DNA of 64,000 nt. Origin: Agrobacterium sp. AGB01 (lineage in GTDB: Bacteria > Pseudomonadota > Alphaproteobacteria > Rhizobiales > Rhizobiaceae). Position 1 is the first letter of the stretch; every line of letters starts with the position of its first letter. Made by a program: the position numbers and the translations under genes. The notes beneath the pieces are model-generated. The model saw only the letters and a list, made by a program, of their open reading frames with translations. It searched no databases and was not told the origin of the DNA. Positions 1-64,000 of this stretch are shown in pieces. Where the stretch lies: contig NZ_JACVAB010000003.1 of NCBI RefSeq assembly GCF_014851585.1, forward strand, positions 1 through 64,000. The letters are read 5' to 3'.

Positions 1-124
1 CATCAGCATCGGCATCAGCATCGGCATCAGCATCGGCATCAGCATCGGCATCAGCATCGGCATCAGCATCGGCATCAGCATCGGCATCAGCATCGGCATC
101 AGCATCGGCATCAGCATCGGCATC
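1..124. repeat. 12-bp in-frame tandem repeat coding for Asp-Ala
   Basis: The unit catcagcatcgg is repeated ten times without a mismatch in the first 120 bases and runs on for four more bases; its true left end is outside the window. On the minus strand it reads GAT GCC GAT GCT, so each unit adds [12 protein letters not shown]. Because 12 is a multiple of three, slippage changes the length of an acidic linker without breaking the frame. The regular alternation of GCC and GCT shows the array spread as DNA units rather than by selection on protein alone. Confidence 0.95.
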
Positions 125-550
125 ACTGTCGTCTCCAGAGGATCCGCCACCAAGAGCGAGAGCCGCTCCGCCGGCCAGCAGGCCGAGTGCCGCCAGACCA
201 AGAATAGAACCATCGCCTGTTGTGGCACCGACCAGCTGGTCTACACCTTCAATTTGCGAGAACTGGAAATCCGCCAAGCCATCACCATGTTCGCCAAGCC
301 AGAGATTTCCGTTCTCGTCTTCCAGCACCAGCTGGCTGTGTTCGCCGTCAACCTCATGATAGAAGTTGCCTATCCGGATCGTCTCACCTGATCGCATGCG
401 CATCAGCAGATCGTCGCCATCACGAACGAAATTGGCAACGTCATTGGGCGACGCATTAATCTGTACGATACTGGGTCTATCTACATTCAGATCATAGAGT
501 GACACCGATCGAGAACTTCCCTCTGACTTATCTGTGACTATCGCAACCAT
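1..550 (-). CDS. Bap/LapA-like giant adhesin, N-terminal part (gene continues beyond window start)
   Basis: About 183 residues are visible, starting at an ATG complementary to 548-550 with a good ribosome site (AGGAGA, 8 nt upstream on the minus strand). Residues 40-105 fit the N-terminal BapA-prefix domain of large type I-secreted adhesins: an FVRDGDDLLMRMRSGETIRI strand pattern, then IGNFY, QLVLEDENGNLWL and ADFQFSQIEGV. Residues 115-140 are the Gly/Ala-rich hydrophobic stretch (LGLAALGLLAGGAALALGGG) that usually follows this domain, and from residue 143 to the window edge there is only alternating Asp-Ala. In this family the prefix is followed by thousands of residues of Ig-like repeats and a C-terminal type I secretion signal; none of that is in view. 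A TolC gene lies upstream on the same strand, which fits type I export. The domain reading is from my own pattern recognition, without a profile search. Confidence 0.75.
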   Translation of the reverse strand, partial: MVAIVTDKSEGSSRSVSLYDLNVDRPSIVQINASPNDVANFVRDGDDLLMRMRSGETIRIGNFYHEVDGEHSQLVLEDENGNLWLGEHGDGLADFQFSQIEGVDQLVGATTGDGSILGLAALGLLAGGAALALGGGSSGDDSDADADADADADADADADADADADADADADADADADADADAD

Positions 551-1124
551 GAAATTGTTCTCCTGCAACGCGGCAACAAGCGGTGACAGAAATTCACTGC
601 CACTCGGAACACCAAGCAACTTTCAAGAAACCGGATTTTTGCGAACGGCGAACCGCCGCGAGGTGTAGAGCTGAACCATCAGCTCTGATTTTTGGCCTTA
701 AGGAAATTTACCTCTGAAGGGCCTCTCCCATTCTCATAATTGCATAGAAGCTGGGCGTTGCAAGAAAAACAACCAGCAATAGTATTAGTAAAGTCTACTT
801 TAGTTAATTCTTCGAAAACGAACGGCAATTTCCCAGAACAAAAAGCAGGGAATTAATGTCCGGCGCTAAGAACCACCTGTGCCGTTACGGAGGTGGTCTC
901 CAGTAAAAAATCTGCTTTATTTTTGTTCTCGAGCGATCATTCGTATCGCTTGTAGACAGTACCGTTCCGATTTGTGCCACGCCAGCGGGCGGTAAAATCT
1001 TAATTAGAAGAACCGGCAAGGGTTGAGGAACCTACACACACAACATGAAAAGACTGGAATATTTTCGATAAAATGATAAAAATCAATTATTTATCGGCCT
1101 CAAGATGGTTGGGTTGGCAACCAC
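551..1124 (-). promoter_or_regulatory. 574-bp non-coding leader region of the adhesin gene
   Basis: No convincing gene is present between the tolC-like gene and the adhesin start, so this probably holds the adhesin promoter and a long leader. Structured elements seen directly: a two-part hairpin at 872-897 (accacct/aggtggt outer stem, ccgt/acgg inner stem), a 6-bp inverted repeat at 932-950 (agcgat/atcgct), and a 6-bp stem immediately after the tolC stop at 1106-1123 (tggttg/caacca) with no T-tract. The base composition is AT-richer than the flanking genes. I could not pick a clear -35/-10 pair on the minus strand. Confidence 0.4.
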
Positions 1125-2564
1125 CTACAATGACACGCCTTGAACGGTTTGACCGTCAAGCGCAAAAGCCTTGCGCATTTGTCCCGCACTGAACGTACAG
1201 TCAATATTCAACCGATGCAGATCATATTTAATATTGCTGATATCAAACCTCGCGGCATGCAACTCCTGATCAGCATTGAGCAAATCCAGCAGGCTTCTCG
1301 TGCCCAGTTCAATATATTGCGTCTGGTAGAGGTCGCGGGTCTGCCGCATGGTGGTTTGGCGGACCGAAAGAGAGCGATACAGGCTTTCCTTGCTCGAAAT
1401 CTGGCTGCTGGCCTCCGTCAGGTTCCGCAAGATATCGACCCGCGCGCGTGCCTCTGCCGCCTGCGATGCACCAAGCGCCTGCGTTGCCATGTTACGCCGG
1501 GCACTTGTTGCGCCGCCATTGTAGAGGCTGCCGGTTACCCGCAAGCCAACGCTATAGTCCGGTTTATGTGAACCAATATCCGTGGGATCGACGCCGATGC
1601 CTGCATCAAGCGACAGGGTTGGAAGCCCTTCAGCCCTGGCAAGATCAACCTGCGCTGCGGCAGCCTTGCGGTCCGCATCTGCCTGCATCACTGCCGGTAC
1701 CTGCGACCAGTCCAGATTTGTCGAGCCACAGGCTTTCGCCAGCCAGGCTGGCATCGCGTCAGAAACATCAATCCGTCCGGCAATACCGCTCAGATTCGAG
1801 AGCACCGCTTGCCAGCGGGCCAGTTCCCCCTCGATCTCCAGCAATGTGGCTTCAGCAGCCTGGACACGTGCCTCCGCCTGAAGCAGGTCGGAACGGGTGC
1901 TTGCACCCTTGTCCGTCCGGGAACTGACCAATCCCAGAATTGCTTTGGTATCCTTGATCTGGTCACTCGCCACAACGCGCAGAGCACGATTGCGCTGAAT
2001 TTCAATCACCGCATATGACGTCTCGCGCGCGAGGTCGTCGACTGCCATCAAAACCTGCGACTTGCGGCCAGAAATACCGGCCGTGGCAATCTTCACCTTG
2101 TTGTCGACCTTGCCAAAGTCATACAGCATCTGCGAGACATTGAGGTTAAGGTCCGGGCTGTAACGATCCGATCGATTGGTATTGTAGGCCGAATCCACAC
2201 CCCAGCTGACATTAGGCAGATAGCCTGAACGCGCTTCGTTAACGGACTCTGTTTGTTGGCGCAGGCGGCCAACCGTCTCCGTGACTGCGGGGTGCCAATC
2301 AACGGCTTTTCGTACCGCCGTTTCAAGCGACAAAGGCCCCTTGTGTTCGGCCTTTTCAAAATTCACCGGCTTGATTGAGCCGGTTGTCGGACCAGTGACA
2401 CCCGGCAGATCATCACCCTGCGATGCGCGCGCCTGAGCACCGGCATCTCCCGTAACTGCTGAGTTGACCTGTTGTTTCTGGATACGGGAACCGTTTGCGC
2501 AACCGGTCGCCAAGACACCAACGGCAATAGTGCAAAGAAGGGCGGGAAGCCAGTGAGACTGCAT
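1125..2564 (-). CDS. TolC-family outer-membrane efflux lipoprotein
   Basis: 479 residues, the usual TolC size. It would form the outer-membrane exit duct for a type I secretion or efflux system. The longest frame opens with a TTG at 2582, but the ATG at 2564 has AAGGTGG eight bases upstream and gives a clean lipoprotein signal, MQSHWLPALLCTIAVGVLATGC, with Cys22 as the likely lipidated residue, so I use that start. The mature part has the family pattern: SLETAVRKAVDWHP at the first helix, then the long Ala/Arg/Gln-rich coiled coil in two pseudo-repeats (QLLYDFGKVDNKV-type and YNGGATSARRN turns) and a closing YLLNADQEL-like segment (SLLDLLNADQEL). It is transcribed toward the Bap-like adhesin with 574 bases between them, which suggests that it serves that adhesin. 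No ABC transporter or adaptor accompanies it inside the window. Confidence 0.88.
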   Translation of the reverse strand: MQSHWLPALLCTIAVGVLATGCANGSRIQKQQVNSAVTGDAGAQARASQGDDLPGVTGPTTGSIKPVNFEKAEHKGPLSLETAVRKAVDWHPAVTETVGRLRQQTESVNEARSGYLPNVSWGVDSAYNTNRSDRYSPDLNLNVSQMLYDFGKVDNKVKIATAGISGRKSQVLMAVDDLARETSYAVIEIQRNRALRVVASDQIKDTKAILGLVSSRTDKGASTRSDLLQAEARVQAAEATLLEIEGELARWQAVLSNLSGIAGRIDVSDAMPAWLAKACGSTNLDWSQVPAVMQADADRKAAAAQVDLARAEGLPTLSLDAGIGVDPTDIGSHKPDYSVGLRVTGSLYNGGATSARRNMATQALGASQAAEARARVDILRNLTEASSQISSKESLYRSLSVRQTTMRQTRDLYQTQYIELGTRSLLDLLNADQELHAARFDISNIKYDLHRLNIDCTFSAGQMRKAFALDGQTVQGVSL

Positions 2565-2766
2565 ACAACGTTCCACCTTCAAACGAGAAGAATGAGCAAC
2601 TTGCCAGTACGCAGAACAAAGAAATGGCCTGTGATACGCCGATACAATCCGGCTTTATAAGCCAAAGCTAAATGAGCATGGTTAATGGTTAGTTAATTGA
2701 AATTCGTGCACCGCAGCAATGCAGGGTAGAGCCAACGGTGACCTTGACAGGCTTAAGCTGCTACAA

Positions 2767-2791
2767 TCGGTCTGCCACGGTGGCAGACCGA
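2767..2791 (-). terminator. Strong hairpin between the D,D-carboxypeptidase and tolC-like genes
   Basis: A perfect 11-bp stem (tcggtctgcca/tggcagaccga) with a 3-nt cgg loop lies 15 bases past the stop of the carboxypeptidase gene. On the minus strand it is followed by ttgtagc, a poor T-tract, so it may stop transcription inefficiently or protect the 3' end of the message. It separates two same-strand genes of unrelated function. Confidence 0.5.
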
Positions 2792-2805
2792 GCTTCATGT
2801 CATCA

Positions 2806-3927
2806 TTAAAGATTGGCCGGACGCGGTGTCGGTATTGGTACATTCACCACATTTTCGCTCGCCCATGTCCGGATAGCGTGCGGACGACCTGGCATTTCAC
2901 TCTCTAGATAGCTGGCATGGCCCGGCAGTCCCATCGGGTACAAAGCCTCACGGCTGTTCTCATAGGCAACGCTCTGGTTTGTGCAAAGGCGAACACGCAT
3001 ATCCTCAGGCGCGACATCAGGTCGGTTACGGATATCATCCACGCGGCCTGCATTTGCGGTAAGACGTCCGTCAAAGGCCTGCGTCAGATACTGCGCTGAA
3101 CGCTCATTGCGTTCGCGTTCAGTGGTTGCACCGAGAACAACCACCATCACCTGTTTGCCGTTACGCTCGGTAAGCCCGACGTAGTTTCTGCCAGAGGCAC
3201 ACAGGAAACCAGTCTTCATGCCAACCGTGCCGCTGAAGCGGGTCAGCAACAAATTATTGGACTTAATTTCCTTACCATCGATGGTGACCGCCGTTGCTTC
3301 AAAGAAATGCCGATACTGCGGAAACAGCCGGTCGATTTCCATTCCAAGGATCGCAAGATCGCGGGCCGTGGAATAATTCTGTCGGCTGAACAGACCGTTT
3401 GGGCTGGCAAAATGCGTGCCGGTCATACCAAGCGAAGCAGCCCTTTCATTCATGCGCGCAACGAATGCTGGCTCGCTGGCAGCCACGGTTTCCGCAAGGG
3501 CAACGGCAACGTCATTGGCGGACGCCGTGATCGTCGCGTAAAGCGCATCTTCAAGCGTCATGGCACGCCCAAACGTCAGCCCCGATTCCAGAAATGCCTG
3601 CTTCGTTGCATTGCGCGTCATCACGACTGGCGTCGTCAGGGTCACGGCATTTGCACGAAGAGCTTCGAAAGTCAGCAGGGCCGTCATCAACTTGGTTGTT
3701 GAAGCAGGATACCACAGCACGCCTGCATCTTCCTGATAAAGCACGCCACGGCTTGCAACATCAACAACAAGTACAGGCGTCGCATTTGCAGCTGAACTCG
3801 CCAGGAAAGAAGCGCTGAGCAACATGCTTGTTAGCATTTTTCCCGTGAGACGCTTTAGCGTCGTCCCCAGGTTTGCGAATGAAACTCGTTGTGGACAAGA
3901 AGAATGAGAGCGCTCTAAGAATGACAT
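2806..3927 (-). CDS. D-alanyl-D-alanine carboxypeptidase (S11 family, low-molecular-weight PBP)
   Basis: 373 residues. It trims the terminal D-Ala from peptidoglycan pentapeptides in the periplasm. All three catalytic boxes of the S11 family are present in order: SxxK in YPASTTKLMTA (about residue 76), SxN in ITASANDVAVALAE (about 135), and KTG in VGMKTGFLCASGRNYVG (about 236). A signal peptide is seen as MLTSMLLSASFLASSAANA, but it is preceded by about 30 polar residues in the frame from 3927. The real start may be the ATG before LTSM, and the sequence offers no strong ribosome site to decide. The C-terminal membrane-anchoring amphipathic helix typical of PBP5/6 is not obvious, as the protein ends in a Pro-rich tail (VPIPTPRPANL). 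The gene is divergent from the inverse-autotransporter gene. Confidence 0.9.
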   Translation of the reverse strand: MSFLERSHSSCPQRVSFANLGTTLKRLTGKMLTSMLLSASFLASSAANATPVLVVDVASRGVLYQEDAGVLWYPASTTKLMTALLTFEALRANAVTLTTPVVMTRNATKQAFLESGLTFGRAMTLEDALYATITASANDVAVALAETVAASEPAFVARMNERAASLGMTGTHFASPNGLFSRQNYSTARDLAILGMEIDRLFPQYRHFFEATAVTIDGKEIKSNNLLLTRFSGTVGMKTGFLCASGRNYVGLTERNGKQVMVVVLGATTERERNERSAQYLTQAFDGRLTANAGRVDDIRNRPDVAPEDMRVRLCTNQSVAYENSREALYPMGLPGHASYLESEMPGRPHAIRTWASENVVNVPIPTPRPANL

Positions 3928-4061
3928 GCGGCATATGCTTTGGTTTGTGAACGGTCCCTTGGGTATAGGGCGGATCGGGCATGTTTGTCGATGCTGTCTT
4001 GCAATAAGCTCTGTTCAATAGCCGCATATGTGAACAGTACATGTATCGTGAATTACTTTTG

Positions 4062-4088
4062 TTGACTAAATTTATCATGTATTATAGA
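4062..4088 (+). promoter_or_regulatory. Weak candidate promoter for the inverse-autotransporter gene
   Basis: TTGACT at 4062-4067 and TATAGA at 4083-4088 are separated by 15 bp, shorter than the usual 16-18, so this is only a candidate. An 8-bp palindrome (tacatgta) lies just upstream in the same divergent intergenic region. Confidence 0.3.
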
Positions 4089-4099
4089 GCCACCTCCTG

Positions 4100-4118
4100 A
4101 AGCCGTTACCGGCTTTTT
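4100..4118 (+). terminator. Terminator-like hairpin in the leader, directly before the start codon
   Basis: Stem aagccg/cggctt with a ttac loop, followed by TTT (the T-run spans 4114-4118), ends five bases before the GGGAG ribosome site of the inverse-autotransporter gene at 4133. In this position it could act as an attenuator or could hide or space the ribosome site. The stem is only 6 bp, so the call is tentative. Confidence 0.4.
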
Positions 4119-4132
4119 GCATGGGAGATTTT

Positions 4133-6304
4133 ATGACATTTTTGAGAGTTTTAACCGCGCCAGTGGTGGCAGCGGCAGTCTTTGCTGTGCCTGCAAATGC
4201 CCAGCAACTGAAGGCTTTCACTGAATTTGAAGGACGCTGGCAAAGTCAGCAGTCCACGGCAAACCTTGCGCTGATGTTGCCGTTCATGCTGGATAACAGC
4301 ACTGCACTGTTTTTCGATATCGGAGCCGCCATCCAGGAAGGTGATGTGCAAAAAGCCTCATTCGGCGGCGGCTATCGATTTTCGGCGGGCAGTTGGGTCG
4401 GTGGCCTTTATGGTTATTACGATTATCTCAACAGCGGACTGGACAACAGTTTCCACCAGATGTCCTTCGGTGCTGAAGCAATCGGCCAGATCTATGAAAC
4501 AAGAGCCAACATCTACCTGCCGATTGGTGCGGGAAAGTCCGTCGACGGCGCAGGTGCCGGGGTGATTGATGGTGGAACCTTGAAATTCCGCGAAGGCATG
4601 GAAAGAGCAAGACCAGGCATCGATGCTGAAATCGGCATCAAGGTTCCCGGAATATCGTCCACTGGCAACGCGGAACTCAAGCTGTTTGCCGGTAGCTACT
4701 GGTATGGTGGCAAGAACATGGACGACATGTTCGGCGCAAAATTGCGAGCAGAGCTGGCCTTTGCAAATCTTCCGGTGTTACCCGCAGGATCGACCGCGCA
4801 TATCGGGCTGACAGGAACCTATGACAATGAGGACCGATTTGACGGCGCCCTGATGGCACGTCTCAGAATACCGTTCGGTGTTACCGAAACAGAAAACGCA
4901 GAGCCCTTTGATCCGTGGACGCAGCGCGTCGAGCGTAATTCTGCAATTCGCACACATGTTGGGGCAACAGGCGATCTCGAAGATGCTATTATCGACCTGA
5001 ATGGCCAGATGGCTGGACAGGTTGTCTCTATTTCATCGGCAAGCGGCAACACATCGGCCATAAATGCGCGTATCGCATCGGCGGGCACTGGCGCCGTGAT
5101 CATGGTCGATGGCAGCATCGGGCTCGACCAATCCTTATCACTGGCAAGCGGACAGACGCTGCTCGGCGGCGGTGGCAATCTGGCACTGCGCGGTGCCTCG
5201 AGTGGCGCCAGGGGAAATTATGTCAACCGGAATGCTGCTGGCGTGTTGACGGGTTATGACCCATCGCAAGACGTCATCACCATGGCGTCAAACAGTGTTG
5301 TATCCTCGCTTTCGATCTCTGGTGGGTTGGCGGGTATCGGCAGTACCAGTACATCCAACCTGTTCATTGACAGCATTGATGTAACCAACACTGCACATGA
5401 CGGCATTCGATTGACGCAGGTGGATGGAGCAGTCATCCGGAATAGCCGTATCCACAATCTGTTCATTTGCGAAAACAATACTGCGTGTGAATTTGCCGTC
5501 GGAAGTCCGAATGTCGCGCCCTATGCCGCCATCAGCGCGCACGGTACCCGAAACCTCACGGTCAAGGACACGACAATCGATAGCGTAACATACGGTATCT
5601 TTGCAGGCAGTGCGATCGATGACAGTGGATGGCCGCCCGTAATCACGGACCTGGCCAGCAACATCACACTCGACAATGTGACGATTTCCCGCTCCCGTCG
5701 GGAAGGTATTCTTCTTGTTGCAGCAGACACCGTCAACATGAATGAGGTTACGATCGATAACTCTCAGCAAGGCCGTGACATGGATCTAGTTGTTCTGCAG
5801 GGGACTTCGAATGTGGCGATAACGGACATGACGCTGAAGGGAGGCGTCAACGGTCTGATGTTGATATCCGCCAGCACATTGCCTGATGAGGCAAAGACAA
5901 CCAATGTGCGTGTAAACGGACTGTCGATCGAATATACCAACAATGCCGGGATATTCTTCAATCCAGTGACCGACATCAGCCTCAGCAATGTGACCATCAA
6001 GAATGCCGGTACTTACGGTATGTTCCTGTATGGCGATGAATGGGGTTTCCTCGGCGGACCCATCAAAGACATCAGTTTCGACAATGTCGTCATCGATGAC
6101 GCAACGTTGGCTGGGCTCTATTTCATGGGGCCAAGTGAAAATCTCACAGGTAACGTTCGCGTTATCAACACACCGCGCGATTGCAAATCCGATGCGTCGT
6201 GGATGGGCGGACTGAGCGGCTCGATTTCGCAGGATCCGGGCTCAGTGCTGCTGCTTAACGGCACGGCGATCGACAGCACGAATTTCGATGGACGTTGCGG
6301 TTAA
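4133..6304 (+). CDS. Inverse-autotransporter-like protein with right-handed beta-helix passenger
   Basis: 723 residues from the ATG at 4133, chosen because GGGAG lies five bases upstream, whereas the earlier in-frame ATG at 4121 has none. A signal peptide ends at VPANAQQ. Residues about 28-255 look like the intimin/invasin-type beta-barrel (inverse autotransporter domain): alternating strands such as GLYGYYDYLNSGLDNSFHQM, FGAEAIGQIYETRANIYLPIG and AELKLFAGSYWYGG. After a linker (about 270-300) the rest is a beta-helix, with repeated N-[IV]-T-[LI]-x-[NDG]-V-T-I rungs (SNITLDNVTIS, TDISLSNVTIK, KDISFDNVVID) and one internal and one C-terminal cysteine pair. In type Ve secretion the N-terminal barrel sits in the outer membrane and the C-terminal passenger is exposed. 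The passenger may bind or cleave glycans, but no catalytic residues are evident. A 9-bp hairpin and an intrinsic terminator follow. Confidence 0.78.
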   Translation: MTFLRVLTAPVVAAAVFAVPANAQQLKAFTEFEGRWQSQQSTANLALMLPFMLDNSTALFFDIGAAIQEGDVQKASFGGGYRFSAGSWVGGLYGYYDYLNSGLDNSFHQMSFGAEAIGQIYETRANIYLPIGAGKSVDGAGAGVIDGGTLKFREGMERARPGIDAEIGIKVPGISSTGNAELKLFAGSYWYGGKNMDDMFGAKLRAELAFANLPVLPAGSTAHIGLTGTYDNEDRFDGALMARLRIPFGVTETENAEPFDPWTQRVERNSAIRTHVGATGDLEDAIIDLNGQMAGQVVSISSASGNTSAINARIASAGTGAVIMVDGSIGLDQSLSLASGQTLLGGGGNLALRGASSGARGNYVNRNAAGVLTGYDPSQDVITMASNSVVSSLSISGGLAGIGSTSTSNLFIDSIDVTNTAHDGIRLTQVDGAVIRNSRIHNLFICENNTACEFAVGSPNVAPYAAISAHGTRNLTVKDTTIDSVTYGIFAGSAIDDSGWPPVITDLASNITLDNVTISRSRREGILLVAADTVNMNEVTIDNSQQGRDMDLVVLQGTSNVAITDMTLKGGVNGLMLISASTLPDEAKTTNVRVNGLSIEYTNNAGIFFNPVTDISLSNVTIKNAGTYGMFLYGDEWGFLGGPIKDISFDNVVIDDATLAGLYFMGPSENLTGNVRVINTPRDCKSDASWMGGLSGSISQDPGSVLLLNGTAIDSTNFDGRCG

Positions 6305-6330
6305 ACCAAGGCAATCGGCTGAAAAACATC

Positions 6331-6353
6331 GAGGATCGGGCTATCCGGTCCTC
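6331..6353 (+). other. Post-stop hairpin of the inverse-autotransporter message
   Basis: A 9-bp stem with one G-T wobble (gaggatcgg/ccggtcctc, loop gctat) begins 26 bases after the stop codon. It has no T-tract. It may protect the 3' end; termination more likely occurs at the next hairpin. Confidence 0.4.
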
Positions 6354-6398
6354 GAACCAGCGGTTTTCAACAGCATTGCCCTCGCTCTGATCAAAACG

Positions 6399-6425
6399 GG
6401 CGCTGGTGCCAATCAGCGTCTTTTT
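6399..6425 (+). terminator. Intrinsic terminator after the inverse-autotransporter gene
   Basis: Stem ggcgctg/cagcgtc (one G-T pair) with an 8-nt loop is followed directly by TTTTT. It lies about 95 bases after the stop codon and about 350 bases before the TerC-family gene, so it probably separates the two transcription units. Confidence 0.6.
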
Positions 6426-6773
6426 CCCCGGCGTAGATCGGTGTCTTGTCATCCCTCTCACCGGCCAAAACGCAGCCATAAGTTTTATGCCTACCCGATG
6501 GGAACGCCAAAAATTGCAAATTGGCTCTAGCTTTGGAGCGTGGTCTTGTTATACCTCTCTGCCCCAGAGGAAACCAAAAATGCCAGACGAAGCCGAAGAC
6601 GGCGACAGTACTGACGGATACCGAATGACCGCGACCCGCTTGGACGCGGCGTCGCTTTTTCATGAAATCAAAGCTTTTGCATCAACCGCGCCGGCAACGG
6701 GGCGGCTTTACGCGTTTCCTAATTTCAACAACAGAAGGATTGGCCTCACCCTGATGGGCGGTCTCTACAATAT
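6426..6773 (+). promoter_or_regulatory. 348-bp leader region of the TerC-family gene
   Basis: No supported gene is seen; the open frame through it lacks a ribosome site and resembles nothing I know. Short inverted repeats are visible around 6525-6540 (gctcta/tggagc) and 6555-6572 (cctct/agagg). TerC genes are often under a Mn-sensing yybP-ykoY riboswitch, but I could not find its conserved purine-rich core here. Confidence 0.35.
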
Positions 6774-8351
6774 ATGATTTTCGAATGGATGTCCGACCCG
6801 GCCGCCTGGGCGGGTCTCGCCACCCTTATCGTTCTCGAAATTGTTCTCGGTATCGACAATCTTGTCTTCATTGCCATTCTGGCGGACAAGCTCCCGGAAC
6901 ACCAGCGCGAAAAGGCCCGCCTGATTGGCCTTAGTATGGCGCTGGTCATGCGCCTCATCCTGCTGGCTTCGATCGCCTGGATCGTTACCCTGACAGCACC
7001 ATTATTTACCGTTGCAGGCATGGAGATATCCGGTCGTGACCTGATCCTTATTCTTGGTGGCGTCTTCCTGTTGTTCAAGGGAACGATGGAACTGCACGAA
7101 CGGCTAGAAGGACATACCAAACACAAGGAAGGCAAGATCCACCACGCCATTTTCTGGCAGGTTCTTGTCCAGATCGTTGTGCTTGATGCAGTCTTCTCGC
7201 TCGACAGCGTCATCACCGCCGTTGGCATGGTGAAAGAACTGTCGGTCATGATGATCGGTGTTATCGTTGCAATGGCCGTCATGATGATGGCATCCAAGCC
7301 ACTGATGGCATTTGTGTCCAAACATCCAACCGTCGTCATCCTTTGCCTTGGCTTCCTGATGATGATCGGTTTCTCGCTGGTCGTTGAAGGTCTCGGCTTT
7401 CATATTCCGAAGGGTTACCTCTATGCCGCTATCGGCTTCTCGATCCTGATCGAAGCCTTCAACCAGGTCGGTCGCCGCAATCGAGAGCGGTTCATGAGCA
7501 CGGGTGACCTGAGAGAGCGTACGGCCAATGCGGTTCTGTCGCTACTTGGCAGCCGCAAGAGCGAGACGTCGCTTGGCGAAGCAGCCGACGTGATTGCCGA
7601 CCGGGCAACGGAGAACGAACTCTTCACCCCGGTCGAGCATGACATGATCGAAAGTGTACTGTCGCTTGCTGACCGTCCGGCAAAATCCATCATGACCCCA
7701 CGCCGTGATGTCGAGTGGCTTGATATCGACGACAGCGAAGAAGAGTTGAGAAAGCAGATCATCGAAACGGGCCATTCCCGTTTCCCGATCGGTCGTGGCA
7801 GCCTGGATGACTTCGTCGGCGTCGCGTTCGCGAAGGACTTGCTCCGCGACCTTCTGGAAACCGGTAAGATCGATTTCGATCGCTCCCTGCGCCAGCCTCT
7901 TGTCGTGCATGAAAGCGTCAGCGCCCTGCGCCTTCTGGAGCAGCTTCGTCAGTCGCCTCTTCAGGTTGCTATTGTCCTCGATGAATATGGTTCGATGGAA
8001 GGTATGGTCACACCAACCGATTTGCTGGAGGCCATTGCCGGCGAGTTCCTGGATGATGACGAGCCGTTCACTCTCGAGCGCGAGGCAGATGATGTCCTGC
8101 TGGTCGATGGTCGTACCGACATCCGTCACGTGTCAAAGATCGTTGATGCCGATCTGGTGGATGATGCCGACCGTTACTCCACGCTGGCAGGCCTCATCCT
8201 GTGGCGTCTTGGCCACCTTCCGCGTCAGGGTGAAACGGTCGTATTTAACGGTCTAGTCTTCGAAGTGGTGGCGCTTGATGGCCGCAACATCAACAAGGTG
8301 AGAATTAAAAAACACCTCACAGAGCTGGAAATGACCTCTCTCGAGGCGTGA
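6774..8351 (+). CDS. TerC/CBS/CorC-HlyC domain membrane protein
   Basis: 525 residues with the architecture of E. coli YegH/YoaE. Residues 1-230 form a seven-helix TerC domain, including the two acidic signatures [14 protein letters not shown] (about 20-33) and [18 protein letters not shown] (about 134-151), whose Asp residues are thought to bind metal ions. Residues about 295-425 are a paired CBS module ([31 protein letters not shown]), and the last 85 residues are the CorC_HlyC transporter-associated domain ([17 protein letters not shown] onward). TerC proteins are linked to metal-ion export, often Mn, and to metallation of secreted proteins; this subfamily has no firm substrate. The ATG has only a weak ribosome site. 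A 10-bp hairpin follows the stop. Confidence 0.9.
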
Positions 8352-8377
8352 GTTCGGTCCGTCACTCACAATACATG

Positions 8378-8406
8378 CCCGGCAGTCGTACCGCGAGACT
8401 GCCGGG
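8378..8406 (+). terminator. GC-rich hairpin after the TerC-family gene
   Basis: Perfect 10-bp stem cccggcagtc/gactgccggg with a 9-nt loop, 26 bases past the stop. No T-tract follows, so it may be a weak or Rho-assisted terminator, or simply a 3'-end stabiliser. Confidence 0.4.
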
Positions 8407-8463
8407 GCGCCAACGACCTGTAGGCGTTGACTTTGCAAGGTCCGACCTCCATCTTTAACTGAC

Positions 8464-9096
8464 ATGCCGAAGAAAAAGCCGACAGAAGATGATGGCCCTG
8501 AGCTGGTCAAAACGTGGGAGTTGCCAACCTCGGCAACGCTCGGATCGGCTGTACGCGCCAAAGGCATTCTGCAGGAAGTTCAGGCACGGCTTCCGATAAC
8601 CATTCGCAAGTCGATCGACCTTGATGTCGGCATACTCACGCTGGCATTACCGGAAACGTCGAGAACGACTTTTCGTGCCGCATCAGCAACGGTTTCCGAA
8701 GTGCTCGCCAATATTGCCAGCCTGCCGGTAATACCCCGGGAAATCGAAGACATCCTGACCATCTCGACAACGGAACGCCATCGGTGGCTGAATGATGGCC
8801 GATTGCTCAGTGCCGGGACGCGCACGGTGAAACTGCGAGGACGTGCGAAAAAGATCACCTTCCACGTCTTCGAGCCGAAGGTTGTCGAAGATCTGCTGGA
8901 CCGGGGAACGGTTGATGAATGGCGTGAAGAAGATGCCGCCGCCAAGCTTGAAAACAGACGGCGAGCAGCCTATCAGGCCAAACTTACGCGCTCGTTGAAA
9001 AAAGCCAGCAAGGACAAAACAAAAGCAAAACCCAACTCCGATGAGACCAACCTGTCAGGATGGGAAGATTTCGACCGCGACGGATTTTTACGCTAG
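8464..9096 (+). CDS. Protein of unknown function, 210 residues
   Basis: Not recognised. It is a soluble protein without signal peptide or membrane segment. Residues 25-80 are regular (ITIRKSIDLDVGILTLALPE) and a central segment of about 100-140 (STTERHRWLNDGRLLSAGT, then VKLRGRAKKITFHVFEP) looks like a compact helix-loop-strand unit that could bind nucleic acid. The region 155-185 is highly charged, with an Arg/Lys/Ala-rich helix and a Lys-rich stretch, and the end is acidic/aromatic (LSGWEDFDRDGFLR). The coding frame is long, with codon use like its neighbours and few alternatives, so I think the gene is real, but the ATG has no clear ribosome site. It sits between the TerC-family gene and convergent purU, with no operon partner to suggest a role. 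Confidence 0.65.
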   Translation: MPKKKPTEDDGPELVKTWELPTSATLGSAVRAKGILQEVQARLPITIRKSIDLDVGILTLALPETSRTTFRAASATVSEVLANIASLPVIPREIEDILTISTTERHRWLNDGRLLSAGTRTVKLRGRAKKITFHVFEPKVVEDLLDRGTVDEWREEDAAAKLENRRRAAYQAKLTRSLKKASKDKTKAKPNSDETNLSGWEDFDRDGFLR

Positions 9097-9133
9097 ATTT
9101 TTGAGCGGTAAGTAGTGAGATGCCTTGCTCGCA

Positions 9134-10015
9134 CTATCCCATACGTTCAGAAACATATTCGCCCGGCGATGCTGGAAATACCACGGTCTTGTTTCCATTC
9201 ATGAAGACGCGGTGATGAATATGCGCATGAATGGCGCGCGCCAACACTTGGCTTTCAACGTCACGGCCAAGGCTCACATAGTCCATCGCACTTTGCGCAT
9301 GGGTTACGCGCGTGGTGTCCTGCTCGATGATCGGCCCTTCATCGAGATCTGCGGTGACGTAATGCGCCGTCGCACCAATCAGCCGCACACCCCGCTCATA
9401 GGCCTGTTTGTAAGGGTTGGCGCCTTTGAAAGATGGCAGGAAAGAGTGGTGAATATTGATGATCCGGCCGGACATTTCCTGACACAGTTGGTCCGACAGA
9501 ACCTGCATGTAGCGAGCCAGCACAACAAGTTCCGCATTGGTATCATGGACAACCTGCAGGATCTCCGCTTCGGCCTCGGGCTTGGTCTCCGGCGTGACGC
9601 GGATGTGGTGAAAAGGAATGTCCTCATTTACCACCTGCTTTTGATAGTCGAGATGATTGGAAATCACCGCAACGATCTCCACCGGCAGCGCCCCTATGCG
9701 AGAACGGTACAGAAGATCATTCAGGCAATGGCCAAAGCGCGACACCATGATCACCACCTTGGCTTTGCGGGACTGGTCGTGGAATTCGTATCTCATGTCA
9801 AAATCTTTTGCGATGGATGCAAAGCCATCGGCCAGGGCGTCCCGGTCCGTTCCCTTCTCCGAAACAAAACTTAACCGCATGAAAAATCGGTCATTTTCCT
9901 GGTCGGTGAATTGTGAACTGTCGTTGATGTTGCATCCGCAGTCGGCCAGATAACCGGACACGGCGGCAACGATACCGCTTCGTGCGGGGCACGAGACTTT
10001 CATGATGTATGCCAT
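9134..10015 (-). CDS. purU: Formyltetrahydrofolate deformylase
   Basis: 293 residues. It hydrolyses 10-formyl-tetrahydrofolate to tetrahydrofolate and formate. The N-terminal ACT domain (about 1-80: SCPARSGIVAAVSGYLADCG) precedes a formyltransferase-type catalytic domain with KVVIMVSRFGHCLNDLLYR and the signature NIHHSFLPSFKGANPY. The catalytic Asn-His-Asp set seen in PurN/PurU enzymes is kept: Asn187 and His189 in NIHH, and Asp225 in TADLDEGPI. It lies last in the same-strand soxBDAG group, 81 bases after soxG. This is a common arrangement in alphaproteobacteria and makes sense because tetrameric sarcosine oxidase loads one-carbon units onto tetrahydrofolate, so purU can recycle the cofactor. 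Confidence 0.96.
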   Translation of the reverse strand: MAYIMKVSCPARSGIVAAVSGYLADCGCNINDSSQFTDQENDRFFMRLSFVSEKGTDRDALADGFASIAKDFDMRYEFHDQSRKAKVVIMVSRFGHCLNDLLYRSRIGALPVEIVAVISNHLDYQKQVVNEDIPFHHIRVTPETKPEAEAEILQVVHDTNAELVVLARYMQVLSDQLCQEMSGRIINIHHSFLPSFKGANPYKQAYERGVRLIGATAHYVTADLDEGPIIEQDTTRVTHAQSAMDYVSLGRDVESQVLARAIHAHIHHRVFMNGNKTVVFPASPGEYVSERMG

Positions 10016-10096
10016 ACTAACCTGCTCTCCCGCTCAACCCTATCACCAGGGTAAAATCCGCTTTCACAGTTTTCAATTTCGCTGCTGCACGATGTT

Positions 10097-10657
10097 TCAG
10101 ACGATTTCTGCAGCAAGTTCCTTGCAGCCGGTTTCGAGCAGATGGCCAAGATGCGGCGCAAAACTGTTCCAGATATCCATGCGGAACCGATCTACCGCAT
10201 CACGCCGCAGCACCACGGTTACACCGTCGAAATTTGTCCGACGCGCCTCACCAACAGGAATGGTATCGATGTCGCGGGCGCAGCCAAGTGTCAGCAGTTC
10301 GTTGGCCTGCGGCCCCTCGATCACCACCGTCACCTCGCGGCCGGAGATATCGACAAGACTATGCGGATGAGCCGCATAGATGTTTGCACAGGCAGCAACC
10401 AGACCCGCAACGTCATCCACCGGGCAATGGATCGTCCACTCATCCGGACCGAGGTGAACCACCTCGACTGCGCCTGAGGAAACACGCGCACCGATCCTGT
10501 TTGGCAAAACAAGACCAAGAGTATTGTTCAGCGGTGACAGGTCACCACGCGCCCGCAGCGACAAGCGCCCATTGGCCGAGGAAAGGCTGACCCGCGCAGC
10601 TTTGCTTTCGGCCAGCATACCTGAGGAGGGAAAAGAAACGCGCATATTCATGGTCAT
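10097..10657 (-). CDS. soxG: Sarcosine oxidase, gamma subunit
   Basis: 186 residues, the usual gamma size. In the heterotetrameric enzyme this is the small subunit packed against alpha, with a fold related to the aminomethyltransferase family but no active site of its own. The typical features are visible: LSSANGRLSLRARGDLSPLNNTLG near the start, VVHLGPDEWTIHCP in the middle, and SLVDISGREVTVVIEGPQANELLTLGC followed by FRMDIWNSFAPHLGHLLETG at the end. It begins seven bases after the soxA stop, so it is translationally coupled in the soxBDAG operon. Confidence 0.94.
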   Translation of the reverse strand: MTMNMRVSFPSSGMLAESKAARVSLSSANGRLSLRARGDLSPLNNTLGLVLPNRIGARVSSGAVEVVHLGPDEWTIHCPVDDVAGLVAACANIYAAHPHSLVDISGREVTVVIEGPQANELLTLGCARDIDTIPVGEARRTNFDGVTVVLRRDAVDRFRMDIWNSFAPHLGHLLETGCKELAAEIV

Positions 10658-10664
10658 CTCCAGA

Positions 10665-13655
10665 TCAGATCTTCAGGCGGGAGTTTTCGGGATCGACAAA
10701 CACCATGCCGGTAATTTTTGCGGCAATGGTGCGGTCCGGCATCGGGATGTATACCGTCTCACCGGTCCTCTCATGACCACCCTCCACCAGAGCCAGTGCA
10801 ATTGGCTGGCCAACCGCGTCCGAGTGGTAAGCGGAGGTCACGTGACCCACCATTTTCATCGGGATCGGCTGGTTTGGATCAAAGACAATCTGGGCACCCT
10901 CTTCCAGCTTCGAACGGTCTTCGGTCAGAAGGCCGACAAGGTGTTTGCGCCCCTTGGCGGTGAGGTCAGGGCGCGCAAGGCCACGTTTACCAACGAAGTC
11001 AGGTTTGTTCTTGCCAACCGCCCAGCCCATCGCTGCGTCGTAAGGCGTGACGGTGCCGTCCGTGTCCTGACCGACGATGATGTAACCCTTTTCGGCGCGC
11101 AACACGTGCATGGTTTCCGTGCCATAGGCGGTAATGCCATACTGCTGGCCGGCTTCCCAGAGACTTTCCCAAAGCTTGCGGCCAAGCGGTGCTGGCACAT
11201 TGACCTCAAAACCGATCTCACCGGTAAAGCTGACCCGGAACAGTCGCGCCGGCATTCCGGCCACCGTGCACTCCACACAGGACATGTGCGGGAAAGCCTC
11301 TTCCGTCAGCTCGACACCCTCGACCAGCGGTGCAAGCAGCTTCGCCGCATTTGGACCGTTCAGGGCGATGGTTGACCACTGTTCGGTGGTCGAGGTCAGC
11401 CAGACATTAAGGTCAGGCCATTCGGTCTGGAGGTAATCCTCCATCATGTTCAGAACCCGCGCCGCGCCGCCGGTGGTGGTGGTCACGTGGAAACGATCCT
11501 CCGTCATGCGGCCAATCACACCGTCATCACGAATGAAACCATCGTCACCCAGCAACAAGCCGTAACGGCAACGACCTGATGCCAGTTTGGTCCACGGATT
11601 GGTGTACATCCGGTTCATGAATTCAACGGCATCGGGACCGACGACTTCGATCTTACCAAGTGTCGAGGCATCGAAGATACCAACGCTGTCGCGCACCGCA
11701 CGGCATTCGCGGCCAACCGCTGCATCCATGTCTTCGCCGGGTTTTGGGAAATACCAGGCGCGGCGCCATTGGCCGACAGGCTCGTAGGCAGCGCCGTGCT
11801 CTTCGGCCCAGCCATCAATCTGTGTCTTGCGTGTTACCTCAAAATGTCCGCCACGGTGATACCCTGCAAAGGCGCCGAAGGTCGTCGGAGTGTAAGGCGG
11901 ACGGAATGTGGTCAGACCGACTTCCGGCTGGCGTTTCCCCAGGGCTTCGGCCGCAATATTCAGGCCGTTGATGTTGGACATCTTGCCCTGATCGGTCGCC
12001 ATGCCATTGGTGGTGTAACGTTTGACATGTTCGATCGAGCGCATGCCTTCACGAACCGCCAGTCGCAAGTCCTTGGCAGTCACGTCATTCTGGTAGTCGA
12101 CAAAGGCTTTTGCCTTTCCGGGATTACGGTCGCTTGGCAGTTCTGTATGCGAGACGCCTGTGCCTATCCGGTCATGATCCACCAGATAGCCGGAGGTAGC
12201 ACTTGTCTTGCCAAGCGCTTCTGCAACTTCACAGCCTCGTTCTGCACCGTCCTTCAGCGCAGCTTCAATGCCCCAAAGTCCCCGCCCTGCACCGGCAATC
12301 AGGCAATCTTCGTTGGTTACAGCAGGCAGGAAAGTGGTGCGTTCATCATCCCAGGCTATCTTGCCTTGGGTATGGGAAAAGAGATGCAAAGATGGTGTCC
12401 ATCCGCCCGACATCAGCACCGCATCGCAGGCGATAGGCTGTCCGGCGGCCACAGTAGAACCATTGACCGGGTTCACGCGAACCGAACTGACACGCAGCCG
12501 TCCCGACGTCGCCGTCACGGTATGCGACATCAGGACCGGGATGCCGAGTGTCCGGGCTTCATTCACCAGCTCTGGTCGTACGTCAGGCCGTGTATCGATG
12601 ATTGCCTGAACGCGAGCACCAGCACCATGAAGATCAAAAGCGGCATACCACGCACTGTCATGGCTGGTGACCACCACTGGTCTGTTGCCGACCTTAACGC
12701 CGTAACGGTTGAGATAGGTCTGGGCAGAACCGGCCAGCATTACCCCCGGACGATCATTGCCATGAAACACCAATGGCTTTTCCAGCGCACCCTGCGCCAG
12801 CACCACTTGGCGCGCCCGTACCCGCCACAGGCGTTCACGCGGCACATCCTGCGGCAGGGTTTCAAGGTGGTCGGTCAGCTTTTCGCATAGACCGATCATG
12901 TTCTGGTGATAATAGGCAATGGCTGTTGTCCGGGTCATGACCCGGACGCCCAAATCCTTCAATGCCTTCAGCTCATTTGCTAACCAGTTCCATGCAGGTT
13001 GACCATTGATTTGTGCCTGCGGCTCAGACAGCAAGGTACCGCCAGCCTCGGCATTTTCATCGACGACAACGACTTTCAGACCATCAACGGCGGCAGCGCG
13101 CGCAGCAGCCAGACCGGCTGGACCAGCACCGACGATCAGCACATCGCAGTGAAGGTTGCGCGAGGCATAATGGTCGGGGTCTTCTTCAGCCGGGGAAACA
13201 CCAAGTCCGGCCGCGGCCCGGATGAAAGGTTCATAGACCTTGTTCCAGAAGCTCTTCGGCCACATGAAGGTCTTGTAGTAGAAGCCAGCCGAAAACAGCA
13301 TATAGGCCATGTCGTTGATGGCGCCGACGTCAAACTTCAGGCTTGGATATTTGTTTTGGGATGTGGTCTCCAGACCGCTCCAGATTTCCTGCACGGTGGC
13401 GCGGGTATTCGGCTCGAACCGTCCTGCACCCCGTCGTGTACCGATCAGCGCGTTCGGCTCCTCGGAACCGGCGGCGACCGGACCACGTGGCCGGTGATAT
13501 TTGAAGGAGCGGCCCATCAGGTGCACGCCATTGGCAAGCAGTGCTGACGCAACCGTGTCACCCTTGGCGCCGCGATAGGTCTTGCCGTCAAAGGTGAAAC
13601 TTACAGGCTTGCTGGTATCGACCCGGCCACGGCCGGAAACGCGGTATGAGTTCAT
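10665..13655 (-). CDS. soxA: Sarcosine oxidase, alpha subunit
   Basis: 996 residues, full length. In the heterotetramer it binds NAD and, at its C-terminus, tetrahydrofolate, accepting the methylene group released from sarcosine to form 5,10-methylene-tetrahydrofolate. Domains in order: an N-terminal Fer2_4-like domain (VSFTFDGKTYRGAKGDTVASALLANG, about 15-100); a dinucleotide-binding domain with VLIVGAGPAGLAAARAA at about 175 and a second half around 400-500; and from about 610 a GcvT/T-protein aminomethyltransferase domain, with GRECRAVRDSVGIFDASTLGKIEV and the late motif TETMHVLRAEKGYIIVGQDTDGTVTP. The ATG overlaps the soxD stop by four bases (ATGA), showing translational coupling. Confidence 0.97.
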   Translation of the reverse strand: MNSYRVSGRGRVDTSKPVSFTFDGKTYRGAKGDTVASALLANGVHLMGRSFKYHRPRGPVAAGSEEPNALIGTRRGAGRFEPNTRATVQEIWSGLETTSQNKYPSLKFDVGAINDMAYMLFSAGFYYKTFMWPKSFWNKVYEPFIRAAAGLGVSPAEEDPDHYASRNLHCDVLIVGAGPAGLAAARAAAVDGLKVVVVDENAEAGGTLLSEPQAQINGQPAWNWLANELKALKDLGVRVMTRTTAIAYYHQNMIGLCEKLTDHLETLPQDVPRERLWRVRARQVVLAQGALEKPLVFHGNDRPGVMLAGSAQTYLNRYGVKVGNRPVVVTSHDSAWYAAFDLHGAGARVQAIIDTRPDVRPELVNEARTLGIPVLMSHTVTATSGRLRVSSVRVNPVNGSTVAAGQPIACDAVLMSGGWTPSLHLFSHTQGKIAWDDERTTFLPAVTNEDCLIAGAGRGLWGIEAALKDGAERGCEVAEALGKTSATSGYLVDHDRIGTGVSHTELPSDRNPGKAKAFVDYQNDVTAKDLRLAVREGMRSIEHVKRYTTNGMATDQGKMSNINGLNIAAEALGKRQPEVGLTTFRPPYTPTTFGAFAGYHRGGHFEVTRKTQIDGWAEEHGAAYEPVGQWRRAWYFPKPGEDMDAAVGRECRAVRDSVGIFDASTLGKIEVVGPDAVEFMNRMYTNPWTKLASGRCRYGLLLGDDGFIRDDGVIGRMTEDRFHVTTTTGGAARVLNMMEDYLQTEWPDLNVWLTSTTEQWSTIALNGPNAAKLLAPLVEGVELTEEAFPHMSCVECTVAGMPARLFRVSFTGEIGFEVNVPAPLGRKLWESLWEAGQQYGITAYGTETMHVLRAEKGYIIVGQDTDGTVTPYDAAMGWAVGKNKPDFVGKRGLARPDLTAKGRKHLVGLLTEDRSKLEEGAQIVFDPNQPIPMKMVGHVTSAYHSDAVGQPIALALVEGGHERTGETVYIPMPDRTIAAKITGMVFVDPENSRLKI

Positions 13656-13984
13656 TTCGACACCTCGGAGCGGACTGGCGAGCCGGCAGGAATACCCGGC
13701 AAAGAAGCAAGATCAGGACGTGGCTCGCCCGCACGGTAGGTGGTCAGGAAGCGGTCGCTGACTGTGTCACGCACGGCATTGAAGAAACGGCCACAGCCAT
13801 GCAGATGACGCCATCTTTCAAAATGCGGGCCTTTGGCGTTTTCACGGATGAACAGAAATTCTTCCCACTGCTCGTCCGTCTGTGACGAGGGATCAGCTGG
13901 GCGAATGACATGGGCCTGACCGGCATAGGTGAATTCGGCTTCTGGCAGCGTTTCGTTGCAATAGGGGCAATTGATCAGCAACAT
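13652..13984 (-). CDS. soxD: Sarcosine oxidase, delta subunit
   Basis: 110 residues. The small delta subunit carries a structural zinc ion in characterised heterotetrameric enzymes, and the ligand set is visible: Cys6 and Cys9 in NCPYCNETLPEAEF, a His in ERWRHLHGCGRFFNAVRDT and the Cys in the same segment. The family-typical RPADPSSQTDEQWEEFLFIRENAKGPHFERW stretch is present. It lies 12 bases after soxB and overlaps soxA by four bases. Confidence 0.95.
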   Translation of the reverse strand: MLLINCPYCNETLPEAEFTYAGQAHVIRPADPSSQTDEQWEEFLFIRENAKGPHFERWRHLHGCGRFFNAVRDTVSDRFLTTYRAGEPRPDLASLPGIPAGSPVRSEVSK

Positions 13985-13996
13985 ATCTTAAGCTCC

Positions 13997-15250
13997 TCAA
14001 TGAGCCACAGCCGCGGCAGCGGCCTCGTCGATCAGGCGGCCGGAGCGGAAGCGCTCCAGTGTGAAAGGTGCATTGATGGGATGCGGTTCGTTTTTCGCAA
14101 TGGTCCATGCAAAGGTGTGCGCAGCGCCCGGTGTGGCCTTGAACCCGCCGGTGCCCCAGCCGCAATTGACGTAGAGACCTTCAACCGGCGTTTTGCCGAG
14201 AATGGCCGAGCGGTCCGGTGTCACATCGACAATGCCGCCCCATTTGCGCAACATCCGCATGCGGTTGAAAATCGGGAAGATTTCCGTAATCGCTGCAATC
14301 GTGTGTTCGATCAGCGGCAAACCGCCCCGCTGCGAGTAGGATGTATACTGGTCGGTACCCGAACCGATCACCAGTTCACCCTTATCAGACTGGCTGATAT
14401 AGGCGTGAACGGCATTCGACATCACGACGCAAGGGAAAATCGGCTTGATCGGCTCAGAGACCAGTGCCTGCAACGGATAACTTTCCAGCGGCAGGCGAAC
14501 GCCTGCGGTTTCCATGACAACCGATGTATGGCCTGCGGCGGAAACAGCGACCTTCTTGGCCTTGATGAAACCTCTTGCGGTTTCGACGCCGGCAACGGAA
14601 CCGTCAGCATTACGGCGAATGGCCGTAACCGGGCAATTCTGGATGATGTCGACACCACGTGCTGCTGCACCGCGGGCATAACCCCAGGCGACCGCATCAT
14701 GACGTGCCGTGCCTGCACGCTCCTGCAACGCACCGCCCACGACAGGATAACGAGCATTGGGCGAAATGCTTAGCGGAGGGCAATATTCCTTGCATTCCTC
14801 AGCGCTCAGCCAACGATTATCGACGCCGTTGAGACGGTTGGAATGAATATGACGCTTGAAGCTCTGAACATCATGCACCGTATGGGCCAGCATCAGAACA
14901 CCGCGCCGCGAATACATGACGTTGTAGTTCAGTTCCTGGCTGAGATTTTCCCACAGGTCGACAGCGTGGTCGTAAAGCCGCGCACTTTCATCATAGAGGT
15001 AATTGGAACGGATGATCGTGGTGTTGCGGCCGGTATTTCCACCGCCAAGCCAACCCTTGTCGATGACAGCGACATTGGTAATGCCGTGCTGGCTCGCCAG
15101 ATAATAGGCGGCACCCAGACCATGACCGCCAGCGCCGACGATGATCACGTCATATTCGGCCTTTGGCGCGCTGTCGGGCCATTGCTCATCCCAGTTCTTG
15201 TGGCCGGTAAGGGCGTTCCGCAATAGGTTAAAGGCATTAAAGCGCGTCAT
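13997..15250 (-). CDS. soxB: Sarcosine oxidase, beta subunit
   Basis: 417 residues. This is the catalytic flavoprotein that oxidatively demethylates sarcosine to glycine, releasing the methyl carbon to folate and making hydrogen peroxide. It is a DAO-family protein with the FAD-binding motif DVIIVGAGGHGLGAAYYLA at about 34-52 and the partner WLGGGNTGRNTTIIRSNY. His184 in GTARHDAVAWGYARG corresponds to the histidine that holds covalent FMN in studied tetrameric enzymes (family knowledge). The C-terminal GLYVNCGWGTGGFKATPG is also typical. It is the first gene of the soxBDAG-purU run, divergent from a GlxA/AraC-type regulator across 85 bp. Confidence 0.97.
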   Translation of the reverse strand: MTRFNAFNLLRNALTGHKNWDEQWPDSAPKAEYDVIIVGAGGHGLGAAYYLASQHGITNVAVIDKGWLGGGNTGRNTTIIRSNYLYDESARLYDHAVDLWENLSQELNYNVMYSRRGVLMLAHTVHDVQSFKRHIHSNRLNGVDNRWLSAEECKEYCPPLSISPNARYPVVGGALQERAGTARHDAVAWGYARGAAARGVDIIQNCPVTAIRRNADGSVAGVETARGFIKAKKVAVSAAGHTSVVMETAGVRLPLESYPLQALVSEPIKPIFPCVVMSNAVHAYISQSDKGELVIGSGTDQYTSYSQRGGLPLIEHTIAAITEIFPIFNRMRMLRKWGGIVDVTPDRSAILGKTPVEGLYVNCGWGTGGFKATPGAAHTFAWTIAKNEPHPINAPFTLERFRSGRLIDEAAAAAVAH

Positions 15251-15304
15251 GAGCGGACCTGCTGGTTAGAACATCTCGTGATGAAAAATCTACGGAGATT
15301 TATT

Positions 15305-15329
15305 TGGACCCAGCTGGACAATTGCGTCC
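15305..15329. promoter_or_regulatory. Candidate operator: phased GGAC half-sites in the soxB/regulator divergent region
   Basis: TGGAC occurs at 15305-15309 and again at 15315-15319, and an inverted copy GTCC is at 15326-15329. The three GGAC/GTCC elements are spaced by 10 bp, so they sit on one face of the helix. They lie just upstream of the regulator start and inside the only shared promoter space. Binding by the adjacent AraC-type protein is inference. Confidence 0.35.
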
Positions 15330-15335
15330 CTTTGC

Positions 15336-16382
15336 ATGAATATTTGCGCCATGGCTCTACAACACCCCAAGAAACGTCTCAGTGTCGCCTTCCTGCTTGC
15401 CGACCGCTTTACGCTGTCGGCATTTGCAAATTTTGTGGATGTTTTGCGCTTGGCTGCCGATGAAGCAGACCGTTCCCGGCCTATCTTGTGCGAATGGTCG
15501 GTACTGTCGGCTACCATGGACAGCGTGCGGTCAAGTTGCGGCGTAAAGGTGCAGCCCGATACCCGTCTCACCCAGGCGAAAGATTATGATTATATCGTCG
15601 TCGTGGGCGGGTTGATTGGTGACCAGAGTGCGTTGGATTCGGAAACGCTGCGTTTTCTCCAGTCGCGAGCAACAGCCGGCCTCCCTGTTGTTGGTCTGTG
15701 TACAGGTGTTTTTATCTTGCATGAGGCAGGTCTACTGAATGGTTATCGCTGCTGTGTAAGCTGGTTTCACCATCAGGATTTTCTGGACCGCTTCGATACC
15801 GAACAACTGGTTGCAGATCAGATCTTTGTGGTGGATCGCAACCGCCTGACTTGTTCCGGCGGTCACAGTGCCGCGCATCTGGCAGCCTTTTTGGTCGAGC
15901 GGCATATCGGTCAGTCGGCGGCGATCAAAAGCCTCAACATCATGATGATCGACAACGCGCTGAGCGGTGAAAAACCTCAACCTGGGCAACAAAGCTCAAG
16001 GCGGGCCAATGATCCGCTTGTCAAAAAGTCCATCCTTCGCATGCAACAAAATATCGAGACCCCAAAGACAATCGCGGAGATCGCCGAGGATCTTGGCGTT
16101 GGACGGCGCAGTCTGGAACGGCGGTTTTTCAGTGATCTGGGCGCGACGCCATCAAAGATTTATCTGGAAATTCGCCTTGAGAGAGCGCTCTCGCTGCTGC
16201 GCACGACGGACGAAACCGTCACGCAAATTGCGCTGGCGAGTGGTTTTTGCGATGCCCCACACCTGACCAGGCTTTTGCGGGCCGAGCGTGGAATGAGCCC
16301 AAGCGAATTTAGAAAAACGCATCTGAGACAGGGCGCGCCGACCGGGGAGTTTGCTGTCGGCGTTTTGGTGCCGCAAACCTAA
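15336..16382 (+). CDS. GlxA-family transcriptional regulator (DJ-1/PfpI domain plus AraC helix-turn-helix)
   Basis: 348 residues. Residues about 14-190 form a class I glutamine-amidotransferase-like (DJ-1/PfpI) domain, with YIVVVGGLIGD and the elbow VVGLCTGVFILHEAGLLNG, then SGGHSAAHLAAFLVERHIG. The C-terminal 100 residues are a two-part AraC DNA-binding domain (TIAEIAEDLGVGRRSLERRF and TVTQIALASGFCDAPHLTRLLRAERGMSPSEFRK). Regulators of this architecture, such as GbdR and SouR of Pseudomonas, control glycine-betaine and sarcosine catabolism. Given its divergent position next to soxB, I infer that this one activates the sox-purU operon in response to sarcosine or a related methylamine. Two close in-frame ATGs exist (15336 and 15351) and neither has a strong ribosome site. 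Confidence 0.9.
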   Translation: MNICAMALQHPKKRLSVAFLLADRFTLSAFANFVDVLRLAADEADRSRPILCEWSVLSATMDSVRSSCGVKVQPDTRLTQAKDYDYIVVVGGLIGDQSALDSETLRFLQSRATAGLPVVGLCTGVFILHEAGLLNGYRCCVSWFHHQDFLDRFDTEQLVADQIFVVDRNRLTCSGGHSAAHLAAFLVERHIGQSAAIKSLNIMMIDNALSGEKPQPGQQSSRRANDPLVKKSILRMQQNIETPKTIAEIAEDLGVGRRSLERRFFSDLGATPSKIYLEIRLERALSLLRTTDETVTQIALASGFCDAPHLTRLLRAERGMSPSEFRKTHLRQGAPTGEFAVGVLVPQT

Positions 16383-16475
16383 CACTGACACATGTCCCAA
16401 TAAGACAATTTCGATATTCTGATTTGCGACACAACGTTTTACTCAGGACGGAGAAAACCGCCTGAATTAGATGCT

Positions 16476-16703
16476 TTAGTGGTGGGCTGTCATATCATTG
16501 AGAGCCTTATGGCGGGCCATGGCATCCTGCAGATCTGGCACAGTTCTGTGGCCTTCCCGGAAAAGATTGATGCAAATCTCAGCTGCAATGCTGACATCCG
16601 GATCATCTTTTTTCAACGCGTGATGGCTGCGCCACTCATGTAAAGCAGTATCAATAATTTTTAGTTCAATAGGTCCAAAGGTGGTTTCAAAAAACGATGG
16701 CAT
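16476..16703 (-). CDS. Small conserved alphaproteobacterial protein of unknown function
   Basis: 75 residues from the ATG at 16703, chosen because GGAGGT lies nine bases upstream; the longer frame from 16727 would place that ribosome site inside the gene. The sequence is one compact helical domain: FETTFGPIELKIIDTALHEW, then KKDDPDVSIAAEICINLFREG, then HRTVPDLQDAMARH. I recall similar short proteins with an FGPxEL...EIAAxIxxLFxxG pattern as common unannotated genes in Rhizobiales. The function is unknown. It is isolated between the GlxA-type regulator and the secretion operon. Confidence 0.72.
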   Translation of the reverse strand: MPSFFETTFGPIELKIIDTALHEWRSHHALKKDDPDVSIAAEICINLFREGHRTVPDLQDAMARHKALNDMTAHH

Positions 16704-16831
16704 TACAATGTGACCTCCACAACGCAACGCGATGTAGGAGTCAGGTTTGATAATTCAAGACAGCGAATGGCAAATGTCTAAGATGTGAGTGCGACGTGAA
16801 ATATGACTTGCCAACGGACGAAAACAGGTGA

Positions 16832-18967
16832 TCAAAATCCCGCCTCGCGGAAAAGAATCATCAGCACACGGCGCCAGACACGTTCGGCAAAACTGACGCC
16901 TTCGCCATGCAGCAGCATCACGCCCTGCACCGACCTGGATGGCACAAAACTCGCATCATCAATGGTTGCAACGACTGCATATTGAGCAGAAACCGGAACC
17001 AGCCTGTGCCTTTTTCCTTCGCTTGCAACGTGAACCGCAATGGCACCGTGATGTTGCGAGGACAATTGAGGCACGTCGATTTCACGTGCTCCCGCTTGCG
17101 CTATGCCCGCCAGCGTCACCGGTAATTTTGGCTGCGACACATCATTGGGAATAAACCACCCGGCAGCGTTGGCTGCAAGACGACCGCTGTCGTCACCGGC
17201 AACATAACCGCGCGCCACGGAGCCCTGCCCAGATGAGACAAAAGCAATCTGTTCAGCACGCCCGACCCATTGTCCCGGCAAAATTTCCGGGTTCATGTCA
17301 GTCACCGTACCATCGAAGGGTGCCCTGACGACCAGTGCTGTGCGGCGCTCTTCAAGCCCGCGTTTGCGGGCCAGAGAGCTGCCCAATTCACTTTCGATAA
17401 TGCTTCTCTGCGCAAGATCATCAGCATTGGCACCGATGCGGGCCAGACGGGAGCGGGCAAGCTCAATCTCGACCTCGGCAATCCGCAGTTCCTCATTGAT
17501 CTGTGGTGCATCGATCACGAACAACGTGTCGCCCGCCTTTACGCTCTGTCCGACCGAAATTCCGAGGCTTTCAATACGTCCCGGTTCCTGCGGGAAAAGA
17601 CGCAGGAACTGCTGCGGATAAATCACCGCCGGTGCGGTGATCCTTGTCGAAAGAGGCAAGAAGGCAAGGATCACTGCAATCCCGACAATTGCACCGGTGA
17701 GATATGTACGACGGCTGCGGACAATATCGCTGCGCATGGCCCACCACTCCTTCATTTCCATGAAAACGGGGCGAATGATGAAAAACATGATCTCGACGAC
17801 AAACAACACAATGCCGACGAGTTTGATCGTGAAGTGATAAACCAGCACGGCAATGCCGAGATAAAGAACCAACCGATAGATTGCCGTGGCAATTGCATAC
17901 AACGTCAGCGTGGCATCAAGCCGTGGTGGAAAGGGTTCCGGCGCCTCATGACCCGGTTTGAACAGCAACTCGCGCAACCGCCAGCGCATGTGGCGGAAGC
18001 TGCGTGGTTGCAGATTTTCCACACCAAGCAGATCAGCCAAGATGTAATATCCGTCAAAACGCATGAACGGGTTGAGATTGACGAGCAGGCTCAACACCAC
18101 ACCGGTCGCGGCCAGCACAAACAGCGCACTGCGCAGCGGCCCGTCGGGCACAAAAACCCAGCCAAGCAGCGCATAGGCTGCAACCGTCAATTCCACCAGC
18201 ATGCCAGCGGAATCGATCCGCAGTCGTTGCCAGCGCGACTTCAGTTTCCAGGCATCGCTTACATCGGTGTAAAGCAGCGGCACCATGACCATGAAGGCAA
18301 CACCCATCGTCGGTATACGACACCCGAACCGATGCGCCACATAGGCATGCCCAAGCTCATGCAGGCATTTGATGAAAATCACCGACAGGATAGAGATGAC
18401 GGCGCCTTCAAGCGAGAAAACGAACGGGAATGTGCCGGTAAATGCATCCCACTGGCGCGAAACCAGATAAATGCCGAGCAGCCCTGCAATGGCCGAAACC
18501 CACCAGAAAACACGACTGAACAGAAACTGGACATAGGGCCATGTCGCGCGGATAAACCGCTCCGGCCTGACCAGAGGAATCTTGAAAAACAGGTAGTTGT
18601 GGATGAGCCGCATGAACCACGAATGTCGCGGCTGTGCTATCTGGTGCAAAGCCCTCCATCCGCCACGCGTTGGTTGAACCAGCAGCAAATTATGTTCCAG
18701 CATGCGTGCGATCGTGCCGATATCATCTTCCGACATGCGTTCGATGAAACGGTTGTTCACCGCCTTGAGCAGATTACTCACCGTGTGGCTGATATTCCAA
18801 TGCCGCAGTACCTCGAACATCTCGTAGGTGATGCGAAAAAACCGGTTACGGATCGGATCGAAAATCACCCAAGTCGGCGCCCCGGAATAGCTGGCACCCA
18901 CCCGTACAATCTGCAGATCCTCACGCAGCATCGGTAGCGGTACATCGGTGGGTTGGGCTGTGATCAT
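16832..18967 (-). CDS. PqqD-like / M50 site-2-protease / HlyD fusion membrane protein
   Basis: 711 residues with three parts. Residues about 14-100 resemble PqqD and other peptide-recognition (RRE) domains: two strands with WVIFDPIRNRFFRIT, then helices ending in MLEHNLLLVQ. Residues about 145-425 form a multi-pass membrane domain with both site-2-protease signatures, HELGH at 203-207 and NPFMRFDGYY at 299-308, so zinc ligands and catalytic Glu204 are intact. From about 440 a biotin-lipoyl/HlyD adaptor follows in the periplasm (GRIESLGISVGQSVKAGDTLFVID, coiled coil, LVVRAPFDGTVTDMNPEILPGQWVG). The start overlaps the upstream adaptor gene by four bases. It is last in a four-gene operon with two more HlyD proteins and TolC, divergent from the giant adhesin-like gene. 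I infer a role in recognising, cutting or exporting that protein. No ABC domain is present. Confidence 0.85.
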   Translation of the reverse strand: MITAQPTDVPLPMLREDLQIVRVGASYSGAPTWVIFDPIRNRFFRITYEMFEVLRHWNISHTVSNLLKAVNNRFIERMSEDDIGTIARMLEHNLLLVQPTRGGWRALHQIAQPRHSWFMRLIHNYLFFKIPLVRPERFIRATWPYVQFLFSRVFWWVSAIAGLLGIYLVSRQWDAFTGTFPFVFSLEGAVISILSVIFIKCLHELGHAYVAHRFGCRIPTMGVAFMVMVPLLYTDVSDAWKLKSRWQRLRIDSAGMLVELTVAAYALLGWVFVPDGPLRSALFVLAATGVVLSLLVNLNPFMRFDGYYILADLLGVENLQPRSFRHMRWRLRELLFKPGHEAPEPFPPRLDATLTLYAIATAIYRLVLYLGIAVLVYHFTIKLVGIVLFVVEIMFFIIRPVFMEMKEWWAMRSDIVRSRRTYLTGAIVGIAVILAFLPLSTRITAPAVIYPQQFLRLFPQEPGRIESLGISVGQSVKAGDTLFVIDAPQINEELRIAEVEIELARSRLARIGANADDLAQRSIIESELGSSLARKRGLEERRTALVVRAPFDGTVTDMNPEILPGQWVGRAEQIAFVSSGQGSVARGYVAGDDSGRLAANAAGWFIPNDVSQPKLPVTLAGIAQAGAREIDVPQLSSQHHGAIAVHVASEGKRHRLVPVSAQYAVVATIDDASFVPSRSVQGVMLLHGEGVSFAERVWRRVLMILFREAGF

Positions 18968-20346
18968 AGACCAAACCGCTGGCGGATAACCGAGATCGGT
19001 TTGCGGAAAAGATAATAGGCGAGCGCTACCTTATCACCGCTGATCTGCGCAGTTCCGCGAATGCCAAGTCGCATGCCGGGCTTTTCGCCATCCAGACTTG
19101 CGTAGATGCGATAGGCAAGGACGTCACCCTCGACCATGCGCGCCTCAAATGACACCGCCTCGACCTTCGCATTTGCCGGTCGCAGCGGATCGGAATCGAG
19201 GAACGCCCGAACCTTTGCCCCCTTGGACACTGCAATGGCATCGGCCACTGGCACGTCAATGCGAAGTTGCATCCGGGTTGGATCGGCCACTTCCATGATG
19301 CGCTCACCTGTCGTGACAGGCCGACCCACCCAATCTCTACGGTCGGTATAAATGGCAATACCATCAGCGGGAGAACGAACATCCGATCGCTGCAACATGT
19401 CGCGCGCATAGTTCCGTTTTGCCGCAGCAACGGTTAGTTCACTTCTTGTGATGGCAAGGTCGGCTCGCAATTTCGGATCAGCCACAGCACCTTGCGTCAC
19501 TTGCATCAGCTTGGCTTCAGCAACGCGCACATCCTGTTCGGCGACCGCTAGTTCATTACGCAACATGACATCGGACATTTTGAGCAAAGGTTCGCCCTGC
19601 TGCACGGCTTGGTCAGGATTGACGGCAATGCTCTCAATCACCCCGTCCAGGGGAGCTGCGATAATACGCGGCGAAATTGGCGCCACCTCAACCGGCGCGA
19701 GAATGGTCAGCGGAACCGGATAAAAGCCAAGCGCAGTGACGGTGACCAGAGCCGCAGCAATTAACGGCTTCAATTTCACTCGCCGCTTCAGGCGTCGCTC
19801 TCCCGTCAGTGCTGACCATGCATGAGAATAGGTTGCGGCCAGCCGCCGCAGAATGACCAGATCCTGTTTATTCCATGGGATTTCACGCGTCACCAGCATG
19901 CCGCCGAACACCGTACCGTCGCGAAGCTGAAACGGTAGCCACGCCATGAACCGGCTTGGATATGTCTTATGCTCTTCATCATCGAGCGGGCAAAACGCAG
20001 GCAGCGCAAAATCACAAGGCTCGCCAAGACCTCTTTCGCTGCGAAGATTGCTGATGATTGCTTCAATCCAGCGTATACGTGGTGAGTTGCGGTCGATACC
20101 GCCGACCGAAGTCGCTGCCTTGACTGCCAGGGTTTTCTCAAATCCCGCCAGTACAAACACCTGACGGCATTTGGCGATGTTCACGGTTTCATTGGCAATC
20201 AGAAATCCCAGTTCACCAACGGTTTCCACATGTCGCGCTTCCGCCTCGACACGTAACAGCAATTCATATCCTCGGGAGGCGGCTTGCCCAGCATCGGTTG
20301 AAATGCGTTGCGTCGACGTAACCGTTGTTTTTATCTCGGGTTCCAT
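18964..20346 (-). CDS. HlyD-type membrane adaptor with N-terminal GAF-like cytoplasmic domain
   Basis: 460 residues. The first 185 look like a cytoplasmic GAF-type sensor fold (ETVGELGFLIANETVNIAKC, VFVLAGFEKTLAVKAATSVGG, FMAWLPFQLRDGTVFGGMLV, ending in a long helix before a basic stretch ERRLKRRVKLK). One membrane helix lies at about 192-212, followed by a periplasmic HlyD adaptor (RIIAAPLDGVIESIAVNPDQAVQQGEPLLKM, helical hairpin, DVRSPADGIAIYTDRRDWVGRPVTTGERI, barrel domain). A sensor domain ahead of an adaptor is not the usual HlyD plan and suggests that export is gated by a cytoplasmic signal or partner; that is inference. It lies three bases after the small adaptor gene and overlaps the M50 fusion gene by four. 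Confidence 0.85.
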   Translation of the reverse strand: MEPEIKTTVTSTQRISTDAGQAASRGYELLLRVEAEARHVETVGELGFLIANETVNIAKCRQVFVLAGFEKTLAVKAATSVGGIDRNSPRIRWIEAIISNLRSERGLGEPCDFALPAFCPLDDEEHKTYPSRFMAWLPFQLRDGTVFGGMLVTREIPWNKQDLVILRRLAATYSHAWSALTGERRLKRRVKLKPLIAAALVTVTALGFYPVPLTILAPVEVAPISPRIIAAPLDGVIESIAVNPDQAVQQGEPLLKMSDVMLRNELAVAEQDVRVAEAKLMQVTQGAVADPKLRADLAITRSELTVAAAKRNYARDMLQRSDVRSPADGIAIYTDRRDWVGRPVTTGERIMEVADPTRMQLRIDVPVADAIAVSKGAKVRAFLDSDPLRPANAKVEAVSFEARMVEGDVLAYRIYASLDGEKPGMRLGIRGTAQISGDKVALAYYLFRKPISVIRQRFGL

Positions 20347-20349
20347 CCG

Positions 20350-21102
20350 CTACTCTCCGGGTGTGGGATTGAAGGTGGTTGGCCCACTCATTCCCGGCAA
20401 AATGCCTCTTGCATCATCGGAAAAACGTCCCGTGATCTTCACCGTTTGGCTGACCGGATCAACCGTGGCTGCGATGCGGGAAACTTCTGCCTGTTTTTTC
20501 TCACCAGTTTCATCAATCATGATGGTGAAGGGCGTTCCAGCTTTCAGCCATCGCAACCAGAGAGATGGCAACAGCGCTTCAATTTCCAGCTCACCCTTGC
20601 TGACAATCTGCATCAGCGGCTGGTTGGGTTCGGGTATCTCATGCTCGTGCGCCCGCACGAAGGCAATACGGCCATCATAGGGCGCTCGAATGACGCAGCG
20701 GGCCATCTTGCTTTGGAAGGCCTCCAGTTCCGCCGCCACCTGATCGGTCTTTGCTTTTGAAAGATCGACCTCGAAGGCGCCGACAGCTTTTGAACGCGCC
20801 AAACGGACATTGTTTTCATGCGTAATCGTTTCGGCACGCAGCACAGCCTCAGCGGACTTCACCTGCGCTTCGAGATCACGGCAATCAAAGGCGGCCAGAA
20901 TGTCGCCTTTGGAAAAATCCTGCCCCTCACGAAACGGCAATGAAATAATCGGAAGACTGAGGTCCGTGCCGATCATTGCCTGATTGACGGGTTTGACGAT
21001 GCCACGCAACGTCGTGCCGTCATCTTGCGCATGCAGCGGATAACCTCCCGACGACGCGGCCATGATAGCCAGAAAAAGGCCCGCTACTCTCGATATCTGC
21101 AC
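20350..21102 (-). CDS. Short periplasmic HlyD-type adaptor
   Basis: 250 residues with a cleavable signal peptide (FLAIMAASSGGYPLHAQDD). The rest is a minimal HlyD/RND adaptor: lipoyl half-motif LPFREGQDFSKGDILAAFDC, helical hairpin of about 60 residues, second lipoyl half VIRAPYDGRIAFVRAHEHEIPEPNQPLMQI, then a barrel domain ending in LPGMSGPTTFNPTPGE. No membrane helix remains, so it must attach through partners. It is the second gene of the operon, 35 bases after the TolC lipoprotein and three bases before the GAF-like adaptor. Three adaptor domains from three genes in one operon is unusual and suggests a mixed adaptor ring. Confidence 0.86.
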   Translation of the reverse strand: MQISRVAGLFLAIMAASSGGYPLHAQDDGTTLRGIVKPVNQAMIGTDLSLPIISLPFREGQDFSKGDILAAFDCRDLEAQVKSAEAVLRAETITHENNVRLARSKAVGAFEVDLSKAKTDQVAAELEAFQSKMARCVIRAPYDGRIAFVRAHEHEIPEPNQPLMQIVSKGELEIEALLPSLWLRWLKAGTPFTIMIDETGEKKQAEVSRIAATVDPVSQTVKITGRFSDDARGILPGMSGPTTFNPTPGE

Positions 21103-21137
21103 GTCTCAACTCCCTGACGTCATAATCGGTACTACGC

Positions 21138-22601
21138 TTACTTGGCAGCCACCTCGATCTTTGCCGGGCCGCCACTATGGGTCCACATTGTCCTCAACTG
21201 TGCTGCGATCTGGTCAATGCTGGAACTGGCGGAAAGACCGACCGGGAACGGATCCACACCAAGCGAGGCATAGATATTGGCATATGCATTCTGTAGGTCG
21301 GCATAGGCCATGTCGCGTTTGGCATCGGCAAGGAGGGCGTTCATTTCCTCACGGATGAGAATCTGTTCGCTGGTCTTTTGCGCATTTGTTTCGTCACGCA
21401 CCTGTTTGAGAATACGGTGCGAGACATTCGACAATGCACTCGCCGTCGAATAAGACTTGTTGAGATGGGCATAACGCGTGCGGCTGATATGCACTTGCGT
21501 CATGATTGCCATGGCAACCGAGAGAGCGCGTGCGTCAAGAACCTCTTTTTCGGCGTCAATTCTCTTATTGACCGCTGGCATGCTGACCAGCTTCATCGCG
21601 TTGAAGCTGACCTTGGCGCCCCATGACAGCCAGTCATTCGTGGCTATGAACTCATTTGAGTCATAATTGGCACCTGCATAGACGTTAAAGCCCGGCAGAA
21701 TCTCCAGAAGCGCCGCATTAACTTCTTTTTCGTTAATCCGAGTTCTGTAAGCAACTTCACGCATTTCCGGCCGATTTTCGACAGCTATACGGAACATTTC
21801 CGGCATATTGTCGGGAACAGACAGCTTGGTTCTGGAGCGCTTTGGTACTGCCAGCGTAAACTGGGTTCCCGGCGTAACGTTCATGAGTGCTGCAAGCTGG
21901 CTTTTGGCAACTTTCAGTTCGCCTTCCAGCATTTCCACTTCACGCTTTACCTCGATCAGTTCGCGCTCATAGGTCAGCGCTACCAGTGGTGAGCTTTCAC
22001 CGCTTGAAGAGAGGCCACGTGTGTCGCGCAATGCGCGTGCAACGCGGCCTTCAAGCGCCCGCATACGACCGACTAGGCTCTGATAGCTGACTGCGCGCCA
22101 ATAGGCGGTGCGTACATCCTCGATCACCTTGTTGACGATGCGCCGTTTCATTTCTTCCTGGATCAAAGCCTGATCTGCGGCCTGTTTGGCGCGCACATAA
22201 GACAATCCGAAATCAAGGATATTCCACGAAAACGTCAAATCAGCTGATCTAATGTTCTCGTCGCGCGTCGAAGGCGTTGAGGCATCAGCCTCGTTACGGC
22301 CCGCATAACCCACCCCGGCCACAACCTTTGGCAAGGCGCTGTAGCTGACAAGATCGGCTTCACGCGTTTTCAGCGCCGCCTGCATGATCTCGACTTTGGT
22401 ATCGAGATTGTATTTGAGCGCCCGCGCCATCGCGTCATAAAGGTCAATAGAACCGGTAATCGGCTCCTGATTGGCTGTTGCCCTGGTTAGCTTTTCATGC
22501 CCGAAAACTGCATTGGCCTCAGGCGTCAGCGGTTCTGTGTGCACAGTACAACTGGCAGCAAGCAGAACGACAGGCACAGTCCAGATGAATGGAAATTTCA
22601 C
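21138..22601 (-). CDS. TolC-family outer-membrane lipoprotein of the giant-protein secretion operon
   Basis: 487 residues from the GTG at 22601, chosen because GAGGTGA lies four bases upstream. This start gives a clean lipoprotein signal, MKFPFIWTVPVVLLAASC, with Cys18 as the lipidation site; the longer frame from 22670 has no ribosome site and would bury the signal. The mature protein has the TolC plan: GSIDLYDAMARALKYNLD, a coiled coil, LTFSWNILDFGLSYVRAKQAADQAL, and a second half with RPEMREVAYRTRINEKEVNAALLEILPGFNVYAG. It is the first gene of a tight four-gene operon (TolC, HlyD, GAF-HlyD, PqqD/M50/HlyD) and is divergent from the 23-kb gene it probably serves. Confidence 0.88.
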   Translation of the reverse strand: MKFPFIWTVPVVLLAASCTVHTEPLTPEANAVFGHEKLTRATANQEPITGSIDLYDAMARALKYNLDTKVEIMQAALKTREADLVSYSALPKVVAGVGYAGRNEADASTPSTRDENIRSADLTFSWNILDFGLSYVRAKQAADQALIQEEMKRRIVNKVIEDVRTAYWRAVSYQSLVGRMRALEGRVARALRDTRGLSSSGESSPLVALTYERELIEVKREVEMLEGELKVAKSQLAALMNVTPGTQFTLAVPKRSRTKLSVPDNMPEMFRIAVENRPEMREVAYRTRINEKEVNAALLEILPGFNVYAGANYDSNEFIATNDWLSWGAKVSFNAMKLVSMPAVNKRIDAEKEVLDARALSVAMAIMTQVHISRTRYAHLNKSYSTASALSNVSHRILKQVRDETNAQKTSEQILIREEMNALLADAKRDMAYADLQNAYANIYASLGVDPFPVGLSASSSIDQIAAQLRTMWTHSGGPAKIEVAAK

Positions 22602-23017
22602 TGCGTCACCTCGCAAGTCAACTCGACGGAACCCTTGCGAAAAGCAATACAGGGGTACGCGCGGTTTCAACGCTTCAAACAGACGAAACGCCTTGTGCGA
22701 AACCTAGGGGTGGGCAAATGATTGACGGATATGGTTAACAGGTACTTAAATTAGCAGTCCCTGTAATTACAGGCAAAATCTGCGCGCCTGGAACTGATGT
22801 ATTGTTTCTTGACAAATATCAGGAAAACCCCTGCGCTATTGGGTTTATGTGTATATTCTTACTTGCTAAAAATTGGCGGCAAAAATTAAGATTTTGTAAA
22901 CCCACCCAACGTCTATTTTGGAACTCGTTAATCTGACAGCCGTTGCCCGATTCACTGTCATAAGATCGGGCACCCATCCGCCCGGTTTGTCTGGGGTCTG
23001 GAAGCGGGAGACATGTA
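22602..23017. promoter_or_regulatory. Divergent control region between the secretion operon and the giant gene
   Basis: 416 bp without a supported gene. It must hold the promoters of both units. Seen directly: a 14-bp perfect palindrome (separate entry), a TTGACA at 22809-22814 on the plus strand without a well-spaced -10 partner, and an AT-rich stretch from 22840 to 22915. The giant gene has GGGAG seven bases before its ATG. The distance from the TTGACA to the ATG implies a leader of about 170 nt if that promoter is used. Confidence 0.5.
22760..22773. promoter_or_regulatory. Perfect 14-bp palindrome, candidate operator
   Basis: CCTGTAATTACAGG is a perfect palindrome placed between the two divergent promoters. 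Its size and symmetry suit a dimeric repressor or activator that controls the secretion operon and its giant substrate together. The cognate regulator is not identifiable from the window. Confidence 0.45.
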
Positions 23018-26000
23018 ATGAACGAGCATTTCACTCGTCGGCAGCAGTCGTCCAAAGATAACAAGAAGAAACCCGCCTCGAAAAAAGGCAAGCAGGACAG
23101 GCTGAGTTCCATGCTTATGGAGCTTGAACAGCGCATTGCATTTGACGCAGCAGGCGCTGTTACAATCGACCAGGCTCAAGACCAGCACCCCGCCCAAGAT
23201 AGTGACGGAACCGATCATCAACAGAGTTCTGATGCCACGGATAGCGATCAGCATGCGCTGGAAAAGGCGCTCGCAGGTTCGACCGAAGCCGCGATCACTG
23301 AGATACCGCCGATGGAAGCGGCGTCCAAACAGGTAGTTTTCGTCGACAGTTCCGTAACCCTGCTGCAGGGAATAGACGGCGACTTCGAGGTTGTGGTTCT
23401 CGAAGCTGGCCGCGATGGCGTCAAACAGCTGGCAGAAGCACTCTCCCACATGAAGGATGTGGAAACAGTCCACATCATTTCCCATGGTGACGAAGGTCGA
23501 CTTTATCTCGGCTCAGCGGAACTGACGATTGAATCGATGGCTGGCGATTATGCAGACGAGTTGCAAAGCCTGAAGTCCTATCTGACCGATGACGCCGATA
23601 TCCTGATTTATGGTTGCGATTTCGCACGTGGTGAGCTCGGTCAGAATGCTGCCCGCATGATGGGCTACCTGACCGGTGCCGATATTGCCGCATCGACGGA
23701 TGCGACGGGCAATGCCGCACTCGGTGGCGACTGGGATCTCGAATATCGCACCGGTGAAATCACCGCGAGCGTGTTGCCCACCATGGACGCGCAGCGCGAA
23801 TATGCTGAACTGCTGAACGTGCAGGCCAGTGTTGGTAATGGTGCACTTCTCGTTGTCTCCGGTCGCACACTCTACAGCGTCGATGTTGTGACCGGCAAAG
23901 CGACAGCCATCACGACGGCACCTGCCACGATTGGCGGAGTCAGCTTGAGCGACACGCTGAATTCGCTGGCGGTCGATCAGGCCAATGGCCTCATCTATTA
24001 CACCGACAGTGCCTCCGCAAACGCCAACCGCGCTTTGTTCGCCTATGACTTCATCAACAATACCCACATCCTGATCGACAATGATCTGACCAATAACGGC
24101 ACCGGCCTGAGCATCGTGGTGGGTGAACGAGGTGTTGGTAGCGGTGCTGCAACCTTCTATAATGGTTCACTTTATCTTGGCATCGAGAACATCAACGCCA
24201 ATGGTGACGACCAGATCTGGCGGATCACCTTCAGCGGCAACGGCCGCACCATAGCCTCGGCATCAACCTTCGGCGCAGCGATCACCACCAGCAATGACTG
24301 GGGTGATTTTGCCATTGATACGACCAACAATTATCTGCTCAGCCTCAATGGTGCAGCAGCGACCATCACGCGTTACAACCTCGCAACCGGTGCGATTGTC
24401 GGTTCCTACGCCAACCCCAGTGGCACCACTCTGGTTCAGGGTGGCGGCGACATCAATGGCAATACCTATCTGGTCGGCGCATCGCTGCAGCAAATCAACG
24501 TCACGACCGGTGCGGCTATTGGCTCTGCCATAGCAATCACCACCAATGGCACAACGCCAATCGGCACCATTTCCGATGGTGCACGCTGGGTGCCGCCGAC
24601 CGGCACGATTGGTGATCAGGTCTATGATGACAACAACCTCAACGGCACATTCGACAGCGGTGACGTTGGCATTGCCAATGTTACCGTACAACTGATCGAT
24701 GACGTCAATGGCAACGGTGTCGCGGATGCCGGTGAACGTGTTCTTGCCACCGACACCACGGGCGCTGACGGAAGATACCTGTTCACCGGGGTTCTGCCCG
24801 GCCAATATGTCGTGCGTGTTACCGATACGGCTGGTGTACTCGGCGGGGCTGTTGCAACCAAAGCAATCACCCAATCCGCAGCACTGACATTGATTGGCGG
24901 CGCCAACCTTGCTGCCGATTTCGGTTATGATGCACAGGCGCCTGTTGTCGACCTCAATTCCGGCACGACGCCAACGCAGATCATCACCAACGGTGGCACG
25001 CCCGGCACGACCGGCTGGACGGTGACCGGAACTGCCGGCGGCATTGCCAATGACGGCTATGCCTGGACCCTTAATGGCGGTACCGGCACCCTGACGCAGG
25101 CCAACATTACCGGTTGGCGCGATGGATTGGCGCCTTCCGGTGCCGCGCAGCTGACATTTGATGTTGGCTGGAGCAACAATCTCCTTCTTGGGATTTCCAA
25201 TGACAACAACACGCCAGCGACACTGGATGTCACCATTGGCGGCGTGCTCTACGCCCGAGTAACCACAGGCACATTGAATGGCACGCCAAATACGGCGACC
25301 ATCACTTACTTTAATGGTGCGAGCGGTTCACCGTCCACGGTTGCCGCCTCCGCCGCCGGAACCACAGCCTGGACCCGCACCGGTGTTACCATCAACCTGC
25401 CATCCACTGTCGCGGCAACCGGTGATCTGGTCTTCAGTTACTCCGCCGCCGGCGGTTTGCTGACCCCAAGCACGGACGACATTTTCATCGACAATGTCAG
25501 CGCGTTCAGAAACGTCGATACGGTTGCTGGCGTCAATTACACCACGACCTATACTGAAAATGGCGCCGGTGTTTCGATTGCATCCACCACAGCTGGCGTC
25601 CTTGCCGATGTGCGTGACTTCGACAGCACCACCATGCGCTCGGCCACCATCGTTCTGACCAATGCGCAGGCGGGTGATCTCCTGAGTGTCGGCACCCTGC
25701 CCTCCGGCATTACCGGGTCTATCGATACAACGGTTGCTGGCCAGATCACCGTCAATCTGACGGGAACTGCAACAAAGGCAAACTATGCCGCGGCAATCCG
25801 TGCCATCACCTTTTCCAACAGCGGCGATAATCCTGGTACAACTGCGCGCGTCATCAATGTCACGGTCAATGATGGTGGCCTGTCATCAGCCGTTGCCGTG
25901 TCAACAATTAACGTCATTGCAGTTAATGACGCCCCCGTAAACACGTTACCAGCGTCCGGCTGGACGACGAATGAGGATACCAGTTTCGCTCTGTCTGGCC

Positions 26001-29000
26001 TGTCCATTGCCGATGTGGATGCTGGCACAGGCAACATGACAGTAACACTGAACGTAGCGACCGGTGCTATCACTGCAATTTCAGGCGGAAGCGTGACAGT
26101 TACCGGTTCCGGCACAACAACGATTACCTTGACCGGTACTCTTGCCAATATCAACGCCTATCTCGCGTCTGCGGCAGCACCCGTTTACGTTCCAGTCGCT
26201 GATGCCAATGGCGCCGTCACTTTGACGATGACCACCAACGACAATGGCAACACCGGCACTGGTGGCGCTCTGACCGACATCGATGTCCGCACCATCACCA
26301 TCATCCCTGTCAATGATGCGCCAGTGCTTGATCTTGATGGTTCCTCAGCCGGTACGGGTTATTCTATCGGTTACACGGAAAACGGCAGCGGCGTTGCCAT
26401 TGCCGCCAATAACAACTCGGTCATCGACGTCGACAATGCCAATATGGCATCCGCCACGATCGTGATTACCAATGGCCAGGCAGGCGACATTCTGGCCGCC
26501 ACAGGCACATTGCCGACTGGTATTACAGCCAGCTACAATGCCACGACCTTCACACTGACATTGACCGGTTCTGCTACCAAAGCGGCCTATCAGGCGGCAC
26601 TGGCGCAAATCCTTTACTCCTCCAGTTCCGACAATCCAACGATCGGCGGAACGGCAACCGGACGCACGATCAGCGTTACCGTCAATGACGGCGCACTTGC
26701 CTCCAACACCGCCATCACGACGGTCGCTGTCACTGCCGTCAACGATGCGCCGGTCAACACGCTGCCAGCATCTGGCTGGACCACCAATGAAGATACGAAT
26801 GTCGCGCTGAGCGGACTTTCGATCCTCGACCTTGATGCCGTAAATGGCACGATGACCGTCACGCTTGGTGTATCCTCGGGCACGATCACCGCGACCTCAG
26901 GCTGCAGTGTCACAGTGTCGGGATCTGGAACCGCAACGCTGACACTGTCCGGCACGCTGACCAATATAAACGCCTATCTGGCATCCGCCTCCGCACCAAT
27001 CTATGTGCCTGTGCCGGATGCAAATGGCGCCATCACCTTGACGATGACGACCAATGACAACGGCAACACCGGTACCGGTGGTGCGTTGACCGATATCGAT
27101 ATCCGCACGATCACCATTATTCCCGTCAACGATCCGCCGATCCTTGACCTTGATACTGGCAGCACCGGCACTGGGTATTCGACCACCTACACGGAAAAGG
27201 GCGCCAGTGTAGCCATTACCGGCGCATCGGCCCTGATCACCGATGTCGACAATACCAATATGAGTTCGTTGACGGTGGTGATTACCAATGGCCAAGCGGG
27301 CGACTTGCTGGCCTTGAGCAGCACCATTCCTGGCATCACAGCCAGCTACAACGCCGCCACCTTCACGCTGACACTGACCGGTTCGGCAACCAAGGCCGAT
27401 TACCAGACGGCATTGCAGGCCGTCCGTTACTCCACGACATCGGACAACCCCTCCACCATTGGCCGCACGATCAACGTCGTAACCAATGATGGTGCCGCCA
27501 ACTCCAATACCGCCGTAGCGACCGTCAATGTCATCGCCGTCAACGATGCACCGGTCAACACGCTGCCCACTGGTCCTGTTACGCTGCAGGAAGATGTGCT
27601 GACTGCCATCACCGGCCTTTCCGTCACAGACGCAGATTCAACCAATCTGACCGTGACGCTCACCGTGACGAATGGCATTCTTTCGCCATCGACCATTGCA
27701 GGAACGGTGACGGGCGTTGGTACCAACACGGTAACCATTTCCGGTACGCAGGCGCAGGTCAACAGCGTACTCGCATCGCTGCGCTATCAAGGCAATCCCG
27801 ACTATTACGGCTCTGATACGCTAACGATGGTGACATCGGATGGCTCGCTGACCGACACAGACACGCTTGCCATCTCGGTCACGCCAGTCGCAGACATCGT
27901 TGATGATACAGTGACCACCAACGAAGACACGCCTATCACCTTCAACGTGATAACCGGCACCAACGGCGCGTCTGCCGATAACTTCGAAAACCCCAACCGT
28001 GCAATCACCTCGGTCACCCAACCACCGGCTGGCCAGGGTAGTGTCACCTTCAGTGCCGATGGCACGATTACCTATACACCGACCGCCAATTTCAACGGCC
28101 AGACCACGTTCACCTACACAGTCACATCAGGTGGTGTGACCGAAGTAGCAACGGTCACCGTCAATGTGGCCGCCGTCAATGACGCGCCGGTCAACACATT
28201 GCCCGCCTCTGGCTGGACCACGAATGAAGATACAAATGTTGCCCTGACGGGCCTGTCGGTTGCCGACGTTGATGCTGGTACGGGTGCGATAACCGTGCAG
28301 CTGTCTGTGACGTCAGGCACCCTGACGGCAACATCGGGCAATGGCGTGGTCATTTCAGGTTCAGGCAGCACAATCACGCTGACTGGTACTCTCGCCAGTA
28401 TCAACGCCTATCTCGCCTCTTCGGCCGCGCCGATCTACGTGCCGGTTGCCAACGCCAATGGCAGCGTGACGCTGACCATGACCACGAATGATGGCGGCAA
28501 CACCGGATCCGGCGGCCCGCTGACCGACATCGACACGCGGCCGATCACCATCAATGCTGTCAACGACGCCCCGGTCAATACGCTGCCTGCCAGCTATACA
28601 ATCCCTGAAGACACGCCGCTAGGCCTGACAGATATACAGATCAGTGATGTCGATGCCGGAAATGGTACGATGACTGTGACGCTTGGCGTCAATTCCGGCA
28701 TCCTGACCGCTAGTGCCGCAGGTGGCGTTACCGTCTCGGGTTCCGGCACCGGCACGATTATCCTAAGTGGCACTCTTGCCAATATCAACGCCTTCCTGGC
28801 CAGCGCTTCCCGGCCAAGCTTTACTCCAGTTGCTGATTTCAACGGCAATGTCACGTTGACCATGACTACCAATGACGGTGGCAATACGGGCGCTGGCGGA
28901 GCCCTGACCGATGTCGATACATCAATCATCACCGTCACTCCGGTCAATGACGCACCGATCCTGGATCTCGACGCCTCCGGTGCCGGCACCGGCTTTACCA

Positions 29001-32000
29001 CAAGCTATACCGAAAATGGCGCGGGCATTGCGATTGTTGATACCGACGTCCTAATTGTCGATGTCGACAATACCAATATGGCTTCGGCGACGATCATTAT
29101 CACCAACGCTGTTGCGGGCGACACTTTGTCTATTGCTGGCACTTTGCCGTCGGGTATCACGTTCAGCTACAACGCGGCCACCGCGACCCTGACGTTGACG
29201 GGTTTCGCAACCAAGGCCGACTACCAGACAGCCCTGCAGCAAATCCGTTATTCCTCAACGTCAGACGATCCCGGCTCAACTGCGCGTATCATCAACATTT
29301 CCGTCAATGACGGCACGGTGAATTCGAATGTCGCGCTTGCAACCGTCTCGGTCACTCCTGTCAATGACCCACCGGTAAACACCCTTCCGGGCAGCTATAC
29401 GATGCTGGAAGATGGCACACTTTCCCTGAGTGGCCTGTCGGTTCTCGATCCCGATGCCGGTACATCGACAATGACCGTGACACTCAGCGTCAACTCCGGC
29501 AGCATCGCCGCTACAAGTGCAGGCGGTGTCACCGTGTCCGGTTCCGGCACCGGAACCATTACGCTGACCGGTACGCTTTCGAGCATCAATGCCTATCTCC
29601 AGGCGGGTGCCAGCCAGCCGGTTTACTCGCCGGTTGCGGATTTTAACGGCACCGTGACGCTGACCATGACCAGCAGTGACGGTTCGCTGACGGATACCGA
29701 CAGCCGCACGATCACCGTCACCCCGGTCGTCGATATATTTGACGATGCGGTCACCACCAATGAAGACACCGCAGCAACGATCGACGTCAATGCCAACGAC
29801 AACTTCGAGAATGCCGCCCATCAGATCACCGCCATCAATGGCACGTCGATCGTCGCCAATGGCGTGGTGACTGTGGCAAATGGCAGCGTGCGGCTCAATG
29901 CGAATGGCACGCTGACCTTTATTCCGACCGCAAATTATAACGGCCAGACCTCCTTCACCTACACCGTCACATCAGGCGGCGTCACCGAGACTGCAAACGT
30001 TGTTGTCACGGTCACGCCGGTCAATGATGCTCCGGTCAACACCGTACCGGGTGCCCAGACGACGGCAGAAGATTCACCTTTGGCCATCGGTGGCGTCAAC
30101 GTCAGTGACGTCGATGGTGATACGCTCACCACCACTGTGAGTGTCACCAATGGTTCGCTGTCCGTCACCGCAGGTGGTGGTTCCACGATTAGCAACAACG
30201 GCACAGGCGCGGTGACGATTGCCGGCACAGCCGCGCAGATCAATGCTGCACTTGCAGGCCTCTCCTACACGCCAACCGCCGACTATAATGGCGCGGCGCA
30301 GCTGACAGTCGTCACTTCTGACGGCACGCTGACAGATACGGATAGCATTGCAATTACCGTTACGCCGGTTGCCGATATCGCCAATGACGTGGTGACCACC
30401 AATGAAGACACGGCAATCACGATAGATGTCAACGCCAATGACACCTTCGAGAACTCTGGGCACACCATCACAGCGATCAATGGTACGGCAGTTGCCGTCA
30501 ACGGCACGGTTACCGTCGCCAATGGTACTGCGCGCCTGAATGCCAACGGCACGATCACCTTCACTCCAACCGCAAACTATAACGGCCAGACCAGCTTTAC
30601 CTACACCGTGACGTCGGGCGGGGTCACTGAAACCGCGACAGTCACCGTCAACGTCACGGCGGTCAATGATGCGCCCGTAAACACAGTCCCCGGTACCCAG
30701 ACGATTGCGGAAGATGGCACGATCACTTTCTCCGTCGCGGGCGGTAACGCGATTTCGGTTGCCGATGTCGACAACGGCACACTGACTGTCACGCTCACCG
30801 TCACCAACGGTACCTTCTCGCTATCCGGCATCAGCGGACTGACCTTCACTGCGGGTGATGGCACCTCCGACGCCACGATGACCTTCAGTGGGACCACCGC
30901 TGCCATCAATGCGGCACTGGCCGGGGCTACCTATGTGCCGACCCGGGACTATAATGGTTCGGCGCAGATCACGCTCACCACATCGGACGGCTCATTGTCG
31001 GATGTGGATACCATCAATGTAACGATCACCGCAGTTGCCGATATTGCCAATGATTCCGTCTCAACTGACGAGGATATGCCGGTAACAATCGCGGTTCTTG
31101 CCAATGATACTTTCGACAATCCCGGTCGCGCGATTACCGCGATCAATGGCACGGCCATTACCACAGGAGGAACGGTCGCCGTCAGCAATGGAACGGTGCA
31201 GCTGACATCCGGCGGGCAGCTGATTTTCACACCAACCCTCGACTATAATGGCGTGACCACCTTTACCTACACTGTCACATCCGGTGGCGTGACGGAAACC
31301 GCGACGGTGACTGTTGCTGTCGCGTCGGTCAACACGCCACCCATCAATACCATCCCGAGCACCTACACCACGCTGGAAGACACAGCACTCGGCTTGACTG
31401 GTCTGTCGATCGCTGATGCCGATGCCGGCAATGGCATTGTAACGGTGACGCTTTCTGTCAACAGCGGCATTCTCACCGCATCCAACACTGGCGGGGTTAC
31501 CGTTCAAAACAGTGGCAGTGGCGAGATTGTGCTGTCCGGCACCATCACGGCCATCAACGCCAATCTCTCGGGCGCGTCTCGCCCCAGCTTCACACCCGTC
31601 GCAAACTCGGTCGCAGCCGTCACGCTGACCATGACAACCAACGACATGGGCAACACTGGTGGCCCTGCCCTGACAGATATCGACACGTCGACGATCTCGA
31701 TCACTCCGGTCAACGATGCCCCATCCGGTGGCGACAAGACAATCACCTTGCTGGAAGACGGCAGCTACACCTTTGCCGCTGCCGATTTTGGCTTCACGGA
31801 TCCGAACGATTCACCCGCCAACACACTCTCAGCAGTGATCATCAGCACTCTGCCAAGCAATGGCGTTCTATCCCTCGGCGGCGTGCCTGTTACCGCTGGT
31901 CAGGTCATCAGTGCGGCCAATATCGGCAGCCTGACATTCACCCCAACCGCCAATGCCAATGGCGCAGCGCTTGCGTCCTTCACCTTCCAGGTGCGGGATA

Positions 32001-35000
32001 ATGGCGGTACCGCCAATGGTGGCGTCGATACGGACCCGACACCGAACACGATCACCTTCAACGTCACAGCGGTCAACGATGCGCCGGTCAACACCCTGCC
32101 CGGCAGTTTTGCGACCAATGAAGATATAGCGCTTACACTGACCGGACTTGCCATATCGGATGTGGATGCCGGCAATAGCAATGTCACTGTCACTTTGTCG
32201 GTTGGTTCCGGCACACTGTCTGCCGCCACTGGCGGCAGCGTCACAGTGACTGGATCGGGCACCGGAACCATTACGCTCACCGGCACCGTGACCAACATCA
32301 ATACCTTCCTCGCAGGAACGTCGCGTCCGCTTTACACGCCAGTCGCCAATGCCAATGGCTCGGTGACCTTGACCATGGTCACCAACGACAATGGCAATAC
32401 CGGCATTGGTGGGCCGTTGTCGGATACCGACACAGCAACGATCTTCATCGCCACCGTCAATGATGCGCCGGTTGGTGCTGACGCCGCCATCAGCCTCAAC
32501 GAAGACACGGTATTTTCGGGCACCCTGCCCGTCGCGACCGATGTCGATGGCGATACGCTGAGTTACTCAGCGGGTTCGCTTGCGCCTGCCCATGGTGTTG
32601 TCACCATCAACAGCAACGGTACCTACATCTATACGCCCGCCGCCAACTTCAACGGCACGGACACATTCAGATATCGCGTCAGTGATGGAACGGTGTCGGT
32701 CGAATATACCGTCACGGTCACCGTCAACGCGGTCAATGACGCACCGGTGGCCATCAATGATACTGCCCAGACGCTTGCCAACAGCAATGTCTCGACCAAC
32801 GTACTGACCAATGACACCGACGTTGATGGCGACACATTGATTGTTTCTCAGGTCAACGGTGTCGTCGGCAATGTCGGCATGGCTGTTGCTGGTTCCAATG
32901 GCGGCACTTTCACCATCGGTGCCAACGGCGCAGCAATCTTCAATCCTGGAAGTGCCTTTGTCGATCTCGCCGCCGGACAGACCCGCACGAGCTCCGTCAC
33001 CTATCAGGTTTCTGATGGCAATGGCGGCACGGCGACGGCGACATTCACCGTTACCGTTACCGGCATCAATGATGCACCGGTTTCTACCCCGATTGCCAAT
33101 CAGAGCTCAAATGATACGCAGGTGATATCGCTCAATGTGTCGGGCAATTTCAGCGATCCGGATGCTGGTGACAGCCTGACCTTTACCGCGACCGGCCTGC
33201 CTCCCGGCCTGACGATCAGTGCGGCAGGCGTCATCACGGGCACCATCAACCGCAGTGCCAGCGTCAACGGCCCCTATTCGGTGACGATCACCGCCACTGA
33301 CCGCGCCGGTGCGCAGGCAACCCGCAGCTTCACATGGGCAGTTGCCAATCCGGCCCCTATTGCCGGAGATGACAATTTCGCCACCACGGAAAACGCCGCC
33401 ATCAGCGGCTCGGTCTTCACCAATGACAGCGATCCGGACGGCGATCCGATCAGTGTTTCTGCAGTCGGCGGCAACAGTGCCGCGGTCGGTGCGGCGGTCA
33501 ATGGTTCGAATGGCGGCACCTTCATCATCAATGCCGATGGCACTTATGCCTTCAACCCCGGTACGAGCTTCGACAATCTGGCCGCAGGCCAGACGCGTGT
33601 AACGTCGGTCACCTACACGATATCAGATGGTCAGGGTGGCACGGCCACCGCAACCGTGACAGTGACGGTAACGGGCGAAAACGATGCACCGATTGCCGGA
33701 AACGATAGCTTCACCACAAATGAAGACACGCCCGTCATCATCAATGTGCTTGCCAACGATTCCGATATTGATGGCGGCACGCTCACCATCACCGCCATCA
33801 ACGATACGGTTGTCTCGGCTGGCAATTCTGTCAACGTGACGGGTGGCAGGGTTACACTGAATGCCAACGGCACACTGACCTTCACACCAACCGCTGACTA
33901 CAACGGCACGCCGAGCTTTACCTACACCGTATCCGATGGTCAGGGCGGTTCAACCACAGCAACCGTCAACGGCACGGTCAACGCCGTTCAGGATCCGCCA
34001 GTTGCTGTCGATGACACCTTCACCTCCCTTGAAGACACAGCCGTCACCATCAATGTTCGTGCCAATGACTATGATGTCGATGGCGACCCGCTGACCATCA
34101 CCCAGATTAACGGTCTGGCGATTGTAACGGGTGGTTCCGTCGCCGTGACCGGTGGCACGGTAACCCTCAATACCAATGGCACGCTGACCTTCAACCCGAC
34201 GGCCAACTACAACGGCAATCCAAGCTTCACCTATACGATATCAGATGGTCAGGGCGGCACGGCAACAGCCACCGTCAACGGCACAGTCACGCCAGTGCAG
34301 GACCCACCAATTGCGACGGGCGATACATTCACCACGCTGGAGGATACGCCAACGACGATCGCGGTCTTGGCCAATGACAGCGATCCGGATGGTGACCCAC
34401 TCACCATCATCCAAATCAACGGCACAGCGATTTCCAGCGGCGCAACCGTCGCAGTGACCGGTGGTACCATCACACTCAATGCCAATGGCACGCTGACCTT
34501 CAATCCGACCGCCAATTATAATGGCAGCACCAGCTTCACCTACACGATCTCCGATGGGCAGGGCGGCACGGCGACGGCCACCGTCAATGGCACCATCACT
34601 CCGGTCAATGACGCACCTGTCGCCGTAGACGACACTTTCACAACCCTTGAAGACACCGCAACCACCATCAATGTTCGTGGCAATGACAGCGACGTCGATG
34701 GTGACGCACTGACCATCACCCAAATCAATGGGACGGCCATTGTCACTGGCGCAACCGTTTCGGTCACTGGCGGCACCGTCACGCTGAATGCCAATGGCAC
34801 GCTAACCTTTACGCCTACACCCAATTACAACGGCAATCCAAGCTTTACCTACACCATCTCGGACGGCAATGGTGGCACAGCCACCGCAACTGTTAATGGC
34901 ACAGTAACCCCGATCAACGACGCGCCTGTTGCCGTCAACGATACATTCACAACGCCTGAAGACACCGCAATTACATTCGATGTTCGCAGCAATGACAGTG

Positions 35001-38000
35001 ATGCGGATGGCGATGCGCTGACGGTAACAGCCATTAATGGCACCGCCATTACAACCGGTCAGTCGGTGGCAATCACCGGGGGTACGGTGCGGCTCGATGC
35101 CGACGGTCGTCTGAGCTTCACCCCGAATGCCAATTATCACGGGCCGATCAATTTCACCTACACCGTGTCAGACGGAACGGCCTTTGCAAACGCAACAGTC
35201 AGCGGCACAGTGACACCGGTCAACGATGCACCGACCTCATCCGACATCAGCATTTCCACACAGGAAGACACGCCTTTTAACGGCACGCTGGTCGCAACCG
35301 ATGTCGACGGCGACGCCGTTACCTTCTCGCTGGGCACGACCACACCGGCCCACGGCACTGTCACCATCAACGCCAATGGCACCTATATCTACACACCATC
35401 GGCCAATTATAACGGCACCGACCGGTTCAGTTTTGTTGTGACCGACCCAAGCGGTGCGCGCAACGAATACACCGTCACAATCACGGTTACTGACGTCAAC
35501 GACAACCCGGTCGGCACACCAATACCAAACCGGTCGGCCAATGACGGCGCAGTGGTCAATTTTGACGTCTCAACCTTCTTCTCAGATGTCGACGGCGATA
35601 CGCTGACCTATTCGCAGACGGGCCTGCCATCCGGCCTCAGCATCAGTGCTGCGGGCCTCATTACCGGCACGATCGACCGGAATGCCAGCCAGGGCGTCAA
35701 TAACGGCGTCTATACCGTGACCATCAGCGTGTCGGACGGCAATGGTGGCACGGCACAACAGACATTTTCGATTGCCGTATCGAACCCGGCACCTATCGCC
35801 GTCAATGATGTCGCGACGACGCTTGAAGATACTGCCATCATCATCAACGTGCTGGCCAATGATAGCGACCCAGATGGCGATCCGCTTTCCGTCATCTCTG
35901 CAACCGCTGCGCATGGCACAGTGACCATTCTTGCAGACGGTGAAATTTCCTATCTGCCATCAGCCAATTACAACGGCACAGACATCATTACCTACACGAT
36001 TTCGGATGGTAATGGCGGGACCGCGACTGCAACGGTCACAGTCACCATCACTCCGGTCAACGACGATCCGGTTGGCACTCCGATTGCCGATCGCACCCGC
36101 AATGACGGTGCAACGGATAGCCTTGATCTGTCGGCTTTCTTCTCCGATCCGGAAGGCGGCGTTCTGACCTATCAGATTGATCCGGATTTCCCGCTGCCGC
36201 CCGGCCTGTTGTTGAGTGGCTCCGTCATCAGCGGCCAGATCTCATCCGACGCCTCTGGTCCAACCGGTGAAAAAAGCTATCGTATTCGGGTCATTGCAAG
36301 CGATCCGGATGGGGGATCAACCGTTGTTGAATTCACTTATACGGTCCTGAATATTCCACCTATCGCCAGAGACGACACCGTCACCACCAACGAAGACACG
36401 TCGGTCGACATCAATGTTCTGGCCAATGATAGCGATCCAGACGGCGACCTGACCGAAGTCATTCGCGTCAACAATGTCGTTCTGCAACCAAACGGCGCTT
36501 CAGTCGCCACCACCAATGGCTTTGTCCAACTGATTGAAAACCCTGACGGCAGCCAGTTCCTGCGCTTCACGCCCAGTCCCAATTATAACGGACGCGAAAG
36601 CTTCAGCTACTCCATCTCCGACGGCAATGGTGGTGTTTCCACGGCAACCGTCACAGTCACTGTGGTTGCGGTCAATGACCCGCCGACGCCAACCCAACCA
36701 ATTCCCGATCGCGTGCGCGCTGACGGCCAGAGCTTCACCTATAACGTCTCGGATTTCTTCACCGACCCGGATGGCGACCCTCTGTCCTTCACAATTTCCG
36801 GCCTGCCGGTAGGCCTGCAATATAACCCGGCGACCGGGTTGATCTCAGGTGTCATCGACAAGAATGCCAGCCAGGGCGGCCCAAACAACAATGGTGTGTA
36901 CATCATTTCGATTATTGCCAATGATGGCACGACATCCATTCCGGCTCAGACATTCGAACTGACCGTCACCAATCCGGCTCCAACAGCCAATAATGATGTC
37001 ATTTCCACCAATGAAGACACCCCGGTCGTCATCGAACCGCTTGCCAATGATAGCGACCCTGACGGCGACCCGCTGACGATTGTTACTGCCCGTGCCGGTG
37101 TTGGCACCGTCACTATCAATCCCAACGGCACGCTGACCTATGTGCCAGCCCTCAACTTTAATGGTGTGGACACCATTTCCTATACCATTTCCGATGGCAA
37201 TGGCGGCGTCTCGACAGCGACAGTTCGTGTTACTGTCAATGCTGTCAATGATGACCCAACCTCCAGCCCGATCCCGGACCAGTATGATAGCGACAGCCAG
37301 TTTGTCGACTACGATGTCAGCCATTATTTCAGCGATGTTGACGGTGATACGCTGACATTCACGGCAACAAATCTTCCTCCAGGCCTCACCATGGATGCAG
37401 CTGGCCGGATTACCGGACGATTGGCCCCGAATGCGTCTGACACCGGCCCCTATCAGGCGGTAATCACCGCATCAGATGGCAATGGCGGAACAACGACCCG
37501 CACCGTGACGTGGATCGTTACCAACCTGCCTCCTCAGGCCTTCCATGACACGCTGATCGTCGACGAAAACACCTCCGGTGGCGGCAATGTGCTGGACAAC
37601 GATCTTGACCCGGACGGCGATGACCTGACCGTCGATCAGGTGGAAGGATCCAGTGCCAATGTCGGCGTCGCAGTTGCCGGTTCCAATGGCGGCACCTTCA
37701 CCATCAATGCCGATGGCACCTATACATTTGACCCCGGCACAGACTTCGCGGACATGTCGGAAGGTGACGCACCACGCTTCACCTCCATAACCTACCGCGT
37801 GACCGACGGCACGAATGTCGATACCGCAACGATTACGGTCACCGTCAACGGTGTCAACAACGACCCGACGGCAAACATCATCCCGGACTATACTCGTGCC
37901 GATGGCCAGTCGCTGACCGACCATCCCTTGCATCTGGGCGCATTTTTCCAGGACATCGACGCCAATGACACGCTGACATTCAGCCAGACGGGTTTGCCCG

Positions 38001-41000
38001 ATACGTTGACGATGGCAACAGACGGCACGATCACCGGTATCCTGTCGAGTGATGCAAGCCAGGGCGGTCCGAACGGTGATGGTATTTACACCGTTGTTGT
38101 CACGGCCAACGACGGTAAGGGCGGCACTATCAGCCAGACCTTCACCTTTACCGCCACAAATCCGGCACCGATTGCCGAAAATGACACCGTTGTCACAGGC
38201 GAAGATCAACCCGTTACCTTCAATCCAATCACCGGTGCCGGTACGACCAGTGGTGACGATGGCATTGATTTCGACCCAGATGGCGATACGATCATCATCG
38301 ATCCCGCCTTCCCGCCCGTTGCGGGTAACGGCACCGTTGTCGTCAATCCAAACGGCACGCTGACCTACACGCCAAACGCCAACTACAACGGCTCCGACAC
38401 GATTGTTTATCGTATTACCGACGGACAGGGCGGCTTCAGCACCGGCATCATTACCGTGTTCGTTGACGCGGAAAATGACCCACCGATTGCCTCACCAATC
38501 GCCGATATGTCGCGTAACGATGGTGAAGCGATCAGCTTCAACGTTTCGGGTAATTTTGTTGATCCAGAGGGCCAGCCACTAAGCTACACTGCGACAGGTC
38601 TGCCACCCGGCCTCTCAATCAACGCGACCACAGGCATCATTTCGGGCACTATCGACGCCGATGCATCTGGCCCGACAGGTCTGCGCGACTATGTCGTGCG
38701 GGTCACAGCCACAGATCCGGATGGCGGCAGCGCTTCTGTCGACTTCACCTATACCATCAAGAATGTCGCTCCGAACGCCGAGAACGATCAGGTCACCACG
38801 GATGAAGACACACCAGTCGAGATCGACATTCTCGCCAATGATACCGATCCCGATGGAGACACCGATACGGTTATTCTCGTTGAAGGTGTGAACCTGACGG
38901 TTGGCGGACCCGCCGTGATGACCAGCAATGGCTCAGTCCAGCTCGTTCTCAACGCCAGCGGAAAAGAAGTACTGCGCTTTACCCCGAACCCCAACTTCAA
39001 CGGAACGGAGTCCTTTACCTACACAATCAGCGACCGCAATGGTGGTAGCGATACCGCAACCGTGACCGTCACCGTCAACCCGGTCAATGACCCACCGGTG
39101 GCAACGCCTATTCCTGACCGGACACAGGTCGACAGCTCCGATTTCAGCCTGGATGTGCGCCCCTATTTCACCGACGTCGATGGCCAGGTATTGACCATCA
39201 CGGTTTCTGGTCTTCCGCCTGAGCTTACCTTCGATCCTGCCACCGGTCTCATCACCGGCAGACTTGATGCTGACGCGTCGAAGGACAGTCCCTATACCAT
39301 CACGGTCAGGGCAAGTGACGGCATTGCGCAGGCCAGCAGCACCTTTACCCTGACGGTGACCAACCCTGCCCCGAATGCAGCCAATGATGTGGTCAACACA
39401 TTGGAAGACACAGTAGCCAATTTCAACCCGATTACGGGAGCCGGTACGTTGAGTGGTGCCGATGGAATTGATAGCGACCCCGATGGCGACCCGCTGACCA
39501 TTACCCAGATCAACGGGCAATCCATCACCGTTGGCCAAACCGTTATTGTTGCAGGCGGTAGTGTCAGACTGAACGATGCCCTTGGTAATCTTACCTTCAC
39601 GCCAACATTGAATTTCAATGGCACGGTTGGATTTACCTACCGGATCAGTGACGGCAATGGCGGCTTCTCCGATGCCTCGGTGACGCTGAATATTGCCGCA
39701 GTCAATGACACGCCGATCATCGACCTGAATGGTCCCGGCAGCAGCGGCAGCGACAATTCGGTCACCTTCACCGAAGGCGATGGCCCGGTCCGTCTTGTTT
39801 CGCCGGATGCTATTGTTTCCGATGTCGAAAATGGCATTGTTTCGCTTGATGTCAGCCTCTCCGGCTTCCTCAATTCGGGCACTGAAATCATCCATCTGAA
39901 CGGCTCTGCCGACATCATTTTTGGCACGGCGTCCAGCGGCATGATTGCGTTTGGCGGCACGACATTTGTCTATCAGTATGATGGTGCCAATTCGGTGCAT
40001 TTCGAAAATGCGGCCGGTGCGTCTGTTCCCATGCCGAATGCGGCCGCAAGTGCCCTGCTGCGCGCTTTGCAGTATGAAAACCGCAACGCCAATCTGACCG
40101 CTGGCGACCGCACCCTGACGATCTCCATTACCGACAACGGCGGCGAAACCAGTGCAGCCAGCGTCACGGTCAGCGTGGGTGCCATCAACAACCCACCGGT
40201 CGCTGTCGATGACACAGCCATCACGGGTGAAAACACCGCAATCACCAATGGCACAAGTGTGCTTGCCAACGACAGTGATGCCGAAGGCGCAACATTGACC
40301 GTGATCGCGGTGGGCTCCGGCAACGCAGGCCAGCCGATCACCGGTTCGGCTGGCGGTACCTTCGTCATCAATGCTGACGGTACCTATAGCTTCAATCCCA
40401 ACACCGACTTTGATGATCTGCAGGAAGGCCAGACACGCACGACAAGTGTCAGCTACACAATCTCCGACGGAGCAGGTGGTACTGCCACGGCAACACTGAC
40501 CATCACCGTAACGGGTGAAAATGATGCACCGTCCGGCGGCAGCTTCACCTTGAATGCCATCGAGGATCAGACTTCGAGCGGCTTCCTGCCGGTAACTGAT
40601 GTCGACGACGACAATCTGATCTATGCCGTGCTCGCCCAGCCTGCCAACGGTACGGTAACGATCGGGGTAGATGGCCGTTACACCTTTGTTCCTAAAGCCA
40701 ATTTCTCAGGCCCGGATTCCTTCACCTACACCGTCAATGACGGCAAAACGACCGTGACCTTCACGGTGACTGTCAATGTCGCCAATGTGGAAGACCCACC
40801 GACAGGTGAAATCCCCAACCAGTCCTTCAACGATGCCGACCGTGTGACGCTGGATATCTCGCAGTTCTTCACGGATGCGGATGGCGACACACTGAGCTTC
40901 AATGAAATCGGCCTGCCCGCCGGACTGGAAATGAGCGCTGAAGGTGTTATCACCGGCATACTTACGCGAAATGCGTCGCAAGTGGATGGCGGCGTCTACG

Positions 41001-44000
41001 TGATTACCGTCACTGTGAGTGACGGCCAGCAAGAGATCACCCGCGACTTCACCATCACTGTTTCAAACCCGGCGCCGATTGCCCGTAACGATGCGATCAC
41101 GACGGAAGAAAATACGCCAGCGAGCGGTTCGGTCTTTGCCGACAACGGCTTTGGCGCAGACAGTGATCCGGATGGCGATGTCATTACCGTTTCAGCCGTC
41201 AACGGCAATGCTGCCGGCGTTGGAACCAGTGTAACAGGTAGTGCCGGCGGCAGCTTCAATATTGCAGCCAATGGCAACTATACCTTCACGCCAAGCACCG
41301 ACTTCGACAATCTGGCCGCTGGCCAAACCCGCACGACAAGTGTGACCTACACCATATCCGATGGTGAGGGTGGCACGTCGACAGCCACCTTTACCGTGAC
41401 CGTGACCGGCACAAATGACGCGCCGGTTGGTCGAGGCGACACGATCAGTGTTGTCGAAGATACGCCTTACAACGGCACTCTGCCTGTCGCATTCGATGCG
41501 GAAGGCCAGACACTGACCTACGCGGTAGGCACTGGGCCAACCAACGGCCGTCTTGTCGTCAATATCGATGGCACTTACACCTATACGCCCAATCCGAATT
41601 TCGCGGGTGGCGACAGCTTCATCTACACGGTGAGCGACGGCACCGCGACGGTGCAATATACCGTGGTCGTCAATGTCTGTGCGATCAATGATGCCCCGAC
41701 CCTTGGCAATGACAGTTTCACCGTTGATGAGGATGGCACTGTCACAGTCGATGTGCTTGCCAACGACAGCGATGCCGACGGCGATACGCTGACCATCACC
41801 GCTATCGACGGCAAACCCATTGTTCAGGGCGGTAGTGTCACCGTTACTGGCGGCACGATCCGGCTGAATGCAAATGGCACGCTGACCTTTACAGGTGCCG
41901 CAAACTTCAACGGCCCGCTGACCTTCACCTATACGGTGTCGGATGGCACCACCACGGCGACAGCCACTGTTACCGGCCAGGTCAACGCAATCAATGACTC
42001 GCCGATTGCCGTCGATGATGTGGCACAAACTGACGAAAACACGCCAATTGGCGGTAATGTCATCATCGGTAGTGACAGCGATCCCGATGGCGACACGTTG
42101 ACGGTTATCAGTGTTGGCACCGGCCCCAATGGTGTGGGCGCGACACTCACCGGCAGCAATGGTGGCAGTTTCGTCATTCTCGCCGATGGTTCGTACCGTT
42201 TTGATCCGGGCGCAGCCTTCCAGGACCTGCAAGCCGGTGAAAGCCGCGCAACCTCGATCAGCTACACGATCTCGGACGGCAATGGCGGCACAGCGACCGC
42301 GACGCTGACGATAACGGTTACGGGCGTCAATGACGCACCAGTCGCACCAGCACTGCCACCGCGTGCCAATCTCGACGGCACAGTGATCAACCTTGATCTT
42401 GGCAGCCTGTTCTCCGATGTCGATGGCGACACCTTGACGTATACGATTGGCGGCCTGCCGACCGGCCTGATCTACAATCAGGCAACGGCTGTAATCACTG
42501 GCACGATATCACCGTCCGCTTCCGGCCCAACCGGCACGCGTGCCTTCTCGGTTACCGTCACGGCAAATGACGGCAACGGTGGAACCGTCCAGCGCAACTT
42601 CATCTGGACCGTAACCAACCCAATTCCGCAGGCGCAGGATGATGCGTTCTCCATCAATGAAGGCCAAACGCTGACCGGAAATGTTCTGGCCAACAATGGA
42701 AACGGTGCAGACACCGACGACGATGTGCTGACAGTATCCGTGGTCAACAATCCGGCCAACGGCACGCTGACACTAAACAGCGATGGCAGCTTTACCTATC
42801 AGCCCAATGCATTCTTTAATGGTTCCGACAGCTTCACCTACCGTGTTGCCGATGGAAATAGCGGGTTTGACACGGCAACCGTCACCATCCAGATTGCCGC
42901 AGTCAATGATGCGCCAGTCGTCAACAACGACACATTTGCCATTGATGAAGATGGCAGTGTCACCATTGACGTCCTTGCCAATGACAGCGACCCGGACAAT
43001 GACCCGCTGACGATCACTGCCATTAACGGGCAGGCGATTACAGCAGGCAATACGGTTTCGGTCACCGGCGGCACCGTCACGCTCAATGCCAATGGCACGC
43101 TGACATTCACCGCGACGCCAAACTACAATGGCAGCCCGTCCTTCAGCTACACCGTCACTGACGGCACCGTCAGCCGTGATGGAACGGTATCCGGCACCGT
43201 GCGGGCCATCAATGATGCCCCAGTCAACACCCTGCCCGGCAGCTTTACAGGCACGGAAGACACCAATTTGCCTTTGACGGGCATTGCTGTCACTGACGTC
43301 GATGCGGGCAATGCTCCCATCACCGTCACTCTGACCGTCAATTCCGGCGCACTGCTTGGCGTTTCGGCCAATGGCGTTACCGTCACCGGTAACGGTTTCC
43401 CTGTCCTTACCCTCACCGGTACGGTCAACAACATCAATGCCTGGCTTTCCGGTCCAAACGCGCCTGTTTATCGCCCTGTGACCAACAGCAGTGCATCGGT
43501 CACGCTGACCATGACAACGAATGATGGTGGCAACACCGGTGCAGGTGGTGCGCTGACAGCAACCAGTACCGCAACTATCATCATCGACCCGGTCAATGAC
43601 GCTCCTGTCGCCGTCGATCAGCTGGTCACGACCCCTGAGGATACGCCGGTTGCCGGCACAATAGTCGCATCTGATGTCGACGGTGACGCGCTGACCTATA
43701 CGATCTCAACCCAGCCAGCGAATGGCCGTGTCACGATTGATGCGATGGGCCGGTACCTCTACACGCCAGCCACCAACTTCAATGGCACAGATGTGTTTGT
43801 CGTCACTGTGAGTGATGGTCATGGCGGCACAGCAACGGCAACGGTAACCGTCAGTGTCGCACCGATCAATGATGCACCTGTCGGTTCTGACGGTGCGGTC
43901 ACCGTCACCGAAGACATCGTGTTCAACGGCCAGTTGCCGGAAGCCATCGATCCCGAAGGTCAGGCTGTCCTTTATGCCGTCGGCACACCGCCAATGCACG

Positions 44001-46276
44001 GTACACTGACCATCAATCCCGATGGCAGCTACAGCTACCGCCCTGCCAGCAACTACAATGGCAATGACAGCTTCACCTACACAGTGAGTGACGGTGTCGC
44101 GACAAGCACCTATATGATCTCGATCACCATTACGGCGGTCAATGATGCGCCTGTCGGTTCCGATCTGCAGATTTTGGTGGCCAATGGCGCAACAGCAACC
44201 GGCAGTCTGCCGCCAGCGATAGATCCGGAAGGTTCCGATGTTACCTATGCGCTGGATGGTTTCACGCCTGGCGCCACGGTGATCGTCAACGAGGATGGCA
44301 CCTATAGCTACACGCCAGCGCCGGGCTTTAGCGGCACCGATACCTTTACCTACTCGGTGAGCGATGGCTCGATCTCCTCAGTCTACACGGTCACGGTGAC
44401 CGTTGGTGCAGCCAACCAGCCACCTGTCGCAGTCGATGCCACAGTGGCGACCAACGAAGACCAGCCGCTATCAGGCAGATTGCCTATCGCAATCGACCCC
44501 GAAGGTGGCACCGTCACCTATTCGCTCGGCCGTGATGCGCTGAACGGTTCGGTTATCGTCAACCGGGACGGCACCTACACCTACACACCAAACCCGAACT
44601 TCTACGGCACTGATAGCTTCACCTATATTGCAAGCGACGGCACGGCATCGTCCGTTCGCACGATCACCATCAATGTCGCGGAAGTGAATGATGCACCGGT
44701 CGGCTCGGACACCAGCATCGCAGTCACGGAAGATATTCCAGCCAGCGGCATGCTGCCGCGCGCCATTGATCCAGAGGGCCAAACCGTTATCTATGGCCTT
44801 GGCGATATCAGACCAGCGCACGGATCCGTCATCATCAATGCCGATGGCAGCTATACCTACACGCCAAATGCAAACTTCAACGGCACGGATAGCTTCACCT
44901 ACACCGTGTCCGATGGCGATGCGACCAACACCTACACGGTCAGTGTCACCGTCAGTGCGGTAAATGATGCGCCGATCGGTCGTGACGATCTCGTTTCCGT
45001 CAATGAAAACGCAATCTACAATGGCCGGCTGCCAACCGCGACCGATCCGGATGGCGACACTGTATTCTACGGCCTTGGTAGCCAGGCAAACAACGGTTTT
45101 GTCACCATCAATCCCGATGGCACCTACACCTACACTCCAAATGAAAACTTCAATGGCACCGACACATTTACCTACACGGTGAGCGATGGTCAGCTGGAAC
45201 GGACATACACCGTTACAGTCCTGGTCAATACGCCCAATGAACCACCGGTTTCCTCTGATACCTCCATCTCGGTTACCGAGGGAACGGTCATATCGGGCAA
45301 CCTGCCTGCGGCCACCGATCCTGAAGGCCAGCCAATTACCTACGGTCTTGGTTCCGGTCCACAGCACGGCACGGTTACGATCAACGCGGATGGTACCTAC
45401 AGCTATACACCGGCCAGTGGTTACAACGGCGCCGACAGCTTTACCTTCACGATTAGCGATGGCGTCAATACCGTAACCTATACCGTGACGGTGAACGTCC
45501 TTGAGGCGGGAGGACCACGTCCACCGCTCGAAGTTGATCCGCCTGCCCCAATTTCGGCAGAGCCAACCGACCCATGGCAGCCGCCATCTGTGTCGGAAAG
45601 CATCCCGTCTGGTTCTGCCCTGACAGATTCCATCATGGAGGACTTGAATGGCATTGCTGATCTGACAGCGCAGGGTCCGATCCTAAATGTCGTCAATTCG
45701 ATCCGCTCTCTCAACGGTATCGGATCGCTGCCAGACCAGGGCGCCATCTTGCACGCGGTCCGCCAGATCGGCGACTGGCAGGCAAGTGACCGGATCATTG
45801 ATGAAATCGCCGCCGGTTTCTTCAAGGGCGGTTCCAACATCCATCTTTCAGGAGAAGGTAACGAAAGCACCTGGTTCCAGGTCGATACAATGTTCTACAA
45901 GGATTATCTCTACATCATGCCGTCCTCGGCCGGGAACGTGGAAAATGCCAATTTTGGCGTGACGCTTGCCGATGGCAAGCCATTGCCGGACTGGCTGAAA
46001 CCGACTCGTCAGGGCCTTGTTATCGGACGTCCGCCAGCAGGTCTGCCATCGATCGATTTGCGCATCTATGGTAACTCAGCAGATGGTGTCATCTCCGATA
46101 CCATGCGCATCGACCTGCACACCGGCACGATCCTCGATCACGTCAGTGACCGGCGAACAGACCTCGGCCCGGCGATGTTCTCTGACCATCTGTTTGCCGC
46201 GGCAAACCTGCATGGCGACGACATCTCGGTGTTGAGCCAGGCGCTCGAGAGCTGGAACGAGCTGCCACAACGGTAA
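23018..46276 (+). CDS. Giant DUF4347 / SdrD-B / cadherin-VCBS repeat surface protein, 7,752 residues
   Basis: One uninterrupted frame of 23.3 kb. Residues 1-30 are very basic with no Sec signal, followed by LEQRIAFDAA at 36-45, related to the LEPR-XLL type leader of giant exoproteins. DUF4347 covers about 106-265, with His156 in IISHGDEG and Cys200 in IYGCDFA. About 270-525 is a propeller-like segment, and about 528-635 an SdrD/Cna-type B domain (GDQVYDDNNLNGTFDSGD). From about 830 to 7,495 there are only beta-sandwich repeats of about 90-135 residues, in at least four classes: VNDAPVNTLP..EDT; DLD..TGY..TENG; NDSDPDGDPLTIT with SFTYTISDG; and PIPDR..DG..GLP.GL. The abundant Asp clusters suit calcium binding, giving a stiff fibre. 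The last 255 residues are non-repetitive. There are no RTX nonapeptides or LPXTG. Probable role: cell-surface adhesin or biofilm matrix protein exported by the divergent operon. Few cysteines were noticed (Cys200 and two in repeats). Confidence 0.88.
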   Translation: MNEHFTRRQQSSKDNKKKPASKKGKQDRLSSMLMELEQRIAFDAAGAVTIDQAQDQHPAQDSDGTDHQQSSDATDSDQHALEKALAGSTEAAITEIPPMEAASKQVVFVDSSVTLLQGIDGDFEVVVLEAGRDGVKQLAEALSHMKDVETVHIISHGDEGRLYLGSAELTIESMAGDYADELQSLKSYLTDDADILIYGCDFARGELGQNAARMMGYLTGADIAASTDATGNAALGGDWDLEYRTGEITASVLPTMDAQREYAELLNVQASVGNGALLVVSGRTLYSVDVVTGKATAITTAPATIGGVSLSDTLNSLAVDQANGLIYYTDSASANANRALFAYDFINNTHILIDNDLTNNGTGLSIVVGERGVGSGAATFYNGSLYLGIENINANGDDQIWRITFSGNGRTIASASTFGAAITTSNDWGDFAIDTTNNYLLSLNGAAATITRYNLATGAIVGSYANPSGTTLVQGGGDINGNTYLVGASLQQINVTTGAAIGSAIAITTNGTTPIGTISDGARWVPPTGTIGDQVYDDNNLNGTFDSGDVGIANVTVQLIDDVNGNGVADAGERVLATDTTGADGRYLFTGVLPGQYVVRVTDTAGVLGGAVATKAITQSAALTLIGGANLAADFGYDAQAPVVDLNSGTTPTQIITNGGTPGTTGWTVTGTAGGIANDGYAWTLNGGTGTLTQANITGWRDGLAPSGAAQLTFDVGWSNNLLLGISNDNNTPATLDVTIGGVLYARVTTGTLNGTPNTATITYFNGASGSPSTVAASAAGTTAWTRTGVTINLPSTVAATGDLVFSYSAAGGLLTPSTDDIFIDNVSAFRNVDTVAGVNYTTTYTENGAGVSIASTTAGVLADVRDFDSTTMRSATIVLTNAQAGDLLSVGTLPSGITGSIDTTVAGQITVNLTGTATKANYAAAIRAITFSNSGDNPGTTARVINVTVNDGGLSSAVAVSTINVIAVNDAPVNTLPASGWTTNEDTSFALSGLSIADVDAGTGNMTVTLNVATGAITAISGGSVTVTGSGTTTITLTGTLANINAYLASAAAPVYVPVADANGAVTLTMTTNDNGNTGTGGALTDIDVRTITIIPVNDAPVLDLDGSSAGTGYSIGYTENGSGVAIAANNNSVIDVDNANMASATIVITNGQAGDILAATGTLPTGITASYNATTFTLTLTGSATKAAYQAALAQILYSSSSDNPTIGGTATGRTISVTVNDGALASNTAITTVAVTAVNDAPVNTLPASGWTTNEDTNVALSGLSILDLDAVNGTMTVTLGVSSGTITATSGCSVTVSGSGTATLTLSGTLTNINAYLASASAPIYVPVPDANGAITLTMTTNDNGNTGTGGALTDIDIRTITIIPVNDPPILDLDTGSTGTGYSTTYTEKGASVAITGASALITDVDNTNMSSLTVVITNGQAGDLLALSSTIPGITASYNAATFTLTLTGSATKADYQTALQAVRYSTTSDNPSTIGRTINVVTNDGAANSNTAVATVNVIAVNDAPVNTLPTGPVTLQEDVLTAITGLSVTDADSTNLTVTLTVTNGILSPSTIAGTVTGVGTNTVTISGTQAQVNSVLASLRYQGNPDYYGSDTLTMVTSDGSLTDTDTLAISVTPVADIVDDTVTTNEDTPITFNVITGTNGASADNFENPNRAITSVTQPPAGQGSVTFSADGTITYTPTANFNGQTTFTYTVTSGGVTEVATVTVNVAAVNDAPVNTLPASGWTTNEDTNVALTGLSVADVDAGTGAITVQLSVTSGTLTATSGNGVVISGSGSTITLTGTLASINAYLASSAAPIYVPVANANGSVTLTMTTNDGGNTGSGGPLTDIDTRPITINAVNDAPVNTLPASYTIPEDTPLGLTDIQISDVDAGNGTMTVTLGVNSGILTASAAGGVTVSGSGTGTIILSGTLANINAFLASASRPSFTPVADFNGNVTLTMTTNDGGNTGAGGALTDVDTSIITVTPVNDAPILDLDASGAGTGFTTSYTENGAGIAIVDTDVLIVDVDNTNMASATIIITNAVAGDTLSIAGTLPSGITFSYNAATATLTLTGFATKADYQTALQQIRYSSTSDDPGSTARIINISVNDGTVNSNVALATVSVTPVNDPPVNTLPGSYTMLEDGTLSLSGLSVLDPDAGTSTMTVTLSVNSGSIAATSAGGVTVSGSGTGTITLTGTLSSINAYLQAGASQPVYSPVADFNGTVTLTMTSSDGSLTDTDSRTITVTPVVDIFDDAVTTNEDTAATIDVNANDNFENAAHQITAINGTSIVANGVVTVANGSVRLNANGTLTFIPTANYNGQTSFTYTVTSGGVTETANVVVTVTPVNDAPVNTVPGAQTTAEDSPLAIGGVNVSDVDGDTLTTTVSVTNGSLSVTAGGGSTISNNGTGAVTIAGTAAQINAALAGLSYTPTADYNGAAQLTVVTSDGTLTDTDSIAITVTPVADIANDVVTTNEDTAITIDVNANDTFENSGHTITAINGTAVAVNGTVTVANGTARLNANGTITFTPTANYNGQTSFTYTVTSGGVTETATVTVNVTAVNDAPVNTVPGTQTIAEDGTITFSVAGGNAISVADVDNGTLTVTLTVTNGTFSLSGISGLTFTAGDGTSDATMTFSGTTAAINAALAGATYVPTRDYNGSAQITLTTSDGSLSDVDTINVTITAVADIANDSVSTDEDMPVTIAVLANDTFDNPGRAITAINGTAITTGGTVAVSNGTVQLTSGGQLIFTPTLDYNGVTTFTYTVTSGGVTETATVTVAVASVNTPPINTIPSTYTTLEDTALGLTGLSIADADAGNGIVTVTLSVNSGILTASNTGGVTVQNSGSGEIVLSGTITAINANLSGASRPSFTPVANSVAAVTLTMTTNDMGNTGGPALTDIDTSTISITPVNDAPSGGDKTITLLEDGSYTFAAADFGFTDPNDSPANTLSAVIISTLPSNGVLSLGGVPVTAGQVISAANIGSLTFTPTANANGAALASFTFQVRDNGGTANGGVDTDPTPNTITFNVTAVNDAPVNTLPGSFATNEDIALTLTGLAISDVDAGNSNVTVTLSVGSGTLSAATGGSVTVTGSGTGTITLTGTVTNINTFLAGTSRPLYTPVANANGSVTLTMVTNDNGNTGIGGPLSDTDTATIFIATVNDAPVGADAAISLNEDTVFSGTLPVATDVDGDTLSYSAGSLAPAHGVVTINSNGTYIYTPAANFNGTDTFRYRVSDGTVSVEYTVTVTVNAVNDAPVAINDTAQTLANSNVSTNVLTNDTDVDGDTLIVSQVNGVVGNVGMAVAGSNGGTFTIGANGAAIFNPGSAFVDLAAGQTRTSSVTYQVSDGNGGTATATFTVTVTGINDAPVSTPIANQSSNDTQVISLNVSGNFSDPDAGDSLTFTATGLPPGLTISAAGVITGTINRSASVNGPYSVTITATDRAGAQATRSFTWAVANPAPIAGDDNFATTENAAISGSVFTNDSDPDGDPISVSAVGGNSAAVGAAVNGSNGGTFIINADGTYAFNPGTSFDNLAAGQTRVTSVTYTISDGQGGTATATVTVTVTGENDAPIAGNDSFTTNEDTPVIINVLANDSDIDGGTLTITAINDTVVSAGNSVNVTGGRVTLNANGTLTFTPTADYNGTPSFTYTVSDGQGGSTTATVNGTVNAVQDPPVAVDDTFTSLEDTAVTINVRANDYDVDGDPLTITQINGLAIVTGGSVAVTGGTVTLNTNGTLTFNPTANYNGNPSFTYTISDGQGGTATATVNGTVTPVQDPPIATGDTFTTLEDTPTTIAVLANDSDPDGDPLTIIQINGTAISSGATVAVTGGTITLNANGTLTFNPTANYNGSTSFTYTISDGQGGTATATVNGTITPVNDAPVAVDDTFTTLEDTATTINVRGNDSDVDGDALTITQINGTAIVTGATVSVTGGTVTLNANGTLTFTPTPNYNGNPSFTYTISDGNGGTATATVNGTVTPINDAPVAVNDTFTTPEDTAITFDVRSNDSDADGDALTVTAINGTAITTGQSVAITGGTVRLDADGRLSFTPNANYHGPINFTYTVSDGTAFANATVSGTVTPVNDAPTSSDISISTQEDTPFNGTLVATDVDGDAVTFSLGTTTPAHGTVTINANGTYIYTPSANYNGTDRFSFVVTDPSGARNEYTVTITVTDVNDNPVGTPIPNRSANDGAVVNFDVSTFFSDVDGDTLTYSQTGLPSGLSISAAGLITGTIDRNASQGVNNGVYTVTISVSDGNGGTAQQTFSIAVSNPAPIAVNDVATTLEDTAIIINVLANDSDPDGDPLSVISATAAHGTVTILADGEISYLPSANYNGTDIITYTISDGNGGTATATVTVTITPVNDDPVGTPIADRTRNDGATDSLDLSAFFSDPEGGVLTYQIDPDFPLPPGLLLSGSVISGQISSDASGPTGEKSYRIRVIASDPDGGSTVVEFTYTVLNIPPIARDDTVTTNEDTSVDINVLANDSDPDGDLTEVIRVNNVVLQPNGASVATTNGFVQLIENPDGSQFLRFTPSPNYNGRESFSYSISDGNGGVSTATVTVTVVAVNDPPTPTQPIPDRVRADGQSFTYNVSDFFTDPDGDPLSFTISGLPVGLQYNPATGLISGVIDKNASQGGPNNNGVYIISIIANDGTTSIPAQTFELTVTNPAPTANNDVISTNEDTPVVIEPLANDSDPDGDPLTIVTARAGVGTVTINPNGTLTYVPALNFNGVDTISYTISDGNGGVSTATVRVTVNAVNDDPTSSPIPDQYDSDSQFVDYDVSHYFSDVDGDTLTFTATNLPPGLTMDAAGRITGRLAPNASDTGPYQAVITASDGNGGTTTRTVTWIVTNLPPQAFHDTLIVDENTSGGGNVLDNDLDPDGDDLTVDQVEGSSANVGVAVAGSNGGTFTINADGTYTFDPGTDFADMSEGDAPRFTSITYRVTDGTNVDTATITVTVNGVNNDPTANIIPDYTRADGQSLTDHPLHLGAFFQDIDANDTLTFSQTGLPDTLTMATDGTITGILSSDASQGGPNGDGIYTVVVTANDGKGGTISQTFTFTATNPAPIAENDTVVTGEDQPVTFNPITGAGTTSGDDGIDFDPDGDTIIIDPAFPPVAGNGTVVVNPNGTLTYTPNANYNGSDTIVYRITDGQGGFSTGIITVFVDAENDPPIASPIADMSRNDGEAISFNVSGNFVDPEGQPLSYTATGLPPGLSINATTGIISGTIDADASGPTGLRDYVVRVTATDPDGGSASVDFTYTIKNVAPNAENDQVTTDEDTPVEIDILANDTDPDGDTDTVILVEGVNLTVGGPAVMTSNGSVQLVLNASGKEVLRFTPNPNFNGTESFTYTISDRNGGSDTATVTVTVNPVNDPPVATPIPDRTQVDSSDFSLDVRPYFTDVDGQVLTITVSGLPPELTFDPATGLITGRLDADASKDSPYTITVRASDGIAQASSTFTLTVTNPAPNAANDVVNTLEDTVANFNPITGAGTLSGADGIDSDPDGDPLTITQINGQSITVGQTVIVAGGSVRLNDALGNLTFTPTLNFNGTVGFTYRISDGNGGFSDASVTLNIAAVNDTPIIDLNGPGSSGSDNSVTFTEGDGPVRLVSPDAIVSDVENGIVSLDVSLSGFLNSGTEIIHLNGSADIIFGTASSGMIAFGGTTFVYQYDGANSVHFENAAGASVPMPNAAASALLRALQYENRNANLTAGDRTLTISITDNGGETSAASVTVSVGAINNPPVAVDDTAITGENTAITNGTSVLANDSDAEGATLTVIAVGSGNAGQPITGSAGGTFVINADGTYSFNPNTDFDDLQEGQTRTTSVSYTISDGAGGTATATLTITVTGENDAPSGGSFTLNAIEDQTSSGFLPVTDVDDDNLIYAVLAQPANGTVTIGVDGRYTFVPKANFSGPDSFTYTVNDGKTTVTFTVTVNVANVEDPPTGEIPNQSFNDADRVTLDISQFFTDADGDTLSFNEIGLPAGLEMSAEGVITGILTRNASQVDGGVYVITVTVSDGQQEITRDFTITVSNPAPIARNDAITTEENTPASGSVFADNGFGADSDPDGDVITVSAVNGNAAGVGTSVTGSAGGSFNIAANGNYTFTPSTDFDNLAAGQTRTTSVTYTISDGEGGTSTATFTVTVTGTNDAPVGRGDTISVVEDTPYNGTLPVAFDAEGQTLTYAVGTGPTNGRLVVNIDGTYTYTPNPNFAGGDSFIYTVSDGTATVQYTVVVNVCAINDAPTLGNDSFTVDEDGTVTVDVLANDSDADGDTLTITAIDGKPIVQGGSVTVTGGTIRLNANGTLTFTGAANFNGPLTFTYTVSDGTTTATATVTGQVNAINDSPIAVDDVAQTDENTPIGGNVIIGSDSDPDGDTLTVISVGTGPNGVGATLTGSNGGSFVILADGSYRFDPGAAFQDLQAGESRATSISYTISDGNGGTATATLTITVTGVNDAPVAPALPPRANLDGTVINLDLGSLFSDVDGDTLTYTIGGLPTGLIYNQATAVITGTISPSASGPTGTRAFSVTVTANDGNGGTVQRNFIWTVTNPIPQAQDDAFSINEGQTLTGNVLANNGNGADTDDDVLTVSVVNNPANGTLTLNSDGSFTYQPNAFFNGSDSFTYRVADGNSGFDTATVTIQIAAVNDAPVVNNDTFAIDEDGSVTIDVLANDSDPDNDPLTITAINGQAITAGNTVSVTGGTVTLNANGTLTFTATPNYNGSPSFSYTVTDGTVSRDGTVSGTVRAINDAPVNTLPGSFTGTEDTNLPLTGIAVTDVDAGNAPITVTLTVNSGALLGVSANGVTVTGNGFPVLTLTGTVNNINAWLSGPNAPVYRPVTNSSASVTLTMTTNDGGNTGAGGALTATSTATIIIDPVNDAPVAVDQLVTTPEDTPVAGTIVASDVDGDALTYTISTQPANGRVTIDAMGRYLYTPATNFNGTDVFVVTVSDGHGGTATATVTVSVAPINDAPVGSDGAVTVTEDIVFNGQLPEAIDPEGQAVLYAVGTPPMHGTLTINPDGSYSYRPASNYNGNDSFTYTVSDGVATSTYMISITITAVNDAPVGSDLQILVANGATATGSLPPAIDPEGSDVTYALDGFTPGATVIVNEDGTYSYTPAPGFSGTDTFTYSVSDGSISSVYTVTVTVGAANQPPVAVDATVATNEDQPLSGRLPIAIDPEGGTVTYSLGRDALNGSVIVNRDGTYTYTPNPNFYGTDSFTYIASDGTASSVRTITINVAEVNDAPVGSDTSIAVTEDIPASGMLPRAIDPEGQTVIYGLGDIRPAHGSVIINADGSYTYTPNANFNGTDSFTYTVSDGDATNTYTVSVTVSAVNDAPIGRDDLVSVNENAIYNGRLPTATDPDGDTVFYGLGSQANNGFVTINPDGTYTYTPNENFNGTDTFTYTVSDGQLERTYTVTVLVNTPNEPPVSSDTSISVTEGTVISGNLPAATDPEGQPITYGLGSGPQHGTVTINADGTYSYTPASGYNGADSFTFTISDGVNTVTYTVTVNVLEAGGPRPPLEVDPPAPISAEPTDPWQPPSVSESIPSGSALTDSIMEDLNGIADLTAQGPILNVVNSIRSLNGIGSLPDQGAILHAVRQIGDWQASDRIIDEIAAGFFKGGSNIHLSGEGNESTWFQVDTMFYKDYLYIMPSSAGNVENANFGVTLADGKPLPDWLKPTRQGLVIGRPPAGLPSIDLRIYGNSADGVISDTMRIDLHTGTILDHVSDRRTDLGPAMFSDHLFAAANLHGDDISVLSQALESWNELPQR
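25934..27550 (+). repeat. Two-domain super-repeat of about 0.8 kb in the giant gene
   Basis: The phrase NDAPVNTLPASGWTTNEDT opens a block whose second half starts DLD..GTGYS..YTE. The first block runs 816 bp (25934-26749) and the next 801 bp (26750-27550), each made of two different sandwich domains. Further copies of the first domain follow around 28.2 kb and 28.6 kb. This shows duplication of domain pairs as units. Confidence 0.7.
33689..34924 (+). repeat. Four exact-register 309-bp tandem units inside the giant gene
   Basis: Units begin at 33689, 33998, 34307 and 34616 and each is exactly 309 bp (103 codons) with no insertions or deletions; the next, at 34925, is 306 bp. Each encodes P-x-A-x-D-D-T-F-T..ED..., then NDSD-DGD-LTIT, GGTVTLNANGTLTF, and SFTYTISDGQGGTATATVNGTV. 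Conservation at third codon positions differs between units, so they are diverged but recent relative to the rest of the gene. Confidence 0.85.
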
Positions 46277-46659
46277 GGTGGCTCGCTTCAGACTGGGTGA
46301 TCGGTAAAGGGAGAAGCCCGGAAGAACCGCGGACGTAGCGTTGGAAATCAGCCAACGCTATCGCGTCGCCCCGTAACCGTGCTGATCGTGACGCCGCAGG
46401 TCAATGTGATGGATGGGAGAGGGAGACATCACGCAGTACGCCCGACAATCGCTATCCGGTCAAAACGCCGGGGAAGTCCAAGTCACTGAGCGTACCGCTC
46501 CGATGTGTCATAAGAAAACGTTTGAAGCCTCGTTGAGTTCCCCCAAACCGTCCATGTCCCCCGGCTTTCACCTCATTACAACAAGGAGAAAACTTGATTT
46601 GTCAGTCCCAGTGCATGACCATGTCCGGGCTGAACGACCGTTAAAGAGGAGATAGACGG
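46277..46659 (+). other. 383-bp intergenic region after the giant gene, with a hairpin
   Basis: I see no supported gene. A perfect 9-bp stem (tagcgttgg/ccaacgcta, loop aaatcag) at 46336-46360 lies 60 bases after the stop and may end or protect the long message, although no T-tract follows. The remainder presumably holds the promoter of the esterase gene; no clear -35/-10 was found. Confidence 0.45.
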
Positions 46660-47391
46660 ATGAAGCAGAAACTTTTGGCTGCGGTTCTGGGCGCAGCACT
46701 GGCGACATGCGCGCTGGGGATCGCCCATGCTGAACAGGTGGCAATGACATCATCGGCACCTGTCAAAAATGACCTCAACTATCTGATCTACACCCCGCAA
46801 GGGTATGAGACCTCTAGCGAGACCTATCCTCTCGTTGTCTGGCTTCATGGAGGAGACCAGGGCGGCAGCGATATCGAAAAGGTCAGATCAAGAGGACTTC
46901 CCAAGCTCATCGCCGATGGCAAGCAGTTTCCGTTTCTCGTCTTTTCACCTCAAAACCCCAGCGAAGAACTGCTCTATCCTATCGAAAAAGTGAAATCGGC
47001 GCTGGATGAGGTTGTTTCAAAACATCGCGTCGACCCTTCCCGCATCTATGTTGTCGGGTACAGTAGGGGCGGTTTCGGAGCCTGGGCATTGGCGGAACAA
47101 TATCCCGAGACGTTTGCGGCATTTGCCCCAATAGCTGGCGGTGGCAACCGCCACTATCTCAACAGAACCAATGAAAAAGCGGCGTTCTGGGTCTTTCACG
47201 GCACAAGTGATGACGTGATCCCATTGTCGGATTCCGTCATCCTGTATGAACGTCTCAAGACTTTGAAACGGGACGCCAAACTGACGGTGTTTGAAGGTGT
47301 CGATCACTCAGGCGTTGAGCTGGCTGCCTTGAACGATCCCGAACTATGGGACTGGCTTTTGAAACAACGGCTGCAAACCACCCCACAATAA
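46660..47391 (+). CDS. Secreted alpha/beta hydrolase (esterase / PHB-depolymerase-like)
   Basis: 243 residues with a signal peptide ending at GIAHAEQ and a good ribosome site (AGAGGAG, eight bases upstream). The alpha/beta hydrolase triad is visible: oxyanion region VVWLHGGDQGG, nucleophile Ser in YVVGYSRGGFGAWALAEQYPE (about residue 134), acid in WVFHGTSDDVIPLSDS (about 187), and His in FEGVDHSGVEL (about 216). The arrangement matches periplasmic esterases related to LpqC, dienelactone hydrolase and poly(3-hydroxybutyrate) depolymerases; the substrate cannot be told. It has its own terminator, so it is a single-gene unit. Confidence 0.85.
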   Translation: MKQKLLAAVLGAALATCALGIAHAEQVAMTSSAPVKNDLNYLIYTPQGYETSSETYPLVVWLHGGDQGGSDIEKVRSRGLPKLIADGKQFPFLVFSPQNPSEELLYPIEKVKSALDEVVSKHRVDPSRIYVVGYSRGGFGAWALAEQYPETFAAFAPIAGGGNRHYLNRTNEKAAFWVFHGTSDDVIPLSDSVILYERLKTLKRDAKLTVFEGVDHSGVELAALNDPELWDWLLKQRLQTTPQ

Positions 47392-47398
47392 CCACTTT

Positions 47399-47434
47399 AA
47401 GCGCCCGGATCAGCCGTTGGTTGTCCGGGCGTTT
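47399..47434 (+). terminator. Intrinsic terminator of the hydrolase gene
   Basis: Stem aagcgcccgga/tccgggcgttt, with the central 8 bp (cgcccgga/tccgggcg) perfect and a 14-nt loop, begins eight bases past the stop; the right arm ends in TTT. Confidence 0.7.
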
Positions 47435-47623
47435 CTGTGTCTGAATTGACGCCTGAAATCTGCACAAAATCAGCCTGCGTACCAACGGTATAGTATCAGG
47501 CAACACCAAAACTCCTCGTCTTGCAGGGCACCAACATTTGCCATCATAATTTTCAAGCAATGTCTTGTTTTCGGGTATAGAAGATATGCTTTCCACCACG
47601 AGAACAGGCTCAAGGCAGCAGAA

Positions 47624-48505
47624 ATGAACAGTAAAGCATCGGGCTACGTCTACGTATTGCTCGCCGTCACGATATTCGCCGGTCAGGATGCTTTTTCGAA
47701 GCTGCTTGGAGAAAAATACCCGCCAATCATGGTGACCATGATCCGGTTCTGGGCATTCGCCGTTTTTGTGACAATTCTGGCGGCAGCCGCGCCCGGCGGT
47801 CTGCGAGCATCCCTCACCACCCAAAAACCCTTCCTGCAGATCATTCGTGGCCTGCTGTTGGTTGGCGAAGTGGTTGTTGTTGTTATTGCCTTTACGACTG
47901 CAGGCCTCGCCATGAGCCAGGCGATCATGCAATCCACTCCCCTCATCGTCACGGTTCTGTCCATTCCGCTGCTTGGTGAGCAGGTTGGCTGGAGAAGAGG
48001 TTTGGCTGTACTCGTCGGTTTGATCGGCGTTCTCGTTATTCTGAACCCTGTGAATGTCGATTTTGACGTTCGACTGCTCATTCCGCTCGCCGCCAGCGTA
48101 TTATACGCCTTCTATAACGTTGCGACCCGTGCTGTCGGACATGAGGACAGCGCGACGACGAGTGTTTTTTACGCGGGCGTAGTTGGAGCAATTGCAGCTT
48201 CAATTATCGGCCCATTCTACTGGACACCGATCGCGCCAAGCGATTGGCTGCCGATGGCCGCTCTCTGCATCTGCGGAGCGTTAAGCCACTATTTCCTGAT
48301 CAAGGCATATTCACTGCTGACTGCAGTCGAGGTGCAACCGCTGACCTATTTCCAGCTGGTGCTCAGCGTCGCAGTCGCCTCCCTGTTCTTTGGTGAAACC
48401 ATCACATTGAACATGGTGATTGGCGCATTGATTGTAGTGGGAGCCGGCCTGTTCACGGTCTGGCGAGAATATCGCCGCTCCAAAATCGTTACAAAGGTCA
48501 TCTGA
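47624..48505 (+). CDS. EamA-type DMT-superfamily exporter
   Basis: 293 residues in ten hydrophobic helices forming two EamA halves (about 8-140 and 150-285). Typical motifs are GQDAFSKLLGEKYPPIMVTMIRF at the start, PLIVTVLSIPLLGEQVGWRRGLAVLVGLIGVLVIL closing the first half, and QLVLSVAVASLFFGETITLNMVIGALIVVGAGL closing the second. Such carriers export amino acids, nucleosides or other metabolites; the substrate is unknown. It is convergent with the pit gene and shares a bidirectional terminator with it. Confidence 0.88.
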   Translation: MNSKASGYVYVLLAVTIFAGQDAFSKLLGEKYPPIMVTMIRFWAFAVFVTILAAAAPGGLRASLTTQKPFLQIIRGLLLVGEVVVVVIAFTTAGLAMSQAIMQSTPLIVTVLSIPLLGEQVGWRRGLAVLVGLIGVLVILNPVNVDFDVRLLIPLAASVLYAFYNVATRAVGHEDSATTSVFYAGVVGAIAASIIGPFYWTPIAPSDWLPMAALCICGALSHYFLIKAYSLLTAVEVQPLTYFQLVLSVAVASLFFGETITLNMVIGALIVVGAGLFTVWREYRRSKIVTKVI

Positions 48506-48541
48506 CACCATTAGGTCGGACGAGCCAACAATAAGAGGAAA

Positions 48542-48565
48542 CTCCGGCTAACAATCAAGCCGGAG
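48542..48565. terminator. Bidirectional terminator between convergent EamA and pit genes
   Basis: Perfect 8-bp stem ctccggct/agccggag with an 8-nt loop. On the plus strand it is followed by cgattatttta, and on the minus strand by tttcctctt, so it can serve both converging genes. Confidence 0.65.
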
Positions 48566-48573
48566 CGATTATT

Positions 48574-49578
48574 TTATCCAAACAGCGAAACCAGCTTGAA
48601 GGTCGCGTAGGAAATCAGCGCCGCGGCCGGCATGGTAACAATCCAAGCAATGACGATATTGCCCGCCAATCCCCAGCGCACCGCCGACATACGACGGGCT
48701 GCACCAACACCGATGATAGCGCCAGTGATCGTGTGGGTGGTCGAAACTGGAATGCCAAGCCACGTCGCGGCAAACAGCGTCAATGCGCCTCCGGTTTCCG
48801 CGCAGAAACCCTGCATTGGGTTAAGACGAGTGATCTTCGATCCCATCGTGTGAACGATGCGCCAGCCACCAAACAATGTGCCAAGCGCCATCGCGGACTG
48901 GCAGGTAATCACGACCCAAAATGGAACGTAAAACTCAGAGCCGAGATAGCCCTGGCTGAACAGAAGGACAGCGATGATACCCATGGTCTTTTGAGCATCG
49001 TTACCACCGTGACCGAGTGAATAAAGCGATGCCGAAATGAACTGCATGATACGGAACGTACGGTCGACCGCAAACGGCGTTTGGCGCACGAAGATCCAGG
49101 ACACCGCCAGCACCAGAACCAGCGCCAGAAAGAAGCCGATTGCCGGCGACATAAAAATCGCGCCAGCGGTTTTCAGGAAGCCGCTCCAGACGATTGAGGA
49201 AACGCCGACCTTAGCAATGCCAGCACCGATCAAGCCACCGACCAGAGCGTGCGACGAGCTGGATGGAATGCCAAAAATCCAGGTAATGATGTTCCAGACG
49301 ATCGCCCCGATCAATGCGGCGAAGATCACCGCAGGCGACACGATACCGGGGTCGATGATACCGGTTCCAAGTGTTTCAGCCACATGCAGGCCAAAGAACA
49401 GAAAGGCAATGAAGTTGAAAAATGCAGCCCAGGCTACCGCATATTGCGGGCGCAAAACGCGCGTCGAGACGATCGTTGCGATCGAATTGGCCGCGTCATG
49501 CAGCCCGTTGAGAAAGTCAAAAAACAGCGCGATGCCGATCAGGGCCGCCAAAAGCGGAAAAGCGAGTGTCGCGTCCAT
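48574..49578 (-). CDS. pit: Low-affinity inorganic phosphate transporter
   Basis: 334 residues, a PiT-family proton/metal-phosphate symporter of the shorter alphaproteobacterial type. The two inverted halves carry the family signatures: FFDFLNGLHDAANSIATIVSTRVLRP near the N-terminus and GIPVSTTHTITGAIIGVGAARR near the C-terminus, with SLGHGGNDAQKTMGIIAVLL in the middle. Its start overlaps the stop of the upstream DUF47 gene by one base, so the two are coupled, as in the orfA-pit operon of Sinorhizobium meliloti. A Pho box lies upstream of the pair. Confidence 0.96.
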   Translation of the reverse strand: MDATLAFPLLAALIGIALFFDFLNGLHDAANSIATIVSTRVLRPQYAVAWAAFFNFIAFLFFGLHVAETLGTGIIDPGIVSPAVIFAALIGAIVWNIITWIFGIPSSSSHALVGGLIGAGIAKVGVSSIVWSGFLKTAGAIFMSPAIGFFLALVLVLAVSWIFVRQTPFAVDRTFRIMQFISASLYSLGHGGNDAQKTMGIIAVLLFSQGYLGSEFYVPFWVVITCQSAMALGTLFGGWRIVHTMGSKITRLNPMQGFCAETGGALTLFAATWLGIPVSTTHTITGAIIGVGAARRMSAVRWGLAGNIVIAWIVTMPAAALISYATFKLVSLFG

Positions 49579-50222
49579 CAGACGTTCTCAATCACAATGC
49601 CGCTGACTTCATTAGCGACATCTTCGAACCTGTCGACAACCTTTTCCAGTTCGCCATAGATCTCGCTGCCAATCATGTAGGCCATCGCGTTGCCAGTCGC
49701 GCCGTGGCGCAGGAACAGGTCTTTCAGACCCTGATCGTGCAGGTCATCCGAACGACCTTCGACACGCGTAACGTCCTCTGCAATTGCGCTGAGTCGCTGG
49801 GCATTGGCGCCAACCTTGTCGAGAAGTGGAATGGCCGCTGCGACAAGATGTGCAGCCCGCACAATCTCTTCACCCATCTGGCGCATCAGCGGATCGAAGC
49901 TTCTCTGCTCAAACAGGCGGATGGTCTTTACCGTTTTGTGCATCATGTCGATCGCATCATCCATCGACTGGATGAGATCCTTGATGTCACCACGGTCAAA
50001 GGGTGTGATGAAGCTGCGACGAACCGCAAGGAGAACGTCACGGGTGATATTGTCGGCGCGATCTTCAAGCTCAACGATACGTTCGCAATTAGCTTCGAGG
50101 TCTATGCCATTCAGAAGATTCCGCAAGGCTTCTGCAGCCTCCACGACCGTTCGCGCATGTTCATTGAACATATCGAAGAACTTGTCTTCGCGCGGCATCA
50201 TTTTCCGGAAGATACTCATCAT
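49578..50222 (-). CDS. DUF47 / PhoU-like phosphate-transport regulator
   Basis: 214 residues, all helical, matching the DUF47 (TIGR00153) family that is usually encoded with Pit transporters and resembles PhoU. The start MMSIFRKMMPREDKFFDMFNEHA is typical, and acidic clusters that bind metal in PhoU-like proteins are present (RIVELEDRADNITRDV and DDLIQSMDDAIDMMHKTV-type segments). In S. meliloti the homologous gene is called orfA. AAGGAA is eight bases before the first ATG. It is the first gene of the operon with pit, and its promoter region contains a Pho box. Confidence 0.93.
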   Translation of the reverse strand: MMSIFRKMMPREDKFFDMFNEHARTVVEAAEALRNLLNGIDLEANCERIVELEDRADNITRDVLLAVRRSFITPFDRGDIKDLIQSMDDAIDMMHKTVKTIRLFEQRSFDPLMRQMGEEIVRAAHLVAAAIPLLDKVGANAQRLSAIAEDVTRVEGRSDDLHDQGLKDLFLRHGATGNAMAYMIGSEIYGELEKVVDRFEDVANEVSGIVIENV

Positions 50223-50260
50223 GACTTCTATTCCTTGCCTTCAGGCTGATCGCTGTTGCG

Positions 50261-50279
50261 CTGTCATAAAACTGTCATA
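50261..50279 (+). promoter_or_regulatory. Pho box (PhoB binding site)
   Basis: The sequence CTGTCATAAAACTGTCATA contains two exact CTGTCAT repeats 11 bp apart with the AT-rich spacer, which is the rhizobial PhoB consensus. It lies 38 bp before the DUF47-pit start and 51 bp before the divergent Nudix gene, and reads in the Nudix direction. In S. meliloti the orfA-pit operon is repressed by PhoB during phosphate limitation, and a site opposing the pit promoter fits such a role. Confidence 0.88.
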
Positions 50280-50330
50280 AATGCAACTGGACGATTGAAG
50301 CTTGGCTAAAAATCAGCGATTTATCTTTGG

Positions 50331-50846
50331 ATGAAAGCCCCAAAACCGGACCGTAAGAGGTCGCCTCCCAAATCAAGCAGTTTGCTGCAACAATTAGCAT
50401 CGATGCCGGACAAGCTGTTCACTGGCGGGTTTCGAACGCAATATGGCGCGTTATGTTTTCGGCGGTTAGCCGAGCAAGATGACATTCAGATCCTGCTGGT
50501 CACAACGAGAGGCACGGGGCGATGGGTCATTCCCAAGGGCTGGCCGATGAAAAAGAAAAAGCCCTATCAGGCTGCAGAAATCGAGGCCTGGGAAGAAGCG
50601 GGCATTCGTGGCCGTGCCAGAAAGAAACCAGTTGGTCGATACACATACCTCAAATGGCTGGATGACGGGGATGTCGCACCCTGCGTGGTTGAGGTTTTTC
50701 AAGTCGAGGCCACCGATGCAGTCGCCGACTTCAAGGAACGAGGCCAGCGCGAGGTCGCATGGTTTTCTCCCGACGAAGCCGCGCGCCGTGTCCGTGAAGT
50801 AGAGCTCAAGTCACTGCTGGTCGAGTTTCGGCCAAAAGGAAAGTAA
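50331..50846 (+). CDS. Nudix hydrolase with a degenerate Nudix box
   Basis: 171 residues. The fold signature is clear (TQYGALCFRRL, ILLVTTRGTGRWVIPKGWPM, EVFQVEATDAVADF, EVAWFSPDEAARRV), similar to the diphosphoinositol-polyphosphate-phosphatase-like group found across Rhizobiales. The Nudix box GWPMKKKKPYQAAEIEAWEEAGI departs from GX5EX7REUXEEXGU: the first Glu is Lys and the Arg is Ile, while the metal-binding EExG core is kept. The enzyme may therefore have altered activity. It is divergent from DUF47-pit across the Pho box, so phosphate control is possible. The first 15 residues are basic and likely flexible. Confidence 0.85.
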   Translation: MKAPKPDRKRSPPKSSSLLQQLASMPDKLFTGGFRTQYGALCFRRLAEQDDIQILLVTTRGTGRWVIPKGWPMKKKKPYQAAEIEAWEEAGIRGRARKKPVGRYTYLKWLDDGDVAPCVVEVFQVEATDAVADFKERGQREVAWFSPDEAARRVREVELKSLLVEFRPKGK

Positions 50847-51031
50847 CCGCGAAAGTGCAGGCATACGCGTCTGAAATCGAAACTTAGCTGACGAAGCAAA
50901 ACACCCCACACCTCCCCCGAAATGCCAAGCGGTATCAAAAAAAATAATAATAAATCATCATGATTTTTATTAAAAATTGAACCTTTAGGCACATGGTCCC
51001 GAGAAGAGATATTTCGCGGAGGGGGACCGAA

Positions 51032-53296
51032 ATGAATGCGAAAGCCGTAACAAAACCACTTTGGATCAAAATCACGGGCTACGGCTTTGCCGCCGTGCTT
51101 TTTGCTAGTGCTGCAATCGGTGGACTGGCTTGGTATCGTCAGGCGGATATGAATGACAAGGCGCTTGCCAGCAAGGCAGCGAGTGACCTTCAAATTATCC
51201 AGACCGATATGGCAGCCATTCAACGCTCTGCTTCGGCGATGGCTTTGGCCTTTGCGGGTGAACCTGATATTGCAGGCCTGGTGCAGGCAAATGACCGCCA
51301 GCAACTTCTGGACAAATTTTCCAAGAACATCAAAGAAATCGCACAGGTCGGCGGGTTGCAGAACTTTACCGTTGCCGACGCCAAGGGTAACGTCATTGCG
51401 CGCGCCCATGCGCCTGAAAAATTCGGTGACAACTATCTGAACCGCCGCAAGACAGTCGCGTCGACGATTTCCACCGGCAAGGTTTCCGCCGGTATCGAAC
51501 CCGGTCGAACCGGCATTGGCATTTATGCCGTCGCACCTGTTCTTGTCGACGGCAAGGTTGTCGGTGTCGTTGATATCGGAACCGAACTTTCCAACGCCTA
51601 TTTCACACCGCTTGCCCAAAGACTTGGCGCAGAGATCGCCGTCAACGTCATGTCCGAAGGAAAGCTGGTCAACCAGTCATCGACCGAAGACGGCAAGACA
51701 CTCCTGCCTATGGAAACGGTGCAGGCTGCATTTGATGGTAAAGCCATCTTCGAACCGTTGGTGCTCGACGGTCGCGACATACTGGTCAAGGCAGTACCTT
51801 TCAATTCCTTCTCTGGGGAAAAGATCGGCGTCTTTGAAATTGGCACCGATGCAACGGATATGCTGGCGCAGGCCCGCACCGCATTGTGGACCATGATCGG
51901 CGTGACCATTTTGACGTCGCTGCTTGCACTTGCGGCGTTCTTTATGTTTGCAAAATCACTTGGTGATGCAATCGGTCGCCTGACCGGGACTATGTCACGT
52001 CTTGCGGCTGGCGAACTCTCGGTTACCATCGAAGGCGAAGGCCGCTCTGACGAGACCGGTGCCATGGCGCGCGCCGTTCAGGTCTTCAAGGACAATGCCC
52101 TCAAGACACAGGAACTTGAACGTCAGGCCGACGAGCAGCGCAATCTGACCGAAGAGCAGCGTCGCAAAAATGCCGAGGAAGAGCGTCAACGCGCCGAGGC
52201 GATGGCTGAAGCCACCAACGGCCTTGCTGCTGGCCTTAAACATCTGTCATCCGGCGACCTGACCTATCAGCTTGATCGTCCGTTTGCGGCAGACTTCGAA
52301 AACCTGCGTGCAGACTTCAACGCAACGGCCGAACAGCTACGCAACACGCTTCAATCTGTTGCGCACTCGACCAGCTCTATCGATAGCGGCTCGCGCGAAA
52401 TCAGCCAGAGTGCCGACGACCTGTCGAAGCGAACTGAACAGCAGGCGGCATCACTGGAAGAGACCGCAGCGGCTCTCGACCAGATCACGGTCAATGTCAC
52501 CAACTCCTCCAAACGCGCCGACGAGGCTCGTACGGTCGCAATCCAGGCAAACGAGAGCGCACGCCTTTCCGGGGCCGTGGTTGCCAACGCCGTACTGGCG
52601 ATGGGACGAATCGAGGAGTCCTCTGGCCAGATTTCCAGTATCATCGGTGTCATCGATGAAATTGCCTTCCAGACCAACCTTCTCGCCCTTAATGCCGGCG
52701 TTGAAGCCGCCAGAGCAGGCGAGGCTGGCAAGGGCTTTGCGGTCGTTGCACAGGAAGTGCGGGAACTGGCGCAGCGCTCAGCGCAGGCTGCCAAGGAAAT
52801 CAAGGAACTGATCAGCAAGTCGTCTGTCGAGGTTGGCAGCGGTGTCAAACTGGTCAGTGAAACCGGAGAAGCCCTTCGCACGATCGAATCCTACATCGTC
52901 ACCATCAATCAGCATATGGATTCGATTGCGACATCGTCGCGCGAACAGTCTGTTGGATTGGCGGAAGTCAACACGGCCGTCAACCAAATGGACCAGGTAA
53001 CACAGCAGAACGCGGCAATGGTGGAAGAAGCCAATGCCGCCGGCGCTACGCTTGCCACCGAAGCCGGTCGTCTGCGCGAATTGATCAGCCAGTTCCAGCT
53101 TGGACATGGTGGCGTTGGCGGCACGAGCAACCAGACCGCGGCACTCCGCAAGACGGCAGGCGTGATGGCTGCCTCGCCGCGTTCAGCCCCTACCCCCTCG
53201 CCTGCACGTGGTATGGTTGGCAAGATCGCTCAGGCTTTCAGCGGTCGTTCTGGTGCAGCAACGGCGGCAGCGACCGACAGCTGGGAAGAGTTCTGA
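51032..53296 (+). CDS. Methyl-accepting chemotaxis protein with periplasmic Cache-type sensor
   Basis: 754 residues from the ATG at 51032, chosen because GGAGGGGG lies just upstream; the frame could open at 50993 but without a ribosome site. First membrane helix at about 12-35, then a periplasmic Cache-like domain of about 240 residues ([47 protein letters not shown]), second helix at about 284-308, HAMP, a long Glu/Arg/Gln-rich coiled coil with a second HAMP-like unit ([14 protein letters not shown]), and the conserved signalling hairpin ([27 protein letters not shown]). The protein ends in SWEEF, an xWxxF tether that binds the adaptation enzymes CheR/CheB in other chemoreceptors. A strong terminator follows. 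The ligand is unknown. Confidence 0.94.
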
Positions 53297-53323
53297 TCTG
53301 AACGCCTAAAACGTTGAACAAGC

Positions 53324-53356
53324 AAAGGCGGGAATGGAGATCATTCCCGCCTTTTT
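53324..53356 (+). terminator. Strong intrinsic terminator of the chemoreceptor gene
   Basis: Perfect 12-bp stem aaaggcgggaat/attcccgccttt with a 7-nt loop; the T-run (TTTTT) starts within the right arm. It lies 27 bases after the stop. Confidence 0.92.
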
Positions 53357-53398
53357 CATATCCGGATGCAGAGGTCAGCGGACACACAGGCCCTGCCA

Positions 53399-54295
53399 TT
53401 AAACCGCAGCGCGGCCTTCCGCCAAACGAATGGACCGCCGTTCCCATGCGACAAGAACAAGGCTTGAGGCAACGATTACAAAGGCACCGACAAAAACATT
53501 GGTCGCGGGGATTTCGGCCCAGATCAGATAGCCGTACACGAAAGCCCAGATGAGACCTGTATACTCCACCGGCGCCAAGGCAGACGCCGGCGCATGGCGG
53601 AACCCTTCGTAAAGCAGGTACTGACCTATTGTCGCGACAAGACCGAGGCCGATCATCAAGGACCAACCGAGCATGTCAGGTGTTTTCCAGATCCACGGAA
53701 ATGTCACGGCGCAAGCAAGACCGAACAGCAGGCTTGTCGCCCACATCTGGGTGAGCGTCGTTTCCGTCTTGCTGACAAGGCGAATGAGAATGGTGCTGCA
53801 AGCCCAGAAAAAACCGGCAAGGATACACATCAGCGCCGGAATGACGTGGGGTGAATGGGTTGGATTTGCCGCGATCACCATGCCGGCAAACCCGCCAAAA
53901 CAGGCAATCCAGCGACCAATGCCTACCTTTTCCTTCAAGATCGGGATCGACAGGAACACAACCATGATCGGCGCGGAAAAATAGAGCGTCGTCAGCTCCG
54001 CCAGCCCCATGACCTTGGCGGAATTATAAAAAAGCAACCAGGCAAACAACATCAAAGCCGCGCGAAGCACCAGCGTCCCACGATATTTACTCTTGAAAAT
54101 CGACGGGTGGCGAAAATGCGCTGCAAGCGTGCCGGTGATCAATACGATGACCAGACTTCGCATGAACAGGATTTGCGGCACTTCATAGGTATCCACCAGC
54201 CATTTGACCAGGGCGTCCTGTAAGGCAAAACAGGCGTAGCCGCCAGATGCAAGGGCAATTCCAAGAAGAGTTCTGCTGTCGGGAGCTGTGGTCAT
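53399..54295 (-). CDS. EamA-type DMT-superfamily exporter
   Basis: 298 residues, ten hydrophobic helices in two EamA halves. The first opens LLGIALASGGYACFALQDALVKWL and ends APIMVVFLSIPILKEKVGIGRWIACFGGFAGMVI; the second ends LAPVEYTGLIWAFVYGYLIWAEIPATNVFVGAFVIVASSLVLV. It is unlike the other EamA gene in the window beyond the family fold, so they are not recent duplicates. It stands alone, convergent with the chemoreceptor gene, and its substrate is unknown. Confidence 0.88.
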   Translation of the reverse strand: MTTAPDSRTLLGIALASGGYACFALQDALVKWLVDTYEVPQILFMRSLVIVLITGTLAAHFRHPSIFKSKYRGTLVLRAALMLFAWLLFYNSAKVMGLAELTTLYFSAPIMVVFLSIPILKEKVGIGRWIACFGGFAGMVIAANPTHSPHVIPALMCILAGFFWACSTILIRLVSKTETTLTQMWATSLLFGLACAVTFPWIWKTPDMLGWSLMIGLGLVATIGQYLLYEGFRHAPASALAPVEYTGLIWAFVYGYLIWAEIPATNVFVGAFVIVASSLVLVAWERRSIRLAEGRAAV

Positions 54296-54640
54296 TATCT
54301 CAATGCTCTTAATCGTGACGCTATCCGCCCGATGTTGTGGTACAAGGCGTTAGAGCGTGGCGCGTTCTGTTGCAACTGCAAAAGCAACTTGCAGGAGCCG
54401 GTGACGTTTGATTGCGCAAACAACCTTTGTCGTCCTGCGCCTGACATGTTGATTGACGAGACCAAGAATTGCGTCGTCTAAATTTCAAATTGCAAGCACT
54501 ATCAGATGGATATGCAGACACTTTGGCCGAATGGCTTGGAAAAGCAAATCTCTGATGCGACCAACTTTATTGATCGACTTTTAAGTAGTCGACGCTAATA
54601 TGCCTTAATATTGAGCCAAGAAAAGACCTTCTAGCAGCCT
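54296..54640. promoter_or_regulatory. 345-bp divergent region before the GGDEF-EAL operon
   Basis: No gene is supported. It must hold promoters for the EamA gene on one side and the signalling operon on the other. An inverted repeat around tcgacttttaagtagtcga (about 54576-54594) and AT-rich DNA just upstream of the GGDEF-EAL start are the only structures I noticed. Confidence 0.35.
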
Positions 54641-56338
54641 GTGATGAGGGAGAATCTCTCAGAGATGAGCAAAGCGCAATCGAGTTGGCAACGGTCTTCC
54701 GGCGGCACCAGTGATTGTGCTGACAAGTTGACGATCTTCGATCGTCAGTTCAAACTCGTTGATGTCACGGCAACTGCGCAAGCATCCGTTTCGCGTGAAA
54801 GCGATGTGTCCCTTTGGGAGATCTATCCAGAGTTGGACAGGGCGAGTGTCTTGAACCACTTTGGTGCGACACCGGATCAACCACTCCGTCTCAGCCGTGA
54901 CCTCGGTGCTGGCGCATTTCGCGAACTTGCAATTCACGCGATCGGTGATTTTTACGGCGTCGTCCAGACCCATCGAACGGCAGATGAAACTGAACGCATG
55001 GCCCTGCTCTATCAGGCAACCCATGACCCGCTGACCGGACTGCCAAACCGCCGCCAGTTCGCGAGAGATTTATCGGCGGCACTTACCGCCATTTCGTCTG
55101 ATGGCAACAGTGTTTCACTGATGCAGCTTGACCTTGATGACTTTAAACCTGTCAACGACACACTGGGGCATCCCGCTGGCGACAAGCTGCTGCAACTGGC
55201 TGCAGACAGGATCAAGGAATGTCTTGTCGGCAAGGAATCCGCCTACCGTTTGGCAGGGGATGAGTTTGCCGTCATCACCTCCGGCCGGGACCAGCGCCAG
55301 CGTACCAGTGAATTGGGGGATGCCCTGGTTCACGCCTTCAAGCGATCCTTCACAATCGATGGAATTTCGGTATTCGTCGGCCTTAGCGTTGGCATTTCGA
55401 TTGCGCCTGGTGATGGCAGCGATCCCGAGACCCTGATGAAAGCCTCCGATATCGCGCTTTATGCAGCCAAAAAGGAAGGTCGTGGCCGCGCTAGCGCCTT
55501 TGATGTCGCGATGCTGCAAATCATCGAACAGCGCGAACTGCTGCGGAGAAGCCTTCGCATAGCCTTGGAAAAAGACCAGTTTTCCATTGAGTATCAGCCG
55601 ATTGCCGAAGGCAACAGGATATTCGGCTTTGAAGCTTTGCTGCGGTGGCAACACCCGCTGCTGGGCGAGATTCCCCCTGCCGTTTTCATTCCGATGGCAG
55701 AAACAGACGGCCTGATGAGTGAAATAGGACAATGGGTTCTGGAGAACGCTTGCCGCGAAGCCTTGAATTGGCCTGAGGACTACATCGTTGCCGTGAACCT
55801 TTCGCCAGCGGAGTTTCTGGTCAGCGGGTTGACCGACCGGATTTCACAGATACTCGATACCGTGGGCCTTGCTTCCGACCGTCTTGAACTGGAGATTACC
55901 GAGGGTGTGCTGCTGGAACGCACCGTCAACAATCTCGACACGCTCAATACTCTGAGTGTGCTCGGGATCCGAATTGCGTTGGACGATTTCGGAACACAGT
56001 ACTCGTCGTTGAGCTACCTGAAGAATTTTCCCTTCGACACCCTGAAAATCGACAAGTATTTTGTGTCCGACCTGGAAACAAATGCCAAAAGCCAAGCCAT
56101 TGTTCGATCTGTGATAGTGCTCGCCCACGATCTGGGCATGGAGGTTGCGGCGGAAGGCGTTGAAACCACCGAACAGGTTACCTGGCTGCGTGGTCTTGGA
56201 TGTGACCGTCTGCAGGGTTATGCCATCAGCAAGCCGATGCCACCATCGGCAATAAATAGTTTTATGGCCGGTTCAGTGTCACTGCCGGAAACAGTCCCCC
56301 GACGATCGATTACTCCTGACAAATATACCCGTCTGTAA
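54641..56338 (+). CDS. GGDEF-EAL protein (c-di-GMP synthesis/hydrolysis)
   Basis: 565 residues. Residues 1-125 are a variable, PAS-like sensor region (LTIFDRQFKLVDVTATAQASV, ELAIHAIGDFYGVV). GGDEF domain at about 130-290 starts HDPLTGLPNRRQF and carries AGDEF instead of GGDEF at about 204-208; this variant can be active, and no RxxD inhibitory site is seen. The EAL domain, about 310-545, keeps FEALLRWQHP, VNLSPAEF, ELEITEGVLL, ALDDFGTQYSSLSYLKNFPFDTLKID and AAEGVETTEQ, so the phosphodiesterase site appears complete. It probably degrades c-di-GMP in the cytoplasm, possibly also making it. An alternative start at 54665 has GGGAG eleven bases upstream. It is followed within 41 bases by the partner-switching genes, so shared transcription is likely. 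Confidence 0.9.
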   Translation: MMRENLSEMSKAQSSWQRSSGGTSDCADKLTIFDRQFKLVDVTATAQASVSRESDVSLWEIYPELDRASVLNHFGATPDQPLRLSRDLGAGAFRELAIHAIGDFYGVVQTHRTADETERMALLYQATHDPLTGLPNRRQFARDLSAALTAISSDGNSVSLMQLDLDDFKPVNDTLGHPAGDKLLQLAADRIKECLVGKESAYRLAGDEFAVITSGRDQRQRTSELGDALVHAFKRSFTIDGISVFVGLSVGISIAPGDGSDPETLMKASDIALYAAKKEGRGRASAFDVAMLQIIEQRELLRRSLRIALEKDQFSIEYQPIAEGNRIFGFEALLRWQHPLLGEIPPAVFIPMAETDGLMSEIGQWVLENACREALNWPEDYIVAVNLSPAEFLVSGLTDRISQILDTVGLASDRLELEITEGVLLERTVNNLDTLNTLSVLGIRIALDDFGTQYSSLSYLKNFPFDTLKIDKYFVSDLETNAKSQAIVRSVIVLAHDLGMEVAAEGVETTEQVTWLRGLGCDRLQGYAISKPMPPSAINSFMAGSVSLPETVPRRSITPDKYTRL

Positions 56339-56379
56339 GCAATATCTCGACATCTTACGTGAAGTGTTTGGAGGTGATC

Positions 56380-56853
56380 ATGACCGGACCATATGCCAGC
56401 CCCAACCCGGAAACGTTTCAGGACATGGCAGCATTGGTGCTAGACGTCAGCCTTTTCACGTCGGAGTTTCGCCTATGTGACACAATCTCCGAATATCTCG
56501 CCGACATTGTTGCCCAGTCGCACGAGGACCCGTCCCGCTACGCCAACTTCAGTTCGCTGCTTATCAACGAGATTGTGGAATTGGCTTTTCGTTCTGCGAA
56601 ACCTGTCGGCAATATTGATTTTAATCTTCTGAGGGGTGACGCATGTGTCCGCGTCCGTGTGGGCTTTATCCCGGACAGAAAGGCCCTGCTACACTGGCAA
56701 AACCCTGATCGATCGGCACGGGGAGAGGAATATCATTCCGACCACGATCTGCTGGTTCTTGCTGATGCCATCAAGGTCAATGTACAAGCTGAGACAGACG
56801 CCGACGATCGCGTAATCCTGACTGCAGATTTCATGCTGCAGGAGGGCGCATAA
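56380..56853 (+). CDS. Degenerate GHKL-like (pseudo-kinase) partner-switching protein
   Basis: 157 residues from the ATG at 56380, which has GGAGGT five bases upstream (the frame from 56359 does not). I read it as a distant relative of the slr1658/SiaB-type regulators that have a GHKL ATPase fold. The segment FSSLLINEIVELAFRSAK matches the N-box (NELIENAVKF in the downstream kinase gene) but has Leu in place of the metal-binding Asn, and there is no GxGLGL lid motif later. It would therefore lack ATPase activity and act by binding. Its stop codon overlaps the next start by one base (TAATG), pairing it with the STAS-methyltransferase. The assignment rests on short motifs only. Confidence 0.6.
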   Translation: MTGPYASPNPETFQDMAALVLDVSLFTSEFRLCDTISEYLADIVAQSHEDPSRYANFSSLLINEIVELAFRSAKPVGNIDFNLLRGDACVRVRVGFIPDRKALLHWQNPDRSARGEEYHSDHDLLVLADAIKVNVQAETDADDRVILTADFMLQEGA

Positions 56854-58025
56854 TGAGCCAGTTCTCGCCATCATTTTCCGCTGAATTCGACGATATCAAT
56901 CAGGAAATCGTGCTGAGCGGCAGGATACGTCCTTCGTCCCCTGGTGAGATGGCTGGCGTCGTTGACGTGATCAGGCGCAGTCTCGATAGCAGCGGCAATG
57001 TCATCTATCTCAACATAAAACGGGTCACACATCTGAACATGACCGCTTTTCGTTGTCTTGAGCAGATACTAACAGAGGCCTGCAAGACAAATATCCAGCG
57101 CAAAATCATCGTTGTTGCATCGAGTGTCATTGCGTGGTCCGCACCGCTTTTCCAAACGCTTGCCTCCAGCCAACCTAACCTGTCGGTCGAGATTTACGAT
57201 TCAGCCTTTTATCCCGGGCAAACCTTCGTCGAGGATGAGAGTTTCATTCCTATTCTCCGAACACAGACCAAAATGACCTGGCGACACGAACGCGAAATTC
57301 TGCCGCGGCATGGTATGCGAAATGGGCTGAGCATCGCCGACATATGCTGCGGTATCGGTGACTTCGCGACCTTGATCAAACGTCAATTCGAACCGGCACG
57401 TCTGGTTGCGCTGGATCACTCGAAAAGAAGCCTCGACTACGCCAGGCGTGTCGCCGCAGAATTCGGTCTGACCTCAATTGAATACACCTATGGAGATGCC
57501 GCTCAGATGTTGTTGGCCGACAATCAGTTTGATTTTGTCACCTGCCGCCACTCTCTGCAGATCTTTGACCGGCCGGACATCCTTCTGCGCGAGTTGTTTC
57601 GGATTTGCAAACCGGGTGGCCGAGTTTACATCACCAACGAAAAAAACTCCCATTGCCTCGGTGAACCCCATTCGGAATCGATCCGCTGGACCTATGAGCA
57701 GGTGGCGAAACTGTTCAGCCATTTCGACATGGATGTGGAAATGGGACCAAAAAGCCGCCGTCTTCTCAACGATGCCGGTTTTGACGACATCAAGGTGGAA
57801 TCCTTCATGGTAACAAATCTCGATGGGGACCCAAGAGATTTCGCCGATGTGATTGAAGCGTGGGAAGATGTTTATGCCGGACAGATGGCCGTGCGTCGGG
57901 GTGATCCTCCCGACTTCATCCGCCGGTTCCGGCAAGGGTTCAAAGATCATGTGCTCGCCGCCCTACACCCCAAGGGATATGCGGGATGGCCAATCTGGGC
58001 TGCATCAGGACGGAAACCATACTGA
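56853..58025 (+). CDS. STAS-like domain fused to a SAM-dependent methyltransferase
   Basis: 390 residues; GGAGG seven bases before the ATG. Residues 1-130 resemble the slr1659-type STAS domain at the end of this operon: VIYLNIKRVTHLNMTAFRCLEQILTEACK lines up with VIFDLTGLEFLNSSGINLLAKLTIEARK, with the phosphorylatable Ser region changed to Met-Thr. From about 155 a class I methyltransferase follows, with motif I LSIADICCGIGDFATLIKR (about 159-177), an acidic residue after LVALDHSKRS, YGDAAQMLLADNQFDFVTCRHSLQIF, and RICKPGGRVYITNEK. The methyl acceptor is unknown. The fusion suggests that methylation is the regulated output of a partner switch. Ends in TGATG overlap with the phosphatase gene. 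Confidence 0.8.
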   Translation: MSQFSPSFSAEFDDINQEIVLSGRIRPSSPGEMAGVVDVIRRSLDSSGNVIYLNIKRVTHLNMTAFRCLEQILTEACKTNIQRKIIVVASSVIAWSAPLFQTLASSQPNLSVEIYDSAFYPGQTFVEDESFIPILRTQTKMTWRHEREILPRHGMRNGLSIADICCGIGDFATLIKRQFEPARLVALDHSKRSLDYARRVAAEFGLTSIEYTYGDAAQMLLADNQFDFVTCRHSLQIFDRPDILLRELFRICKPGGRVYITNEKNSHCLGEPHSESIRWTYEQVAKLFSHFDMDVEMGPKSRRLLNDAGFDDIKVESFMVTNLDGDPRDFADVIEAWEDVYAGQMAVRRGDPPDFIRRFRQGFKDHVLAALHPKGYAGWPIWAASGRKPY

Positions 58026-60379
58026 TGCCCAAAACCTTGACCACAATCCGCCCTTGGGGCTCATTTCGGGCCAAGTTCATTATTGTCGTCGGCAGCGCTG
58101 TTCTCATTGACTTGCTGATCAGTGGTGGGTTGGCTTTATGGAATGTGCAGCGCCTGTCGCGTGACGCAACCGAAGAGGTCGGCCATGGTCTTGAGCAGGC
58201 GAGCCAGGACTATATCCGAACCTATGCCAATTCTACGGCGGCCCAGGTCTCGCTGCTTCTCGGCCAAGTCAACAATGACGTCAGCGTCCTTGCCGGCGTG
58301 TTGCAGGAACAGATAGACAATCCACAACGGCAAAAAAATATCGGCTCTGCAATTTCCGGCACGTCGCCGGCCAGCGTTCAGCTTACTTTCGACCCGGCCG
58401 GCCAGTGGGCCCAGAATGCGCCGGGTGCACCATCTGTCGTCAGCGCCTGGGGTTACCTGCTGAATGAAGACCGTTCACCGCGAGCTGATGTACAGGACGA
58501 GATTCAGACAAGCGCCGTTCTTGATCTCGTGGCACCCAGTCTTCTGAAAAACGGCTCTTCCAAACTTCAAATGTATTTTATCGGCCCAAAGGAACGGCCG
58601 ATCTTCAGGACCGCACCCTATACCGATCAGGCGCAGACTTTTGACCGGCTTTATCCCGGGCACAACACCGCCAATTTCTGGGACTTCTTTTTCCCCGGCC
58701 TCTATGAGTCCTGGCAGGGTTGGGACGCGGAGTTGAGGGCACATACCGGTCCCGATGACATCACCCGAACAGCCCCGTATACCGATGCTATAACTGGCAA
58801 GCAGATTGTCAGCTTTTTTCATCCACTTTGGAGCACTGACAGGAAAAACGTTGCCGGAACGGCTGGTGCCGACATCACCCTCGATCAGCTTGCCGAGATC
58901 GTCGAAAATGTGAAAGTTGCCGAAACCGGCTTTGGATTTTTGTCGATGTCCGATGGCAACGTCATCGCCATCAGCAAGGACGGTGAACAGACGATTGGCC
59001 TCCGTTCGGCCAACGACACCAAGGGAACCGGTGTGACCGGTCTCGAACGCTCACTGAAAGGCAGCTCGCAACCTGCCATAACGGAATTGGCCAACAATCC
59101 CGGTGAGGACATCAGGCACCTTACACTGGATCAGGACGGCGAGCCGGTGCCCTATATGGTGATCATGAAAAACCTACCAGCCAGCAACCTATGGGAGCCG
59201 GGCCATGTCCGCAAAGATGCTATGTCGCTTGGCATCGTTGTACCTGAGCGGGAAATATATGCTTCCCTTTTCGCGGCTCAATCGAAGATTTCCGACGCAA
59301 CCAACCGCATCATCATCTATCAGGTCCTCGCGATCCTCCTGTCGTTGATCATTGTGACATTGGCCGTGCTGGCAGTGTCGAAACGCATTACCGGCGGCGT
59401 CAGTGCGCTTGCAAGTGCCGCACGCCGGATCCAGACGCAGGATTATTCGGTGCGTGTGCCGGTCACCAGCCGCGACGAGGTGGGGCAGGCAAGTGAAGCG
59501 TTCAACCGAATGGCGCAGCAGATCAGTTATCACACCGAAAATCTCGAACAGCTGGTTGAGGAGCGAACCGCCGAAATCGAAGAGGCGAAAGAAGAGATTT
59601 CGGTGCTCAACGCCCAGCTAGAAAAAGAAAATCGGCGCTTGGGCACGGAACTCGCAGTTGCCGAAAGAATCCAGATGATGGTTCTGCCACTTGCCTCCGA
59701 ACTTGCTTCATCCAAGGATCTGGAGATCGCTGCCTTTATGAGCGCCGCTGACGAGGTGGGCGGTGACTACTATGACGTTCTGGAAGCGAATGGGCGGTTC
59801 AAGATTGGTATCGGTGATGTCACCGGGCACGGCCTTGAAAGTGGTGTCCTGATGCTGATGGTGCAATCTGTTGCCAGAGCGCTGCATGAAGCAGGCACGA
59901 CCGATCCGGTAAAGTTTTTGGTTGATCTGAACAGCGCACTGTTCAAGAATATCATCAGAACCCGGATCGACAAACATCTGACGCTGGCCTTCCTTGACTA
60001 TGACGGGCACGACATGCTGATTTCCGGACAGCATGAGGAGGTCATTGTCGTGCGTGCCAATGGTGCGCTGGAACGAATCGAAACCATGGACCTCGGCCTT
60101 CCAATTGGGTTGGAGTCCGACATTTCGCCTTTTGTTGGAACGCGCAAGATCAGTCTGGCAAAAGACGATATCATCGTTCTGCACACGGACGGTGTGACCG
60201 AAGCAGAAAACGTTAGCGGAGAGCTTTTCGGCATAGACCGTCTTTGCGACGAAGCGGTGAAATTACACCGGCAAAGTGCTGACCGTATCGCCGCCGGCAT
60301 CATCGCCAAGCTTATGGACTACATCGGTCCACACAAGGTTCACGACGACATCACCCTTCTCGTATTGCGGCACAGGTAA
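58025..60379 (+). CDS. Membrane-bound PP2C (SpoIIE-type) serine phosphatase with Cache and HAMP domains
   Basis: 784 residues from the ATG at 58025, which overlaps the preceding stop (TGATG); an earlier in-frame ATG at 57986 is possible. First membrane helix at about 17-40, a large periplasmic dCache-like sensor (about 45-420), second helix at about 425-448, HAMP (RITGGVSALASAARRIQTQD onward), coiled coil, and a SpoIIE/PP2C domain from about 560. Metal-binding motifs are intact: DEVGGDYYDVLEANGRF, IGIGDVTGHGLESG, VLHTDGVTEAEN and VHDDITLLVLRHR. By analogy with SiaA, RsbU and RsbP it should dephosphorylate a STAS partner in response to a periplasmic ligand. It sits in the middle of the operon between two kinase-like/STAS pairs. 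Confidence 0.93.
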   Translation: MPKTLTTIRPWGSFRAKFIIVVGSAVLIDLLISGGLALWNVQRLSRDATEEVGHGLEQASQDYIRTYANSTAAQVSLLLGQVNNDVSVLAGVLQEQIDNPQRQKNIGSAISGTSPASVQLTFDPAGQWAQNAPGAPSVVSAWGYLLNEDRSPRADVQDEIQTSAVLDLVAPSLLKNGSSKLQMYFIGPKERPIFRTAPYTDQAQTFDRLYPGHNTANFWDFFFPGLYESWQGWDAELRAHTGPDDITRTAPYTDAITGKQIVSFFHPLWSTDRKNVAGTAGADITLDQLAEIVENVKVAETGFGFLSMSDGNVIAISKDGEQTIGLRSANDTKGTGVTGLERSLKGSSQPAITELANNPGEDIRHLTLDQDGEPVPYMVIMKNLPASNLWEPGHVRKDAMSLGIVVPEREIYASLFAAQSKISDATNRIIIYQVLAILLSLIIVTLAVLAVSKRITGGVSALASAARRIQTQDYSVRVPVTSRDEVGQASEAFNRMAQQISYHTENLEQLVEERTAEIEEAKEEISVLNAQLEKENRRLGTELAVAERIQMMVLPLASELASSKDLEIAAFMSAADEVGGDYYDVLEANGRFKIGIGDVTGHGLESGVLMLMVQSVARALHEAGTTDPVKFLVDLNSALFKNIIRTRIDKHLTLAFLDYDGHDMLISGQHEEVIVVRANGALERIETMDLGLPIGLESDISPFVGTRKISLAKDDIIVLHTDGVTEAENVSGELFGIDRLCDEAVKLHRQSADRIAAGIIAKLMDYIGPHKVHDDITLLVLRHR

Positions 60380-60382
60380 GCT

Positions 60383-60943
60383 ATGTCCAGAAACGTCCTT
60401 GGGGTTTACAATCTTACCGAAGCAAGCTTCTCACAAGGGGCCCGTCTGACGCTGGTTGACGGTCCGCTTGAACTTGGTTGGCGGCACTCGGGGCTCACAT
60501 CCGATTTTATCGCCGAGGCGATGGCACTGCCTTTTTTCGGCTCACGAGCGCTGCACACGAACATTCGTCACAACATTGGATATCTGAGCAACGAACTGAT
60601 CGAAAACGCCGTAAAATTTAGGCAGCCCGGCAAGATCGTCATCGAGGCCTGTGTTGTCGATGCCACGTTTCTGATGCGGGTTCGCAATAAGATCAATGCC
60701 GAAACATCAGGTAAATTTCAGGAAATACTGATAAACATGTTATCAGTTGACCCGGGCGAACTGCTTATCCGGCAAATTGAAGCCAATGCCGTATCTGATT
60801 CCGGAGGTTCGGGATTGGGCTTGCTAACGCTTCTGGCCGATTATGACGCGCGCATGTCATGGGAGTTTGAAACTTCCAATGACGATCGCGTTAGACTGAC
60901 AACAACAGCTTCGCTTGCGTTGCCACTGACCTCCAACGGGTGA
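60383..60943 (+). CDS. slr1658/SiaB-like GHKL-fold regulator (probable STAS kinase)
   Basis: 186 residues starting three bases after the phosphatase gene. The GHKL nucleotide-binding signatures are visible: N-box YLSNELIENAVKFRQPGKIVIE (about 70-92) and lid/G-box SGGSGLGLLTLLADYDARM (about 137-155). The family (slr1658 superfamily, related to SiaB of Pseudomonas) phosphorylates or binds a small partner protein. The expected partner is the STAS protein encoded eight bases downstream, and the expected opposing enzyme is the upstream PP2C phosphatase. No membrane or DNA-binding segment is seen, so it acts in the cytoplasm. Confidence 0.83.
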   Translation: MSRNVLGVYNLTEASFSQGARLTLVDGPLELGWRHSGLTSDFIAEAMALPFFGSRALHTNIRHNIGYLSNELIENAVKFRQPGKIVIEACVVDATFLMRVRNKINAETSGKFQEILINMLSVDPGELLIRQIEANAVSDSGGSGLGLLTLLADYDARMSWEFETSNDDRVRLTTTASLALPLTSNG

Positions 60944-60950
60944 ACAGCAG

Positions 60951-61289
60951 ATGGAAATCAGAGACGAGAATTTTCGGATATGGACCGAAAGCGATTGCGT
61001 TTATTTTGATGGAGTTTTGCGGCTGGCTGGGCCGGATGCCTATGCGCCGATCTACTCTCTTGCCCTGACTGCGCTTCACGAAAATCGCGGTCGGGTGATC
61101 TTTGATCTGACCGGCCTGGAGTTCCTGAACTCATCCGGGATAAACCTTCTAGCGAAACTGACAATCGAAGCACGCAAACAATCAGAGACGCAGTTTGTGA
61201 TCAAGGGCACCTCGCAATATCCCTGGCAATCGAAATCCCTGCCAAACCTCAAAAAGCTTTACCCACAGCTTGACTTGCAGCTGGCCTGA
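60951..61289 (+). CDS. STAS-domain partner-switch protein (slr1659-like)
   Basis: 112 residues, a single STAS domain of the slr1659 superfamily. The core strand-helix RVIFDLTGLEFLNSSGINLLAKLTIEA contains the Ser-Ser pair at the start of helix 2 where anti-sigma-factor antagonists are phosphorylated. The C-terminus SQYPWQSKSLPNLKKLYPQLDL is typical of this subfamily. It is last in the operon, behind its probable kinase. Its target is not evident; the GGDEF-EAL protein and the STAS-methyltransferase pair in the same operon are candidates. Confidence 0.86.
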   Translation: MEIRDENFRIWTESDCVYFDGVLRLAGPDAYAPIYSLALTALHENRGRVIFDLTGLEFLNSSGINLLAKLTIEARKQSETQFVIKGTSQYPWQSKSLPNLKKLYPQLDLQLA

Positions 61290-61297
61290 AAAAGCAG

Positions 61298-62281
61298 TCA
61301 ATTCACAACCATCTGAAACCAGATGTCGAGAAACTTGCTGCGTTTGATCGTATCGCGAAACACCAGAAGTTCAGGCCCAAGCTCGATCCCCTGCAGACTG
61401 TCGAACGACGTAAAATCGATGGGATAGCTGAAACCGGCTTCGGCAAGAGCGGGCTTCGCGTCAACCGAGTGCAGCACTTGCAGGGCAGCGCGCGCATCAC
61501 GAAGGTTTGTTGCACCTTTTGGCATTAGCACAGTCCACGGCACCGCAAGCACGTAGTCTTGCGGTACGGCAACCGTCACACCCGCTGGCAAGGCACCATT
61601 GGCTGAGAGGGCAGACAGCGGCACATTGTACAAAACATCAATCTCACCGGCCCGCAACGCCTCCAGCAAATCGTCTGTCGTGTCGTAAATTCGCGCCTTG
61701 GCAACACCGAACGAGCGCATCAGTCGCCAATAGAGCGAAGTGCGAATGGAGTCCTGCGAAGCCAGCAGGTAGCTTACATCATCTATCCCGATATTGACGA
61801 TGCCGACACGGCGTGAGAACTGCTCGCTATTCTGTTCAAGGGCACGTACCAGCTCGATACGGGTGCGCGGCAGACGATCCGCAAAGGCGTCCTGCCTCAA
61901 CACCATCACGGCGGGGTCTGACCAAAAACCAAAAACTTCATGACGCCATTGTTCTTCGGCAACGATAACAGCCGCGCCGTTATCGGCTGCGTAACCCTCA
62001 TTGGCGACGGAGACGGCAATATCCGGCGAAGAGAACAGAGCAATGTCAAATGGCGGGTTGGCACGTTTTGCTTCGGCAGCAATCTGCGCAGAGGAAAGCC
62101 TGACGTAAGACAGCTGCGTTCCAGGCAAGCGGCTCTCGATCAGTGCAATCAAAGGCGCAATCCGTCCGTCAGATACGACACCGGCAATGCGGACCGCTCT
62201 GTCCTGTGCCTGCACGGTCATTGGTACAAGACTGCCAATCAACAACAGGCAAAACAGCGCGCTATGAACAACGTTAGACAT
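61298..62281 (-). CDS. Periplasmic substrate-binding protein linked to a TctDE-like system
   Basis: 327 residues from the ATG at 62281, chosen for GGAGG/AGGA just upstream; the longer frame from 62302 would start inside the kinase gene. Signal peptide MSNVVHSALFCLLLIGSLVPMTVQAQD. The rest is a type II periplasmic-binding fold (VRIAGVVSDGRIAPLIALIE, FDIALFSSPDIAVSVANEG, ALRAGEIDVLYNVPLSALSAN, VLAVPWTVLMPKGATN), resembling iron/carboxylate-type solute-binding proteins. It overlaps the kinase gene by eight bases and no transporter gene is adjacent, so it may serve as the ligand-binding partner of the kinase rather than of a permease. Confidence 0.8.
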   Translation of the reverse strand: MSNVVHSALFCLLLIGSLVPMTVQAQDRAVRIAGVVSDGRIAPLIALIESRLPGTQLSYVRLSSAQIAAEAKRANPPFDIALFSSPDIAVSVANEGYAADNGAAVIVAEEQWRHEVFGFWSDPAVMVLRQDAFADRLPRTRIELVRALEQNSEQFSRRVGIVNIGIDDVSYLLASQDSIRTSLYWRLMRSFGVAKARIYDTTDDLLEALRAGEIDVLYNVPLSALSANGALPAGVTVAVPQDYVLAVPWTVLMPKGATNLRDARAALQVLHSVDAKPALAEAGFSYPIDFTSFDSLQGIELGPELLVFRDTIKRSKFLDIWFQMVVN

Positions 62282-63671
62282 CTTGGTCCTGGCCTCCAGC
62301 ATTCATCGGCAGCACGACCTCGACGACAAGACCACCACCGACACGGTCCGCAACGGAAATACGTCCGCCGAAGGCCACGACCACATCCTTAGCAATGGCA
62401 AGGCCAAGGCCTGACCCTGGCCGTCGCGCACCACCGCGAACAAACCGCTGGAAAATCTTGCCCTTTTCCGCATCCGGTATACCCGGCCCACGGTCCATGA
62501 CCTGTAAGGTCGCCGAACCATCCACCGCCTCCAATTGCACCGTCGTTGGACCAGCCGCGTGAATGAAGGCGTTTTCGATGACGTTCCGAACCATCTCACG
62601 CAACACAACCGGCTCCGCCTCAACCGGGACCGGAGCATCATGCGTCACGAGCGTGAGGGAGTGCATCTGGCTGGTATAGGCGCTCTCTGCCCGCAGCATT
62701 TGCAAGGCATTTCTGATGGCATCGCCGAAATCGACGATCTCGCGTTCCTGAGTTTCCAATCGGTGCAGTGTTGTTGCTTCGGAAAGCAACATGTTCGCCA
62801 GCAGCCCAGCTTCACGCGCATTGTGATGAATACGCGACAAACGGCGACGCGTTTGCGGGTCTTCCGCTTCTTCAAGTCCCACCTCGGCCTGCGCCTGAAT
62901 AGCGGCCAGTGGCGTGCGCAACTGGTGCGCAGCATCCGCAGTGACACGTTTTACTCCATCCAGAACCGAGCCCAAGCGGTCCATGAACTCATTCAAAGCA
63001 GAGACCAGCGCGGACACTTCCACCGGAACTTCCCGATCAATCCGGCTCAGATCGGACGGACGCCGTGCCCGAAGATTACTTTCGATAAGGCGAAGCGGCG
63101 AAAAGGCCGAACGGACCGAAACGAGGATCAGACCACCGGCCAACAGCGCAATAGTGACAGCTGGCAACATCCCGTTGAAGGTCAATTGCCCGGCCAGTTC
63201 TCGGCGCGCCTCGCGGGTTTCAGCCACCATCACGCCGATCCAGCCGCCCGTTCCCGTCACCGTGTCGGCGCGATAACGCTGTACCGAAGCGATACGCACT
63301 GCATCGCCGCGATAGACCGCATCATGCAGGTGCAAGGTCTCTTCATTGGCAAGTGGTATGTCGAGGCCGAGAATAGGGGAGCCCGTCACCAGACTGCCGT
63401 CGGGCGCTGTGACCCTATAGAACACCCGATTGAGACGCGAGGTCCCGAGGATAGCAAAGGCGGAATAGGGAATATCGACCGTAACGGCGCCTTCCTCGAT
63501 ACCAACAGTGTCGGCAATGGCGAGTGCGGAGGCCGTCAACACACGGTCAAACGCCTCGTCTGCTGCACGCCGCGCATAGGTGCGGACCGTCAGGGCAAGC
63601 ACACTGCCAATCACCACGAACAGACAGACAGTTGTGATAAGCAAACGGCGCTCGATCGACAATCGCGCCAT
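62274..63671 (-). CDS. TctE/QseC-type sensor histidine kinase
   Basis: 465 residues. First membrane helix at about 9-29, a periplasmic 2CSK-type domain of about 135 residues, second helix at about 165-187, HAMP, then the kinase core: H-box VTADAAHQLRTPLAAIQAQAEVG (His at about 246), N-box EMVRNVIENAFIHA, and ATP-lid VMDRGPGIPDAEKGKIFQRFVRG with GSGLGLAIAKDV. It overlaps the response-regulator stop by one base (TGATG). Related kinases control tricarboxylate or sugar-acid uptake; the ligand here is unknown. Confidence 0.92.
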   Translation of the reverse strand: MARLSIERRLLITTVCLFVVIGSVLALTVRTYARRAADEAFDRVLTASALAIADTVGIEEGAVTVDIPYSAFAILGTSRLNRVFYRVTAPDGSLVTGSPILGLDIPLANEETLHLHDAVYRGDAVRIASVQRYRADTVTGTGGWIGVMVAETREARRELAGQLTFNGMLPAVTIALLAGGLILVSVRSAFSPLRLIESNLRARRPSDLSRIDREVPVEVSALVSALNEFMDRLGSVLDGVKRVTADAAHQLRTPLAAIQAQAEVGLEEAEDPQTRRRLSRIHHNAREAGLLANMLLSEATTLHRLETQEREIVDFGDAIRNALQMLRAESAYTSQMHSLTLVTHDAPVPVEAEPVVLREMVRNVIENAFIHAAGPTTVQLEAVDGSATLQVMDRGPGIPDAEKGKIFQRFVRGGARRPGSGLGLAIAKDVVVAFGGRISVADRVGGGLVVEVVLPMNAGGQDQDV

Positions 63672-64000
63672 CAGCTTACCGCATCGGTCTTGCTGCGCAG
63701 CATGTAACCCGCGCCACGATGGGTGACGATCTCGACATCAACGGCTTCAAGCTTTTTACGCACACGCGACACCAGCAACTCAACGGCATTGGGTGTGCCA
63801 ACATCATCATGCCCGAACAGTTTCAGATAAAGCTTGTCCTTGCTGACAGTATTCCCGGCTTGCGTGGCGAGCACCTCAAGAAACTCGAATTCGCGACGCC
63901 CGAGTTCCAGCGGGCTTCCATCCACGCTGGCTGCCCGCGAATTCAGATCAATCTCCAGCCCGCCAATGCGGATTACCGATTTGGCAAGCCCCTTGTGGCG
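63671..64000 (-). CDS. OmpR/PhoB-family response regulator, C-terminal part (gene continues beyond window end)
   Basis: The frame stays open to the window edge, giving 109 residues; the receiver domain is outside. What is visible is a complete winged-helix effector domain: IRIGGLEIDLNSRAASVDG, LELGRREFEFLEVLATQAG, VSKDKLYLKLFG, NAVELLVSRVRKKLEAVDVEIVTHRGAGYML. It is the first gene in view of the regulator-kinase-binding-protein operon and resembles TctD-type regulators. Confidence 0.92.
   Translation of the reverse strand, partial: RHKGLAKSVIRIGGLEIDLNSRAASVDGSPLELGRREFEFLEVLATQAGNTVSKDKLYLKLFGHDDVGTPNAVELLVSRVRKKLEAVDVEIVTHRGAGYMLRSKTDAVS

Follow-up and report, generated by a model that had tools for sequence, protein, structure and literature searches.

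A candidate exporter of giant surface proteins: a four-gene operon with an M50 protease-adaptor fusion and a matching N-terminal leader

Giant surface proteins are common in bacteria, and for many of them we know of no export route. Substrates of type I secretion are described as carrying a C-terminal signal sequence (PMC5018854), and the inner-membrane transporter of tripartite pumps is described as a member of the RND, MFS, or ABC family (PMC8277102). An N-terminal motif has been described for surface proteins of Planctomycetes (PMC8567305), and in the account of a Vibrio giant given in PMC10868602, an N-terminal LEPR-XLL motif is paired with a C-terminal RTX region. Here, we analysed a 64-kb window (the whole stretch of DNA under study), in which a sequence-only reading had noticed a tight four-gene operon divergent from one 23-kb gene, and had proposed that the two form one system. 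Our comparison of gene content and sequence suggests that they represent a widespread export route for giant surface proteins.

Every coordinate of this arrangement was borne out. The four genes lie on the minus strand (run 16832-22670); counted from P0004 to P0001, the first two pairs of neighbours are 35 nt and 3 nt apart, and the last pair overlaps by 4 nt. P0004 (21138..22601, longest ORF to 22670) encodes a TolC/OEP-type outer-membrane protein (OEP, 2.1e-30). For its start, we prefer the GTG at 22601 over the listed TTG at 22670; from this GTG, a lipoprotein signal can be read that ends in the lipobox LAASC, together with a ribosome-binding-like GAGGTGA, in line with the earlier label of a TolC-type lipoprotein. 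P0003 (20350..21102) is a short periplasmic HlyD adaptor with an N-terminal signal-like segment (HlyD_3, 3.9e-17; RND_mfp above its cut-off), and P0002 (18964..20346) combines a GAF-like N-terminal domain with one hydrophobic segment (~195-213, by hydropathy) and an HlyD adaptor (HlyD_3, 4.8e-19). P0001 (16832..18967, 711 aa) is a PqqD-like/M50/HlyD fusion whose M50 and HlyD parts were matched by Pfam/NCBIfam, and with ~8 hydrophobic segments it is the second inner-membrane protein of the set, next to the single-pass P0002. HlyD_3 matched all three adaptors. The TolC-type duct, the three adaptor domains, and the two inner-membrane proteins were all recovered as first read, and the same scan (Pfam/NCBIfam) found no ABC, RND, or MFS gene among the four. 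None of the three adaptors reached the cut-off of the type_I_hlyD model, and P0004 likewise scored below that of type_I_sec_TolC. An intergenic region (22602..23017) separates the operon from the divergent giant gene (23018..46276, plus strand). Nine ORFs around the unit, examined by profile scan, were unrelated: sarcosine oxidase-type, FAD oxidoreductase, formyl transferase, AraC/DJ-1 regulator, hydrolase, EamA, phosphate transporter, chemoreceptor, and one without a match.

A profile scan of genome contigs yielded at least 576 relatives, of which the best 80 were used as named loci. Among these 80, the closest named relative comes from Rhizobium sp. RM (90% identity in P0001), and the set includes Rhizobiales, Hyphomicrobium, Azospirillum, Nitrospira, Sphingomonadales, Pseudomonas, Halomonas, and others. 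The complete order OEP-HlyD-GAF/HlyD-M50/HlyD was present in 63 of the best 80 loci. Each of the other 17 has a gene that is lacking in the stretch, divided, duplicated, or relocated, in part because contigs end. Five loci (L079, L082, L112, L123, and L129) had no OEP gene in the stretch though they are uncut there, and in L113 and L126, the gene order was permuted. A DUF4347 giant was found within the stretch in 39 of the best 80 loci, a leader-bearing giant without a DUF4347 match (see below) in 3, and a long ORF leaving the stretch in 20. The 18 loci of the best 80 without a giant in the stretch comprise 15 stretches shorter than 15 kb and three full 22-kb stretches; L078 and L107, of these, have a long ORF overlapping the OEP gene. 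No further gene of the unit emerged, the largest shared neighbour family being present in 6 of the best 80 loci. ORFs with an ABC-ATPase-like signature occurred in 7 of the best 80, none of them inside the operon.

PqqD/RRE domains bind a leader peptide and fold as a winged helix made up of three strands and three helices. The label "PqqD-like" for the N-terminus of P0001 (residues 12-95; 18683..18934, minus strand) agrees with the topology of a confident structure model, which shows strands at 19-25, 31-37, and 42-46 and three to four helices between 48 and 92, but the sequence support is weak: Pfam PqqD matched 4 of 50 homologues of this domain (from the best 80 of at least 576; best 0.0059), hhalign gave an E of 0.0013 with a probability of 18%, and a PDB profile search with this part produced no meaningful match. 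We therefore treat it as a candidate leader reader. The M50 domain (Peptidase_M50, 4e-8, Pfam) contains the zinc motif HELGH at residues 203-207 (18347..18361, minus strand), and H203, E204, H207, and D305, the last of which we take to be the third zinc ligand, were invariant in 74/74 M50 sequences of alignment A3 (the window's own sequence and 73 from the 80 top-ranked loci among at least 576; L056, L057, L058, L059, L096, L109, and L110 were left out by hand). The HExxH motif and the distal Asp of active M50 (site-2) proteases are thus kept in P0001, which is a predicted protease. Its nearest NCBIfam model is the daptide intramembrane metalloprotease (2.2e-49, residues 38-398), at 168.6 bits against a cut-off of 300. 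The C-terminal part is an HlyD/MacA-like periplasmic adaptor domain (residues 439-692; 16892..17653, minus strand) based on profile, structure model, and a fold search, the latter covering residues 439-694, outside the M50 and PqqD-like parts. The further alignments comprised the window plus 55/78 (A4), 49/80 (A5), and 40/78 sequences (A6, thinned by hand). As for the label "GAF-like" of P0002, Pfam/NCBIfam found no GAF match in the protein encoded in the window. Among 41 homologues of its N-terminal region (from the best 80 of at least 576), however, 10 did match GAF, with a best value of 4.5e-7. This domain presumably lies in the cytoplasm.

The giant gene, 7,752 codons without an internal stop, encodes a surface-type protein in which a DUF4347 domain (residues 106-266) comes ahead of Big_9/Cadherin/tandem-95 arrays, which are presumably repeats of the Ca2+-binding type. 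The protein contains 3 cysteines in 7,752 residues, and lysine accounts for 0.43%. As had been noticed before, there is no sign of an RTX C-terminus: in the two pieces of the giant that were scanned, neither HemolysinCabind nor a type I target model appeared at E up to 0.01, a scan that a C-terminal signal without a model would escape, and comparing the C-terminal ends of the giants by eye revealed no motif common to all. The DUF4347 domain (23333..23815, plus strand) matched PF14252 with 163.5 bits (4.6e-48; gathering score 24.6), and may be a cysteine peptidase that uses H156 and C200. In alignment A2, which comprises the window and all 40 giant N-termini from the best 80 of at least 576 loci, C200 and G157 were conserved in 41/41 and H156 in 37/41 sequences. 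A profile of these domains (A2) found PDB entry 9qpe_G (1.8e-4), which corresponds to the type VI effector Tce1 (PA0256); PMC13323088 attributes a His/Cys dyad to Tce1 and describes it as a putative cysteine protease, and PA0256 is described as a DUF4347 protein in PMC8262886.

What appears to tie the giants to the operon, and to be new here, is an N-terminal leader of the form LExRxxFD[AG]A. In the window, it reads LEQRIAFDAAG (residues 36-46; 23123..23155, plus strand), and we propose it as the export signal based on its invariance and on its tracking with the operon. The core residues L36, E37, R39, F42, D43, and A45 were identical in all 41 giant N-termini (the window and 40 from the best 80 of at least 576 loci). 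A basic stretch (median net charge +5) precedes the core, and an alanine-rich run follows it. The expression LE.R..FD[AG]A was present in 40/40 DUF4347 giants near an operon. Among the 6,661 other ORFs of at least 60 codons at the same loci (best 80 of at least 576), it occurred in 2, both of which are giants. In 190 genomes of the class, a looser expression, LE.R..[FLYM][DS][AGS], preceded DUF4347 in 8/8 ORFs of operon carriers and in 0/18 of non-carriers. Seven of eight further DUF4347 genes, one per genome from 8 of the 19 non-carriers of the phylum sample described below, lacked the leader as well. The eighth, in G377, carries the leader next to an OEP gene; since the two stand side by side and the genome is 57% complete, the assembly may lack an M50 gene that the organism has. 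Of note, these counts rest on search expressions devised in this analysis.

The sequence-only reading had found no Sec signal in the giant. The hydropathy of the leader (12-residue window; median 1.26, maximum 2.04) is indeed low, unlike that of a usual Sec signal, and compares with a median of 2.40 in 70 short adaptors, although the ranges overlap. The LEPR-XLL model (NF012209, 24 positions) matched 15 of the 41 leaders weakly (best 0.007). The window's own leader did not match at the 17-bit cut-off and there were no matches in its genome (G000), but relatives beside the same type of operon do match this model.

To relate operon and giants more broadly, we counted both in genome samples. In the 190 class genomes, P0001 relatives were present in 10, DUF4347 in 13, and both in 7, and these 7 hold the top DUF4347 scores (157-185 bits, the others reaching up to 137.5). 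Operon and DUF4347 giant share one contig in 6 of the 7, with the giant within ~5 kb in 6/6; in G070, they are on separate contigs. G050, G109, and G147 carry the operon without DUF4347. In 398 genomes of the phylum, with an M50-HlyD profile match at E up to 1e-30 as the threshold, M50-HlyD was found in 90, DUF4347 in 94, and LEPR-XLL in 53. The 90 carriers included 75 with DUF4347, 51 with LEPR-XLL, and 86 with either (Fisher 3e-47, 6e-37, and 2e-61, respectively, values that are uncorrected for relatedness and thus inflated); conversely, 51 of the 53 LEPR-XLL genomes have the M50-HlyD gene. Four carriers have neither: G253, G313 (partial match only), G391, and G483. G483 holds a leader-bearing gene of 2,107 residues inside the operon, and no leader giant was found in the regions fetched for G253 and G391. 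Adjacency in this sample was counted on LEPR-XLL: of 77 LEPR ORFs of at least 300 residues, 35 share a contig with the M50 gene, 28 of these 35 within 15 kb, and 42 are on other contigs. Exporter and DUF4347 distances are correlated as well (r 0.83, 0/999 permutations; 39 loci from the best 80 of at least 576).

The set also travels as a block. A plasmid collection contained 65 records with a P0001 relative, 53 of them covering at least 80% of P0001, and in all five annotated records examined (Variovorax, E. coli, Azospirillum, Kosakonia, and Burkholderia anthina) the giant gene and the four genes adjoin, with no ABC gene in the set and the looser leader form in each giant. The giant gene measures 48.7 kb in Variovorax, on a 2.5-Mb replicon, and 13.4 kb in E. 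coli, where it is flanked by insertion sequences. Of 5,426 complete E. coli genomes, 24 matched the E. coli M50/HlyD gene at 99% identity or more, and in 22 of these the match spanned at least 80% of the gene; 21 of the places are on plasmids and 4 on chromosomes. Viral contigs contained no P0001 relative when searched with P0001 as sole query, which reaches only close relatives.

The co-occurrence of the M50/HlyD fusion with DUF4347 giants that had been predicted was therefore found, in 7 of 10 class carriers and 75 of 90 phylum carriers (86 when LEPR-XLL is included), and together with the adjacency and the five-gene plasmid cassettes, it strongly supports that the operon and the leader-bearing giants form one system. 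Chance adjacency was rejected in view of this co-occurrence, the match between leader and operon, and the distance correlation. DUF4347 itself, originally taken as the linking feature, did not survive in that role, since it is the leader that tracks the operon and DUF4347 proteins without a leader occur in non-carrier genomes.

Taken together, we consider it probable that the operon is a dedicated exporter of leader-marked giant extracellular repeat proteins whose own gene set includes no ABC, RND, or MFS pump. In such an exporter, a leader consisting of a basic stretch followed by LExR[ILM]xFD[AG]A would be bound in the cytoplasm by the PqqD/RRE-like domain of P0001, after which the M50 domain would cut the leader or act as a gate in the membrane. 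The fused adaptor would then hand the chain into a periplasmic tunnel of three HlyD-type adaptors docked on the TolC-like lipoprotein. By reading the leader, processing or gating, and passing on the chain, P0001 would play the part of the peptidase-ABC of type I systems, but without an ATPase. The inner-membrane pore may be formed by P0001 or be borrowed from Sec. The chain probably crosses unfolded, as the 3 cysteines of the window's giant would allow, and folding of the cadherin/Ig-like repeats outside the cell may pull it through like a ratchet. The putative DUF4347 peptidase might then trim or release the N-terminus outside the cell. The data are compatible with energy being supplied by Sec plus an outer-membrane step, by the proton motive force, or by the outside folding ratchet. 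A bolder version, which we put forward only tentatively, is that the operon represents a distinct secretion class of Pseudomonadota and Nitrospira, in which an RRE-like domain reads the leader, the fused protease serves as the inner-membrane gate of a TolC-type duct, and chains of many thousand residues are exported without a dedicated ATPase.

An operon without an ATPase or a known pore could also work in two steps, whereby the giant crosses the inner membrane via Sec with an unusual leader, and the operon only processes it and moves it across the outer membrane. Sec is universal, and the basic start of the leader and its short hydrophobic patch before the alanine-rich run would fit such a route. 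However, the short adaptors at the same loci mostly exceed the leader in hydropathy, the E, R, and D of its core are invariant, and the cytoplasmic PqqD-like and GAF-like domains would be left without an obvious task, so that we judge a two-step route unlikely.

Another option is that the operon joins an ABC transporter encoded elsewhere, which would make it an ordinary type I system with scattered genes. The window's genome does have four classical type I HlyD adaptors that adjoin ABC_membrane genes; it contains 16 ABC_membrane matches (15 above the cut-off), four of them beside these adaptors, and even the closest such pair is separated from the window's operon by more than 330 kb or lies on a different contig. 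In G070, a weak HlyD match (67 bits, cut-off 208.65) lies ~1.5 kb from an MsbA-like ABC gene on contig C24, and the Vibrio LEPR-XLL giant with its RTX C-terminus, as described in PMC10868602, indicates that a LEPR leader alone may not mean the operon route. On the other hand, no type I HlyD scored above the cut-off in two of the ten class carriers, G070 (100% complete) and G109 (99%), and 6 of the 7 ABC_membrane proteins of these two genomes are nearest to MsbA models and below type I cut-offs, the fourth of G070 being outside the comparison. ABC exporters are present in both genomes and no giant was seen in G109; these data count only mildly against a borrowed ABC transporter. The plasmid cassettes hold the other parts and no ABC gene, and no neighbour family recurs in more than 6 of the best 80 of at least 576 loci, which makes this option rather improbable. 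Finally, the operon might have a different cargo, such as a modified peptide of the kind handled in peptide clusters with related M50 proteases, the giant being a neighbour by habit. The daptide metalloprotease is indeed the closest NCBIfam model to P0001, far below its cut-off, but a different cargo explains neither the match between leader and operon nor the five-gene cassettes in different hosts, and we regard it as highly improbable. Our preferred reading, therefore, is that of an exporter dedicated to the leader-bearing giants.

A short leader and a four-gene operon that match each other across a phylum would permit prediction of substrates from sequence, including those encoded on plasmids of Enterobacteriaceae. 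If the proposed reading is true, an intramembrane protease has been turned into an export component, and if export needs no ATPase of its own, tripartite ducts can dispense with an ABC, RND, or MFS pump.

In the open-access literature, with subscription journals and preprints outside the scope, we found no description of the operon or of a link between leader and M50 protease, and each of the known systems resembles only part of it. LEPR-XLL proteins (NF012209) come closest on the substrate side, with a similar leader in 15 of 41 giants and the operon in 51 of the 53 genomes that contain them; no export system was found attached to this model. The Planctomycete cell-surface signal (PF07595), which we assume to resemble the leader of the giants, is likewise an N-terminal surface motif, but the leaders did not match it at E up to 1. 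The M50 domain is shared with the RRE and M50 proteases of RiPP clusters (daptide HExxH, YydH/LiaK), whereas P0001 is fused to a periplasmic adaptor, stands beside a TolC gene, has a giant protein as its proposed substrate, and remains below both curated cut-offs. Unlike MacAB-TolC and other tripartite pumps, the unit and the next genes in the window contain no MacB-like, RND, or MFS partner. The type I systems for giant adhesins (LapBCE, SiiCDF, and HlyBD-TolC) share with this locus the TolC-type duct, the HlyD-type adaptors, a giant repeat substrate, and gene adjacency, whereas here the operon has an M50 fusion in place of the ABC ATPase, no RTX repeats were found, and the proposed signal is N-terminal instead of C-terminal as described for type I substrates (PMC5018854). 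Judged by its gene content, which includes no ABC gene, the unit is thus not a type I system, though it may work like one.

Very long open frames with a LEPR-XLL leader, reaching from ~15,000 to 19,427 codons in G257:C115, G215:C1, and G209:C1 (genome and contig), were found in genomes that also carry the exporter operon. Since there were several such frames in each of these genomes, a single exporter may serve multiple giants. In a Nitrospira genome (locus L091), a tandem pair of leader-bearing DUF4347 genes (13355-15640 and 16215-20519) adjoins one exporter.

The operon order was altered in L113, L126, and L243, where either the giant or the GAF-HlyD/M50 pair was relocated within the operon. 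In a Variovorax locus (L130, CP063167), the exporter genes are directly followed on the same strand by a type II secretion gene set (17285-25915), including gspG, gspK, gspD, the gspE ATPase gene, and gspF, and no such set was found beside the exporter in the other four of the five annotated records compared. Of note, a complete giant and exporter cassette flanked by insertion sequences occurs on E. coli plasmids (L131; NZ_CP081687, 2337-22088), and the 5,426 complete genomes of E. coli include 24 with a match of at least 99% to its M50/HlyD gene. The genome of the window itself contains four classical type I adaptor genes (C17:42278, C17:447047, C18:398452, and C19:531086), each located next to ABC_membrane genes.

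The M50/HlyD fusion protein P0001 ends, C-terminal to its last helix, in REAGF (residues 707-711), and all seven other aligned relatives carry RESGF at the same end. This likeness hints at a putative contact site.

Within the giant of the window, DUF4347 (23333-23815, plus strand, residues 106-266) contains C200, one of only three cysteines in 7,752 residues and invariant among the aligned giants. Judged from its sequence, the domain looks like a putative cysteine peptidase, similar to the one reported for the type VI effector Tce1 (PMC13323088).
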